This document shows positions 1 to 50,600 of a DNA stretch of 50,600 nucleotides, piece by piece (position 1 is the first letter of the stretch; each line of letters starts with the position of its first letter). Below the pieces are notes generated by a model. That model was not told where the DNA came from and did not search any database. It saw only the letters and a program-made list of their open reading frames with translations. Position numbers and translations under genes: made by a program. Source of the stretch: Dokdonella immobilis (lineage in GTDB: Bacteria > Pseudomonadota > Gammaproteobacteria > Xanthomonadales > Rhodanobacteraceae); contig NZ_FOVF01000035.1 in assembly GCF_900115085.1 (NCBI RefSeq), positions 1-50,600 of the forward strand. The letters run 5' to 3'.

Positions 1-3000
1 GGTCGGTGAGGCCGGGCCATACTGGATCTGGGCGATGCGATCGAGGGCATCGTAGGCGTAGAGGCCGCGCTGATTACGCGCATCGGTGCGCACGGCGAGG
101 TTGCCGGCCGGGTCGTAGCGATGACTGCTCAGGCCGGTATCCGGGCTGGTCAGGGTCTCGAGCTCGTCAAAGCCGGTGTAGAGGTAGCGGGTAACGAGGT
201 TGCGCGGGTCGGTGACCCGGCTCAGGTTGTCCTGGACGTCGTAGCCGTAGTCGATCTGCGCATGGTCGGGATCGGTCTCGGCCAGCACATCGGTATGTCG
301 CAGGCGATCGAGTTCATCGTAGTGCTGCGTGGCGACATGACCGAGCGCATCGGTGATGGTCTTCTCGTTGCCGGTGCCGTCGTAGGTGTAATGGGCCGAT
401 TCGTCCGGGTCGGTGCCGAATTCGGCTTCGACCCGCCCGAGCGCGTCGATGTGCCGGTTGACCACCTGGACGAGTTGATCGTCGGCATCGAAGGTTTCTT
501 CCTTGACACGATTTCCCAGGGGGTCCAGCGTGTAGTGCACGTGCCGGCCGCGGCTGTCGGTGACGTCGGTCAGGCGATCGGCGATGTCATAGTCATAGTC
601 GAGATAGCTGTCGTCAGCCAGGGTCAGGCGATCGACATTTCCGCTCGGGGTATAGTCGAAGCGGGTTGTCTCACCGGGATCATTCGCATCGACCTTGTTG
701 ATTACATGAGTCAGGCGCCCACGCAGGTCATAGCGATATTCGGTGATCTGGCCGTTGGCGTCGATGCGCTTGAGCAGACGCGCATCGTCGTCGTACTCGA
801 TGTATTGCGAGGCATTGCCCTCGGCATCGGTCATCAGGCTCAAGTTGCCCGTTGCCGGATCGTAGTCCCAGCTACTGGCGTCGTTCACGTCGGTTCGTGG
901 ACCATCGAAGCCCGTCAGCTGGCCATTGCCGTCGAAGGCGGTGGTCCAGATGCGTGTTTCGGTGCGCGCGGTCACCGTACGCGATTGCAGGTTGCCTTCG
1001 TCGTCGTAGACAAACACGGAATGGCGCGTGCCGCCTTCAATCGGCTCGAAGGTTTCCAGCGGCAGGAACCAGAATGGGTGCCAGATGGTTGTCGTGACGC
1101 GCTGCAGGGGCGTGCCTGCGGCCTCGGTGAGGGTTTCGATCAGTCCGCGACTGTTGCGCCCGTAGCGCGTGATGCGACCTTCGAAGTCCTTGCGGCTGGC
1201 GATCAGGCCACGCGGATCATAGGTCGTCTCGGCGGCCATGCCACCGCCGCAACTGCCGCATGGCTCCGTGACCTTGTGCAGATACTTGCGCTTGTTGTCC
1301 GTCACGAATTCGTAGACACGCTCGGTGCCTAGCGGATCCGTTTCGGTGGTGCGGTCTTCTTCGTAGCGGAACCTGTAGAGCTCGATTCCGCCGGGCTTTC
1401 CGCTCGACAGCACGCGGCCCCGGTGATCATAGGTCCAGGTCACATAGCGCTCGCCGCGCTCATCGGTGATGCCGGTCAACGCATAGCGCTGGGTAACGTC
1501 CTCGTAGTGGTACTGACGAGTCGTGGTATCGGGATACGTCACCTTGCTCAGGTTGCCGAAGCCATCGTGCTCGAACGAAATCTGCCGGTGCGCCGGATCC
1601 TTGACTCCGGATAGATAACCCGTGGTCGGATCATAGGAAAATTCCAGGGCACGCCCGAAGGTATGAGTCACGCTGGCCGGACGGCCGCGGCCATCGTAGG
1701 CCAGCGTGTGGGCCAGACCGGCGCGGTTGGTGATCGACAGCAGGCGACCGTCGGCGCTGTAGTGCTCGGTCGTATCCTGCGGGGTGTAGTGCAGCCAGCC
1801 GGTAGTGGTTCCGCCGCTGACCAGACGCTCGATGCGACCCGGCACATTGCCGTCTGTTATGTACGCTGTATTGCGCCAGTTGAACTGGGTCCAGCCGCCG
1901 TCCTCGCGCATGATGAGGACGGAGTCCGGGCGTTGATCGACCGGAAACGGACTGCCGTCGACCGACTGCGGCAGGCGCAGATTCTGGAAATAGCTCGCGG
2001 ACCATTTGGCCCCGACGTAGCCGCTGAGATTCGGCACGGCCGACGTGTAGGTTCGTTCGAAGTGCAGGGGAAAGGCGCCATCGCCCTGGTAGTCGTGCTC
2101 AGTCTGCCACTTCACTCCGCTGCCGATCGCTACAGGGTTGCCGCGCGGCGTATCGCTACCGCGATCGTCGTCTCGGCTGCCGTCACCGCCGTCGAAGCCA
2201 ATCGCCGACGCAATGCCTCCAGCACTGAGATCGACCCCGAGCCAGGAAGCGATCTTGCGCAGGCAGGGCGGCACGTAGGAACACGCAATATTGTTGATCG
2301 TATCGATGCCGAGTTGCGCCTTCTCCTCCGGCGTTAGCGCGCCCCATTCATCGATGATCGAGCTCAGCCACATCGACACCTCGTAGATGGCATAGGCGAT
2401 GCCGATTGCGATCAGTGCGGCATCGATGACGGCCAGCACGGGAATGATCGGCGCAAAGATCGCGCCCAGTGCGGCGGCTACCGTCTGGAATGCCGCGAGC
2501 CTGGTGATATAGCGGAGCAGGAATTTCTCGATTGACTCGATGATTCGCGTGTTGCAAAGAATATAGAGCGCGACGGCGACCACGATGCAGCCGACATTGA
2601 TTCCGCCAGACAGTCCACCCTCGATTCGCTGCAGGGAGTTTCCTGTTTGCGGGTCATAGATGACATAGCCCGCTCCGCGCCAGCGGCCATAACTGACTTC
2701 GCGCTCATGAGCGACGACAATCAGGCCGGCAGTGACGCTTTGCCGAATCTCCTCCTCGGCATAGGTGGACAGGTGCAACTCGGCGAGAGCGACATTCAAG
2801 TTTGCACCGCTGATCTGGAAGATGCGCTGGCCGTTGTCGATCGCAAGCTTGAGGATCGTCGAGGCCGATATGCCGAGGCCCTGGCGATAGGTGCCGGTCA
2901 GCAACGGCCATACCGCACTTTCCGCGGTCGAACCGGTCGAGCCGATGTGCAGGGACATGCGCGTGCGATCCTCGGCATTGCGAAGGGTCAGGCCCACGCG

Positions 3001-5163
3001 CGCCGCCTTGACGTCGGTCACCTGGCCAGCAATGAACCCCGAGCGTGGGATGCCAAAGAAATAGGAGACTTCATAGCTTTGGGCGAACGCCCCGATCGAA
3101 GGCAGGCGCAAGGCCACGGCGTCGGCCGAGCGCGCAGCCTGCTCTTCGAGATGATCGGAGATTGCCCAATACAGCAAGCCCCCGTAGTAGAGCGCATCCC
3201 GGGTCGCCAGACTGGCCATATCGGGGAGGCCTGCACCTTCACGCTCGACGCGATCCGGGCGCATGCCGGCCAGGTCCGGGACCAGCGCAATGGTGCTGCC
3301 TGCGGCAAAGCGGTAGGCCTCGGTGGTCGTCCGCCTGCCGCTGGCGTCGCGCACATCGACATGCCAGAACTGCATCGTGCCCATTCGAGTGGCGCCCGAT
3401 TGCCAGAGCACTTCGCCATCGAGCATCAGTCGCGGGACCACGTTGATCTGTCCGAGCGGAAGCGTTTCGGCATGGCTGGTCGCATAGGTCACGATCGCCT
3501 GCGCGTCCGCATCGGTGGCCGGGGCGTAGTCCACCCCGAAATGATGCGCGCCAAGGCGGACCATCGGTACGCTGACCTGCGCGCTTGGTGAGCCGAAGTT
3601 GAGCGCGGATTCGTCTGCGTAGAATCGGATCTCGATCGTCTGTCTGAGCGTTGCCGGGAGTTCGGCATAGCGGGCGACCGTGGACGAGCGCAGTGGGTAG
3701 GGAAGTGCGCCTGCCAGGATCAGGCTGTTGATCGGGCGGATCGTGCGCCGATCATAGAAGCTTTCGCCGGAGATATCCGGAATGGCCGCATTCATCTCGT
3801 CGGCGAGCTGTTGGGCGGTGGCACCCATGGCCCGGTTCATTTCATCGAAATCAAAGCCGGTGATACCCCCGCTTGCATCGATCTGGATGGAGTCGGCGAA
3901 GTTCTGTGCGATCTGCCGCCGTGGCTCGCGCGTGTGTTCGCGCCAGGGATAGGCTGCGACATAGTCGAACTGCTTGTAGGCAACCTCGAATGGCACCCAC
4001 TGGTCGGGGACGCGATTGATCGCTCCGCGCGAGGGGATGAAGTCAACCCAGGCTTCGACCCAGACGTGCTCGAAACGAACGGCGACGATGCGGCCACCGG
4101 AGATGACACTGGCCGCGGGGATGCCGCCCTTCTGCATGATTTCGACGGCCATCTGCGGCGTTGCGACGTTGCCGAGCCAGTTCTGGACCTTGTCGATCGG
4201 CAGTTCGATAACACTCCTGGCGTAACGCGCAGGCACGCCCGATGTGCGCAGCAGCGCCAGGGTAAGACTGGCGATGTCGAACGCATTGCCGCGACGGCTC
4301 AGCAAGGTCTGATCGGCGCCTTGCACCGAACCAAACGTGGGATGGAATTCAACGTTGTCGTAGACCCAGTTGCGGATGGCCACCGGGTTACCATCAAGGG
4401 ACTGGGCGAGTGCCTGAATGGCGGGTGTGAACGATGCATCGAGGGTTTCGGCGAGTTCGCCCGGCCCCGGTGGATCAGTGATGGCGGCGGGCGGCAGGGC
4501 ACCCTCGGCGGTCGGTTCCTGCGGAATGGCCACGTCGTCGAGCGTGGCAAATGAAGTTGGCAACGCCGCCTTGTCGATGGCACGCCAGGCGCGGGCCCGG
4601 GTTTGTCCGGCAAACCAGTCGGCAAGATTGACCAGTGCCCCGCTGATCTCGGAGACGTTGGCGCGGGTATCGCGCAGCGGTTCGATCAGGCTGCGGAAGA
4701 TCGCTGCACGCGAGAGCACTTCAGAAAGAAGTGCCTCGTGTCGTGCGACGATGGATCCGTCGACACCTTGTTCGGCCATCTGCGCAGCCTCGGCGCGCCA
4801 GTCGCTCTCGATCTCGGATTCGAAATCGCCCAGTTCGTCGACATCGGCCAGAATACGTAGCGTCATCGCATTCGGTTCGCTTTCGCCGGTGCCAGCCTGG
4901 ACGCTGGCGACCGTAGGTTTCGGAGACCCGACCGGTTGCAGCCGAGCGAGCTCGGCCGCAACCGACTCCAGCCTATTGGCCAGGCTGCGGACACGCGCAT
5001 CGCGATCGCGCGCATCCTGCGCTGCCGCAATGGCCGCGGCGTAATCGGAGTGCTCGGCGGCCACCGCGCGCGCCATATCGAGGTGCGAAAACCACATGAT
5101 CGAGGCGATGCCCAGTGCCAGCGAAAGGCGACGGACGAGATTCGGTAAGCAGATTGCAGGCAT
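1..5163 (-). CDS. RHS/YD-repeat protein with N-terminal transglutaminase-like domain (partial, 3' end outside window)
   Basis: The frame is open from an ATG at 5163 to the left edge, giving 1721 residues without a stop. The start lies 4 bp after the TGA of the upstream gene and is preceded by AAGGAGG and GAGGA. Residues 1-35 look like a signal peptide. Residues 38-75 are a charged, Ala-rich, probably coiled-coil stretch. Residues about 255-400 resemble a transglutaminase-like core (ALLRTSGVPARYA, then EHVWVEAW with His366). The usual catalytic Cys position is Ala294 (RRGNAFD), so cysteine chemistry is unlikely. Residues about 850-935 are strongly hydrophobic, perhaps two or three membrane segments. 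From about residue 1005 there is a DUF6531-like RHS opening (GVKWQTEHDYQGDGAFPLHF), then YD repeats (YDPRGLI, YDLRGRL, YDPAGNL) to the edge, with a CGSC pair near residue 1305. RHS proteins usually end in a variable toxin or effector domain, which cannot be seen here. Last visible gene of the giant operon. Confidence 0.9.
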   Translation of the reverse strand, partial: MPAICLPNLVRRLSLALGIASIMWFSHLDMARAVAAEHSDYAAAIAAAQDARDRDARVRSLANRLESVAAELARLQPVGSPKPTVASVQAGTGESEPNAMTLRILADVDELGDFESEIESDWRAEAAQMAEQGVDGSIVARHEALLSEVLSRAAIFRSLIEPLRDTRANVSEISGALVNLADWFAGQTRARAWRAIDKAALPTSFATLDDVAIPQEPTAEGALPPAAITDPPGPGELAETLDASFTPAIQALAQSLDGNPVAIRNWVYDNVEFHPTFGSVQGADQTLLSRRGNAFDIASLTLALLRTSGVPARYARSVIELPIDKVQNWLGNVATPQMAVEIMQKGGIPAASVISGGRIVAVRFEHVWVEAWVDFIPSRGAINRVPDQWVPFEVAYKQFDYVAAYPWREHTREPRRQIAQNFADSIQIDASGGITGFDFDEMNRAMGATAQQLADEMNAAIPDISGESFYDRRTIRPINSLILAGALPYPLRSSTVARYAELPATLRQTIEIRFYADESALNFGSPSAQVSVPMVRLGAHHFGVDYAPATDADAQAIVTYATSHAETLPLGQINVVPRLMLDGEVLWQSGATRMGTMQFWHVDVRDASGRRTTTEAYRFAAGSTIALVPDLAGMRPDRVEREGAGLPDMASLATRDALYYGGLLYWAISDHLEEQAARSADAVALRLPSIGAFAQSYEVSYFFGIPRSGFIAGQVTDVKAARVGLTLRNAEDRTRMSLHIGSTGSTAESAVWPLLTGTYRQGLGISASTILKLAIDNGQRIFQISGANLNVALAELHLSTYAEEEIRQSVTAGLIVVAHEREVSYGRWRGAGYVIYDPQTGNSLQRIEGGLSGGINVGCIVVAVALYILCNTRIIESIEKFLLRYITRLAAFQTVAAALGAIFAPIIPVLAVIDAALIAIGIAYAIYEVSMWLSSIIDEWGALTPEEKAQLGIDTINNIACSYVPPCLRKIASWLGVDLSAGGIASAIGFDGGDGSRDDDRGSDTPRGNPVAIGSGVKWQTEHDYQGDGAFPLHFERTYTSAVPNLSGYVGAKWSASYFQNLRLPQSVDGSPFPVDQRPDSVLIMREDGGWTQFNWRNTAYITDGNVPGRIERLVSGGTTTGWLHYTPQDTTEHYSADGRLLSITNRAGLAHTLAYDGRGRPASVTHTFGRALEFSYDPTTGYLSGVKDPAHRQISFEHDGFGNLSKVTYPDTTTRQYHYEDVTQRYALTGITDERGERYVTWTYDHRGRVLSSGKPGGIELYRFRYEEDRTTETDPLGTERVYEFVTDNKRKYLHKVTEPCGSCGGGMAAETTYDPRGLIASRKDFEGRITRYGRNSRGLIETLTEAAGTPLQRVTTTIWHPFWFLPLETFEPIEGGTRHSVFVYDDEGNLQSRTVTARTETRIWTTAFDGNGQLTGFDGPRTDVNDASSWDYDPATGNLSLMTDAEGNASQYIEYDDDARLLKRIDANGQITEYRYDLRGRLTHVINKVDANDPGETTRFDYTPSGNVDRLTLADDSYLDYDYDIADRLTDVTDSRGRHVHYTLDPLGNRVKEETFDADDQLVQVVNRHIDALGRVEAEFGTDPDESAHYTYDGTGNEKTITDALGHVATQHYDELDRLRHTDVLAETDPDHAQIDYGYDVQDNLSRVTDPRNLVTRYLYTGFDELETLTSPDTGLSSHRYDPAGNLAVRTDARNQRGLYAYDALDRIAQIQYGPASPT

Positions 5164-5167
5164 GTCC

Positions 5168-8100
5168 TCACGCCCTCCTTGTCTGGCGTGACCGGAAAGC
5201 TGCCGAACCGAGCAGCAGCAGGAAGATCGAGAGCAGGACCAGGGCGACGCGGCCGGCACCGGGCACCGGTATCGGTGTCACCAGCAGGTCCTCGGCATCC
5301 TCGAGATCAACGAAGACCGGATCCGATCCGAGTGCGGCATAAACCGGATCGGCCGACTCCACGGCGGCGACCCGGATGCCGATGATCCGCATTCCGTCGA
5401 CCGTTCCATTGTTGAAGGTCCGCAGGATCGCGGTGCCGGGACTGCTCCATTGGGGCGGCTCGATGGTCAACGCCAGGGGTTCGAGTTCGACCAGCGCGGA
5501 GTTCGGATCCGCCGGTGGCTCGACGGCCGCCGCCAACATCAGTGTCACCGGCGCGACCGGTCGGGAACCAAGGCTCAGCTGAAGCCCGGTGGAGTCGCCT
5601 TCGATCAGGTTCTGCGGGCCGGAAAGGGATAGGCGGATCGCTGGGACGTCGTCATCCAAATTGTGCGCGGTGACGACTTGCGCAGGCAGCGCGGCGAACT
5701 GGATGTCGTCCGATGCGCTCACCCTGAGGGTCAGCGCAACATCGCGCGTGCCATCAGCGACATCGTCGTCGAGGCCGCGCAGGACAATGGCTTGGGCCGT
5801 CGTCGCATTGGTGGGGGTGAAAATGAGCTCAACCGGGTCCGCGACCACTTCACCGGGGTCGGCCGATGTGATTTCGACGTGCACATCGGCACTCGGCAGG
5901 CGATCAAAGGCTATCTGCAACAGGCCGGTGTCTCCATCCTCGGAAACATCGAGATCGGTTGCCACGATTTGCCAGGCCGGTGCAATGACAACATCGTCGT
6001 CGCGATTGACCGCGTTGAGGTCGGGCGGATCGATGCCCTGATAGCGCGGATCGTCGCTGACCACGGGCCGCAAGCCGATCACACCGATGATGTCGCCGTC
6101 CACTTCGGTGTCATCGACACCGGTCACCGAGAAGCTCAGGACGGAGGCGCCCGAGCCGGCCGGAAACACCAGTGAGTCGGTATCCAGGGACCACTCGCTG
6201 CTGTCGGGGTTGACCAGATCGATCCTGACCGGATCCATAGGAGGCACGCTCAGATGCACGCTGACCGTTGCCTGGGTTCCCGTTTCGCTGGTCTCGATGC
6301 GGGTCTCGGGGTCCACGACAACCTGTACCGTTTCGTTGTCGAGGTTGGTCACGCTGACATCGGGCGGGTTGATGCCGGCGTAGTGGGCGTCGTCGCTCAG
6401 TGCAGCCGCGATGACGATGGCGCCGACGATGTTGCCATCGGCTTCCGCGTCATCGACGCCGGTCGCGACCACGGTCCTCGCACTCCAGTCCTGCGGCGTG
6501 AATACCAGTTCCGACTCCGCAATCGCGAATTCGCCAGGGTCTCCGCTGGCCAGCGGCACGTGGACCTCATCCGTCGGCGCAGTCGTGAGCGCCACGAGGA
6601 AGCTCGCGGTGGCACCGTTCTCGTCGACGATCAGTCCGGTGGTGGGTGCAACAACGATGCGGGCACTGTCGTTGTCGAGGTTGAGCAGGGCCACATCCGG
6701 CGGATCGATGCCGGCAAACGCAGTATCCGCGCTCTGCACGGGACCGAGGGAAAGCAGCGCAGACTGGTCGCCATCGACGAGATCATCGTCAACGGGATTC
6801 ACGGCGACGCTGTAGCCGGATTGCCAGTTGACTGCGTCTAGCCGGATCTCGGTGTCCAGCACCTGCCATTCGCCGGCGTCGACCGGTCCGATCGGCACCA
6901 CCACCTCGGCGCTCGGCATGCGGTTCAGACGAACCACGAAGCTGCCTGCCGTGCCCGATTCGGAGGTCGTGACCTGCTGAGGCTCGACGATGATGCCGGC
7001 CTGCTCATCATCGGTATTGGAAAGTTCAACGTCGGCCGGATCGAGTCCATTGAAGACCGGGTCCTGGCTCACGACCGGCCACAGCTCCAGCACACCGGCC
7101 TGGGTGCCGTCGAAATCGGTGTCATCGACACCCGTCACCTGCACAGACACGCCCGCCTGCCAATTGCCGGCGTCAAGCGTCAATGTCGTGGATGGCAGGG
7201 CCCACTCGCCCGGATCCGGGTTGACCAGATCGATCTGCACGCCGGAGGCCGGTTCGGCGTTCAAACGGACCACGAAACTCGCGCTTGTTCCGGCTTCGGA
7301 GGTGGTTATCGACGTAGGCGACACGAGGACTTCAGCGCTGTCGTCGTCCAGATTGACGATCGTGACATCACTGGCGTCGAGACCTGCATAGGCGCCATCG
7401 GCGGACTGCGCCGGCAACAGGCGAATGATGCCGGCCTGGTCACCATCCACCAGGGCATCATCCACGCCGTCGACGACGATCGCGCGAGGAACGTCCCAGG
7501 TGGCCGGGGTGAACACGATTTCTCCGGTCGGCAGACTCCACTCCGCGGCGTCGCTCGCCACGATCGGAATGCGCACCTCGGCGCTCGGCTGGCTGGCAAG
7601 GGAGACGTTGAACGTGGCGCTCTGCCCGGCCTCCGAGGTCACGAGGCCGGAAACCGGCTCGACCAGGATTGCCGCTGCGGCGGGAGCCACCAGCGTGAAG
7701 GATTCGGAATCGAGGATGCGCCAATCGCCGTTATCTCGGTCCATCTCGACCAAGCAGGCGTGCACGCCGGCCGAGAGCCCGGTCGTCGGCAGCAGTTCAC
7801 TGGCCACGTAATCGGTCCCGGGAACGAGGTCGACCGTGACTTGCTGCTCGAATTCGACCGTGCCGTCATCGAGGGCGACCATGCGCTTGCGCAGATGGGC
7901 ATCGGGCTGCGCTGCGGCGCCGCGGTTGCGCACCGTGAACAGGCAGGTCTGCGGTTCACCGACCAGCAACGACGGCCTGGCAATGCTGACGAAGCCCTCG
8001 ATCGCGGCACTAGCGTCGGGCAGGCGCTGGAACGTGATCGTGTCTGTAGCGTATTCGTAGCCGGTCAATCGGGAGCGCAGGCGTGCCACGGCGGTGTACT

Positions 8101-11100
8101 CGCCGGCGGCTGCGGCGCCGTCGACACCCATCTCGCCAGCGATCGAGGCATTGGCGAAAAGGTCATCGAGCATGATGCTGCGGACCTGACTGAATCCTGC
8201 AGGCCCGGAGATCGTTATCGTGACTTCGGGCAAGCGGATCACTTCTGAAGGAGAAAGATTGCCGGCCACGTAGTCGATCCGGATGGCCTCTCCGGTGGCG
8301 TATTCCGAGCGCGGCGTGCTCAGGCTGACGGTTCCGGCCGGTCCGGTGACGTCACCGCTGATCGCAAACGATGCGGTGGCCGTATCGGCGATCGCTCCCT
8401 GCGAATCATGCAGTCGGCCTTCGAGCACGTAGTTGCCGGCCAACACGCCCTGGGTCGACCATTCCAGACTACGTGACGCGGTTCCACCTGCAGGAATTTC
8501 CGTGATGATCTGGTCGTCGAGCGAGGCAGTCACCACCCCCTGCGAATTACGGATGAGCCATTCAACCGAATAACCCGCGGCGACCACGCCGAGGTTCGAA
8601 ACCGTCGCTGTCAGCGTGGCGATCGCGCCCGGCTCGTAGGCCAGGCTATCGGTGGCCAGTTGCAGGTCACCGCGTCCGTTGGTTGCCAGGAACGGAACAC
8701 TGCGCTGGTTGTTGCCCTCGCGGCATTCACGGGCGCGATTTCGCTGGTCGACCACGGCATACAGATCGCCGCTGCCGGCGACGCTGATCTCGCCGAGATT
8801 GGCGATCTGGAACCGTGCTGGCCGCAAGGTGTCGAGGCGCCGTTCAGTCAACAAGGTGCCACCGGCAGCCGGATCGCCGCGATAGATGCTGATGTAGGGG
8901 GGCTCGTGCGCATCGACCGGGCCGGCGTTGCCGACACGCACCTGGACGGCCGGGTTGTGGCCCGTGCCCTGGTCGATCAGGCGCAGGTCGCCGACCGTGA
9001 AGTCGGGCATGCCGAGCGGATCGGGCAGCGGACTCTTCTGGACACGATAGGTATTGTGGGTCAGCCAGGAAGGCGTCTCGATCAGCGGCAGCGTCGAGTC
9101 CTCGTTGATCTCGTTGACATGGAAGGCTGCCGAGTTCCACGCCGATCCGGCGTCCGCCCAAGCGCCATTCCTAGCCTTGAACACGCGGATACCCGGAGTG
9201 GCCAGGGCCAGATCCTTGTCGAAACCGGTGACAATGATCTCCGCCTGCTTGTCCCCATCAAGGTCGGCCACCACCGGAACTTCATAGACCGTCAACGAGG
9301 AGTTGGCGGTGATGAAGCGCTGGACCAGGGTGCGCGCATCGAGAATGCGCAGATTGTGTTCGTCCGTATGCACCACCTCGAGCAGTCCGTCGTTCTCGAA
9401 GTCGAAGACTGTCGCGCTGGTCACGCCCGATGGATCGTCGATGTCGAAGGTGCGTTTGACCGTGCCGTCGGACTCGAACACGGTCAGCTTGTGCAGGCTC
9501 GAGATGATGATTTCAGGCAGTCCGTCGTCGTCGATGTCGGCTACCGTGGGCGCGCCCATGGCCGTCGAATCGGGTGCATGGACCGGACCCCAGATCGTCT
9601 CGCCGGTGTGTTCGAGCAGCCAGAGCTCGTCGTTGATCGAGAGGACGATTTCGGCGAAGTCGTCGGAGTCGAAATTGCCGATCGCCACGTAACCCGAGTA
9701 ATTCATCGGAACGTCGTTGCCGTCCGCAATCGGGATCGGCTTGATGTCTTCACGATGCCACAACGTGCGCCCTTCGAAGTCGTATGCCGTACGCCCGGCG
9801 ATGACTTCGACACGTCCATCGAGATCGATATCGGCGGCCACCGAAGCCACGGCCCCGGCCACGCGCAGGGGCGAACCGATTGGCTTGCCGCCCGTGCCAC
9901 CGGCGTCGAATTCGCCTTCCCAGAGCTGCTCGCCGGTCAAGCCGCGGAACGCGGCCCTACCCAGGACCACTTCGGCTTCGTTGTCGCCTTCGAGATTGAC
10001 GATGATCGGCTGGTCGAAGACGAAGGGTGCCGGCGGAAATATCGGCGCCGGTTCGCGCGGACCATTCATGGCCGTACGCCACTTCAGGGTGCCGTCGTTC
10101 TCGAACGCGATGAGCTCCTGCCGATATCCGCGCACGACGATGATCTCGGCAACGCCGTCGTTGTCGATGTCACCGGTCGCCGGTGAGGCGAATTGGGAAA
10201 GCCGGAAACCGGTTCGCGACCAGAGTTCCGCCCCGGTGCGGCCGTCGAGCGCGACGAGGGCGGTCTGGCTCGGCGCAATGCTGTTGCGCAGGCCGGCCAC
10301 GAAGACGAGGTCGGGTGTGTCGTACTCATTGATGGCGCCGTCGCCATTGTCGTCGGTCAGCTGGACGACGGAGGGCGTGGCGTTGAGCGAGTTGATCTGC
10401 GGATTGGAAGCGAGTCCGTCCCAGCGCCAGGACTCCTCGACCGTGTCGTTGCCGACAAAGGAAGGCGTAACCCGGCAACCGAGAAGGCTGGTGCCGACAT
10501 TGTTGTCTTCGTCCTGTTCGGGGATCTCGTTGTCCGCGTCTATCCAGAACGCCACCGGCGCGTCGCGGAAGGTCAGTTGCGCGGCCACGGCAATATCGAC
10601 CTCGACGCTACCGCCGACGGGCAGGTCCTGATCAACCCGGGTCCGGCCGATTTCCGGCTCGAGTCCGGAATCGAAGCTGCCATTGCCGTTCGCATCGACG
10701 AAGGCGATGACATAGAAATCCTGGGTTGTCGAGGACGTGCCGCGATTGGCGATCGAAAGGGTGAACGCCCGATCAAGATCAAAATGATCCGGATCGGTTT
10801 CCGACAGGGTGCTCTCGACCAGCACGAGGTCGGGGAAGTAGAAGGCCAGCGCTGTGGGTTTCAGCCCGATCTCGCCGAGGTCGCGCACTTCCAGCGGCTG
10901 CAGTGGCACGGCCAGGGTTGCCGGGTCGAAGGCGTCGGCGCTGATGGCCAGCCGGGCCACCGGTCCGCTGACCCCGCTCAGCGAGAACGCGCCGGCTGAA
11001 TCGGTGCGGGCAACATGCTGACCGCCCGGATCGCTGGCGACGATCAGGGCATTTTTGATCGGCTGGCGATTGGCCTGATTGACGATAGTGCCGAAGACCC

Positions 11101-12763
11101 GTGCCTGGTTTGCGCCCTCCGGAGTTTGCCCTTCGGGATACATGCGCGGCGAGAACACCAGCACTTCATTGTTGCCCAATGGGGCCGAGACACTGACCGG
11201 ATCGTAACCCGACAGGCTGGCAACCAGGGTCACAAGCGGGCTGGCTTCGGAGAGAAGACCGTAGCTACCCGATGCGTCCGTGGTCGTCGCAACCGGAAGC
11301 GCGCCCTCCACGATGGCCACGCTCACGCCAGCCAGTGCATCGCCGGTGACGCCATCGACGATGGTTCCTCGAACGGTGGCTCCGGTCGCGTTTGCATCGG
11401 CCTGCAGCGCAACCGAGAATTCGATCACCGCCGACGGGCCGATATCGACCTCTGCGAATCGGCTCGAGTAGCCGGCCGCCGAAACGATGATGCGAACGTG
11501 CCCGGCCGGAACCTGCAGGATCTGATAGCTGCCATCCCCGCCACTGCTCACCTGGATAGGCGGCTGCTCGATGAGAATGCTGGCACCTGGAATCGGTGCG
11601 CCATCCGCAGCCCGGGTGATGCGTCCACGGACGATGGCCAGGTTGGCGCCCGCATCACCCTGGTACATGCGCAAGTCACCGAGGTCGAGGATGCGGCCAT
11701 CGGCCAGGCTGAGCTCGAATTCGATCGAATGCATGCCTGGATAGCTCAGCGTCGCCAGATAGCTGCCGGCCAGCAGCGAGGTCGACTGAAGCTGACCCGA
11801 GTCATTGCTGGTCAGGGTCGCGACGGCCGTGCCGCTCAAGGCCAGGGTCGCGCCGCTGATCGGCAAGCCCGTATCGGCCGAAAGGACCCGACCCGTCAAT
11901 CCGGCTTGCATCGGCTCGACGACAGGCTGCTCGAACAACCAGAGTGCACGAAGCGCCAGCGCAGTGACGTAGGCGTCGCCTTCGAAACTCCCGTCGGTCG
12001 ACTGCGCCATCGAAAGAGTGGTTGCGATCGGGGCCAGCGTTGCGCGATCGACGCCGAGGTCGACAAGGGCCTCGAGCACGACCGCAGTTTGGAAGGCTTC
12101 GCCAAATGTATTGTCGGGCTGTCGCGCCGACTGCAGGAATGCGAGGGAGCGTGCGATCGGCTGGGTCAATGCAAAGCGATTTCGAAATGCATAGAGCACC
12201 TGCGCTGCACGCGCCGTCGGAATGACATGGCTGGTGTTGGCAGGTGCGGCGAGCCAGCCTCCATCCGTCTGTTGACTGGCAATCAGGTAGCCGAGGGCGC
12301 GCGCCGCCTCGGTCTGCCCACCGCGGCCGGCACGGTCCAACGCCAGCAACACCCACGCCGTCGTCAGCGGCTCGCTTTGCAAGCCCGGCAAGGCTGGAAA
12401 GCCGCCGTCTTCACCTTGCTCGGCTAGCAGCACATCGAACTGATCCGCGGCCGACTGGCCCAGATCGATCCGGTTATGGGCCAGTCTCGCCAGCGACAAC
12501 AACGTTTCATCGCGCTGCTCCCGGGCAAGGCCAACGGTTGCGGGAAAATCGGCGGAACGCGAGAGTCTGACGATGGTCGTGTACGCCTCCGCATTGGTGT
12601 CCGCGGCGCCGGCCAGATCTTCGATGCGATGGACTCCCGCTGGCGATTCCCTGCCGCGCAACCACTCCATCCCGCTCGTGACATCGGCATGGGCGAAGAG
12701 TGCCGGCGCGAGGCCGACCAGGAGCAGGCAGACACGCCCCATCCAATGGCTACGGTGCTTCAT
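5168..12763 (-). CDS. Giant secreted mosaic protein, 2531 aa: toroid, CarboxypepD-reg, CARDB, FG-GAP, Calx-beta-like repeats, C-terminal sorting tail
   Basis: The ATG at 12763 overlaps the previous stop by four bases (ATGA). A signal peptide ends near ALFAHA (residue 26). Residues 30-280 carry alpha/alpha-toroid repeats like those of prenyltransferase/squalene-cyclase folds (DGGFPALPG, QQTDGGWLAAP, QSTDGSFEGDAYVTALAL). Residues 285-640 hold four carboxypeptidase-regulatory-like beta sandwiches (GRVLSADTGLPISGA and similar). A CARDB domain follows at 643-760. An FG-GAP/VCBS propeller spans about 765-1215, with Ca-binding loops such as DIDNDGVAEI, DIDDDGLPEI and DLDGDKQAEI. A second CARDB domain (1253-1370) and Ig-like sheets lead to seven Calx-beta-like repeats of about 110 residues (1700-2490; signature GVDDxxxDGD...DPPDVxxxNxDDD). 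The end is IPVPGAGR, then a hydrophobic run and RSRQTRRA, a tripartite tail like IPTL/PEP-CTERM sorting signals. Probably exported and surface-anchored; function unknown. Confidence 0.93.
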   Translation of the reverse strand: MKHRSHWMGRVCLLLVGLAPALFAHADVTSGMEWLRGRESPAGVHRIEDLAGAADTNAEAYTTIVRLSRSADFPATVGLAREQRDETLLSLARLAHNRIDLGQSAADQFDVLLAEQGEDGGFPALPGLQSEPLTTAWVLLALDRAGRGGQTEAARALGYLIASQQTDGGWLAAPANTSHVIPTARAAQVLYAFRNRFALTQPIARSLAFLQSARQPDNTFGEAFQTAVVLEALVDLGVDRATLAPIATTLSMAQSTDGSFEGDAYVTALALRALWLFEQPVVEPMQAGLTGRVLSADTGLPISGATLALSGTAVATLTSNDSGQLQSTSLLAGSYLATLSYPGMHSIEFELSLADGRILDLGDLRMYQGDAGANLAIVRGRITRAADGAPIPGASILIEQPPIQVSSGGDGSYQILQVPAGHVRIIVSAAGYSSRFAEVDIGPSAVIEFSVALQADANATGATVRGTIVDGVTGDALAGVSVAIVEGALPVATTTDASGSYGLLSEASPLVTLVASLSGYDPVSVSAPLGNNEVLVFSPRMYPEGQTPEGANQARVFGTIVNQANRQPIKNALIVASDPGGQHVARTDSAGAFSLSGVSGPVARLAISADAFDPATLAVPLQPLEVRDLGEIGLKPTALAFYFPDLVLVESTLSETDPDHFDLDRAFTLSIANRGTSSTTQDFYVIAFVDANGNGSFDSGLEPEIGRTRVDQDLPVGGSVEVDIAVAAQLTFRDAPVAFWIDADNEIPEQDEDNNVGTSLLGCRVTPSFVGNDTVEESWRWDGLASNPQINSLNATPSVVQLTDDNGDGAINEYDTPDLVFVAGLRNSIAPSQTALVALDGRTGAELWSRTGFRLSQFASPATGDIDNDGVAEIIVVRGYRQELIAFENDGTLKWRTAMNGPREPAPIFPPAPFVFDQPIIVNLEGDNEAEVVLGRAAFRGLTGEQLWEGEFDAGGTGGKPIGSPLRVAGAVASVAADIDLDGRVEVIAGRTAYDFEGRTLWHREDIKPIPIADGNDVPMNYSGYVAIGNFDSDDFAEIVLSINDELWLLEHTGETIWGPVHAPDSTAMGAPTVADIDDDGLPEIIISSLHKLTVFESDGTVKRTFDIDDPSGVTSATVFDFENDGLLEVVHTDEHNLRILDARTLVQRFITANSSLTVYEVPVVADLDGDKQAEIIVTGFDKDLALATPGIRVFKARNGAWADAGSAWNSAAFHVNEINEDSTLPLIETPSWLTHNTYRVQKSPLPDPLGMPDFTVGDLRLIDQGTGHNPAVQVRVGNAGPVDAHEPPYISIYRGDPAAGGTLLTERRLDTLRPARFQIANLGEISVAGSGDLYAVVDQRNRARECREGNNQRSVPFLATNGRGDLQLATDSLAYEPGAIATLTATVSNLGVVAAGYSVEWLIRNSQGVVTASLDDQIITEIPAGGTASRSLEWSTQGVLAGNYVLEGRLHDSQGAIADTATASFAISGDVTGPAGTVSLSTPRSEYATGEAIRIDYVAGNLSPSEVIRLPEVTITISGPAGFSQVRSIMLDDLFANASIAGEMGVDGAAAAGEYTAVARLRSRLTGYEYATDTITFQRLPDASAAIEGFVSIARPSLLVGEPQTCLFTVRNRGAAAQPDAHLRKRMVALDDGTVEFEQQVTVDLVPGTDYVASELLPTTGLSAGVHACLVEMDRDNGDWRILDSESFTLVAPAAAAILVEPVSGLVTSEAGQSATFNVSLASQPSAEVRIPIVASDAAEWSLPTGEIVFTPATWDVPRAIVVDGVDDALVDGDQAGIIRLLPAQSADGAYAGLDASDVTIVNLDDDSAEVLVSPTSITTSEAGTSASFVVRLNAEPASGVQIDLVNPDPGEWALPSTTLTLDAGNWQAGVSVQVTGVDDTDFDGTQAGVLELWPVVSQDPVFNGLDPADVELSNTDDEQAGIIVEPQQVTTSESGTAGSFVVRLNRMPSAEVVVPIGPVDAGEWQVLDTEIRLDAVNWQSGYSVAVNPVDDDLVDGDQSALLSLGPVQSADTAFAGIDPPDVALLNLDNDSARIVVAPTTGLIVDENGATASFLVALTTAPTDEVHVPLASGDPGEFAIAESELVFTPQDWSARTVVATGVDDAEADGNIVGAIVIAAALSDDAHYAGINPPDVSVTNLDNETVQVVVDPETRIETSETGTQATVSVHLSVPPMDPVRIDLVNPDSSEWSLDTDSLVFPAGSGASVLSFSVTGVDDTEVDGDIIGVIGLRPVVSDDPRYQGIDPPDLNAVNRDDDVVIAPAWQIVATDLDVSEDGDTGLLQIAFDRLPSADVHVEITSADPGEVVADPVELIFTPTNATTAQAIVLRGLDDDVADGTRDVALTLRVSASDDIQFAALPAQVVTAHNLDDDVPAIRLSLSGPQNLIEGDSTGLQLSLGSRPVAPVTLMLAAAVEPPADPNSALVELEPLALTIEPPQWSSPGTAILRTFNNGTVDGMRIIGIRVAAVESADPVYAALGSDPVFVDLEDAEDLLVTPIPVPGAGRVALVLLSIFLLLLGSAAFRSRQTRRA

Positions 12764-15700
12764 TGGGATTCGAATCCATTCTTGAACAGGGTGTCGACAA
12801 CCGGAGCACCGACGAAATCGAGCTCAACCTCGGCTTCGTCGGAGAGATTTCCCGGATCGGCGATGCGGTAGCGGAAGCTGTCCTGCAGCGGTCGAGTCGT
12901 CGTCAAGGTGTAGACGAACGAACCGTCCAGGCCGAGGTTGAGCTGTCCGTGTTCGGGCGCGCGCACGAGGCTGGGAACAAGGGTTTCACCGTCCGGCTCG
13001 ATATCGTTGGCGAGCAGGCCGCTGCCTGCCTCCACCACAAGCTCGGTTGCAGATTCCGGAACCTCGTAGTAATCGGCGAGTGCTTGCGGCGGATCGTCGA
13101 CCGGTAGCAGGGTGATACGTACTTCGACCGGTAGGGATTCTAGCTCGCCGTCGCTTGCTGCATAGGGAATGCTGATGTCGCCGACCGCGTTGCGCTCGGG
13201 CACGAAGCGGATATGGCCTTCGGGCAGGACATCGAGCACGCCGGTCTGCGGCGACTGCAGCACGACCAGTGAAAGCGGCTGTCCTTCCGGATCAACATCG
13301 TTGGCCAGCAGGCTCTCGAGCTGGCGCGTATCCAGCACACTGTCTTCGGCGATGGCATAGGCTTCGCCGACGGCAACAGGTCGCTGGTTGCCGGACGAAG
13401 CGACATCGATGATGGCTCGACCGAGCGCGGATTCTTCCCCGTCGCTGACCCGATAGGCGAACTCGTCCCGACCGATGAATCCGGCATCGGGCACGTAGTC
13501 AAACGATCCGTCCGCGTGCAAGTCGAGCATGCCATGGCTGGAACCGGCTTCGAGTTCGACCGACATTGACTGCCCTTCGACATCACTGTCGTTGGCCAGC
13601 ACGCCCTCTGCCGCGACGACCTGGAGCGTACCGTTTACCTCGACAAGATAGCGGTCGGTCTGGGCGACCGGTGGATCGTTCACCGCTTGCACATCGATCG
13701 AAGCGGACACAGGTTCGCTGTTCAGATCACCATCGCTGACGGCGTAGGCGAAGGTATCCGGACCAAAGAAATCCGGATCGGGGCGATAGCTGAAGTGGGT
13801 GGCCTCGAGTTCCAGGGTTCCGTGCGACGGCGCCTCGTGAAGCACGACAAACAATGCGTCGCCATCCGGATCCGTGTCATTGTCGGTAAGCCCGGCCACG
13901 TTGTCGCTGTCGAGGATTCCATTCTCCTCGATCGAATAGGATTCGCCGGTCGCGACAGGGGGATGGTTTTCCCCGTTGCCAACCGTCAGTGTTACCTGCG
14001 CCACGTCGCGAGCCACGCCATCGGTCGCGGCATAACGAAAACGGTCCTCGCCCGTGAACGCGGGTGCTGGCTGATAGGAAAATCCGCCATCGACGGATGC
14101 CTGGACCTGGCCATGTGCGGGGGTATCGACGAGCTCGACGCCGAGCGCGTCTCCATCGACATCGGTGTCGTTGGCGAGCAGCCCGCTCGGGGCATCGATC
14201 ACGAGCGCCTGGTCGCGGACCGCGTGGTAGAGATCCGGTGAAGCCCGAGGCGGGTCGTTCTGAGCAAAGACATCGATGCTTGCCGTGGCGCTCTCGGACA
14301 GCCGTTCACCATCGCTTACGCGATACAGGATGCGGTCGCTGCCATTGAAGTTTTCCGCCGGAAGATAGGTGAAGTGCCCGTCCGGCTGCCAGCTGAACGC
14401 CCCGTGTTCTGGCGCGGAATCGAGAACCATGCTCAATGGCGCGCCTTCGAAATCATGATCGTTGGCAAGTAGGCTGCCGGAGGAATGGGAATCGAGCACG
14501 TTGTCCTCAAGCACGGCGAATTGCTCGCCAACGGCCACAGGCGGAACGTTTGACGTCGATCGAACGTCGAGGGTGACACGACCCAGCTCACTGACAGTTC
14601 CCGCAGATGCCGCGTAGGTGAATCCCGTAACGCCGGCAAAGCCCTCGGGCGCCACGTAGTGGAAGGCGCCGCTGGAATCCAGGGTGACCGTCCCCGTATC
14701 CGGCGGCACAACCAATGTGGCCGAGAGCGATGCGGCTCCGCTGACATGGTCGTTGCTGAGCACGCCGGGGGGGGCGACCGTCATGGACGGACCCTCGAAT
14801 GCGTAGAAATCATCCTCGACCGTGACCACGACGGCGGGCGCAACTGGCCGGACGACGACAGTCACCGTGGCCGCGGAAATCGCACCCAGCCCATCGTCGA
14901 CCTGGTACTGGAATGGGTCGACTCCAGCGAAGATGCCATCGGGGATGTAGACAAAGGCGCCATCGGATTGCAGATCGACCTGTCCGTGCTGCGGCGGGCC
15001 GATCAATGCGACTGTGAGAGCGGGACCATCGACATCGCTATCATTCGACAGAACGCCCGAGCCGGCATCGACGCTCAGCGTCTGGTCCTGTGCGATTTCG
15101 TATTCGTCTGCATTTGCCAGCGGCGGATCATTGACCGGCGTCACGAGGATTTCGACGGTGTCCTCGGAGGACAGCTGACTCTCATCGAAGACGCGATATC
15201 TGAACTGATCGCGTCCGTTGGCATCAGGTTCCGGTGTGTAGGTAAAGCTGCCATCAGGCATGAGCAGCGCTTGTCCGCGCAGCGGCGGCTCTATCAATTC
15301 GGCGTCGATCAAGAGCTCGCCGTCCACTTCCCGGTCGTTGCGCAGTACTCCCTGCGGCTCGGGTGCCACAAGCACTTCATCTTCGCGCGTACGGTAGGTG
15401 TCCGGCTCCGTGTAGGGCGCATCGTTGACCGGAAGTACTGTAATCCCGACATGTCCGGTGGCATTGCCGGCGACGCCATCCCGGACGGTGTAGAAGAACT
15501 CGTCCTGGCCGAAGAAATTCGCATTCGGTGTGTAGCGGAATCCGCCATCCCTGCGCAGCTCGACCCGGCCGTTGCAGGGCGCGCACCCGTTGCTCGCGAA
15601 ATAGGCCTGGAGCGAATCCCCGTCGATGTCGGCGTCGTTGGCAAGAACGCCCTCGGCAGCCGAAACCACAAGCACGTTGTCTTCGTTCACGACGTAGTTG

Positions 15701-18700
15701 TCCGCACTCGCTACAGGTGGCGTATTGACCCGGATCTGTACGGTGGCGGGCTCGCTCTGGCGACCCGTCGCATCGATGGCCCGATAAGTGAAGCTGTCCG
15801 CGCCCGAATAGTCCGTTGCGGGCGTGTAGTTGAATGTGCCAACCGGGCTGAAGACGACCGTGCCGTGTACGGGCGGGTCGGCAAGCTGTGCGGAAATCGG
15901 CAAAAGATCCATGCCACTGGCGGCGGCCCATGGCGCGGCGTTCGGATGCGGGCGTGTGTCCGGATCAAAATCGTTGTACAACACCGACTGGGCACTCGTC
16001 GTCACGAACAGCGTGGCGTTCCTCGGCGTGATGTAGTTGTCGTTGGCCGCAATCGGCGCATCGGGTACCGGCAACACGGTGAAAGTCACATAGCCGTTCG
16101 AGTGTTGCGTGCCATCGTCAACGATGTAGCGCAGCGTCGCGGCTCCATAGAAATGCAATCGAGTCGTGACCGTCGTCGCAAGCGGAGCTCCCAGGTCATC
16201 GACCTGTAGCGTGACGTAGTGCCCAGGCGTGCTGTCGAAGCTGTCGCGCAGGTAATGGATCGGATCGCCATCGGGATCGAAATCGTTGGTCAGCGGGTCG
16301 GGGGATATCTCTTCCACGCTGTCCTCGGTCACCGTATACGCATCGGGATTGGTCACCGGCGGCGCGTTGGTACGCAGGGTCACCGTCGCGATGTCGCCGA
16401 TTCCAGTACTGACCTGGTAGATGCGGTAGGTGAAGGAGTCGAGGCCCGAGAAATCCTGGAACGGCGTATAGCGCAGCCTTCCGGTCTGGGAATTCAGATC
16501 GGCTGAGCCGTGTTGGGGAAGCGATATGATTTCGAAATTGACCGGGTAGTCGCTGTCATAGTGGTCATTGAAGGAAACCGGCTTCGAGCCCGAATCGAAG
16601 ACCGTGTTGCGCAGAACCCCGTAGACATCATCCACCGCCTCGACGCCGTCATTCACGGGCACGACCGAGATACTGACCACGGCCGCGTTGCTGACGCTGG
16701 TGCCGTCATAGACCTGGTAGATGAAGAACGTATCGCCGTAGAAGTTCGCTTTTGGCCTGGCCGTAAAGGAGCCATCAGGCGCCAATGCCACGCTTAGATT
16801 GTGATCATCGAAATCGACCAGGAAGGCCTGCAGCGACTCGAGCGGAGTGTCGGCATCCGTGTCGTTGGCCAATACCCCCGACTCCGCAGGGACGACAAGC
16901 GTCTCGTCCTCCTCCACGGAATACGAATCCGCGTTCGCCCGAGGCAGGCTCGTGATGCCCACGGCGAGGGTGACATTGCCAAAGTTGGAAGCGGAGTAAC
17001 CGTCGGTCACCTGGTAGGTGAAGGTATCGATCCCCATGTAGCCGGGATCGGGGTCGTAGCGGAACGTGCCGTCGGAATTGAGCACCAGGACGCCGTGCTC
17101 CGGAGTCGTACCTGGCAGGACGCTCAGCTCATCGTGCTCCGGCGCATCATGGTCGTTGGCCAGGAGGCCTAGCGCTGGATCGAGGACTTCGATGGGCGTG
17201 TCGACATCGCCGAGGTAAACATCGTTCGTGGCCGTTGGAGGCTGGGTCACATCGATCTGAACGGCTGCCTGGCTTGCCTCACCCACCGCGTCGACCGCTT
17301 CGTAGGTAAATGCATCGACGCCCCGATAATTGACGTCGGGCACGTAGGACAGTGAGCCGTCGGCGCGCAACAAAACTTCGCCGTGCTCGGGGCTGGTCTG
17401 CAGACGCGCGACGAGCGCCTCGCTGTCGATGTCGGAATCGTTGACGAGAACGCCTGGCGCCGGGATATCGAGTGGAACATTTTCGTCGGTGAGGTAGGCG
17501 TCGCCGTTTGCGATCGGCGGATCGTTCACGGCCCGGATCGCGAGTGTTACGTCGACCGGGTAGGAATTCGTGCTCGAGTCTTCGAGGCGGTAGGAGAAGG
17601 AATCCGACCCGAAATAATCGGGCGACGAAGGCCGATAGACGAAGCTGCCGTCGTTCGCCATCTGCACCGAGCCATGGGCAGGCTGCGCGGTGACGGCAGT
17701 TCGCAGCACGCCGACGGGGATGGCACTGTCGTTGCCCAGCACCCCGGGCGCGTCGATGACCAGGATGTCACCCTCATCGAGCATGTAGGCGTCGGGCAAG
17801 GGCGCCAGATGGTCATTGACGTGCACGGTGACCGTCGCTTGACTGCCAAGGCCATGCGAATCGACGGCTTCATAGGCAAAGCTGTCGGTTCCGACGAAGG
17901 CAGGAAGCGGCGAGTAACGGAAGCTGCCGTTGGCATTCAGAGTCAGGGCGCCCCTCTGCGGATCGCTGACGACCCGGGCGATCACCGGATCCCCGTCGGG
18001 ATCCGAATCGTTGCCCAGGACACCTGGCTGCGACACAACGAGATCATGCCCAGTGTCCACGACGTACTGGTCCGGCTGGGCAGCCGGAGGCTCGTTGACG
18101 TCATTGACTGAAATCGTGACCTGCGCGGGTAGGGACCGGATCCCGCCGCTGTTCAGTCGATAGCGAAAACGATCCACACCGCCGTGGCCGCCAGGCACAT
18201 ATTGAAAGCCACCGTCGCTTTCGAGGACGAGTGTGCCAAGGCTGGGGCTCGAGTCCAGCTCGACTTCGACGGCCTGGCCCGAGTCGATCAGGTCGTTCGC
18301 GAGCAGGCCCGATGAGGCCGAAACCACCAGTTCCTGGTTGTCGTTGACGGAGTAGGTGTCATCGACCGCGTGATTCCTCTCCTCGACATGGATCGTAACG
18401 CTGGTCGCCGCGCCGACCATCGTTGCCGCACCTGCCGAATAGTCGAAGCGGTCCGCGCCGACGAAGTCCTGTTCTGGCGTATAGACAAAGCCGCCATCCG
18501 CCGAGAGCGCGATCGTGCCGTGGGCGGGCAAAGCCCGGAGCACCGCGAACAGGGCGCCACCCTCGGGATCATGGTCGTTGGCCAGTACGCCATTGGCTGC
18601 GTCGACGGCAAGCGAACCATTGGCGGTCGCCGTGTAGAGGTCCGGCTCTGCAACAGGGCCGGAAGCCACGTTGTCCGCGATCTCGATCAACGCCGCCGAT

Positions 18701-20712
18701 TCGGGAGCGAACGGGATCCGCGCTTCCTGTTCTGCCAGCAAGAGGCGCCGCGATCCGGTCGGCGCATCTACGGCTACGTCGGCCTCGAATTCAATCGACG
18801 ATCCATCGGCGGCGTGCATGATGTCGCGCACTGTCACCCCATCAGGCGGCAGGATCGAGATCGCGCTGGCGAGTTCGAGTCCGGTGCCAGCAATGGTGAC
18901 GTGGATGGAGGTTCCGCGTGAAAAAAGAACCGGCGAGACCCCGTGGGCAAAGGGTCCGCGAACGACACCGAGGGTCGGCGCGCCCAGCAATACATCCGTT
19001 TGTGCGGATTCGGGCCCAGGCCTAAGGACACCCACCACTGGCGCGACAAATGGCGTCAGCACGGCGCTTCGATCGGCGATGAGCAGTGTATTGGACGGTG
19101 CGAGACTATCGCCGGTGTTGCCGGCCGGACTCTCCAGCCTGACCAGACGGGGTCCAAGGGCCGCGCCGAAGGTAGATCGCAGTGTAAGCCGCGCGAGTCC
19201 GTCGCTGATGATCTGCAAGTCCTCTATGACCAGGTCCGAGGCGGGAATCACCCCCGCTTGTGTGACTTGGCTGAAGTGCGCTCCCTGCAACTCGATGGTC
19301 TGGGATGTTCCGTCGCGCAACAGATAGTTCGGCGTCAAAGCATCGAGCTGCGGCGGTGCATCCCGAATCACTAGCAGTTGCGGCGCATCGATTCGACCGG
19401 TCGGGCCCACGGCAGACACTCGACGCGGCAGAAGCTCGACATCGCTGGCGATATGGATGTCGATGGAGACTTCCCCGACGCCAACCTCGATGCTCGAAGC
19501 TTCGACGTCTATACCTTGATTCGGACTGAGGATGACCTGCGTCGTTCCTGCGAGCCCGGCACCGGTCAAGCGGAGCCGCGCCGTCTCCCCGGGCGAAACG
19601 GTATCGGGAGAAATCTCGACAATCGCGGGACCTCGGGTGACCCCCAGTACGGCGGAAGTCATGAAGGGTTGCGATGCGGCCTGGGGAACGAAGCGGTCGA
19701 CGCCCAGTGGCACGGAAACGAACGGACCGCGTTCGAGCAGGGCACCGGCCGCAACATGCAGCTGGTTGGCCGGAGTTGGCAGATCGCTGGATATGCCGCT
19801 CTCGCTAATGACCTGGACCAGTCGATCGACAAGCGAGGCATCCGCGCCGACGGCAATGGACACCAGGACGAGCGTTCCTTCGTCGTTCGAGACTGGCGTG
19901 CTGCTCAGCTCGATGCCCTCCGCGGGGGTCAGGCGTACCTGCGGTTGCTCGGAGAAACCGTGGACGCCGGCTGGCGGCAAGCCGCGCAGGTTGGAGCCTC
20001 GTATCTCGAGCAGATAGCCGTGGCCCCTTGCAAGAAGGTTGGGCGTCACGCTGTCGATCTGGGGCACAGGCGCCGTCAGGAGGATCTGGGTAGAGTCCGC
20101 GCGATCATCCGGCAGCGCGTTTCCGCCCTGATCGAGAATGCGGAGTCGACGCAAACCGGGTCGGGCCGAAGTAGCTACGTCGAGAACCGCATCGATACGT
20201 TCACCCGTGGGGTCAACCTGAAATTCCACGACAGTGGTGTCGTCCGCCGGATCGAGCACGAGCTGCTGCACAGCCCCAAGTCCACGACCATGGATCACGA
20301 GGCCCTGGCCACCCTGGCCAATGGACAGGCGATCTGGCTCGAGCCCAAAGACCACCTCCCCCCTGGTCACGCCCAACAGGCTTGATGCGAAGAAGTTCAC
20401 GCCGTCTGGCGGCATGATGGATCCACGCTGCACACCGAGCTGGGGCGAAATCAGCAGGTGATTTCCAGGATTCGGGGTAGGCATCCTTGCGACGCCCAAT
20501 GCGGCGTTGGCCAGTACGTCGCCTGGGCGTAGCAGAAGCTGTGGCGATTCAAGGGAACTTGCGTGCGGCTTGTGGCGCCTGATCTCGTTGTCAGCGGCAT
20601 TTGCCGTGCACACGAGACCGCCCACCATGAGCAACAGCAGGCAACGGCCGACATACTGCCGAAATCCGCAACGACCCGTGCTGGGTACGCGCCTGCGCAC
20701 CGTGTTTCCCAA
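12760..20712 (-). CDS. Giant secreted tandem-95 repeat (cadherin-like) protein, 2650 aa
   Basis: The frame opens with TTG at 20712, 14 bp after the preceding stop. A GTG at 20700 is an alternative, and neither has a clear ribosome binding site. A basic, then hydrophobic signal peptide ends near CTANAA (residue 40). Residues about 55-680 contain five IPT/TIG-like beta domains (for example IDSVTPNLLARGHGYLLEIR), interspersed with a recurring LGVxRG-type tag. From about residue 684 to 2630 I count 20 repeats of about 95 residues built as PDxYxV...GVLANDxDxDGD...PxHGxxxLxxDGSFxYxPxxxFxGxDxFxYxxxDG, the tandem-95/cadherin-like family of large exported adhesins. The LANDxDxDGD loops suggest calcium binding. 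The repeat near 15590 contains a CAPC pair. The protein ends in VDTLFKNGFESQ, with no membrane anchor and no type I secretion repeats. Likely an extended stalk or adhesin; the partner and secretion route are inferred only. Confidence 0.92.
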   Translation of the reverse strand: MGNTVRRRVPSTGRCGFRQYVGRCLLLLMVGGLVCTANAADNEIRRHKPHASSLESPQLLLRPGDVLANAALGVARMPTPNPGNHLLISPQLGVQRGSIMPPDGVNFFASSLLGVTRGEVVFGLEPDRLSIGQGGQGLVIHGRGLGAVQQLVLDPADDTTVVEFQVDPTGERIDAVLDVATSARPGLRRLRILDQGGNALPDDRADSTQILLTAPVPQIDSVTPNLLARGHGYLLEIRGSNLRGLPPAGVHGFSEQPQVRLTPAEGIELSSTPVSNDEGTLVLVSIAVGADASLVDRLVQVISESGISSDLPTPANQLHVAAGALLERGPFVSVPLGVDRFVPQAASQPFMTSAVLGVTRGPAIVEISPDTVSPGETARLRLTGAGLAGTTQVILSPNQGIDVEASSIEVGVGEVSIDIHIASDVELLPRRVSAVGPTGRIDAPQLLVIRDAPPQLDALTPNYLLRDGTSQTIELQGAHFSQVTQAGVIPASDLVIEDLQIISDGLARLTLRSTFGAALGPRLVRLESPAGNTGDSLAPSNTLLIADRSAVLTPFVAPVVGVLRPGPESAQTDVLLGAPTLGVVRGPFAHGVSPVLFSRGTSIHVTIAGTGLELASAISILPPDGVTVRDIMHAADGSSIEFEADVAVDAPTGSRRLLLAEQEARIPFAPESAALIEIADNVASGPVAEPDLYTATANGSLAVDAANGVLANDHDPEGGALFAVLRALPAHGTIALSADGGFVYTPEQDFVGADRFDYSAGAATMVGAATSVTIHVEERNHAVDDTYSVNDNQELVVSASSGLLANDLIDSGQAVEVELDSSPSLGTLVLESDGGFQYVPGGHGGVDRFRYRLNSGGIRSLPAQVTISVNDVNEPPAAQPDQYVVDTGHDLVVSQPGVLGNDSDPDGDPVIARVVSDPQRGALTLNANGSFRYSPLPAFVGTDSFAYEAVDSHGLGSQATVTVHVNDHLAPLPDAYMLDEGDILVIDAPGVLGNDSAIPVGVLRTAVTAQPAHGSVQMANDGSFVYRPSSPDYFGSDSFSYRLEDSSTNSYPVDVTLAIRAVNDPPIANGDAYLTDENVPLDIPAPGVLVNDSDIDSEALVARLQTSPEHGEVLLRADGSLSYVPDVNYRGVDAFTYEAVDAVGEASQAAVQIDVTQPPTATNDVYLGDVDTPIEVLDPALGLLANDHDAPEHDELSVLPGTTPEHGVLVLNSDGTFRYDPDPGYMGIDTFTYQVTDGYSASNFGNVTLAVGITSLPRANADSYSVEEDETLVVPAESGVLANDTDADTPLESLQAFLVDFDDHNLSVALAPDGSFTARPKANFYGDTFFIYQVYDGTSVSNAAVVSISVVPVNDGVEAVDDVYGVLRNTVFDSGSKPVSFNDHYDSDYPVNFEIISLPQHGSADLNSQTGRLRYTPFQDFSGLDSFTYRIYQVSTGIGDIATVTLRTNAPPVTNPDAYTVTEDSVEEISPDPLTNDFDPDGDPIHYLRDSFDSTPGHYVTLQVDDLGAPLATTVTTRLHFYGAATLRYIVDDGTQHSNGYVTFTVLPVPDAPIAANDNYITPRNATLFVTTSAQSVLYNDFDPDTRPHPNAAPWAAASGMDLLPISAQLADPPVHGTVVFSPVGTFNYTPATDYSGADSFTYRAIDATGRQSEPATVQIRVNTPPVASADNYVVNEDNVLVVSAAEGVLANDADIDGDSLQAYFASNGCAPCNGRVELRRDGGFRYTPNANFFGQDEFFYTVRDGVAGNATGHVGITVLPVNDAPYTEPDTYRTREDEVLVAPEPQGVLRNDREVDGELLIDAELIEPPLRGQALLMPDGSFTYTPEPDANGRDQFRYRVFDESQLSSEDTVEILVTPVNDPPLANADEYEIAQDQTLSVDAGSGVLSNDSDVDGPALTVALIGPPQHGQVDLQSDGAFVYIPDGIFAGVDPFQYQVDDGLGAISAATVTVVVRPVAPAVVVTVEDDFYAFEGPSMTVAPPGVLSNDHVSGAASLSATLVVPPDTGTVTLDSSGAFHYVAPEGFAGVTGFTYAASAGTVSELGRVTLDVRSTSNVPPVAVGEQFAVLEDNVLDSHSSGSLLANDHDFEGAPLSMVLDSAPEHGAFSWQPDGHFTYLPAENFNGSDRILYRVSDGERLSESATASIDVFAQNDPPRASPDLYHAVRDQALVIDAPSGLLANDTDVDGDALGVELVDTPAHGQVQASVDGGFSYQPAPAFTGEDRFRYAATDGVARDVAQVTLTVGNGENHPPVATGESYSIEENGILDSDNVAGLTDNDTDPDGDALFVVLHEAPSHGTLELEATHFSYRPDPDFFGPDTFAYAVSDGDLNSEPVSASIDVQAVNDPPVAQTDRYLVEVNGTLQVVAAEGVLANDSDVEGQSMSVELEAGSSHGMLDLHADGSFDYVPDAGFIGRDEFAYRVSDGEESALGRAIIDVASSGNQRPVAVGEAYAIAEDSVLDTRQLESLLANDVDPEGQPLSLVVLQSPQTGVLDVLPEGHIRFVPERNAVGDISIPYAASDGELESLPVEVRITLLPVDDPPQALADYYEVPESATELVVEAGSGLLANDIEPDGETLVPSLVRAPEHGQLNLGLDGSFVYTLTTTRPLQDSFRYRIADPGNLSDEAEVELDFVGAPVVDTLFKNGFESQ

Positions 20713-20726
20713 CGGACCAGGCGCGC

Positions 20727-22127
20727 CTAGAGGATCACCCTTCTGCCACTGGCCGTGACTAGCGTTGTGGTGGCGTTGCCACCAATACTGGCAGCGAGCT
20801 CCACCGAGATGACCTTCTCGCCACCAGTGAAGCGAGATAGTGCCTGTTGCTGGGCACCTGCGACCGAGTAGCTCAGTGTTGCCAGCAAGACACTGGGACC
20901 GTCCGGAAGCGACACATTGGCTGTAGCGGTGGCGGCGTCAATGGTTCCCTGCAGGGCACTCGAGACACTCATGGTCGGCGCGCCGTGAGGCGGCGTGAGC
21001 ACCACCGAGATCGTCGTTCCGAGCGGTACGCCGGTCGTCGCCAGATCGACGGCAACCGGATTCGGCGCATTGGCCGGCAGGATGATGTCCGAATGGCCGG
21101 TAGGCTCTGCAGGTGCTGGCTGACCTGCTACAGCTGAAATACGAATCGTTGGCAGACCGTCGACAAAAAGACTGCCAGGCAGTCCCTGGGTATAGGGCGG
21201 GTTGGTACTTGCCGTGCGCTGAAACGTCTCTGCCTCGAAGCGAATTCGCCCTGCTCCTCCGTCCGTAGTATTCGTATAGCTTGAAAACGTTCCGCCAATG
21301 CCTCCCACTGCGTTGACGGTGCCGTTGCCGGTGAGCGTCGTAGCGACAAGTCGGATGGCGCCACCGCTACCTCCACCACCGGTTGTGCCACCTGCGTTGA
21401 CGGCGTTGCCGACGTCCCCGCCATTCCCGCCGTTGGCCAAAATACTGCCGGTTAACTGCAACGTTCCGCTGACGGCGATGAGAAGTGCTCCGCCACCGCC
21501 GCCGCCTCCACTTCCGCCCAGGCTAAGAAATCCTGTTCCGCCGGCGCCACCGGATCCGCCCACCATGGGCAAGAGATCCGGGTTGGCATAGCTGTCGGAT
21601 TGCGTTCCACCGCAACCGGCTGCTTCACCTCGTGTGCCAAACGAACCACCGCCACCAAAACAATTGTAGGCAGTGCCTGGCGCCGGGCGTCCGCCGCCCG
21701 GGCCGATTCCCGCCTGTCCATTGCGCGCATTGGCCGGTATCGAATCAATGGTTCCACCGAGTCCACCGGCATAACCGCCTGGTCCGCCTTCGCCAGGCAA
21801 GCCATCATCGGCGACATTGCCATTGCCAGCGCCATTCGCATCCGGCGCGGCCTGCCCGCTGACATTGATGCTGCCAGCAATCGTCGCATCGCCCGCCACG
21901 AGCAATGTAACCGGCGTATTGAGCGAATTGCGCAGGAATCGCACAGTGACCCCGGAAGGAATGTCGATCGACGAATAATTCAGGATTCCACTTGCGGGAA
22001 CCTGTATTTCACTATCCACGTTGGGACTCAGAATACCGTCGCTACCGGTACTCCCACTGTCGAAAGCGAACGCCGGAGTAGCAAAAAAGAAAGACAACAA
22101 AACGACATGCGTCAGGCGAATGCCCAT
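20727..22127 (-). CDS. Glycine-rich secreted protein, 466 aa
   Basis: The ATG at 22127 was chosen over an in-frame ATG at 22184 because GGAGGGGG stands just upstream and a clean signal peptide follows (MGIRLTHVVLLSFFF, cleavage after PAFA). Residues 22-85 are a beta-rich region (SGVTVRFLRNSLNTPVTLL, GDATIAGSINVSG). Residues 95-300 are dominated by Gly, with runs such as GGSGGAGGTG and GGSGGGGGGG and a few Cys (YNCFGGGG, AAGCGG). Residues 320-466 form a less biased beta-sandwich-like C-terminus ending in ASGRRVIL. Similar glycine-rich beta proteins occur in surface or matrix contexts, but no enzymatic motif is visible. First gene of the giant operon, about 110 nt after the predicted promoter, with the stop 14 bp before the tandem-95 gene. 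A structural or matrix role is inference. Confidence 0.85.
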   Translation of the reverse strand: MGIRLTHVVLLSFFFATPAFAFDSGSTGSDGILSPNVDSEIQVPASGILNYSSIDIPSGVTVRFLRNSLNTPVTLLVAGDATIAGSINVSGQAAPDANGAGNGNVADDGLPGEGGPGGYAGGLGGTIDSIPANARNGQAGIGPGGGRPAPGTAYNCFGGGGSFGTRGEAAGCGGTQSDSYANPDLLPMVGGSGGAGGTGFLSLGGSGGGGGGGALLIAVSGTLQLTGSILANGGNGGDVGNAVNAGGTTGGGGSGGAIRLVATTLTGNGTVNAVGGIGGTFSSYTNTTDGGAGRIRFEAETFQRTASTNPPYTQGLPGSLFVDGLPTIRISAVAGQPAPAEPTGHSDIILPANAPNPVAVDLATTGVPLGTTISVVLTPPHGAPTMSVSSALQGTIDAATATANVSLPDGPSVLLATLSYSVAGAQQQALSRFTGGEKVISVELAASIGGNATTTLVTASGRRVIL

Positions 22128-22593
22128 TTCCCCCTCCCTTATGGGAAAACCAGACGAAAGCGGCCCGCATTCGCCATTCGGCAAATGTCATGTCTGCTTT
22201 CGAATCCTAATCCCTTGAAAGCGGCCCCAAACTCCGCCCTTGGGATACTAGAGAGGTAAAGTGGAAGCTGTCAACACTTGAGCCGGAGAATCCTGCACTG
22301 CGCAGCAAAACAGGCAGAATATAACAAGCGATTTGCAGCGCAGGCCTGCCGCTTCCTTTTTGACGCCCTTATCACATTGCCGAGATTCTAATGCGAGCAT
22401 GTGGTGCACCAAGGACCACGAGGAGGAACCACCCCTCGGCGAGCGAAGTCATTCGTGGGCACAAGCAGGCGGAGGATACTTACTTTCCATGTTCGCAAAC
22501 TGAGGCGCTTGCGCAGGACACATGGCTCGAGGAAGCTGCGGGATCCAGGACACATTATCCAATTCACGGCGGAAAACGCGCTCATCGCCGCAC
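22128..22593. other. Intergenic region upstream of the giant operon
   Basis: This stretch has no credible gene. It holds the predicted promoter of the giant operon (22245-22274) and a leader of about 110 nt. The leader repeats the short string GGCCGCTTTC twice (near 22160 and 22220). I recognise no riboswitch consensus in it. The stretch 22275-22593 shows neither a gene nor a convincing terminator for the gene pair ending at 22594. Confidence 0.6.
22245..22274 (-). promoter_or_regulatory. Predicted sigma70-type promoter of the giant operon
   Basis: On the minus strand TTGACA (22274-22269) is followed by an 18-bp spacer and TAGTAT (22250-22245). The -35 is a perfect consensus and the -10 matches at four of six positions. 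Transcription would start near 22238 and leave a leader of about 110 nt before the ATG at 22127. This is the best-looking promoter in the window. Confidence 0.65.
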
Positions 22594-23193
22594 CTACAAC
22601 CGTTCGATCGCCTCCACCAGGACCAATTCGCACGCCCCTGCCCCGGTGTCCTCGCGGGTCAGCGAACTGCGCCAATGGAAGCCGTCGCTGCGTTGGGCGT
22701 AGACAAGATGGCCGCGCAGGTGGATGAGGGCACCGGGGCGGACCTTGTCGAGGTCGTCCTTGACCGTGCCGTCGGCGGGGATCAGGTGCATGTTGGCGCT
22801 GGAGCGCATGATCTCGTCGGCCGGAATCGGTGGGGCGTGCTGCCAGCGGTAGGAGTAGAAGCGGACCGATTGCTCGATATCGAGCTGCTCGATGACGGCG
22901 GTGTCGGACATGCGGCGCCAGCCCAGGGCGAGATCGGTCGGCGAGAGGTCGCTGCCGGCGTCGATCGAGTAATCGGCGCGCGAGAGGACGCGGGCATCGA
23001 GTTCGAAATCGGCGAGCGGGGTGAGGCGGTAGTCGCCGTGCTCGATCGGCGCAGCGCTGGCCGGTTCGCGCTGCTGCGGGACGCTGTCGATGAGGACGCC
23101 GGCTTCATGGGCGATGGAACGGTGCGGATACCAACGGGCGGCGCCGATCAGCGCGAGGGCGATGAGCGCGATGGCGATGCTGCGTGGACTCAT
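22594..23193 (-). CDS. Conserved hypothetical membrane-anchored protein, 199 aa
   Basis: The ATG at 23193 overlaps the TPR gene stop by four bases (ATGA), so the two genes are translationally coupled. Residues 4-20 form one uncleaved-looking hydrophobic segment (IAIALIALALIGAARWY), so the rest is probably periplasmic. The conserved-looking part is the C-terminal half: SPTDLALGWRRMSD, SANMHLIPAD, then VRPGALIHLRGHLV and HWRSSLTREDTGAGACELV. I have seen this pattern (dual hydrophilic beta motif, W-x-SS-x-TR-x-DTG-x-GACE) in unnamed proteobacterial proteins, but I know no function. Not an enzyme by any motif I can identify. Confidence 0.85.
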   Translation of the reverse strand: MSPRSIAIALIALALIGAARWYPHRSIAHEAGVLIDSVPQQREPASAAPIEHGDYRLTPLADFELDARVLSRADYSIDAGSDLSPTDLALGWRRMSDTAVIEQLDIEQSVRFYSYRWQHAPPIPADEIMRSSANMHLIPADGTVKDDLDKVRPGALIHLRGHLVYAQRSDGFHWRSSLTREDTGAGACELVLVEAIERL

Positions 23194-23519
23194 GGCGCGG
23201 TCTTATGCAGGCGGCGCAGGAAGACGCCCATTTCCTTGGCGGCCTGCTTGTCGCCACGCGCTTCGGCGACGGCGATGCCGCGTTCGTAAGCGTCCATGGC
23301 GGCTTTGAGGTCGCCGGCCTCGGTCAGGGCCTTGCCGAGGCCTTTCCACGCGGCCGAATAGTTCGGATCGAATTCGAGGGCTTTGCGGAGGGCCTCGGCC
23401 GCTTCGGCCGGCCTGCCTTCGGCGATCAGTGCGTTGCCGAGCGAGAAGCGCAGCAGGGCGCCATCACGGGGGCCGTCGAGTTGCTTGCGCAGGCGCTCGG
23501 AGAGGGGGGCTGGGTCCAT
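23190..23519 (-). CDS. Small tetratricopeptide-repeat protein, 109 aa
   Basis: The longer open frame reaching 24170 is low-complexity read-through of a repeat-bearing spacer. The coding part begins at the ATG at 23519 (MDPAPLSERLRKQL). It contains two to three TPR units: residues 22-52 (LLRFSLGNALIAEGRPAEAA), 53-86 (PNYSAAWKGLGKALTEAGDL) and a partial third. There is no signal peptide, so it is probably cytoplasmic and acts as a protein-protein adaptor. The stop overlaps the ATG of the next gene. The partner is unknown; coupling suggests it works with the membrane-anchored protein downstream. Confidence 0.85.
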   Translation of the reverse strand: MDPAPLSERLRKQLDGPRDGALLRFSLGNALIAEGRPAEAAEALRKALEFDPNYSAAWKGLGKALTEAGDLKAAMDAYERGIAVAEARGDKQAAKEMGVFLRRLHKTAP

Positions 23520-23579
23520 GGCGGAATGATCGCCTGCGGCTTGTGGGGTGGGCAACCGGGTCTGAAGCGATGGCTTCGC

Positions 23580-23688
23580 CCTGCCCTCATCCGCCCGGCG
23601 GGCACCTTCTCCCGCGTCGCGGGAGAAGGAAGAACAGTGCGCCCTGCCCTCATCCGCCCCGGGGCATCGCGGACAGAGAAGGAACGGC
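23580..23688. repeat. REP-like palindromic intergenic repeat, two adjacent copies
   Basis: Two units begin with CCCTGCCCTCATCCGCCC (near 23578 and 23641). The first carries a perfect 11-bp inverted repeat, CCTTCTCCCGC (23605-23615) and GCGGGAGAAGG (23619-23629), with a three-base loop. The second is degenerate but keeps CATCCGCCCC and AGAGAAGGA. Such short palindromic repeats are common between genes in Xanthomonadales and Pseudomonas relatives. Confidence 0.6.
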
Positions 23689-23845
23689 GTGTCGCGCAGC
23701 GATGGCCGGACCCGGGTGTCGCTTGAATTCCAAGGACGAGGAGATGCTGCAGGCGGTTCCGCGAATCCGGGTGGTGGCGGCGTTCTGGCGGCGCGAAGTG
23801 CCGGAAGCGGATCCGCGGCGGCGTCAATATCGTGCTTCGCGCGCA

Positions 23846-23878
23846 CCCTCATCCGCCCTGCGGGCACCTGAACTCGCA
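23846..23878. repeat. Third, truncated copy of the CCCTCATCCGCC repeat
   Basis: ACCCTCATCCGCCCTGCGGG matches the opening of the two units near 23580 and 23641, but the palindrome that follows is missing. A shorter CGCCCTGCGGGCA echo occurs near 23893. Confidence 0.45.
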
Positions 23879-24009
23879 CCATCCATGGCGCTCGCCCTGC
23901 GGGCAGCATACGCTGCTCAAAACGGCAATCCTGCCGTTTGGTCTCCCGGGCAGAAGGGTGGGACATTCCGCCTTGCCTTTGCCTGGAGTGACCAAGGGCT
24001 GGGGACGGG

Positions 24010-25242
24010 TCAGGGGGTTTGGGTCTGGGCGAAGGCGCGGTGGATGTCGTGGGTGACGACGCCGAGGCTGCGTTCGGGCACGCTGAAGAAATCCTCGCGT
24101 TCGAGGGTGCGCTGCATGTCGTCGAGGCCGCTGCGCCAGTGCTCGCGCATGGCCGAGGCGCCGAACGCATAGTCCTTGTATTGCTCTTCGTGGTGCTTGG
24201 CCTGGTAGATCAGGTGCACGATGTTGAACACGCGGTCGCACAGCCAGGGTTGCAGGTCGGCTTCGAGTTGAGCGGGCAGCTTGCCGTCGGGCAGGGATTC
24301 GATCAGCCGGCCGAGGGCATTGCGCAGTTTCTGTTCACGGGCGACGGTATCGGTGCCGTAGCGGGTGCGGCTCGAATACTGGATGTCCTTCTGCCGCTCG
24401 AGCACGTCCATCAGGGTTTGCGGACGCAGGCCGCGCGCGCTCCACAGGTCGACCTGGAAGACCAGGCTGTCGCGGCGCGGTTGCGCGGCCAGCACGTAGT
24501 CGAGCGGCGTGTTGCTGACGATGCCGCCATCCCAGTAGGCCTTGCCGTCGATCTCGATGGCCGGGAAGGCCGGCGGCAACGCGGCCGAGGCCATGATGTG
24601 CTCGGCGCGCAGCGGTTCGAGCGCGGAATCGAAGTAGCGCACGTTGCCGGTATCGATGTTGGCGGCGCCGACGGCGAGGCGCACCGAACCGTGGTTGATG
24701 CGGTCGAAATCGACCAGGCGTTCGAGGGTGCGCTTGAGCGGTCGGGTGTCGTAGAGGCTGGTCGCCTGCGCGCTGCCGTCGGCGTAGGCCAGCGGCGAAA
24801 TGGCACGCGGTTCGAAGAAACCGTGCTGGCCGAGGGCAACGCTGCCGATCGCGCTGGCCGCGGAGAGGCCGGCGCTGACCGCCTGGGTCGGCGGCAGCCA
24901 GGCGGCGGCGCGGGCGACCGCTTCGAACGGCCAGGCGACCGCGTTGCCGAGGCGGGTGATCTCGCGCCAGAACGTCTGCAGTCGCTCGATGCGATGCTCG
25001 GGGGCGTTGCCGGCAAGCAGGGCCGCATTGATCGCGCCGATCGAGGTACCGGCGAGCCAGTGCGGGTGGATTCCGGCCTGCTGCAGCGCTTCGCAGACGC
25101 CGCACTGGTAGGCGCCGAGTGCACCGCCGCCCTGCAGGACCAGGGCGACCTGTTCGTAGCGCGCCGCCCATTGCGCGGGCGATGCGGCGGCGGCCGGACC
25201 GGTACCTCGCGCCTTTTTGCCCGTCGCTCGCGATGCACTCAC
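24010..25242 (-). CDS. Patatin-like phospholipase family protein (DUF3734-type C-terminus)
   Basis: A GTG start at 25242 overlaps the TGA of the dehydrogenase gene (GTGA), which fixes the start better than the longer open frame reaching 25707. The 410-residue product has the patatin signature: oxyanion loop GGGALGAYQ (about residue 35), nucleophile elbow GTSIGAINA (serine near residue 65) and the dyad Asp in [10 protein letters not shown] (about residue 220). The C-terminal 130 residues ([38 protein letters not shown]) match the DUF3734 extension of a bacterial patatin subfamily. No signal peptide. It should hydrolyse acyl esters of lipids. Coupling to 3-hydroxybutyrate dehydrogenase suggests lipid or polyhydroxybutyrate turnover, an association I recall from other proteobacteria. 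Confidence 0.93.
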
Positions 25243-26021
25243 TGCATGTGCCAGCCGTGGCTGACCGTGATGCTCTGGCCGGTCAGGGCGTTGGTCTCGA
25301 ACGCGGCCAGGAACAGGGCCAGGTTGGCGACGTCGTCGACCGTGGTGAATTCGGTATCGACGGTTTCCTTGAGCATGATGTTCTTGATTACCTCCTCCTC
25401 GCTGATGCCGAACTCTTTCGCCTGCTCGGGAATCTGCTTCTCGACCAGCGGCGTGCGCACGAAGCCCGGGCAGATCACGTTGGCGCGGATGCCCTTCGGA
25501 CCGCCTTCCTTGGCGACGACGCGGGCCAGGCCGAGCAAGCCGTGCTTGGCGGTGACATAGGGTGCCTTGAGCTTGGATGCTTCGTGCGAATGCACCGAGC
25601 CCATGTAGATGATGGCACCGCCGTCGTTGCGCGAGTACATGTCCTTGAGACAGGCACGCGTGGTCAGGAAGGCGCCGTCGAGATGGATGGCGAGCATCTT
25701 CTTCCACTCCTCGAGGCTGAATTCCTGCACCGGCTTGACGATCTGGATGCCGGCGTTGGAAATCAGGATGTCGACCTTGCCGAATTTCCTGACCACGTCG
25801 GCGACGCCGCTGTCGACTTCACCTTCGTGGGTGACATCCATCTTCACGCCCATGGCCTTGCCACCGGCGTCGACGAGTTCCTTCGCGGTGGCGTTGGCGC
25901 CCTCGAGGTTGAGGTCGGCGATGGCGACGGCGGCGCCCTCTTTCGCGTAGACCTCGGCGATGCGCTTGCCGATGCCGCTGGCGGCGCCGGTGATCAGTGC
26001 GACCTTGCCTTTGAGTTGCAT
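25239..26021 (-). CDS. bdhA: 3-hydroxybutyrate dehydrogenase (SDR family)
   Basis: The start is the ATG at 26021, with AAGGAG 6-8 bp upstream; the open frame extends further upstream only through a simple repeat. The 260-residue protein is a classical short-chain dehydrogenase: TGAASGIG cofactor loop (residues 11-18), NAG motif (LISNAGIQ, about 87), catalytic Ser in [16 protein letters not shown] and the YVTAK Tyr-Lys pair (about residue 152). The C-terminus SHGWHMQ and the overall length are typical of NAD-dependent D-3-hydroxybutyrate dehydrogenases, which convert 3-hydroxybutyrate to acetoacetate in ketone-body and PHB degradation. It forms a two-gene unit with the patatin-like gene. Confidence 0.93.
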
Positions 26022-26037
26022 GCTTTTCTCCTTGGGG

Positions 26038-26090
26038 GGAATGGGGATTCGGGTTCGGGGTTCGGGGTTCGAAATTCGGGAATGGGGAGC
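26038..26090. repeat. Short tandem repeat GGTTCGGG/GGATTCGGG
   Basis: Upstream of the dehydrogenase lies a tract built of GGGATTCGGG, GGTTCGGG (twice) and a looser AAATTCGGGAATGGGG. Comparable GGGATTCGGGATTC tracts are scattered between genes in Xanthomonadales. The rest of the 226-bp spacer to ntrX shows nothing recognisable. Confidence 0.55.
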
Positions 26091-26247
26091 GGCGCGGACG
26101 AAGCGGCGTCTTCGTGCGTGCGGATCAGTCATCCGGAACGGGTTTGAAGCCTCATGGCCGGCAATGGTTCCGGATCGACGTTGCAGGATTGCTTCGTGAT
26201 TCAGGCTGTCGCATGCAGGTCGGCGTCCGGACTGGCTTGCCGCGCGC

Positions 26248-27630
26248 CTAGTCGTCGCGCACGGCGGATTTCGGGTCGACGCCGAGATCCTTGAGCTTGC
26301 GGTACAGATGCGTGCGTTCCATGCCGACCATCTTGGCTAGCTTGCCGACGCTGCCGCCGGCTTCGCCGAGCTGGTGCAGCAGATAGGTGCGCTCGAATTC
26401 CTCGCGCGCCTCACGCAGCGGCAGGCTGAAGTCGATGCCGAGCGGTGCGCCATGCAACGGCCGTTCGACCACCGGCGCGGTGCCGAGGGCGAGCTCGACT
26501 TCGTCGATCGAGACCTCGGGTGCGTTGCCGAGAATGAGCAGGCGCTGGACCAGGTTGCGCAGTTCGCGCAGGTTGCCGGGCCACGGATAGTTGCGCAGGC
26601 GGTTCTGCACGGCAACCGGGAACTGGCGGTACGGCAGCTTGTCGCGGTTGGCGAAGAAATCCGCGTAGTAGCGCAGCAGCTCGGGAATGTCCTCGATGCG
26701 CTCGCGCAGACTGGGCACTTGCAGCGGCACCACGTTGAGCTGGTAGTAGAGCTCCTCGCGGAACTTGCCGGCCTGTACGGCGGCGTCGAGGTCTTGCGAG
26801 CTGGCCGCGATCACGCGCAGGTCGATCGGCACCGCATCGGGCGCGCCGCAGCGAATCAGGTGGCGTCGCGCGAATGCGCTCGACAGGCGCAGTTGCAGTT
26901 CCGGATCGAGATCGGCGACCTCGTCGAGGAACAGCGTGCCGCCGTTGGCCTGTTCGATCAGTCCATACTGGATGGCGCCGTTCTGCTCGCTGCCGAACAG
27001 CGCACGCGCAGCGTGGTCGCGGGCGATCGAGCCGGGTGCCACGGTGATGAACGGCCCTTCGCGACGGGCGCTTTTCTCGTGCAGCCAGCGCGCCAGCGCT
27101 TCCTTGTCGGTGCCGCGCTCGCCATGGACGAGGATCCAGGCGTCGTGCGCGGTCAGTTTTTCCATTTGCGCCTTCAGCGCCTGGATGGCCCGGCTGGTCA
27201 CGACCGGATCGAGCGGCATGACGAACTGGTTGCGCAGGCCCTCGTTCTCCCGGCGCAGGCGGCTCGCTTCGAGGGCGCGCTCGACGGTCAGCAGCAGCTT
27301 GGCCAGCGAGATCGGCTTCTCGACGAAATCGTAGGCGCCCAGGCGCGTGGCCTCGATCGCCGTTTCGATCGTGCCGTGGCCGCTCATCATGATCACCGGA
27401 CAGGGCAGGCCGCCGCGCTCGTTCCATTCGCGCAGCAGGCTGATGCCGTCGAGATCGGGCATCCAGATATCGAGCAGGACCACGTCGGGCCGTTCGCCGC
27501 GGCGCGCCTCGCGGGCCGCGGCCGCCGATTCGGCCGTGGTCACGGCGTAGCCCTCGTCTTCGAGGATTTCCTTGACCAGGCCGCGGATATCGGGCTCGTC
27601 GTCGACGACCAGGACTCGGGCGGTGGACAT
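26248..27630 (-). CDS. ntrX: NtrX-type response regulator with degenerate AAA+ domain
   Basis: The ATG at 27630 starts directly at the receiver domain ([17 protein letters not shown]); the longer frame to 27672 adds an unlikely leader. The receiver spans residues 5-120 with phosphoacceptor Asp54 (VLLDIWMPD). The AAA+ domain spans about 140-370 and the Fis-type helix-turn-helix about 425-455 ([21 protein letters not shown]). Walker A reads GERGTDKE (170-177) rather than GESGTGKE. The sigma54-contacting GAFTGA loop is replaced by GAIQYG (218-223). Walker B (GGTLFLDEV, 230-238) and the [10 protein letters not shown] segment (348-357) are kept. NtrX normally pairs with the NtrY kinase in nitrogen, redox or envelope control. 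Here it probably binds DNA without sigma54 activation, which is inference. ntrY lies 5 kb away on the same strand. Confidence 0.88.
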
Positions 27631-27792
27631 GCATTGGGCTCGTTGCAAAAAAGAGACAGAAGCATAGCGCACGGCGAGGCGCGCCGGCGCGGTCCCGATG
27701 CAGCGGGTTAGCGCTTTGATCCGGCCGCGGCGGGGACCGTGCTTGGGCGCGATCCCGGGGTGGGTGTCTGGGGAGGATCTGCGATCGCTCGA

Positions 27793-29571
27793 TCAGGGTG
27801 CCGCCGGAAGGGCAGCCGGCGCAGTCGCCTTGTTGGCGGGCGCTGCGGCCTTGCCGGACAAGCGATGGTAGGGCCAATAGTCGGCCGGAAATCGCTCGAC
27901 CGGGGTCGCTGGCGGTGGCGGCGGATGGCCCTGTCTGCGCGCGATCCATTGCGCGACCGGCTCGATGATCAGCCAGGTCGAGCGGAACGGCTGGACCAGT
28001 TCGGCGTAGCCCAGGTCTTCGCTCGTCAGGGTGCTTTCGTAATGGATGATGCGGCCCTGGGGATGCGCGTCGGACCAGGTCTGCAGGGTGTCGTCGCGCA
28101 CGATGTCGAGCGGCCGGGTCAATCGGCCGAGGTACTGGAACTGGTTTTCATAGCCACGGAAATGGGCGACCGGAACATCGGCCGCCTGCAAGGCGGCGAT
28201 GCGCGCCGCGGCCGGCCGCAAATCGAACTGGACCCAGAACGTGTTGGCGAACAGCACATAGGCCAGACAGGCGCCGAGCATGGCGAGCGCACTGATGTGG
28301 CGCAGGGCTGCGGCATCGTTGCGCGGGGTCAGCAGCAGCAACCCGCCCAGGGCGACAGCCGCGACCGCGAACCACGGGCTGGCCAGGGACAGATCGACCA
28401 GCGCACTCGCATCGAACAGGCCCGCGGCCAGCCAGTGCGGCAGGGTCAGCAGGGCGATGGCGACGCCGAACATGCCGAACGCGAGCGGCCAGGGCCCGAC
28501 CAGCCTTCGCGGCCTTTGCCGGTGATGGACGAGGCGCGCGAATCCGGCCGCGAGCAGGATGGCGATACCGCCCAGTTCCGGCAACAGGTAGTAGGTCTGC
28601 TTGCCGCTGACCACGGAGAAACCAAACAGCACCGGCGGCAGCCAGCAGGCGAGCAGGCGCACGCCAGGATGACGACGAAGATCGAGCGCGCGACCGAGCG
28701 CCTGCCAGGCCCGTGGCCACAGCAACCAGGGCAACAGCAGGGCCGGAAGGACCGTGGCGTACCACCACCACGGGCGCGCATGGTCGAAGCTGTCGACCAC
28801 GCGACCGGCGGTCTGCATGAAGAACAGTTCGTTGCGGTAGGCCTCGCCGCCGGCCATGCCAGCGGCGATCGCCCAGCCGAGCAGGACAGCGCAGGCGGCG
28901 ATCACGGCGATGCCTCCGCCGAGATACCAGCGCATGCGCCAGCGTTGGGCCCACGGATGCCAGAGCGGACCGAGCAGGAACGGGAACAGCACATGCAGCA
29001 GCATGACCGGTCCCTTGCTCATCAGGCCGGCGGCAACGGCCAGCGCGAATGCGAAAAACCACGGACGCTGCTCCGGATCGCGCCCGACCAGGGCATTGAG
29101 CGAAGCCAGCACGCACAGGGCCAGCAGCACCTCGTACATGATCTGCAGACCGAACAGGAATGCATAGCTGAACGCCGCGAGCAACCATGGCGTCAGTTGG
29201 GCAACCAGCGGCATGTCCCGAAAAAGCACGCGCGCCAGGCGCCTGGCCAGCAGCAGGACACCGAATCCCAGCCCGACCTCGAGCAGGCGCGGCCAGACGT
29301 CACCGACCCCGCCGGCCGCCCAGCCAAGATGGACCAACCAGAACAGCAGCGGAACCTTGTGGCTGTATGGCTCGCCATTGCTGTAGGGGATGAGAAATTG
29401 ACCACTGTTCCACATTTCCCAGGCGACGCCGAGCGCACGCGTCGAGTAGAGCGGCATGAAGCCGGTCTGGAAGATGGCGATCAGCGCGGTCAGCAGCCAC
29501 AGCGGTGCCCACAGCCCCGAGCGAAGTTGCCACCGCGCCTGGCCGCCGGCATCGGCGAGACCCACCTTCAT
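27793..29571 (-). CDS. ArnT/PMT-like membrane glycosyltransferase (GT39/83-like), 592 aa
   Basis: The ATG at 29571 overlaps the preceding stop (ATGA); the frame upstream belongs to the neighbouring gene. The protein has about 11-12 hydrophobic segments in residues 15-420 and a soluble periplasmic C-terminal domain (420-592), the layout of polyprenyl-phosphate-dependent transferases. The first periplasmic loop reads FMPLYSTRALGVAWEMW, then PYSNGEPYSHKVPLLFWL. The HKVPLLFW segment is typical, but the acidic DE pair normally at the YST position is absent. The substrate is unknown; lipid A or another surface glycolipid is the family expectation. Coupled to the glycerophosphotransferase-like gene and 116 bp from a second ArnT-like gene, which suggests envelope glycan decoration. 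Confidence 0.87.
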   Translation of the reverse strand: MKVGLADAGGQARWQLRSGLWAPLWLLTALIAIFQTGFMPLYSTRALGVAWEMWNSGQFLIPYSNGEPYSHKVPLLFWLVHLGWAAGGVGDVWPRLLEVGLGFGVLLLARRLARVLFRDMPLVAQLTPWLLAAFSYAFLFGLQIMYEVLLALCVLASLNALVGRDPEQRPWFFAFALAVAAGLMSKGPVMLLHVLFPFLLGPLWHPWAQRWRMRWYLGGGIAVIAACAVLLGWAIAAGMAGGEAYRNELFFMQTAGRVVDSFDHARPWWWYATVLPALLLPWLLWPRAWQALGRALDLRRHPGVRLLACWLPPVLFGFSVVSGKQTYYLLPELGGIAILLAAGFARLVHHRQRPRRLVGPWPLAFGMFGVAIALLTLPHWLAAGLFDASALVDLSLASPWFAVAAVALGGLLLLTPRNDAAALRHISALAMLGACLAYVLFANTFWVQFDLRPAAARIAALQAADVPVAHFRGYENQFQYLGRLTRPLDIVRDDTLQTWSDAHPQGRIIHYESTLTSEDLGYAELVQPFRSTWLIIEPVAQWIARRQGHPPPPPATPVERFPADYWPYHRLSGKAAAPANKATAPAALPAAP

Positions 29572-30626
29572 TCCGAAACGGCCTGCTCGACCCAGCGATG
29601 GTAGCGGAGGCGTCCCTTGAGATTGCGCAGGAAATTGCGCGGTTTCGGTGCCAGCTGGCGCGCCCATCGCGCTTCGAATTCCGTGGTGGCGGCGAGCACG
29701 CGTTCGCTCGATCGGCCATCGCGGTAGGGATGGATCTGTTCGGCCCAGGCGCGCACGTCGTCGCGGTATTGCCTGCCCGGCGATTCGGCGATGCGCAGCG
29801 CCGCCTCAAGCTGGTCGGCAGCCGAAACATCGATCATGTGCGGTTTCGGCGCCCGATTGCGGAAGGTGACCACGGGTTTTTCCTGGACGACGAACTCGGA
29901 TACAACCGACGAGGTATCGGAAACCAGAATGTCGGCGGCACGCATCATGTCGACGAGATCGGTGGCCTCCAGGAAGCGCGCGTTGGGGCCGCCCAGGGCG
30001 CGATAGCGGGCGACGATGTCAGGCTCGCATTTGGGGTGCAGGGTCAGCAGCCAGTAGCGCTCGCCGCTGGCGACCTGGCGTGCGATCTCATCGTACAGGC
30101 TGCGCGCGGAACTAAGGCCGTCGGTGAAGGTGGGCGCATACATGCAGACACGTCGACCGTCCGCCGGGCGCAAATCGAGGGTGTCGTGCCCTTGCGCGGA
30201 AAACAGCGGATCGAGTTTTGGCCAGCCGGTTTCGACGACGGCGAAATGCCGGTGTCGCGCAGCCAGCGTCTGGAACGGCCCGGTCGTCGCCGGACCCTGG
30301 GTGCAGTACAGATCGAACAGTCCGCGAATGCGGAAATGGCCGCGTTCGGGTGCACGCTTCTCCACATTGAAGCCGTGGAAAACCTGGACCTTGAGCCCCG
30401 GGAAGAAATACGGCACCCAGTTGCTGGCTGAAAATACCGCGCCTGGAGCGAAGGCATTGACCGCCGCGAGATCGCGCAATGGGCGCTCGCCGGACTTCAG
30501 GTAGGCCAGCAGCGGCGTCGCGACGAACCAGCCGACGTCGCCACCGCGGGCGCGGATCGCCTGCGCCAACGGTCGCAGGATGGGCAGCGCATAGAGTGTT
30601 GTCGCGAAAAGAAGAAAACGCTGCAT
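29568..30626 (-). CDS. CDP-glycerol glycerophosphotransferase family protein (TagF-like)
   Basis: The start is the ATG at 30626 (MQRFLLFATTLYALPILRPL), preceded by a weak CGGA. The 352-residue product has the GT-B-like layout of the Glyphos_transf family: VFHGFNVEK (about residue 86), YAPTFTDGLSSA (about 160), LTLHPKCEPDIVARY, then the diagnostic ADILVSDTSSVVSEFVVQEKP region (about 235-255). Family members transfer glycerol phosphate or related groups in teichoic-acid-like or capsule/LPS modification. In Gram-negatives the substrate is usually unknown. No signal peptide, so it acts in the cytoplasm or at the inner face of the membrane. The stop overlaps the next glycosyltransferase start, so the two are probably cotranslated. 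Confidence 0.87.
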   Translation of the reverse strand: MQRFLLFATTLYALPILRPLAQAIRARGGDVGWFVATPLLAYLKSGERPLRDLAAVNAFAPGAVFSASNWVPYFFPGLKVQVFHGFNVEKRAPERGHFRIRGLFDLYCTQGPATTGPFQTLAARHRHFAVVETGWPKLDPLFSAQGHDTLDLRPADGRRVCMYAPTFTDGLSSARSLYDEIARQVASGERYWLLTLHPKCEPDIVARYRALGGPNARFLEATDLVDMMRAADILVSDTSSVVSEFVVQEKPVVTFRNRAPKPHMIDVSAADQLEAALRIAESPGRQYRDDVRAWAEQIHPYRDGRSSERVLAATTEFEARWARQLAPKPRNFLRNLKGRLRYHRWVEQAVSE

Positions 30627-30742
30627 TCCGATATGCCAGTCCTGCCCCAATCAAAGCCGACCCGGCACGATGCCGGAACGCCTGCGGGATCGGGCCGATC
30701 CTGCGCGTGCGGCAAAGAATAACCGTTGCCTCAATCGTTGAG

Positions 30743-32488
30743 CTATTCCGCGTTGGCGTCGTCCGGCGATTCGGGCTTGCCCGCCGGCACGCGACCGCCC
30801 CGGCATTCCTCGCGTACCGCGTCGCTGCGGAACATCTGCCAGGCACGCCGGTTGGCATGGCCGACCACGACGCTGCGCGCCGGATCGACGCAAGGGGCCA
30901 TGAGGTTGTCGAGGATGAAGATCCAGCGTCGTTGCGGTGCCGCTTCCTGCCAGCGGATCGCGTCGGCCAGTTGCTCGCTCTTCGGCTTCAGAAAGCCGAA
31001 CTCGGTGACCGCGCGGTCGGCCAGCAGCAGGTTCTGCTCCTTCCAGCCAACCAGGCCGATCTCGCCCTCAGGGCCGGCGATCTCGCCCGCCTTGCGCATG
31101 ACCTTGGCCGCCGAATTGGCGTCGTTGAGTATCGGATAGGCCCAGAAACCCCAGAGCAGCCACATGCCGGCCAGGGTGATGCCAAGGCCGAGCGCACTTC
31201 GGCGCACGCGGAAAACCAGCGCGGCCAGCGCGGCCAGCGCGCCAATCGCGATCAGGAAGTTCCATAGCTGGGCGCCGGCATCGCCGAGGCCGCGCGCGAC
31301 CACGAGGTCGTTGGCGCGCGCGATCCAGCCGCAGCGGGCGCCGATGCCCAGGCCGAGGAAGAGGATCGCCAGCAAGGCAGTGAATCCGAACAGGGTCCAG
31401 CGGAATCCGCGACGCTGGACCAGTGCATCGAGGTACGGCGCGGCCATCAGGGCGACCCAGGGCAGCGCTGGCAGGATGTAGACGTCGCGCTTGCCGCTCG
31501 GGATCGAGAAAAACAGGATGATCAGCACGACCCAGGCCAGCGGCAGCAGGAAGCGCGCATCACGCGCGCGGATGCGCTCGAGCCAGCGCGGCACGACGGC
31601 GACCAGGGCGAAAGTCAGCGGCAACCAGGAAAAGACGATGACGCCGAGAAAATACCAGGGCGGCTGGTGGTGGTCCCAGGAATCGGTGTATCGCGCTGCG
31701 GTCTGCCGGAACAGGATGTCTTCCAGATAGGCGCGGTATTCGGGCGAACCGTTGCTGCGCACGGTCAGCACCATCGGCACGATCCACAAAGCGATCGCAA
31801 CGAGCAGCGCGATGGCCCCGGCCAGCCAGCGCCAGACGCCGCCATGGAACTTCGGCAATTCATTCCATTGGCGCCAGCGCGCAAACAGGTAGGGCACGAA
31901 CATGAGCAGGGCGAGCACGCCGACGCCCTTGGTGATGACGCCGAGTCCGGCCGCGAAACAGCCGAGCCAATACGACCGCCAGTCGGGTCCGAGCAGGAAA
32001 TGCCGGAGCAGGCCGTAGTTCGCGAGGGTGATGAAGAAAGTGACCAGCGGATCGATCTGCGCGCGCTTGGACTGATACACGAACTGGATCGTGGCGAGCA
32101 CGGCGATCGCCGCCCACAGACCGGTGCGGTGGTTCCAGAGTCGGCGACCCATGTCGTAGATCAGAAACAGCGTGCCGAGCGCGGCGAGCAGCGAAGGCAG
32201 CAGGAAGGCCACGCGCCAGGCACCGGTCAGGGTGTAGGCGGCCGCCTGCAGGACCATGAACATCGGCGGCTTGTCCGAATACAACTCGCTGCCGCGATGG
32301 GTGATCAGCCACTCGCCGCTCTCGACCATGTGCTTGGCGACCAGGGTGAATCGCGGCTCGTCGGACGGCCACGGATCGCGCAGGCCGATGCCGGCCCCGA
32401 TCACGACCAAGGCGATCAGCAGGAACAGCCAGAGCTGGCGGCGCTCGGCCGGCGTGCGCACGAAGGCGGTCGGATCGGGAAGGCTCAT
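30743..32488 (-). CDS. ArnT-like membrane glycosyltransferase (GT39/83 family), 581 aa
   Basis: The start is the ATG at 32488 (MSLPDPTAFVRTPAERRQLW). An upstream extension of the frame overlaps ntrY and is not coding. The protein carries the catalytic-loop motif PSDEPRFTLVAKHMVESGEW (about residues 42-61) and HRGSELYSDKPPMFMVLQ. About 11-12 membrane segments follow, then a soluble C-terminal domain ending in GGRVPAGKPESPDDANAE. These are features of 4-amino-4-deoxy-L-arabinose transferase and related enzymes, which use undecaprenyl-phosphate sugars at the periplasmic face. No arn sugar-synthesis genes are in the window, so the donor is unknown. It lies between ntrY (124 bp upstream) and the glycerophosphotransferase-like gene. 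Confidence 0.9.
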   Translation of the reverse strand: MSLPDPTAFVRTPAERRQLWLFLLIALVVIGAGIGLRDPWPSDEPRFTLVAKHMVESGEWLITHRGSELYSDKPPMFMVLQAAAYTLTGAWRVAFLLPSLLAALGTLFLIYDMGRRLWNHRTGLWAAIAVLATIQFVYQSKRAQIDPLVTFFITLANYGLLRHFLLGPDWRSYWLGCFAAGLGVITKGVGVLALLMFVPYLFARWRQWNELPKFHGGVWRWLAGAIALLVAIALWIVPMVLTVRSNGSPEYRAYLEDILFRQTAARYTDSWDHHQPPWYFLGVIVFSWLPLTFALVAVVPRWLERIRARDARFLLPLAWVVLIILFFSIPSGKRDVYILPALPWVALMAAPYLDALVQRRGFRWTLFGFTALLAILFLGLGIGARCGWIARANDLVVARGLGDAGAQLWNFLIAIGALAALAALVFRVRRSALGLGITLAGMWLLWGFWAYPILNDANSAAKVMRKAGEIAGPEGEIGLVGWKEQNLLLADRAVTEFGFLKPKSEQLADAIRWQEAAPQRRWIFILDNLMAPCVDPARSVVVGHANRRAWQMFRSDAVREECRGGRVPAGKPESPDDANAE

Positions 32489-32612
32489 TCGGGGATTCCG
32501 GAATCTGCGAGAGCTATGGCAGCCGCAAAGCATAGCCCAGCGCCGGGGCGACGACCGGGATGCGCCGTGCTTCGTGTGGTGGCGAATCCGGGTAGCGCGG
32601 CCACCGCTGGGG

Positions 32613-34772
32613 TCACGGCGACTCCAGCGGCAGGCGCAGGGTGAATTCGGCGCCGCCGCCCTCGCGGGCATTGGCGCGCACGCTGCCGCCATGTTCTTCG
32701 GCGATCTTCTTGACCACGGCGAGGCCGAGGCCGGTACCGCGCGCCTTGCTCGACGTGTACGGCTCGAACCAGCGTTCGCCGAAGGCTTCGGGCAGGCCCG
32801 GGCCATTGTCGGAAACCGTGATGTCGACCCAGGTGCTGTCGCCGCTGCGTACGATCTGGGTCGCCACGACGATCTGCGGCTTGCGTTGGTCGCCGATCGC
32901 TTCGAGCGCGTTCTTGAGCAGGTTGTGCATGGCCTGACGCAGGCGCACGGCGTCGACCTTGACCATCGGGTCGCCCTCGACGAACTGGCGGGTCAGGCTC
33001 AGGCGCTGGTCGTTGGCGTAGAGATCGAGCACTTCGCCGATCAGTGCATGCAGGGCCACCGGCCGCGTCGTCAGCTGCGGCGGTCGGGCGTAGTCGCCGA
33101 AGGCATTGACCATCGACTTGAGCGCCTCGACCTGGCTGATGATGGTGCTGGTGGCACGATCGAGCAGTTCGCTGTCATCGGTCGGCAGGCGCCCGATGAA
33201 GCGCCGGCGCAGGCGTTCGGCGGAGAGCTGGATCGGCGTCAGGGGATTCTTCACCTCGTGGGCGAGGCGCCTCGCGACCTCACCCCAGGCCGCATCGCGC
33301 TGGGCGCTATTGAGCACGGTCAGGTCGTCGAACACGGCCACGAAGCCGCCTTCGCCGGGCAGCGCGGCCCCGCGCAGCATGAGCACGCGGCGCCCGTCGC
33401 CGGCATCGATGACCACTTCCTCGCGCCACTCGCGCAGGCCTTCGCGCATGTGCCGGGCCAACGGATCGACGATGGCAGCCAGTTCGGGACGCTCGCGCCG
33501 GACGTCGGCCAGGGTACGTCCGCCGTAACTGCCGAGCGGAATGCCGAGGATCGCTTCGGCCGCGCGATTGGCCACGCGCAGGACGCCCTGCTGGTCGAAG
33601 CCGAGCACGCCGGCCGAAAGGCGTTCGAGGACCGCGCCGAGCCAGGCGCGCTGGGTCTCGATCTCCTGCGCGCTGCGCCGCGCGCGCGTTCCGGCCAGCT
33701 CGAGTTCGCGGGTCATCTGACTGAAGGCACTCACGAGCTGGCCGAGTTCGTCGTTGCTGCCGACCGGCAGCGGCGTGTCGAAACGGCCGGCACCGACCGC
33801 ACGGGTCGCATGGATCAGGCGGCCGACCGGTGCCAGCAGGCGTCGCGAGACGCCGAACGCGGCGAGCACGGCGAACAGCACCGAGAGCAAGAGGACGAAG
33901 GTCAGGATCAGGCCGAAGGTCAGCTTCAGCGACCCGCGCAGATACTTCAGCCGCTGGAAATCGAAGCTGGCGTTCTCGATGTCGCTGACCAGGGGCTGCA
34001 GCCGCTCGGGTAGCGGAAAGAGGCCCTGCAACAGGCGCCGCTTGCCACCCCCGGTCGCTGCACCGACCGGAACGACGACGCGGATCAGCAGGGTCTCGCC
34101 CAGCGGTTCGGCGGCGGCAAAGCGGTCTTCACCGGCGACCCGCATCAGGGTGCTTGAATCCGGGAACAGCGGTTCGAGGTAGCGCGGGTCGGAACTGGCA
34201 AGGGCCAGCACGCGGCGATCGACGTCGAACACGCTCAGTTGAATCGCGCCAAGCGCATCGATCTCGCGATCGAGCGTGGATTGCAGGCTTGCGTCGAACA
34301 CGCTGACCAGTTCATCGGCCAGTTCGACGCTGCCGGCCTCGTCCTTGCGCAGGTGTTCGTCGATCACGATACGCCCGACGTCGAGGGCGTCATCAAGGGC
34401 GCGCTCGAGGTTGACGTCGAACCAGCTGTCGACGGTGGCATTGATGAAGCGCAGGGCAAATCCGTAGACGACGACCACCGGCGGCACGGCGAGCAGGACC
34501 AGGGTCAGCAAGAGCCGCCTGCTCAGGCGCGCGCCCGGCGCATCGCGGGCGAGATCCCGGCGCAGGCGCCAGAGCCGCTGGCCGATCAGGGCGAGCAGGA
34601 TCACCAGAGCCAGCACCGCCGCGCCGAGAACCCAGCGATAGGCATCGACGAATCCGCCGCTGCCGCCGGCCGCCTGCTCGGCCAGCTTCAGCGATGCGGC
34701 CAGCAAGGCCAGCACCGCCGCCGCCGGCAGCAGACGCCGCCCGAGCAGGGTCAGCCAGCCGTGACGGTCCAC
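32613..34772 (-). CDS. ntrY: NtrY-type sensor histidine kinase, 719 aa
   Basis: The start is a GTG at 34772 inside the end of the DUF4390 gene, with CGGAG 5-9 bp upstream; a longer open frame to 35147 runs through that gene. Two N-terminal hydrophobic segments (about residues 10-60) and further ones near 80-105 and 280-305 flank an extracytoplasmic region. The HAMP domain is at about 305-360 (RRLLAPVGRLIHATRAVGAG), a PAS domain at about 375-490, the HisKA H-box is RRLAHEVKNPLTPIQ (about 500), the N-box NLLKNALEAIG (about 610) and the G-boxes DNGPGLP and GTGLGL (about 650-685). This matches NtrY. The partner ntrX is displaced by three glycosyltransferase-type genes. Confidence 0.92.
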   Translation of the reverse strand: MDRHGWLTLLGRRLLPAAAVLALLAASLKLAEQAAGGSGGFVDAYRWVLGAAVLALVILLALIGQRLWRLRRDLARDAPGARLSRRLLLTLVLLAVPPVVVVYGFALRFINATVDSWFDVNLERALDDALDVGRIVIDEHLRKDEAGSVELADELVSVFDASLQSTLDREIDALGAIQLSVFDVDRRVLALASSDPRYLEPLFPDSSTLMRVAGEDRFAAAEPLGETLLIRVVVPVGAATGGGKRRLLQGLFPLPERLQPLVSDIENASFDFQRLKYLRGSLKLTFGLILTFVLLLSVLFAVLAAFGVSRRLLAPVGRLIHATRAVGAGRFDTPLPVGSNDELGQLVSAFSQMTRELELAGTRARRSAQEIETQRAWLGAVLERLSAGVLGFDQQGVLRVANRAAEAILGIPLGSYGGRTLADVRRERPELAAIVDPLARHMREGLREWREEVVIDAGDGRRVLMLRGAALPGEGGFVAVFDDLTVLNSAQRDAAWGEVARRLAHEVKNPLTPIQLSAERLRRRFIGRLPTDDSELLDRATSTIISQVEALKSMVNAFGDYARPPQLTTRPVALHALIGEVLDLYANDQRLSLTRQFVEGDPMVKVDAVRLRQAMHNLLKNALEAIGDQRKPQIVVATQIVRSGDSTWVDITVSDNGPGLPEAFGERWFEPYTSSKARGTGLGLAVVKKIAEEHGGSVRANAREGGGAEFTLRLPLESP

Positions 34773-35302
34773 GCGTACTCCGGGGCCTCGAGGCGCCAGG
34801 CCGGTTCGAGCATGGCAGGAAGACGCAGGGCGCCCGGCAACGCCGCATGATCGAGTCCGATCTCGAGCCGCAGGCGCGTGCCCGGCGGAAGATCGGCAAA
34901 TCCGCGTGGCAGCGGCAGGCGCAGACTGGCCAGCGCATCGGTCAGATAGGCGGACGCCGGAAAGCTGCGCAGCTCGCCGCTGGCGCTGTCGCGCAGCTGG
35001 TATCGGCGGGTCAGCGGGAAGTAGCGCAATTCGACCTGGCGCCGGTTGCTCAGCGTGCCGCGGCCGCCGTCTGCGGTGAGGCCCATGTTGAGGGTGATCG
35101 GAATGCCGTGTTCCAGTGCATCGCTGATCGGCCCGTTGAAGCGGCAATCGAGATCGACCTCGAGGCGCGGTCCGGTGGCGGCCGCGACCAGGCGCGCGTC
35201 GCGCACCCGCAGCGTGCCGGGTGCCTGTTCGCGCAGCGCATCGCAGCCACCGAGCAGGCCGATTGCAACCGGGACGCTAAGGAGCTTTTTCCACAAGCGC
35301 AT
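34751..35302 (-). CDS. DUF4390 lipoprotein-like protein, 183 aa
   Basis: The ATG at 35302 ([20 protein letters not shown]) lies 26 bp inside the end of rsmB, and the stop lies 22 bp inside the start of ntrY. The N-terminus is a lipoprotein-like signal with a LGGC lipobox (Cys20). The rest is beta-rich (RVRDARLVAAATGPRLEVDLD, VELRYFPLTRRYQLRDSASG, LRLEIGLDHAALPGALRLPA), as in the DUF4390 family that sits between rsmB and ntrY in many beta- and gammaproteobacteria. The conserved linkage to NtrY suggests an envelope input for the kinase, but no function has been shown that I know of. Confidence 0.88.
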   Translation of the reverse strand: MRLWKKLLSVPVAIGLLGGCDALREQAPGTLRVRDARLVAAATGPRLEVDLDCRFNGPISDALEHGIPITLNMGLTADGGRGTLSNRRQVELRYFPLTRRYQLRDSASGELRSFPASAYLTDALASLRLPLPRGFADLPPGTRLRLEIGLDHAALPGALRLPAMLEPAWRLEAPEYAWTVTAG

Positions 35303-36599
35303 AAAAGAAACCGTCCATCCCCTTGTTGCCCGGAAGATTCTGCCGGCCGGCACCCGCGACGCGTCCGAATCGCTCCGGCAAGGGCAGCGCACGGGCATCG
35401 GCGTTGGCATCGAGCAATCCGGCCAGTACGGCCTCGTTTTCGGCGCGCAGCAGCGAACAGGTGGCGTACAGGAGTTTTCCGCCGGGAGCGAGCATAGGCC
35501 ACAGCGCGGCTCCAAGTCTTGCCTGGAGTGCGGCAAGCGGACCGATGTCGCCGGCCCGGCGATGCAGCTTGATGTCGGGCTGGCGCCGGATGATGCCGGT
35601 TGCCGAGCACGGCGCATCGAGCAGGATGCGATCGAAGGGTCGACCATCCCACCAACTGGCGGGTCGCGCGGCATCGCCTTCGACGACGTTGGCCTCGAGG
35701 CCGAGACGCATGAGGTTTTCGCGAATTCGCGGCACCCGACGGCCATCGGCATCGAGCGCCGTGAGTTCGACGTCGGCACGCTCGAGCATGTGCGAGGCCT
35801 TGCCGCCAGGGGCCGCGCAGGCATCGAGGACGCGCTGGCCGTCCTCCAGTTCGAGGCACTCGACGACCTGCTGGGCGGCGCCATCCTGGACCGAGAAGTG
35901 GCCCTCGGCATAGCCCGGCAGGCGACTGACATCGGTGCTCTCGGCCAGAACCAGGCCGTCGGCGAGGTGTGCTGGCAATATAACCTCGACACCGGCAGCG
36001 GCCAGACGATCGCGCAGGTCCTCCCGGTTCGCGCGGCGACGGTTGACGCGCAGGGTCAGGGGCGCCTCCTGGTTGTTGGCGTCGAGGATGGCCTCGAGAT
36101 CGCGCGGCCAGTCGTTGCGGATGCGCTCGATCAGCCAGCGCGGATGGGCGTGCCGGATCGCCGGATCGAGATCGACCTCGGCCAGCAAAGCGGCCCGCTC
36201 GCGCAGGAACCGGCGCAGCACCGCGTTGACCAGACCGGCGTGGCGCGGCTGGCCAAGCAGGCGTGCTGCGTCGACGCAGGCCGCGACCACGGCGTAGTCG
36301 GGCATGCCCATGACTTCGATCTGGACGAAGCCGAGGACGAGCAGGCTGTGGACCTCGCGCGCCTTGGGCGGCAACGCGCGCTCGAGCAGGCGACCCAGGA
36401 CCGCATCGAATCGCAACCACCAGCGCGACGCTGAAAACAGTGTGGCCGAGAGCAAGGCGCGATCGCGCGGGTCGGCGTTGCGCGCGGCGCGTGCATCGAA
36501 CGCCGCGCGCAACGAGACGCCGTCGTACACGATGCGGGCAAGGACGCGCGCCGCGTCCGCGCGGATGGCCGCTCCGGCGTGGTCGCTCGCGCCATTCAC
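35277..36599 (-). CDS. rsmB: 16S rRNA (cytosine-967-C5)-methyltransferase
   Basis: The GTG start at 36599 overlaps the fmt stop (GTGA). The 440-residue length is normal for RsmB/Sun. Residues 10-140 form the NusB-like RNA-binding domain ([21 protein letters not shown], then [16 protein letters not shown]). The C-terminal half is the SAM-dependent domain with [13 protein letters not shown] (about 265), [20 protein letters not shown] with a catalytic Cys, and [12 protein letters not shown] with the second Cys. It methylates C967 of 16S rRNA. Part of the def-fmt-rsmB operon that is conserved widely in proteobacteria. Confidence 0.96.
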
Positions 36600-37549
36600 G
36601 CGCGGCTTCCGGGCAGGCGCGCCGCCAGCTCGGGACGGGCGTTGAGCCAGTCGCGAACGCCGATGCGCCGGCCGCCGTCGCGCTGCATTTCGGTGATCCG
36701 CAGCAGGCCTTCGCCACAACGCACATCGAGACCCGCGTTGCTTGCGGCGAGGATCGTGCCGGCCGCTTCGTTGCCGGCTGCGGGCAGGGCCTGGGCCGAC
36801 CAGATGCGCAGGCGCTCGCCGCCAATCCGCGCTTCCGCGACCGGCCACGGGTCGAACGCCCGAACCTTGCGCTCGAGGTCGATCGCCGCCGCGTTCCAGT
36901 CGAGCAGCGCTTCGCCTTTTTCGAGCTTGTGTGCGTAGACGATGCCCTGCTCGGACTGCGCGACCGGATCCGGCAGCGTGCCGTTGGCAAGGCGCCGCAG
37001 CCCTTCGCCGAGCGCATCGGCACCGAGGACGGAGAGCCGGTCATGCAGGCTGCCACCGGTTTCGTCCGCGCCGATCGGGGTGCGTCGCTCGAGCAGGATC
37101 GGACCGGTGTCGAGCCCGGCCTCCATCTGCATCAGGTCGACGCCGGTTTCGCTGTCGCCGGCCAGGATCGCGCGCTGGATCGGTGCCGCCCCGCGCCAGC
37201 GCGGCAGCAACGAGGCATGCACGTTCCAGCATCCATGGCGCGGCAGGGCAAGAACCGTCCGCGGCAGGATCAAGCCATAGGCGACGACCACGAGCAGATG
37301 CGGCTGCCACTCGGCCAGGCGCCGACGGGCCTCGGCGGACCGCAGCGAGTCAGGCTGTTCGACCGGAACTCCGGCGGCGACTGCCGCCTGCTTGACCGCA
37401 CTCGGGTTCAACTTGCGCCCGCGGCCGGAGGGGCGATCGGGCTGCGTGTAGACCGCAACCACGTCGCATTCGGCGGCGAGGCAGGCTCGCAAACTGGGCA
37501 CGGCGAAATCTGGCGTTCCCGCAAACACCAGGCGCAGGCGCTCGGACAT
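36596..37549 (-). CDS. fmt: Methionyl-tRNA formyltransferase
   Basis: The 317-residue protein starts with [20 protein letters not shown], the usual N-terminal signature. The formyl-transferase core includes [14 protein letters not shown], the catalytic Asn-His in [20 protein letters not shown] (about 105-124) and the Asp in DTGPILLE (about residue 146). The C-terminal OB-like domain ([16 protein letters not shown]) ends at residue 317. It formylates initiator Met-tRNA using 10-formyl-tetrahydrofolate. It lies 131 bp after def and overlaps rsmB. Confidence 0.97.
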
Positions 37550-37680
37550 CGGAGTTCTCGGCTTCAGTCAAGGATGGCGATCAGGACCCACGGATTCCGC
37601 TGGCGGGCAGAGCGTCGGTTTGCGTCTGCCGGGCGCCTGCAAGGTGCGGGCAGCGGTTGGGTCCGCTCCGGCGGCAGGCC

Positions 37681-38196
37681 TCAGGCCACCGCCGATTCGG
37701 CATGGCGGCGTTGCTTTTCGAGCTTCTTGCGCACCATGTCGCGCTTGAGCGGGGACAGGTAATCGACGAACAGCTTGCCGATCAGGTGATCCATCTCGTG
37801 CTGGATGCAGACCGCGAGCAGGCCTTCGGCCTCGATCTCGATGGCCTGGCCGGTGACGTCCTGGGCGGCGACGCGGATCCGGTCCGCACGATCGACGTCG
37901 GCAAAGATGCCGGGCACCGAGAGACAGCCTTCCTGGCAGGTCTGGCTGCCGGCGCGCTCGATGATGCGCGGATTGACGATCGTCATCGGCGCATTCTTCT
38001 CCTCGGAAACGTCGAGCACCAGCATCTGGATGTGCCGATCCACCTGCGAGGCCGCCAGGCCGATGCCGGGAGCCGCATACATCGTTTCGAGCATGTCCTC
38101 GGAGAGTTGCTTCAGGGCAGCGTCGAACTGGGTGACCGGCTGCGCCTGGGTGCGCAGGCGCGGGTCGGGGAATTCGAGAATATTGAGGAGTGTCAT
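37681..38196 (-). CDS. def: Peptide deformylase
   Basis: The 171-residue protein carries all three metal/active-site motifs in order: GIGLAASQV (residues about 45-53), EGCLSVPG (about 89-96, metal Cys) and QHEMDHLIG (about 132-140, metal His residues and catalytic Glu). It removes the N-formyl group from nascent proteins, acting after Fmt-initiated translation. First gene of the def-fmt-rsmB-DUF4390-ntrY run. It is divergent from the LysM gene, with a 327-bp spacer that must hold both promoters. Confidence 0.97.
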
Positions 38197-38523
38197 GGCA
38201 AAGATCCGGGTTTGCGCGTCTGGCGCGCCATGGGTATCGACAATCTGGGGCCTGAACGGGCGCAGACAAGCCGGTCACGGGGAGGAAAGTCTACGCGTTT
38301 CAGGGCCTTCAGGCGATTTTTCGGGGTCCGGCGAATGGGCTGGGGGCAGCGGAAAGGCCGGTCGGGGACGGCGGATAGTCCGGTTTTGCCCCGGTCTGGC
38401 CCGCCAGGGCCCTGCCAGCGCGGTTTGCGACGAGGTTCCGGTTTCCGCGGGTCGGTCGTTTTCTCAGGTTAAACTTTCCTATACACTCGGCAAAGCCATA
38501 GGGGAATCAGGTAATTGGCAGCC
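38197..38523. other. Divergent intergenic region between def and the LysM gene
   Basis: The 327 bp are mostly very G-rich, with no credible gene. A short AT-richer patch at 38467-38485 contains TATACA (38480-38485), which could serve as the -10 for the LysM gene, but no good -35 stands at the right distance. No clear promoter was found for def. Confidence 0.45.
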
Positions 38524-39684
38524 ATGCTTAAAAAACTACTTTCGATTTCTGCCGGACTCCTTCTCACCGTTTCGGTTTTTGCCGCAACCGAGTGGGCGCA
38601 GAACGCACCGCAGCGTTACATCGTCAAGAAAGGCGATACGTTGTGGAGCATCTCCGCGAAATTCCTGATCAAGCCCTGGCACTGGCCGGAGATCTGGCAG
38701 CTCAACCAGAAGGTGCGCAATCCGCACCTGATCTACCCGGGCGACGAGCTGGTCCTGTCCGGCGATGGCGTGACCCACGGCGACGGCTCGATCGGACCCC
38801 ATATCCGTGCGACTTCGCTGGCCGACGCGGTCAAGCCGATTCCCCTGTCCGACATCAAGCAGTTCCTGAAGAACAGCAAGGTCGTCGACGAGGACGTCAT
38901 CCGCAACGCGCCGCACGTGGTCGCGATCGAGGAAAACCGGCTGCGCGGTGTCACCGGGCAACTGGTCTACATCCGCGGCCTGGATGCCGCGGTCGGCGAC
39001 CAGTTCGCCATCGTGCGCCCGCTCGGACGCTATTACGACATGCCGCCGCGCAAGGAAGGCGAGGTCCGCGAGACCTACCGCCAGGAGCGCGACGGTCGCG
39101 ACGGCCGCCAGAAACTGCTCTGGCGCCACGGCCCGCATGAATGGAGCTTCAAGGGCCGGGTCCGCTTCCTCGGTTACGAAGTGCTCGAGTTCGGCACGAT
39201 CCAGGTCACCCGCACCGGCAGCCCGGCTTCGGCCCTGGTGACCTATTCGGACTTCGAGGTCCGCGAGGGCGATTACATCCTGCCGCTCGACCTGACGCCA
39301 TACGACGACCAGTTCGTCCCGCATCCGCCGGCGCAGGCGCCGGACAGCAACATGCGGGTCATCGCGTTCACCGATGCACTGGCTGCGGTCGGTCCGCTGC
39401 AGGTCGTCGCCCTGTCGCGCGGCAGCGAAGACGGTGTCGACAACGGCACGACCTACTCGATCTACACCGATGGCGAGACCGTCCACGACGATACCGACTA
39501 TCCGGAGGGCAAGAGCCGGGCCTTCTTCCATCCAAAGAACGCCAAGGTCACCCTGCCGCCGGAATTCATCGGCCATGTGATGGTCTTCCGGACCTTCAAG
39601 CGGGTCAGCTATGGCCTGGTCATGGACAGCGTGCGGCCGGTCCAGCTCGGCGACTTCATGCATGATCCTGACAGCACGCCCTGA
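38524..39684 (+). CDS. LysM-domain periplasmic protein, 386 aa
   Basis: I chose the ATG at 38524 (MLKKLLSISAGLLLTVSVFA), which gives a clean signal peptide; an in-frame TTG three codons upstream is possible. A LysM domain follows at residues 28-78 (QRYIVKKGDTLWSISAKFL, then HLIYPGDELVL), the peptidoglycan-binding fold. The remainder (80-386) is a conserved uncharacterised region with repeated beta motifs (VYIRGLDAAVGDQFAIVRP; VVALSRGSEDGVDNGTTYSI). LysM proteins of this size sit beside def and dprA in many gamma- and betaproteobacteria. Their role is unresolved but presumably envelope-related. Confidence 0.93.
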   Translation: MLKKLLSISAGLLLTVSVFAATEWAQNAPQRYIVKKGDTLWSISAKFLIKPWHWPEIWQLNQKVRNPHLIYPGDELVLSGDGVTHGDGSIGPHIRATSLADAVKPIPLSDIKQFLKNSKVVDEDVIRNAPHVVAIEENRLRGVTGQLVYIRGLDAAVGDQFAIVRPLGRYYDMPPRKEGEVRETYRQERDGRDGRQKLLWRHGPHEWSFKGRVRFLGYEVLEFGTIQVTRTGSPASALVTYSDFEVREGDYILPLDLTPYDDQFVPHPPAQAPDSNMRVIAFTDALAAVGPLQVVALSRGSEDGVDNGTTYSIYTDGETVHDDTDYPEGKSRAFFHPKNAKVTLPPEFIGHVMVFRTFKRVSYGLVMDSVRPVQLGDFMHDPDSTP

Positions 39685-39767
39685 TCTCGCCCTGATCGGC
39701 TGAACCCGAACGGCGCGGTGGCCTCCATCGCGCCGTTTTCGTTGGCGCATCGCTTAGACTGGGCCCC

Positions 39768-40934
39768 ATGACCACACGGAAGCGAACTCGGGCCATGGAT
39801 GCCTGGCTGACCCTGTTGCGAACCCCTACGATCGGCCCCGCCACGCTGCGCACCGCGGTCGCACGCCACGGCAGCGCCGCGGCTGCCCTCGAAGCCCTGC
39901 GTCGCGGCGACAGCCCGCGCGAGCTCGACGCCGAGGCGCGGCGTTGGCTCGACGCACCGGATCCGGCCCGGGTCGAGGCCGACCTGGAGTGGCTGGACCA
40001 GGCCAACCATCATCTTCTCGGTTGGGACGATCCGGACTACCCGTCCCTGCTGCGCGAAGTTCCCGGCGCGCCCGCAGCCCTGTTCGTCGACGGTGATCCG
40101 ACCCTGCTCTGGATGCCCCAGGTCGCCATTGTCGGAAGCCGCAGCGCCAGCGAGCACGGGCTTGCCCTGTGCCGCCGCTTTGCGCGCGCGCTGGCCGCCG
40201 CCGGTTTCACGATCACCAGCGGCATGGCCGATGGCATCGATGGGGCAGCGCACCTGGCTGCCCTCGAGGCCGATGCGCGGACCATTGCGGTGCTCGGCAC
40301 GGGAGCCGACCTGGTCTACCCGCGCAAGCATCGGGCACTGGCCGCACGCATCGCCGCCAATGGCGCCCTGGTCAGCGAATTCCCGCCCGGTACGGCGGCC
40401 AAGCCTGAGCACTTTCCGCGCCGCAACCGGATCATTTCCGGCCTCGCGCTCGGCACGCTCGTGGTGGAGGCCGGCTTGCGCTCGGGTTCGCTGATCACCG
40501 CCCGTTGCGCCAGCGAGCAGGGGCGCGACGTGTTCGCGATCCCGGGCTCGATCAACAATCCGCTGGCACGGGGCTGCCATCAGCTGATCCGTGACGGGGC
40601 ACGCCTGACCGAGTCGGCCGAGGAGATCATCGTGGAGCTGTCGGCGCTGGCGGCCGGCCTCGGCGACCGCTTGCGCGAGCGCATCGAAAGCGCGCCTGGG
40701 GCGGCCGACGCAAAAGGCGACTCTGGGCCTGCGGTGGCCGCGGCAGGCGCCCGCGATCCGGACTACCTGCGCCTGCTGCAAGCGCTCGGGCACGACGAAT
40801 CCACGCTAGACGAGCTGGCCGAACGGACCGGACTCGCTGTCTCCGCGCTCTCGTCCATGCTCCTCGTGCTCGAACTGGAGGGCGATGTCAGTCTCGGTCG
40901 AGGCGGGAAATACACGCGGATACCCCGCGCATGA
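39768..40934 (+). CDS. dprA: DNA-processing protein DprA
   Basis: The start at 39768 gives 388 residues; the ATG at 39795 (MDAWLTLLRTPTIGP) is an equally plausible start and neither has a clear ribosome binding site. The N-terminal SAM/HhH-like part is followed by the Rossmann-like DprA core: VAIVGSRSASEHG (about residue 118), GFTITSGMADGIDGAAH, AVLGTGADLVYPRKH, FPRRNRIISGLALGTLVVEA and SGSLITARCASEQGRDVFAI. Residues 325-385 form the winged-helix C-terminus (LDELAERTGLAVSALSSMLL). DprA loads RecA on incoming single-stranded DNA in natural transformation. Confidence 0.96.
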   Translation: MTTRKRTRAMDAWLTLLRTPTIGPATLRTAVARHGSAAAALEALRRGDSPRELDAEARRWLDAPDPARVEADLEWLDQANHHLLGWDDPDYPSLLREVPGAPAALFVDGDPTLLWMPQVAIVGSRSASEHGLALCRRFARALAAAGFTITSGMADGIDGAAHLAALEADARTIAVLGTGADLVYPRKHRALAARIAANGALVSEFPPGTAAKPEHFPRRNRIISGLALGTLVVEAGLRSGSLITARCASEQGRDVFAIPGSINNPLARGCHQLIRDGARLTESAEEIIVELSALAAGLGDRLRERIESAPGAADAKGDSGPAVAAAGARDPDYLRLLQALGHDESTLDELAERTGLAVSALSSMLLVLELEGDVSLGRGGKYTRIPRA

Positions 40935-41005
40935 AGCGGAGGCCGCTCCGTTACAGGGACGGCCGTCAGCGCTGTCGTCGCGATTCGCGATCATGCCGGA
41001 TTGGG

Positions 41006-41011
41006 TATAGT
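41006..41011 (+). promoter_or_regulatory. Possible -10 box upstream of topA
   Basis: TATAGT within GGGTATAGTGCG lies 135 bp upstream of the topA ATG, in the 212-bp dprA-topA spacer. No consensus -35 stands 16-18 bp upstream. A separate TTGACA (41027-41032) lacks a matching -10. Confidence 0.3.
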
Positions 41012-41146
41012 GCGCCCCCCTCGGGCTTGACAGCCCGTAAACACGTGTGTCCTGCTGAATAGGCAATTCACGACTCTTCCCTGCCGGTCCAGTGCGGATC
41101 GGCAGCCTGCTTGGCGCCGGCCATTCCCGGCGCATAGGACCACACC

Positions 41147-43690
41147 ATGGCCAAAAACCTGCTTATCGTCGAATCGCCCGCCAAGGCCAAGACGATCAAC
41201 AAGTACCTCGGCAAGGACTTCCAGGTCCTCGCTTCCTACGGCCATGTGCGCGATCTGGTGCCGAAAGAGGGCGCCGTCGATCCAGACCGCGATTTCGCGA
41301 TGAACTACGACCTCATCGACAAGAACACCAAGCATGTCGATGCGATCGTCAAGGCCATCAAGCAGGCCGATTCGCTGTATCTGGCAACCGACCTTGATCG
41401 CGAAGGCGAGGCGATCTCCTGGCATATCGCCGAAATCCTGCGGCAGAAGAAGTTGCTCGACAACAAGGCCGTGCACCGGGTGGTCTTTTCCGAGATCACG
41501 CCGCGGGCGATCAAGGAAGCGGTCGCCCACCCGCGCCAGCTTTCGATGGAGCTCGTCAACGCACAGCAGGCCCGCCGCGCCCTCGACTATCTGGTCGGCT
41601 TCAACCTTTCTCCGGTGCTCTGGCGCAAGGTCCAGCGCGGTCTCTCGGCAGGACGCGTGCAGTCGCCGGCGCTGCGCATGATCGTCGAGCGCGAAGAGGA
41701 GATCGAGGCCTTCATCCCGCGCGAATACTGGACGATCGAAGCCGACCTCGCGCATCCGGACCAGGCCTTCAAGGCACGCCTGCTCAAGCTCAACAACAAG
41801 AAATTCGAACAGTTCGACCTGACCAACAGCGCCGACGCGCACGCCGCCCGCAACGCCCTGTACAAGGCGGCACAGGGGCGCCTGGTCGTTGGCGAGGTGC
41901 AGTCGAAGGAACGCAAGCGGCGCCCGTCGGCGCCGTTCACGACCTCGACCCTGCAGCAGGAAGCGGCGCGCAAGCTCGGCTTCGCGACCAGCCGGACCAT
42001 GCGCCTGGCCCAGCAGCTCTACGAGGGCATCGCCATCGGCGACGAGGGCGTGGTTGGCCTGATCACCTACATGCGAACCGACTCGACCTCGATATCCGAG
42101 GAAGCGATCGGCGAACTGCGCGAGGTCATCGCGCGCGAATTCGGCCGGCAGGCGCTGCCCGAACAGGCCAACGTCTACAAATCGAAATCGAAGAACGCGC
42201 AGGAAGCGCATGAAGCGATCCGCCCGACCTCGGCCGCGCTGACGCCGAAGCGCGTCGCCGCGTTTCTCTCGCCCGATCACGCCAGGCTCTACGAACTGAT
42301 CTGGAAGCGCACGGTCGCCTGCCAGATGCAGCATGCCACCCTGAATACGGTTTCGGTGGATTTTCCGTGTGGGCCCGATGCGGCGTTCCGCGCCACCGGC
42401 ACCACGGTCATCGACCCGGGCTTCCTCGCCGTCTATGAGGAAGGTCGTGACCAGAAGTCGGCGGACGACGAGGACGACGCGCGCAAGCTGCCATTGATGA
42501 AGGTCGGCGAGGCCGTCCCGCTGCGCGACATCCTCGCCGACCAGCACTTCACCGAACCGCCGCCACGCTTCTCCGAGGCCAGCCTGGTCAAGGCCCTCGA
42601 GGAATACGGCATCGGCCGGCCGTCGACCTACGCCAGCATCATCCAGGTCCTGCTCAATCGCGAATACGTGATCCTCGACAGCCGTCGCTTCAAGCCGACC
42701 GATGTCGGGCGCGCCGTGGGCCGGTTCCTGGCCGGCCACTTCGCCCGCTACGTCGACTACGACTTCACCGCCAAGCTCGAGGACGAGCTCGATGCGGTGA
42801 GTCGCGGCGAGGAGGACTGGGTGCCCTTGCTGAGCCGGTTCTGGAAGCCGTTCAAGGCGCAGATCGACGAGAAGATCGAGACCGTCGACAAGTCCGAGGC
42901 CAGCGGCAGTCGCGTGCTCGGCGTCGATCCGGTATCGGGCAAGCCGCTTTCGGTCAGGCTCGGGCGTTACGGACCGTTCGCCCAGATCGGCACCAAGGAA
43001 GACGAGGAGAAGCCGAAGTTCGCGAGCCTGCGCCCCGGCCAGAGCATGCACACGATCACCGCCGAGGAAGCGCTCGAGCTGTTCAAGCTGCCGCGCACGC
43101 TCGGTACCTCGGACGAAGGCGAAGACATTACCGTCGGCATCGGCCGCTTCGGACCGTTCGTCAAGATCGGTTCGACCTATGCGTCGCTGACCAAGGAAGA
43201 CGATCCGTACACGATCGAGCTGCCGCGCGCCCTCGAGCTGGTCCGGGCCAAGGCCGAAGCCCTGGCCAACCGGATCATCCAGGACTTCGGCAATGGCATC
43301 CAGGTTCTGAACGGGCGTTACGGCGCCTACATCACCGATGGCGACAAGAACGCGCGGATCCCGAAGGATCGCGAGCCGAAGAGCCTGAGCGAAGCCGAGT
43401 GCGTGGAATTGCTGGCCGCCGCGCCGTTCCGGCCCAAGCGCGGCTTCGGCAAGGGCGCCAAGGGCAAGCAGGCCGGCAAGAAGACCGCCGATACGACGGC
43501 AGCCGCCAAGCCCGCTGCGAAAAAGGCCGTGAAGAAAGCTGCGGCGAAGAAAGCGACGGGCAAGAAGACCGCGACGAAGAAGTCGGCTGCGAAAAAGTCA
43601 CCGACCAAGAAGACGGCCTCGAAGTCGGCCTCGGCGGGGAAGGTGGCGAAGAAGGCCACCACGGCGGCGGCATCCAGCGTCGACAACTGA
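41147..43690 (+). CDS. topA: DNA topoisomerase I (type IA)
   Basis: The 847-residue protein starts with the Toprim domain (NLLIVESPAKAKTINKYLG; acidic DLDREGEAISWH). The active-site Tyr308 lies in ITYMRTDSTS, and the RGLSAGRVQSPALR and YGIGRPSTYASI motifs are present. C-terminal Toprim-type repeats (LGRYGPFAQIG, GIGRFGPFVKIG, LNGRYGAYITDG) cover about residues 600-745. The last 80 residues are a Lys/Ala-rich histone-H1-like tail (KKAVKKAAAKKATGKK), and the Cys4 zinc ribbons of the E. coli enzyme are absent. It relaxes negative supercoils. The ATG follows a short spacer after dprA, with no smg gene between. Confidence 0.97.
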   Translation: MAKNLLIVESPAKAKTINKYLGKDFQVLASYGHVRDLVPKEGAVDPDRDFAMNYDLIDKNTKHVDAIVKAIKQADSLYLATDLDREGEAISWHIAEILRQKKLLDNKAVHRVVFSEITPRAIKEAVAHPRQLSMELVNAQQARRALDYLVGFNLSPVLWRKVQRGLSAGRVQSPALRMIVEREEEIEAFIPREYWTIEADLAHPDQAFKARLLKLNNKKFEQFDLTNSADAHAARNALYKAAQGRLVVGEVQSKERKRRPSAPFTTSTLQQEAARKLGFATSRTMRLAQQLYEGIAIGDEGVVGLITYMRTDSTSISEEAIGELREVIAREFGRQALPEQANVYKSKSKNAQEAHEAIRPTSAALTPKRVAAFLSPDHARLYELIWKRTVACQMQHATLNTVSVDFPCGPDAAFRATGTTVIDPGFLAVYEEGRDQKSADDEDDARKLPLMKVGEAVPLRDILADQHFTEPPPRFSEASLVKALEEYGIGRPSTYASIIQVLLNREYVILDSRRFKPTDVGRAVGRFLAGHFARYVDYDFTAKLEDELDAVSRGEEDWVPLLSRFWKPFKAQIDEKIETVDKSEASGSRVLGVDPVSGKPLSVRLGRYGPFAQIGTKEDEEKPKFASLRPGQSMHTITAEEALELFKLPRTLGTSDEGEDITVGIGRFGPFVKIGSTYASLTKEDDPYTIELPRALELVRAKAEALANRIIQDFGNGIQVLNGRYGAYITDGDKNARIPKDREPKSLSEAECVELLAAAPFRPKRGFGKGAKGKQAGKKTADTTAAAKPAAKKAVKKAAAKKATGKKTATKKSAAKKSPTKKTASKSASAGKVAKKATTAAASSVDN

Positions 43691-43864
43691 TGCCCGGGAT
43701 CGTTGCGTGAACCGCCATCGCGCTGCGTGGCGGCCTCGCCGGGGCAGGAGCCAATGCCAGCGGCATCATGAACGAAGCTCGCGGGCGCGCTCGGGGGACT
43801 TGAGCGGCCGACGCCGATACGCGACGCTATCACCGGGGATTTGATCAGGGTTTGAGGGAGGAGC

Positions 43865-45244
43865 ATGTCTGCAGTCATCGAGCCCGGCAAGCGGGACGAT
43901 CGTTCCGGCGCGTTCGCGCTACTTGAGAGCGAGGATCCCGGCCGCGTATTCGCATGGCGCGAGGGCCGTCCTGTCAGCGTCGCCGAATTTCTGGCCGATG
44001 TCCGTCAGCTGCGTCCGCTGTTGCCCGGCGCGGGCAGCGCCATCAACCTCTGTGATGATCGCTATGTCTTCACGGCCGCGTTGTGCGCGGCGGCATCGCT
44101 CGGACGTGCCACCTTGCTGCCTTCGTCGCGGGCCCGCCAGGCCATCGCCGACGTGCAGTCGGCCCATGCCGGCGCGTGCGTGCTCGGCGACTCCGCCACC
44201 TGCGAGATCGGAGAGCATGTCGTTCGCCTGCCGCGACTCGACGGCAGCCCCGCGCGGCACGCTGCGGAACCCTGCGCGGTAGTGCCGACAGACATCGCAG
44301 TCATCGGATTCACTTCCGGCAGCACCGGATTGCCCAAGCCCAATGCAAAGACCTGGGAGGGCTTCAGGATCGGCAGCCGCTTGAACAGCCACGTATTGTG
44401 CGCTGCGCTGGCGCTCGAACCAGGAAACATTGCGCACGTCGTTGCCACCGTGCCGGCACAGCACATGTACGGCATGGAGTTGTCGGTCCTGTTGCCGCTG
44501 TTCGGGCCGTTCGCCGTTCATTCCGGGCGACCGTTCTTTCCCGCCGACATCGCCCGGGCACTCGAACAGATTCCGGCACCGCGGGTGTTGGTGACGACGC
44601 CTGTCCATTTGCGCGCGATCCTGCACGACGCCGTCGAATTGCCTCCGCTCGCTGCCATCGTCTCGGCAACCGCGCCGCTCTCGGCCGACCTCGCTGCACA
44701 GGCGGAGGCGCGTCTGGGCGCCCCACTGATCGAGATGTTCGGGTCTACAGAAACCTGCGTCATTGCCCAACGCCGTACAGCCAGGGATTCCGACTGGACA
44801 TTGCACGAGGGCGTCTCGCTGCAGTCGCAACCCGACGGCACACTGGTCAATGCCCGCCACCTGCATCAGGCGGTGTCGCTGCAGGATATCGTCGAAGTGC
44901 TGCCTGAGGGACGCTTCAGGTTGTGCGGGCGCAATGCCGATCTGCTCGAAATTGCCGGCAAGCGCGCTTCACTGGGCGACCTGACCCGTCGTCTGCTGGC
45001 CCTGGACGGAGTCAGGGATGCGGTCGTGTTTCAACTCGAGGCTGAATCCGGTTCGCCGATCCAGCGGATCGCCGCGCTCGCGGTGGCGCCCGGGCGCAGT
45101 GAACGGAGCCTGCTTGCCGAATTGCGCCACGCCATCGACCCGCTCTTCCTGCCGCGGCCCTTGCGCCTGGTCGATGCCCTGCCGCGCAATGAGACCGGCA
45201 AGCTGCCGCGAGCGGCATTGCTGGCGGCAGTGAAGAATTTCTAG
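43865..45244 (+). CDS. AMP-dependent acyl/aryl-CoA or acyl-carrier-protein ligase, 459 aa
   Basis: The ATG at 43865 is preceded by an excellent GGGAGGAGC. The ANL-superfamily motifs are visible: A3 GFTSGSTGLPKPNAK (residues about 150-164), A5 MFGSTETC (about 291), an A7-like RFRLCGRNADLLEIAGKRAS (about 353-372) and A10 NETGKLPRAAL (about 441-451, catalytic Lys). At 459 residues it is shorter than typical acyl-CoA synthetases. It resembles the ligases of aryl-polyene or xanthomonadin pathways (XanA2-like), but no other pigment gene is nearby. The substrate is therefore open. It lies alone between topA and the polA-side sRNA. Confidence 0.88.
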   Translation: MSAVIEPGKRDDRSGAFALLESEDPGRVFAWREGRPVSVAEFLADVRQLRPLLPGAGSAINLCDDRYVFTAALCAAASLGRATLLPSSRARQAIADVQSAHAGACVLGDSATCEIGEHVVRLPRLDGSPARHAAEPCAVVPTDIAVIGFTSGSTGLPKPNAKTWEGFRIGSRLNSHVLCAALALEPGNIAHVVATVPAQHMYGMELSVLLPLFGPFAVHSGRPFFPADIARALEQIPAPRVLVTTPVHLRAILHDAVELPPLAAIVSATAPLSADLAAQAEARLGAPLIEMFGSTETCVIAQRRTARDSDWTLHEGVSLQSQPDGTLVNARHLHQAVSLQDIVEVLPEGRFRLCGRNADLLEIAGKRASLGDLTRRLLALDGVRDAVVFQLEAESGSPIQRIAALAVAPGRSERSLLAELRHAIDPLFLPRPLRLVDALPRNETGKLPRAALLAAVKNF

Positions 45245-45307
45245 GAATATCTGAAGCTTATTGAAAGGGCGCCATCACGCTTCAGCGCGCCGGCGGGGAA
45301 TTTCGAG

Positions 45308-45346
45308 CAATAAAATGCCCCGAGGGCCAGGGGGAGCCCTCGGGGC
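45308..45346 (-). terminator. Rho-independent terminator of the sX13-like RNA
   Basis: A perfect 11-bp stem (GCCCCGAGGGC at 45317-45327, complement 45336-45346) with an 8-base loop is followed on the minus strand by ATTTTATT. It would also stop any read-through from polA. Confidence 0.8.
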
Positions 45347-45432
45347 GGGGTTCGAAAACCGGTCTGGGGAGGGACCGATCTCCGGGGGATCCAGCCAGGG
45401 AGGTGGGTGGATCCGGGGGTGCCGTTGCGTGC
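45308..45432 (-). ncRNA. sX13: sX13-like small RNA beside polA
   Basis: On the minus strand downstream of polA, a region of about 125 nt folds into three hairpins whose loops are C-rich. Stem 1 has arms 45408-45414 and 45387-45393 with loop CCCACCTCCCTGGC. Stem 2 has arms 45373-45377 and 45360-45364 with loop CCTCCCCA. Stem 3 is the terminator, with loop TCCCCCTG. A TATTAT -10 box (45444-45439) precedes it. The layout, size and anti-Shine-Dalgarno-like C-rich loops match the Xanthomonas sX13 RNA, which as I recall is also encoded next to polA, in the position of E. coli Spot 42. It likely binds G-rich ribosome binding regions of mRNAs. The exact 5' end is a guess. Confidence 0.7.
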
Positions 45433-45438
45433 ACCCGG

Positions 45439-45466
45439 ATAATAAGACGCGGGTTGGCAGGGATAA
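45439..45466 (-). promoter_or_regulatory. Predicted promoter of the sX13-like RNA
   Basis: TATTAT (45444-45439) sits 7 nt before the predicted RNA 5' end. A weak -35 candidate TTATCC (45466-45461) stands 16 bp upstream. The region lies between the polA stop and the sRNA, so the RNA can be transcribed on its own. Confidence 0.5.
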
Positions 45467-45541
45467 GTTTCGCCGTCCGAAAAATATTTCCGGGAACGTT
45501 TAGCCGCTATTCACCTTTCTGGCACCGCCAGGCCAGAGTGC

Positions 45542-48307
45542 TCAATGGGCTTCATCCCAGTTGGCGCCCACGCCGATATCGACGACCAGTGGAACATCGA
45601 GCGCGGCGGCTCCGGCCATGCGTTCGCGGACCCCGTCGCGAATGGCTTCCACGCAGTCCTGGCGCACTTCGAAAACCAGTTCGTCGTGAACCTGCATGAG
45701 CATCCGGGCTTCTCCCGCGCGATCCGACAGCCAGTGGTCGACTGCGATCATCGCGCGCTTGATGATGTCGGCGGCGGTGCCCTGCATCGGCGCGTTGATG
45801 GCTGCACGCTCGGCTCCGGCGCGCTGCGCCTGGTTGCGTGAGCCAATGCTGTCCAGGTAGAGGCGGCGTCCGAACACGGTTTCGACATAGCCATCCTGAT
45901 GGGCCTTTTCGCGGACCCTGTCCATGAACTCGCGTACGCCCGGATAGCGATTGAAGTAGCGAGCGATGTAGTCCTGCGCCTCGCCGCGGCCAATGCCGAG
46001 CTGGCGGGCCAGTCCAAACGCGCTCATGCCATACATGAGACCGAAATTGATCGCCTTTGCGGCGCGTCGTTGATGCGCATCGACATCGGCTAACGGAACC
46101 GAGAAGACCTCCGCCGCCGTGCTGCGGTGGATGTCCTGGTCGCCGTGGAAAGCGGCCAGCAGCCCGGCATCACCCGACAGATGCGCCATGATCCGAAGCT
46201 CGATCTGCGAATAGTCGGCGGCGAGGATCCGGTACCCGGGCGGGGCGATGAAGGCCTGGCGAATCCGCCGGCCTTCCTCGGTACGCACCGGAATGTTCTG
46301 CAGGTTGGGATCCGACGATGAAAGACGCCCGGTTGCGGCGGTGGCCTGGTGATAGCTGGTGTGCACGCGTCCGGTGCGCGGATTGACGATTTCCGCCAGC
46401 TTTTCGGTATAGGTCGAGCGCAGCTTGGCCAGGCCGCGGTATTCGAGGATCAGTCGCGGCAGTTCGTGGGCATCGGCGATCGCTTCGAGGGCTTCCTCAT
46501 TGGTCGAAGGCTGCCCCTTGGGCGTCTTCATGACCACCGGCAGCTTCAGTTCATCGAAGAGCAATGCCTGGAGCTGCTTTGGCGAATCGAGGCTGAAGTT
46601 GCGCCCGGCGACTTGATGCGCCTGCGTGGTCAGCTCTTGCATGCGATGGGCCAGTTCACGGCCCTGGATGCGCAATGCGCCGACATCGACGAGAACGCCC
46701 GTCTGCTCCATGCGGGCGAGCACGGGAATCAGCGGGATTTCAATGTCCCGATAGACCGAAGCGAGTTTCGGCTCGGCTTCGAGCTGCGGCCACAGCGCAT
46801 GGTGCAGGCGCAAGGTGATATCGGCATCCTCGGCCGCATAGCGGGTCGCCGTCTCGAGGTCGACCTGCGAGAACAGGATCTGTTTGGCGCCCTTTCCGGC
46901 GACGTCCTCGAAGTGGATGGTCTGATAGTCCAGGTGCCGCCTGGCCAGCGTATCCATGTCGTGGCGCGAAGCGGTCGAATTGAGGACGTAGGACTCCAGC
47001 ATCGTGTCGTGGGCAATCCCGGCGACTTTAATCCCGGCGGTCGAGAGTACATTGACGTCGTATTTCGCGTGCTGGGCCAGCTTGGCGCGGCCCTTGTCCT
47101 CAAGCAGGGGCCTGAGTGCACCGAGCACCTCATTCCGGTCCAGTTGTTGCGGCGCGCCCGGATAGTCATGGGTCAAGGGTATGTAGGCTGCGGAACCCGG
47201 CTCCACCGAGAAGGAAACGCCGACGATCTCCGCGCGCATGGAATCGATCGATGTGGTTTCGGTATCGAAGCAGATCAGATCGGCGGACTCGAGCTGTCGC
47301 AACCAGTGCGCGAGCCGCTCCCGGTCGAGCACCGTTTCGTACACACCCGCCACGGCCGGGGTCTTCACGGCCGAGCCTGTGGCCGCGGCGGCTCCGCCCG
47401 CAGCGGATCGTTCTTCGACTTGTGGTTCCTGGGCGGAGGCCTGGCTGGTGGATTTGCCCTCGAGGTCCTTCAGGGCGGCGTTGAATTCATAGCGACGGTA
47501 GAGCGCCGCGAGCGTTTCCACGTCGGGCTCGCGCAGGGCAAGATCGGTTGCGCCCACATCGAGATCGACGTCGGTCTTGATGGTCACCAGCCTGCGCGAA
47601 AGCGGCAGGTGCGCCAGTGCCTGGCGCAGGTTTTCGCCGATCTTGCCGCCGACCTCGTCGGCACGCCGGATCACCTCGTCCAGTGAACCGTACTCAGCGA
47701 TCCATTTTGCCGCTGTCTTCGGTCCGCACTTGTGCACGCCAGGCACGTTGTCGACGGTGTCTCCGGTCAGCGCGAGGAAATCGACGATGCGCTCCGGCGG
47801 CACGCCGAATTTCTCGATCACGCCGTCGCGGTCCATCGTGGTCCGCGTCATGGTGTTGACCAGCGAGATGTGCGGCGAGACGAGCTGGGCGAAATCCTTG
47901 TCGCCCGTGGAAATGACGACGTCGACATCGTGCGCTTCGGCCTGACGTGCCAGGGTGCCGATGACGTCGTCCGCCTCGACCCCACCGACCCTGAGAATCG
48001 GAAAGCCCAGGGCAGCCACGATCGCCAGCATTGGGTCGACCTGGGCCTTCAGGTCCTCGGGGGTCGGCGCGCGGTTGGCCTTGTATTCGGCATACAGTTC
48101 GTCGCGAAAGGTCGGCCCGCTTGCGTCGCTGACGAAGGCCGCATAGTCCGGTTTCTCCTTCAACGTCGCGCGCAGCATGTTGACCACGCCGAAAAGCGCC
48201 CCGGTCGGCTCGCCGGCCGCGTTGCTGAGTGGCGGCAGGGCATGAAAGGCCCGAAACAGGTAGGAGGACCCGTCGATCAGGACGAGACGTTTGCGCGGCG
48301 TCTGCAT
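45542..48307 (-). CDS. polA: DNA polymerase I
   Basis: The ATG at 48307 (MQTPRKRLVLIDGSSYLFRAF) gives the usual 921 residues; the longer frame to 48463 adds a basic leader not seen in the family. The order is complete. The 5'-3' exonuclease spans 1-290 (VEADDVIGTLA, GDKDFAQLV, LTGDTVDNVPG). The 3'-5' exonuclease spans about 325-520 with intact acidic residues (ICFDTETTSIDSM). The polymerase domain spans 530-921 (ADYSQIELRIMAHLSG, RRAAKAINFGLMYGMS, LMQVHDELVFEV). It fills gaps and removes RNA primers. Convergent with the AMP ligase gene across the sRNA. Confidence 0.97.
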   Translation of the reverse strand: MQTPRKRLVLIDGSSYLFRAFHALPPLSNAAGEPTGALFGVVNMLRATLKEKPDYAAFVSDASGPTFRDELYAEYKANRAPTPEDLKAQVDPMLAIVAALGFPILRVGGVEADDVIGTLARQAEAHDVDVVISTGDKDFAQLVSPHISLVNTMTRTTMDRDGVIEKFGVPPERIVDFLALTGDTVDNVPGVHKCGPKTAAKWIAEYGSLDEVIRRADEVGGKIGENLRQALAHLPLSRRLVTIKTDVDLDVGATDLALREPDVETLAALYRRYEFNAALKDLEGKSTSQASAQEPQVEERSAAGGAAAATGSAVKTPAVAGVYETVLDRERLAHWLRQLESADLICFDTETTSIDSMRAEIVGVSFSVEPGSAAYIPLTHDYPGAPQQLDRNEVLGALRPLLEDKGRAKLAQHAKYDVNVLSTAGIKVAGIAHDTMLESYVLNSTASRHDMDTLARRHLDYQTIHFEDVAGKGAKQILFSQVDLETATRYAAEDADITLRLHHALWPQLEAEPKLASVYRDIEIPLIPVLARMEQTGVLVDVGALRIQGRELAHRMQELTTQAHQVAGRNFSLDSPKQLQALLFDELKLPVVMKTPKGQPSTNEEALEAIADAHELPRLILEYRGLAKLRSTYTEKLAEIVNPRTGRVHTSYHQATAATGRLSSSDPNLQNIPVRTEEGRRIRQAFIAPPGYRILAADYSQIELRIMAHLSGDAGLLAAFHGDQDIHRSTAAEVFSVPLADVDAHQRRAAKAINFGLMYGMSAFGLARQLGIGRGEAQDYIARYFNRYPGVREFMDRVREKAHQDGYVETVFGRRLYLDSIGSRNQAQRAGAERAAINAPMQGTAADIIKRAMIAVDHWLSDRAGEARMLMQVHDELVFEVRQDCVEAIRDGVRERMAGAAALDVPLVVDIGVGANWDEAH

Positions 48308-48572
48308 GTGCGTGGATTGCTGGTCCGGGCGGGGCAGCTTGGCCCGAGGAAGGCCGGAATGCAACGGCCGAGGGGATTCGGCTTCGGCCCCCCGAGTGCG
48401 CTTCCGCCCTGGCTGCGCAGGAGACATCGCGCGGGCGTCGGCAACGGTTGTCGACGCGGCCACTCGGCGCGGCCGCGGATGTTCCAGCCTTGATGAAGGT
48501 CAACGAATCACGAGGTCAAGATGCGTACAGTCGAGCTGGGCTATGCTTGGCCGAACATCAGGAGATCCTCCC

Positions 48573-49043
48573 ATGAACCGTTTCTTGGTCGTTGCCGTTG
48601 TCGCAGGAGTTATGTTCGGGACGCCCGCAGCGGCGGCAGAACCCAAGCCTGCCACGGATGCCAAACCAGCGTTCCAGAGCGCTCCACCGCCACCGGGAAT
48701 CGACGAGGCTGGCGTCCAGTCCGCGACGACGCCCACGGCCGGTACCGAGACCCTGAAGCCGAACATGCCGGACACGCGCCCGGTCCGCGACAAGGCTTCG
48801 CGCAGCAAGGAGCGGACTGCTGCCCAGATCGAAGCAAGCAGCGATTCGGTGACCGAGCGTACCGAGGGTTCGGACACGATCACCGAATATCGCGAAAAGG
48901 GAAAGCTGCGCATGGTCCGGATTCGTCCCCGCAGCGGTCCGGAACATATCTATGTCGATCAGAATGGCGATGGTCGGCTGGACAAGGATCCCCTCGATGG
49001 ACCCGTGGCGCCGGTCTATTTCACGATCTACGAGTGGAACTGA
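48573..49043 (+). CDS. DUF2782 family secreted protein, 156 aa
   Basis: The ATG at 48573 is preceded by AGGAG and yields a signal peptide (MNRFLVVAVVAGVMFG, cleavage near AAA-AEP). Residues 22-85 are Pro/Ala/Lys-rich and low complexity. Residues 85-156 are the conserved part (DSVTERTEGSDTITEYREKG, MVRIRPRSGPEHIYVDQNGD, ending in YFTIYEWN), matching the small DUF2782 family found next to polA in Xanthomonas and Pseudomonas. Function unknown; probably periplasmic. Divergent from polA (265-bp shared upstream region) and convergent with hemF, with 17 bp between stops and no visible terminator. Confidence 0.9.
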   Translation: MNRFLVVAVVAGVMFGTPAAAAEPKPATDAKPAFQSAPPPPGIDEAGVQSATTPTAGTETLKPNMPDTRPVRDKASRSKERTAAQIEASSDSVTERTEGSDTITEYREKGKLRMVRIRPRSGPEHIYVDQNGDGRLDKDPLDGPVAPVYFTIYEWN

Positions 49044-49060
49044 TACGCAGCTGACGCTGC

Positions 49061-49969
49061 CTACCAGTCCTTCGGCTTGAGATATTCAATTAGACGCGAC
49101 TCGGCGCTACCGGGTTCCGGCTGGTAACCGTACTCGTAGCGGACGCGCGGCGGCAGACTCATCAGGATGGATTCTGCGCGCCCGCCGGATTGCAATCCGA
49201 ACAGGGTACCGCGGTCGTAGACGAGATTGAACTCCACGTAGCGGCCGCGACGATAGAGCTGGAACTCGCGTTCGCGCTCGGTATAGGGTGTGGCTTTTCT
49301 GCGCTCGACGATGGGTGCGTAAGCCTTCATGAAGCCATCACCCACGCCTTGCATGAAGGCAAAGCACCGCTCGAATCCACCTTCGTGCAAGTCATCATAG
49401 AACAAGCCGCCGACGCCGCGGGTTTCGTTGCGGTGCCTGAGAAAGAAATATTCGTCGCACCACTTCTTGTAGCGCGGATACGCCGTGTCACCGAGCGGCT
49501 GACAGACTTCCCTTGCGACGTCATGCCAGTGGCGAATGTCCTCGTCGAACGGGTAGTAGGGCGTGAGGTCGAATCCGCCGCCGAACCACCAGACCGGCTG
49601 CATCCCTTCCGCGCTGGCTTCAAAGAAGCGTACGTTCATGTGCGTCGTCGGCACGTAAGGATTCAACGGATGGAAAACCAGCGAAACGCCCAGGGCGGTC
49701 CAGCTGCGGCCGGCCAGCTCGGGGCGGTGCTGGGATGCGGATGGCGGTAGCGCGCTCCCCGATACCCTGGAAAAGCCGATGCCGGCCTGTTCGAAGACAT
49801 CGCCGTTGGCGAGGATTCGTGTCCTTCCGCCGCCGCCCTCGGCGCGCGTCCACACGTCCTCCTTGAAGCGTTCCCTGCCATCCAGCACCTCGATCGAATC
49901 GCAGATCCTGTCCTGCAGGCCAGTCAGATAGGTTTCAATGGCGCTCAGGTGATCGGACGGTTCGGCCAT
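49061..49969 (-). CDS. hemF: Oxygen-dependent coproporphyrinogen III oxidase
   Basis: The 302-residue length is standard. Conserved segments are visible throughout: [20 protein letters not shown] (about residues 34-53), [18 protein letters not shown] (about 100-117), [18 protein letters not shown] (about 126-143), [28 protein letters not shown] and [19 protein letters not shown]. It catalyses oxidative decarboxylation of coproporphyrinogen III to protoporphyrinogen IX in haem synthesis, in the cytoplasm, as a dimer. It indicates an aerobic lifestyle. Confidence 0.97.
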
Positions 49970-50183
49970 GGGTTCTGCATCGCTAGAGGTGGACCATCGA
50001 GACTACCAGCTGATTGCGCTTGTGCAATGGCCCGAGCGACTTCACCGTTGGCGCCATGCGCGCCGCAACCTCAGTGGCCTCGTCTTCGGGCTGCGATTGG
50101 TCCTCGATGCATTTCGATTCTTCAGCGAAGCGGCACCTTCTGCACCCCTTCGCGCTGTTGTGCCGCCGGCTGCACGAGGACAA

Positions 50184-50217
50184 AGAAAAACCCCACCCGA
50201 GTGCTCGGATGGGGTTT
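50184..50217 (-). terminator. Second rRNA-operon terminator (distal copy)
   Basis: On the minus strand an 8-9 bp GC stem (CCCCACCCGAG with CTCGGATGGGG, including a G-T pair) is followed by TTTTT. Just before the stem stands GCTCAGCGCTTTATCACAAA, nearly identical to the 5S 3' flank, GCTGAGCGCTTTATCCCAAA. Confidence 0.75.
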
Positions 50218-50316
50218 GTGATAAAGCGCTGAGCGCTGACCAACACCGAAGCCGTGACGCAGGCAGCGCCCAGGAGGGCTGCGCCGCTTGTCGTGCTCTG
50301 GTGGGTTTCGCGCGCA

Positions 50317-50350
50317 TAAAAAAACCCCGGCTTTGCGGGCCGGGGTTTGG
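50317..50350 (-). terminator. rRNA-operon terminator directly after 5S
   Basis: AACCCCGGCCCGCAAAGCCGGGGTT on the minus strand forms a strong GC stem followed by at least six T. It starts about 11 nt after the 5S 3' end and closes the rRNA operon. Confidence 0.88.
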
Positions 50351-50359
50351 GATAAAGCG

Positions 50360-50476
50360 CTCAGCGATGACCTACTCTTGCATGGCTTGAGCCACACTAC
50401 CATCGGCGCAGCTGCGTTTCACTTCCGAGTTCGGGATGGGATCGGGTGGTTCCACAGCGCTATGTTCGCTGAGCAA
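50360..50476 (-). rRNA. rrf: 5S ribosomal RNA
   Basis: The minus strand reads GCTCAGCGAACATAGCGC at the 5' side, then the conserved CCGAACTCGGAAGTGAAACG and GCCGATGGTAGTGTGG, ending TCATCGCTGAGC. The termini pair (GCTCAGCGA with TCGCTGAGC) to form helix I. The length of about 117 nt is normal. It is the last gene of an rRNA operon read leftwards. The 23S gene would lie beyond the right edge; 50477-50600 is the 23S-5S spacer, with no mature 23S sequence recognised. Confidence 0.95.
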
Positions 50477-50600
50477 GCGGTGGAGACAGCGCACGGGTGC
50501 GCCAGTCTCGCATGGGGTCTTGGGACGTAATAAGTCGTTTTGGCTCGAGAGTGTTCGTGTTGCTGAGGCGTGTAGTGTTGAGCTTTTCTATAAAGCTCCA

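Follow-up and report, generated by a model that had tools for sequence, protein, structure and literature searches.

Polymorphic toxins with an inactive transglutaminase domain were described by Zhang et al. (2012; PMC3482391), who in the text searched proposed that the domain anchors the protein at the surface by binding peptides. This role could only be guessed at the time. In bacterial teneurin-like proteins, which according to the sections consulted occur mostly in social bacteria, a TTR domain, a propeller, a YD shell and a polymorphic toxic C-terminus are combined in one chain (PMC13018210). The Xanthomonas RHS bacteriocin Bcn-A is, in the part of the report searched, inactive in a T2SS mutant (PMC7259588), and excerpts on CDI ionophore toxins describe polymorphic hydrophobic C-terminal domains together with polymorphic immunity proteins (PMC11630599). 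Four further papers (PMC13274458, PMC12096838, PMC10318531, PMC13055991) concern other proteins, as far as their searched text goes.

The locus considered here lies in a window of 50,600 nt from Dokdonella immobilis, the whole stretch of DNA analysed. We consider it likely that its gene 4 encodes a contact toxin exported by Sec and type II secretion (T2SS), with the protein of gene 3 as an adhesin-like partner; we infer the interaction, the delivery and the toxicity.

The Locus and Its Four Genes

Four minus-strand genes (Table 1) are spaced by 14, -4 and +4 bp, as the earlier note had it and as the ORF coordinates confirm. Base 1 is the contig end, so gene 4 is truncated there. The genes had been placed behind one strong promoter; the single promoter-like site found is weak, and is within chance, since shuffled sequences yield 0.4 +/- 0.7 such sites. 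All four genes recur, with their order kept, in one congener (G131), at 86-94% amino-acid identity and dN/dS of 0.07-0.17 (for gene 4, over the 1720 residues in the window). By these two measures the four ORFs are real coding genes. The recurrent unit, judged from the sequences of the relatives discussed below, is nevertheless not the four genes. It is the mosaic (gene 3) together with the dead-transglutaminase carrier (gene 4), and the interpretation of the four-gene coupling as a fixed-ratio assembly, with a stalk for the RHS protein, has no direct support.

Gene 1 would encode 485 aa from TTG 22184 or 466 aa from ATG 22127. The ATG is preceded by gggaggggg and is the same in the congener, whose protein is 91% identical (dN/dS 0.075); no Pfam or NCBIfam family was found at the thresholds used. 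Gene 2 starts with a hydrophobic, signal-peptide-like stretch, has an N-terminal part of IPT/Ig-like look and ends in the tail LFKNGFESQ (dN/dS against the congener, 0.165). It is a tandem-95 repeat protein (NF012211, 843.5 bits against a cut-off of 90 in the NCBIfam scan), and the 20 tandem-95/Big_9 repeats counted earlier proved right, PF17963 and NF012211 each marking 20 stretches. A tandem-95 gene was seen in three genomes and a Gly-rich gene adjoining the locus in two, the region upstream of the mosaic often lying outside the loci examined. Genes 1 and 2, in the same transcription unit, probably encode surface or matrix accessories specific to the lineage. Both kinds of protein, tandem-95 and Gly-rich, are typical of the cell surface.

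Table 1. Coordinates of the genes and of the features within them, in window positions.
Feature	Position	Strand	Evidence
Promoter-like site TTGACA-18-TAGTAT	22245..22274	-	weak, one site vs shuffles
Gene 1, Gly-rich secreted protein	20727..22127 (ATG 22127); 20727-22184 if TTG	-	ORF
Gene 2, tandem-95 protein, 2650 aa	12760..20712	-	ORF, Pfam and NCBIfam scans
Gene 3, giant mosaic protein, recurrent partner, 2531 aa	5168..12763	-	ORF, Pfam
Alpha/alpha toroid domain (squalene-cyclase/C3d-like fold family), gene 3	11918..12691	-	alignment, profile matches
Four TTR/carboxypeptidase-regulatory-like domains, gene 3	10844..11911	-	PF13620, 4 stretches
FG-GAP beta-propeller region, gene 3	8984..10423	-	PF13517
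Calx-beta-like repeats, gene 3	5324..7693	-	named by inspection
Gene 4, putative polymorphic-toxin carrier, start ATG 5163	1..5163, beyond base 1	-	ORF, Pfam
Dead transglutaminase-like domain, gene 4	3910..4494	-	Pfam, alignments, model
Junction where relatives switch to unrelated C-termini; here GYVIYDPQTGNSLQRIEGGLSGG	2602..2670	-	relatives' alignments
Hydrophobic segments at and behind the junction, gene 4	2371..2625	-	inspection, relatives
DUF6531 and RHS/YD repeats, gene 4	1..2142	-	PF20148, PF05593

The Carrier and Its Dead Transglutaminase Domain

By inspection, gene 4 starts with a hydrophobic, signal-peptide-like stretch. The earlier description, an RHS protein with a transglutaminase-like domain, is borne out by Pfam, which finds Transglut_core, DUF6531 and, following in the chain, RHS repeats; the domain, however, is without its catalytic Cys. 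RGNAFD stands in place of G-x-C, and in all 20 aligned sequences, taken from 23 places found and including the window, the Cys is replaced by Ala (8), Asp (10) or Gly (2). The loss is also seen on alignment to the enzyme 3isr. The His and Asp of the site are kept in the close group, and the domain was modelled at a pLDDT of 81 (m1f7a05e93f2f). An active cross-linker was therefore rejected as the function of the domain: with the nucleophile missing, cross-linking by gene 4 is unlikely. A model of the middle region of the carrier matched no solved structure at E<=0.001, the best being transglutaminase-like 3isr again (0.003), and in what is visible of the protein the Pfam scan found no propeller family.

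Variable C-Termini and an Optional Shell

Relatives of the carrier (79 named loci among the matches listed, from 308 relatives reported) are found in Gamma- and Betaproteobacteria, deltaproteobacteria, Nitrospirae, Myxococcota and Acidobacteriota; Alcanivorax and Alloalcanivorax are represented by named isolates. They share a conserved core up to a Gly-rich junction, behind which unrelated tips follow. Forty-six of the 59 complete relatives are short and without an RHS match, the tip coming directly after the core; the matches were made by single-sequence phmmer, which missed one RHS carrier recognised by Pfam (L156). Since so many relatives are without the repeats, the RHS part of the carrier is, by this comparison, optional, and the shell would be an optional packaging step rather than a defining part. 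When a toxin needs its shell thus becomes a testable question.

The tips were compared in 35 of the 79 loci, those with a closed ORF, a recognisable junction pattern and a C-terminus of at least 60 aa; the 13 pairs for the junction itself were picked by choice. Among 95 pairs whose cores are at least 55% identical, only 2 have C-termini above the range of shuffled sequences (mean 23.6, sd 4.2, maximum 35.4%). In one pair, L097 and L099, the core is 97% and the C-terminus 29% identical. Tips behind the junction are hydrophobic in 33 of 35 cases, and some are enzymatic. The C-terminus set (54 of the 79 loci, 19 of them represented merely by the last 220 aa) matched NLPC_P60, CHAP, NucA/NucB, HNH, GIY-YIG and a deaminase in Pfam at E<=0.01, and more weakly SLT and CHAT. 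Such toxin-type families occur in a minority of relatives, most C-termini being without a Pfam match.

Small ORFs follow the tips, single SUKH- and LRR-type members among them. In the downstream-ORF set (39 of 56 found, plus 2 from contig C60 of the same genome), clear co-variation of ORF and tip is seen in L127/L131 (47%). L099/L121, the second pair whose tips are related, does not show it (29%). A double-CXXCG immunity gene suspected by eye in the congener was dropped, as it matched no Pfam or NCBIfam family.

It had been suggested that an RHS C-terminal toxin and an immunity gene be sought beyond base 1, and contig C60 offers candidates for both. At its beginning lie an RHS core, a tip and, sharing 4 bp with the tip, an ORF of 239 aa; further on it carries a second displaced tip with its ORF. 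Very likely the RHS repeats of gene 4 continue there (L175:1-876), given the shared RHS core and a congener contig with sequence of both; the congener contig lacks a counterpart to the roughly 8.5 kb of C60 that separate these matches. The tips and neighbouring ORFs of this genome gave no Pfam family at E<=0.05.

A hydrophobic segment that ends 33 of 35 relatives could be a mere anchor, and this leads to an alternative in which the four proteins form an adhesive surface or biofilm matrix, the RHS shell and the hydrophobic C-termini being structural (membrane anchors) and not toxins. The surface character typical of tandem-95 and Gly-rich proteins in general would suit it, as would the RHS carrier in G036, whose C-terminus is a putative adhesin (Stv) domain. 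Anchors, however, need no hypervariability of the degree seen in L097/L099, and the C-termini that match wall hydrolases, peptidases, nucleases and a deaminase, like the displaced RHS tips, which lie in tandem and are followed by small ORFs, argue against it. We consider a pure matrix unlikely, and return below to one further point in its favour.

The Giant Mosaic

Gene 3 is indeed a mosaic of 2531 residues, as first noted, and also has a CARDB domain. The toroid profile matches squalene-hopene cyclase; its matches to structures of complement C3d/C4 and CD109 are weaker. No Calx-beta match was found in the Pfam scan at E<=0.01 for the repeats so named, and no RHS family in the protein. The repeats are followed by an IPVPGAGR-hydrophobic-basic tail. 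This had been taken for a sorting-type tail, a part of the description that did not stand: it resembles IPTL-CTERM, but TIGR04174 was not reported at E<=1 in the NCBIfam scan, and gene 3 is not among the two places in its own genome that pass the TIGR04174 cut-off. Gene 3 was accordingly rejected as an IPTL-CTERM protein.

A 1200-aa model of gene 3 (mc01fdd2d1515; pLDDT 78.7, pTM 0.42) has as its best Foldseek match the Vibrio cholerae matrix protein Bap1 (E=1.1e-16), which is the further point for a matrix. Teneurins are also among the fold matches (E ~4e-10), with TM-scores of only 0.1. They raise the alternative of a split teneurin-like toxin, in which the TTR domains and propeller of gene 3 would cap the RHS shell of gene 4 in trans. 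Mosaics elsewhere lend it something: Teneurin NHL is above cut-off in that of Tahibacter (G091; 43.8 against 27.1 bits), teneurin TTR in that of G065 (31.2 against 27), and in G079 RHS repeats share a single ORF with an FG-GAP propeller (597 aa aligned to gene 3 at 29% identity), with no transglutaminase match. In gene 3 itself, the teneurin TTR score stays below cut-off (23.9 against 27), and by Pfam neither gene 3 nor the visible part of gene 4 unites, as a teneurin-like protein does, a plug and an NHL propeller with a YD shell. Capping can hardly be the general role of gene 3, because 46 of 59 complete carriers have no shell to be capped, and we regard a split teneurin as highly improbable.

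A Recurrent Neighbourhood

The neighbourhood was assessed in the 60 of 79 loci with at least 2.5 kb upstream, the 19 with less being set aside. A mosaic-like ORF is present within the examined flanks in 47 of them, a count in which CARDB and the middle domains of gene 3, both less specific, also qualify; with the toroid, TTR and propeller domains only, it is 44. The ORF is upstream on the same strand in 38 loci (with a gap of at most 150 nt in 32), only downstream in 9, and neither in 13. These 13 include L109 and L157, although they have a mosaic, and L156 and L165, where a giant upstream ORF gave no match; all four were kept as misses. Across 369 genomes of the class, 27 have the carrier, 25 the toroid and 17 both (Fisher 9e-17), the two genes being on one contig in 14 of the 17. 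Apparent one-ORF fusions of mosaic and carrier in G044 (6321 aa) and G036 (4979 aa) were rejected, their first halves being in the wrong frame by codon-position GC; read in a different frame, a long ORF stops shortly before or near the start of the carrier. Fusions would have counted as proof of contact, which adjacency by itself does not give.

Could the two genes be functionally separate, and adjacent merely through clustering of surface genes? Neither gene 1 nor gene 2 recurs as a neighbour, the searches found no partner in 13 of 60 loci and no toroid in 10 of 27 carrier genomes, and in deltaproteobacterial and Nitrospirae loci the mosaic is mostly behind the carrier with small ORFs between. 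The neighbourhood nevertheless recurs from the Gamma- and Betaproteobacteria through deltaproteobacteria and Nitrospirae to Myxococcota and Acidobacteriota, and of the 17 genomes in which the toroid match is strong, 15 have the carrier as well, which makes mere clustering scarcely probable. The earlier suggestion that the mosaic is a partner of the RHS protein is plausible in this light, its homologues neighbouring the RHS-type carrier in several phyla. Because of this recurrence, the carrier and its giant neighbour probably work together against competing bacteria.

How the Putative Toxin May Be Exported and Presented

With T2SS judged by GspD, two loci of the genome are above cut-off, and GspD genes also lie near distant carriers in G080 and G051. 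A signal for T2SS is not recognisable in a protein sequence. The remark that no type VI gene is visible agrees with the absence of a TssC match in the whole genome, and a type VI Rhs effector was rejected on this ground, TssC alone having been searched for.

In the contact-toxin reading, which we prefer, gene 4 would be exported by Sec as a chain of N-terminal helical region, dead transglutaminase-like domain, conserved middle, junction and hydrophobic segment. The RHS shell, an exchangeable C-terminal toxin and, behind it, an immunity gene would follow, C60 supplying the continuation. Type II secretion would take the protein across the outer membrane. Gene 3, with its toroid, TTR domains, CARDB and beta-propeller, would be a giant adhesin-like surface protein that holds or presents the carrier, and the dead domain's peptide-binding groove may be the point of contact. 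The toxin might then be delivered to neighbouring bacteria on contact, the downstream gene protecting the producer. As a surface-protein gene recurs as neighbour, the dead domain gains a concrete candidate ligand.

More tentatively, and as a possibility rather than an expectation, this may be an undescribed, widespread two-component contact-toxin system, in which a toroid-TTR-propeller protein docks a carrier with interchangeable cargo. The tips are suggestive of two formats within it: membrane and wall toxins naked behind the Gly-rich junction, cytoplasmic nucleases and the deaminase wrapped in RHS. Nucleic-acid enzymes account for all 3 of the tips recognised on RHS carriers (an HNH, a deaminase and a GIY-YIG) and for 1 of 5 or 1 of 6 naked ones, counted in named loci only and with families partly assigned to loci by inspection; p is 0.048 with 6 naked tips, and a hand calculation that treats the CHAT and Raptor matches as a single protein gives about 0.07. 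The adhesin-like Stv end of the G036 RHS carrier and a naked NucA/NucB in L130 run counter to such sorting. If the two-component reading is true, type VI, CDI and Tc machinery would all be unneeded.

Comparison With Known Systems

By its domain content, the RHS protein belongs to a published kind, the polymorphic toxins with inactive transglutaminase. A signal-peptide-like start, the dead domain and RHS repeats are common to gene 4 and the toxins of Zhang et al. (2012), and the tip is variable in them as in the carrier family here. In the text searched, RHS repeats always follow in those toxins, whereas most complete relatives here switch directly to the tip; the same text has no giant partner gene and no occurrence of "squalene", "FG-GAP" or "carboxypeptidase regulatory". 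To the extent of that text, the giant mosaic as recurrent partner and the RHS-less carriers with unrelated tips go beyond the published account. As far as the open-licence PMC literature was searched, neither the partner gene nor the RHS-less form is described in it, and no experiment on any member was found.

The other systems differ in architecture, as described in the sections consulted. What teneurin-like proteins hold in one chain (PMC13018210) is divided here between two adjacent genes, TTR and propeller in one and YD shell in the other, and the carrier, unlike those proteins, has a dead transglutaminase domain. CDI ionophore toxins (PMC11630599) are similar in their hydrophobic, polymorphic ends and immunity proteins, but are carried on CdiA, the carrier here being the dead-transglutaminase protein. 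Bcn-A (PMC7259588) has 1,398 aa, and the part searched mentions neither a transglutaminase domain nor a giant partner gene. It is nonetheless, like the protein proposed here, a secreted RHS-family toxin with an immunity gene, dependent on T2SS, in a related bacterium.

The four-gene block and its counterparts

The four genes at the left end of the window lie end to end on the minus strand, and the ORF positions bear out the spacings of 14, -4 and +4 bp from which the earlier note had read an operon; the grouping is real. The strong promoter proposed ahead of it is a weak point, the promoter-like site being not beyond chance. In Pfam and NCBIfam scans, gene 1 (Gly-rich) matched no family, whereas gene 2 gave 20 tandem-95 repeats, the number first counted from the sequence. 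Gene 3, the mosaic, is made up of a toroid, four TTR-like domains, CARDB and an FG-GAP propeller; the repeats behind these resemble Calx-beta on inspection. Gene 4, the carrier, has transglutaminase-like, DUF6531 and RHS domains and runs off the contig at base 1. The window is an entire contig (50,600 bp) of a 78-contig draft genome, and it may break at an rRNA operon, since a 5S rRNA gene sits at its right end (see table).

The order recurs elsewhere, in full or in part. A congener (G131) has all four genes in identical order (86-94% amino-acid identity, dN/dS 0.07-0.17), whereas a genome of a different genus (G065) has three, in the order tandem-95, mosaic, carrier; the first two overlap by 4 bp and the carrier ends without RHS repeats.

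The mosaic as a probable recurrent partner

Among 147 genomes of the family, gene 3 was matched in 13, the gene-4 N-terminus in 15 and both in 12; gene 1 was matched in three, one match being weak and elsewhere in its genome. One scan reported 308 relatives, of which 79 named loci were kept; 60 of these had enough upstream sequence for a test. In 38 of the 60 a mosaic-like ORF precedes the carrier on its own strand, in nine it lies solely downstream and in 13 it is in neither place; counting by more specific domains gives 44 of 60 loci with a mosaic instead of 47. In deltaproteobacterial and Nitrospirae loci the mosaic mostly follows the carrier, with small ORFs in between. Across 369 genomes from the class, the carrier occurs in 27, the toroid in 25 and both in 17 (Fisher 9e-17); where the toroid match is strong, the carrier is also present in 15 of 17 (1e-17). 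Carrier and toroid share a contig, 0.9 to 8 kb apart, in 14 of the 17 genomes with both. Ten of the 27 carrier genomes lack a toroid match, which counts against a partnership. The natural unit is, as judged from gene neighborhoods, mosaic plus carrier. Many genomes lend support to the earlier idea of a mosaic serving the RHS protein, but with a recurrent unit of two genes, not four.

Several loci (L101, L107, L110, L113, L118, L154, L169) hold two or three neighboring carrier genes, as if new carriers had been placed beside old ones. Mosaics in L098, L111, L121, L130, L131, L040 and L042 share a helix-like C-terminal motif, near LRxxLDWxIW, which may be a docking or anchoring part; gene 3 has an IPTL-like tail in its place. 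An F-x-x-GFE tail, which could be a sorting signal of this bacterial order, ends the product of gene 2, both the tandem-95 protein and the mosaic of G065, and one ORF of G050, a single-contig genome.

Coordinates of features in the window and in related loci
Feature	Position	Remark
F-x-x-GFE tail	gene 2, window 12760-20712 (tail LFKNGFESQ); ends of ORFs in L033, L077	C-terminal
5S rRNA	window 50359-50473	minus strand
GspD genes near distant carriers	L087:2736-4928; L088:11711-13873	G080, G051; one genus
Region where the congener's RHS gene leaves RHS sequence	L031:9461-12400	G131
Stretch matching the G131 contig	C60:13393-14000	

A dead transglutaminase domain

The nucleophilic Cys is replaced by Ala (8), Asp (10) or Gly (2) in all 20 aligned sequences (the window and 19 of the 22 other places found in the family sample), and alignment to the enzyme 3isr likewise puts another residue at the catalytic Cys position. 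The His and Asp are (nearly) invariant in a closer group of 38. Judged by the replaced Cys, the domain of gene 4 is dead. An AlphaFold model of the 854-aa carrier core (pLDDT 81, pTM 0.79) has 3isr as its top structure match (E 0.003), so that the domain, as modeled, has a transglutaminase fold.

Carriers without RHS repeats and their variable tips

Forty-six of 59 complete relatives are 900-1250 aa long with no RHS match in ORF or locus, as judged by single-sequence searches that missed one RHS carrier; six have RHS repeats. The RHS shell is evidently optional in carriers. A pattern search located a Gly-rich junction (near DPxTGAGAYxIxGGxNGG) in 37 of 79 ORFs; a short variable part comes after it. 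Mean column identity is 34% in the core (n=38) and 7% in the C-termini (n=54), with nearly no consensus; even among 95 pairs with core identity of at least 55%, the C-termini exceed the shuffled range in only two. A hydrophobic segment is present in 33 of 35 of these C-termini; for the remaining ORFs at the same loci the figure is 30 of 260 C-termini. In gene 4, hydrophobic segments at the junction precede the RHS shell. A minority of tips match Pfam families (E<=0.01): NLPC_P60, CHAP, NucA/NucB, HNH, GIY-YIG and a Pput_2613-like deaminase; SLT and CHAT matches are weak. The downstream ORFs are as diverse as the tips (mean column identity 8%), with SUKH and LRR types as single members. G050 has two highly similar dead-transglutaminase RHS genes (L076, L077) giving the same match at near-equal scores, one followed by an orphan RHS piece with a NucA/NucB end.

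Probable sequence left of base 1

The RHS C-terminal tip and following ORF sought left of position 1 have a counterpart on another contig of the genome, C60. It starts within an RHS core (TIGR03696) and runs on into a tip of ~110 aa, after which comes a 239-aa ORF with a 4-bp overlap; further on come a second, diverged core end with its tip and a 246-aa ORF. The first tip has a D...DSK pattern and looks like a PD-(D/E)xK nuclease; the Pfam scan gave no supporting model. Because the C60 cores and a further stretch (see table) both match the G131 contig at and behind its RHS gene (86-87% identity), C60 very likely continues gene 4, despite ~8.5 kb without counterpart there. In G131, RHS sequence stops after DHLDTPRVLV, and past it lie sequence of no relation, an ORF that on inspection resembles a sulfotransferase, and RHS fragments that have been displaced. 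C-terminus displacement is described as a known mode of rhs evolution in excerpts of PMC2935791.

Export and a proposed mechanism

In the genome of the window the GspD cut-off is exceeded at two loci and TssC has no match; T2SS secretin GspD genes also occur in the vicinity of distant carriers (see table). According to an excerpt of PMC7259588, T2SS is required by Bcn-A, an RHS bacteriocin of Xanthomonas. The proteins would cross the inner membrane via Sec, as hydrophobic N-termini suggest on inspection, and the outer membrane via T2SS. Bap1, a matrix protein of Vibrio, is the best match to the model of the mosaic (pTM 0.42, with an uncertain arrangement of domains); the mosaic may be an adhesin or holdfast presenting the carrier, with the dead transglutaminase domain as natural candidate for docking. 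On contact the tip would enter the neighbor cell, and kin would be protected by the ORF downstream of the tip.

We consider it probable that gene 4 is a Sec/T2SS-exported contact toxin with the mosaic as adhesin-like partner; interaction, delivery and toxicity are inferred. The fuller scheme is tentative, and we put it at somewhat below even: a two-component contact toxin in which the mosaic docks the carrier and the cargo is naked or RHS-wrapped by kind, nucleic-acid enzymes on RHS carriers and membrane or wall toxins on RHS-less ones. Both estimates were lowered slightly because of the stricter neighbor count and an Stv tip that goes against this cargo rule.

Gene 4 belongs with polymorphic toxins of an already described kind, in which the transglutaminase domain is dead. 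Excerpts of Zhang et al. (2012; PMC3482391) place such domains between signal peptide and RHS repeats and propose anchoring via peptide binding as their role. What goes beyond that account, as excerpted, is the apparent recurrent giant partner and the common form without RHS repeats.
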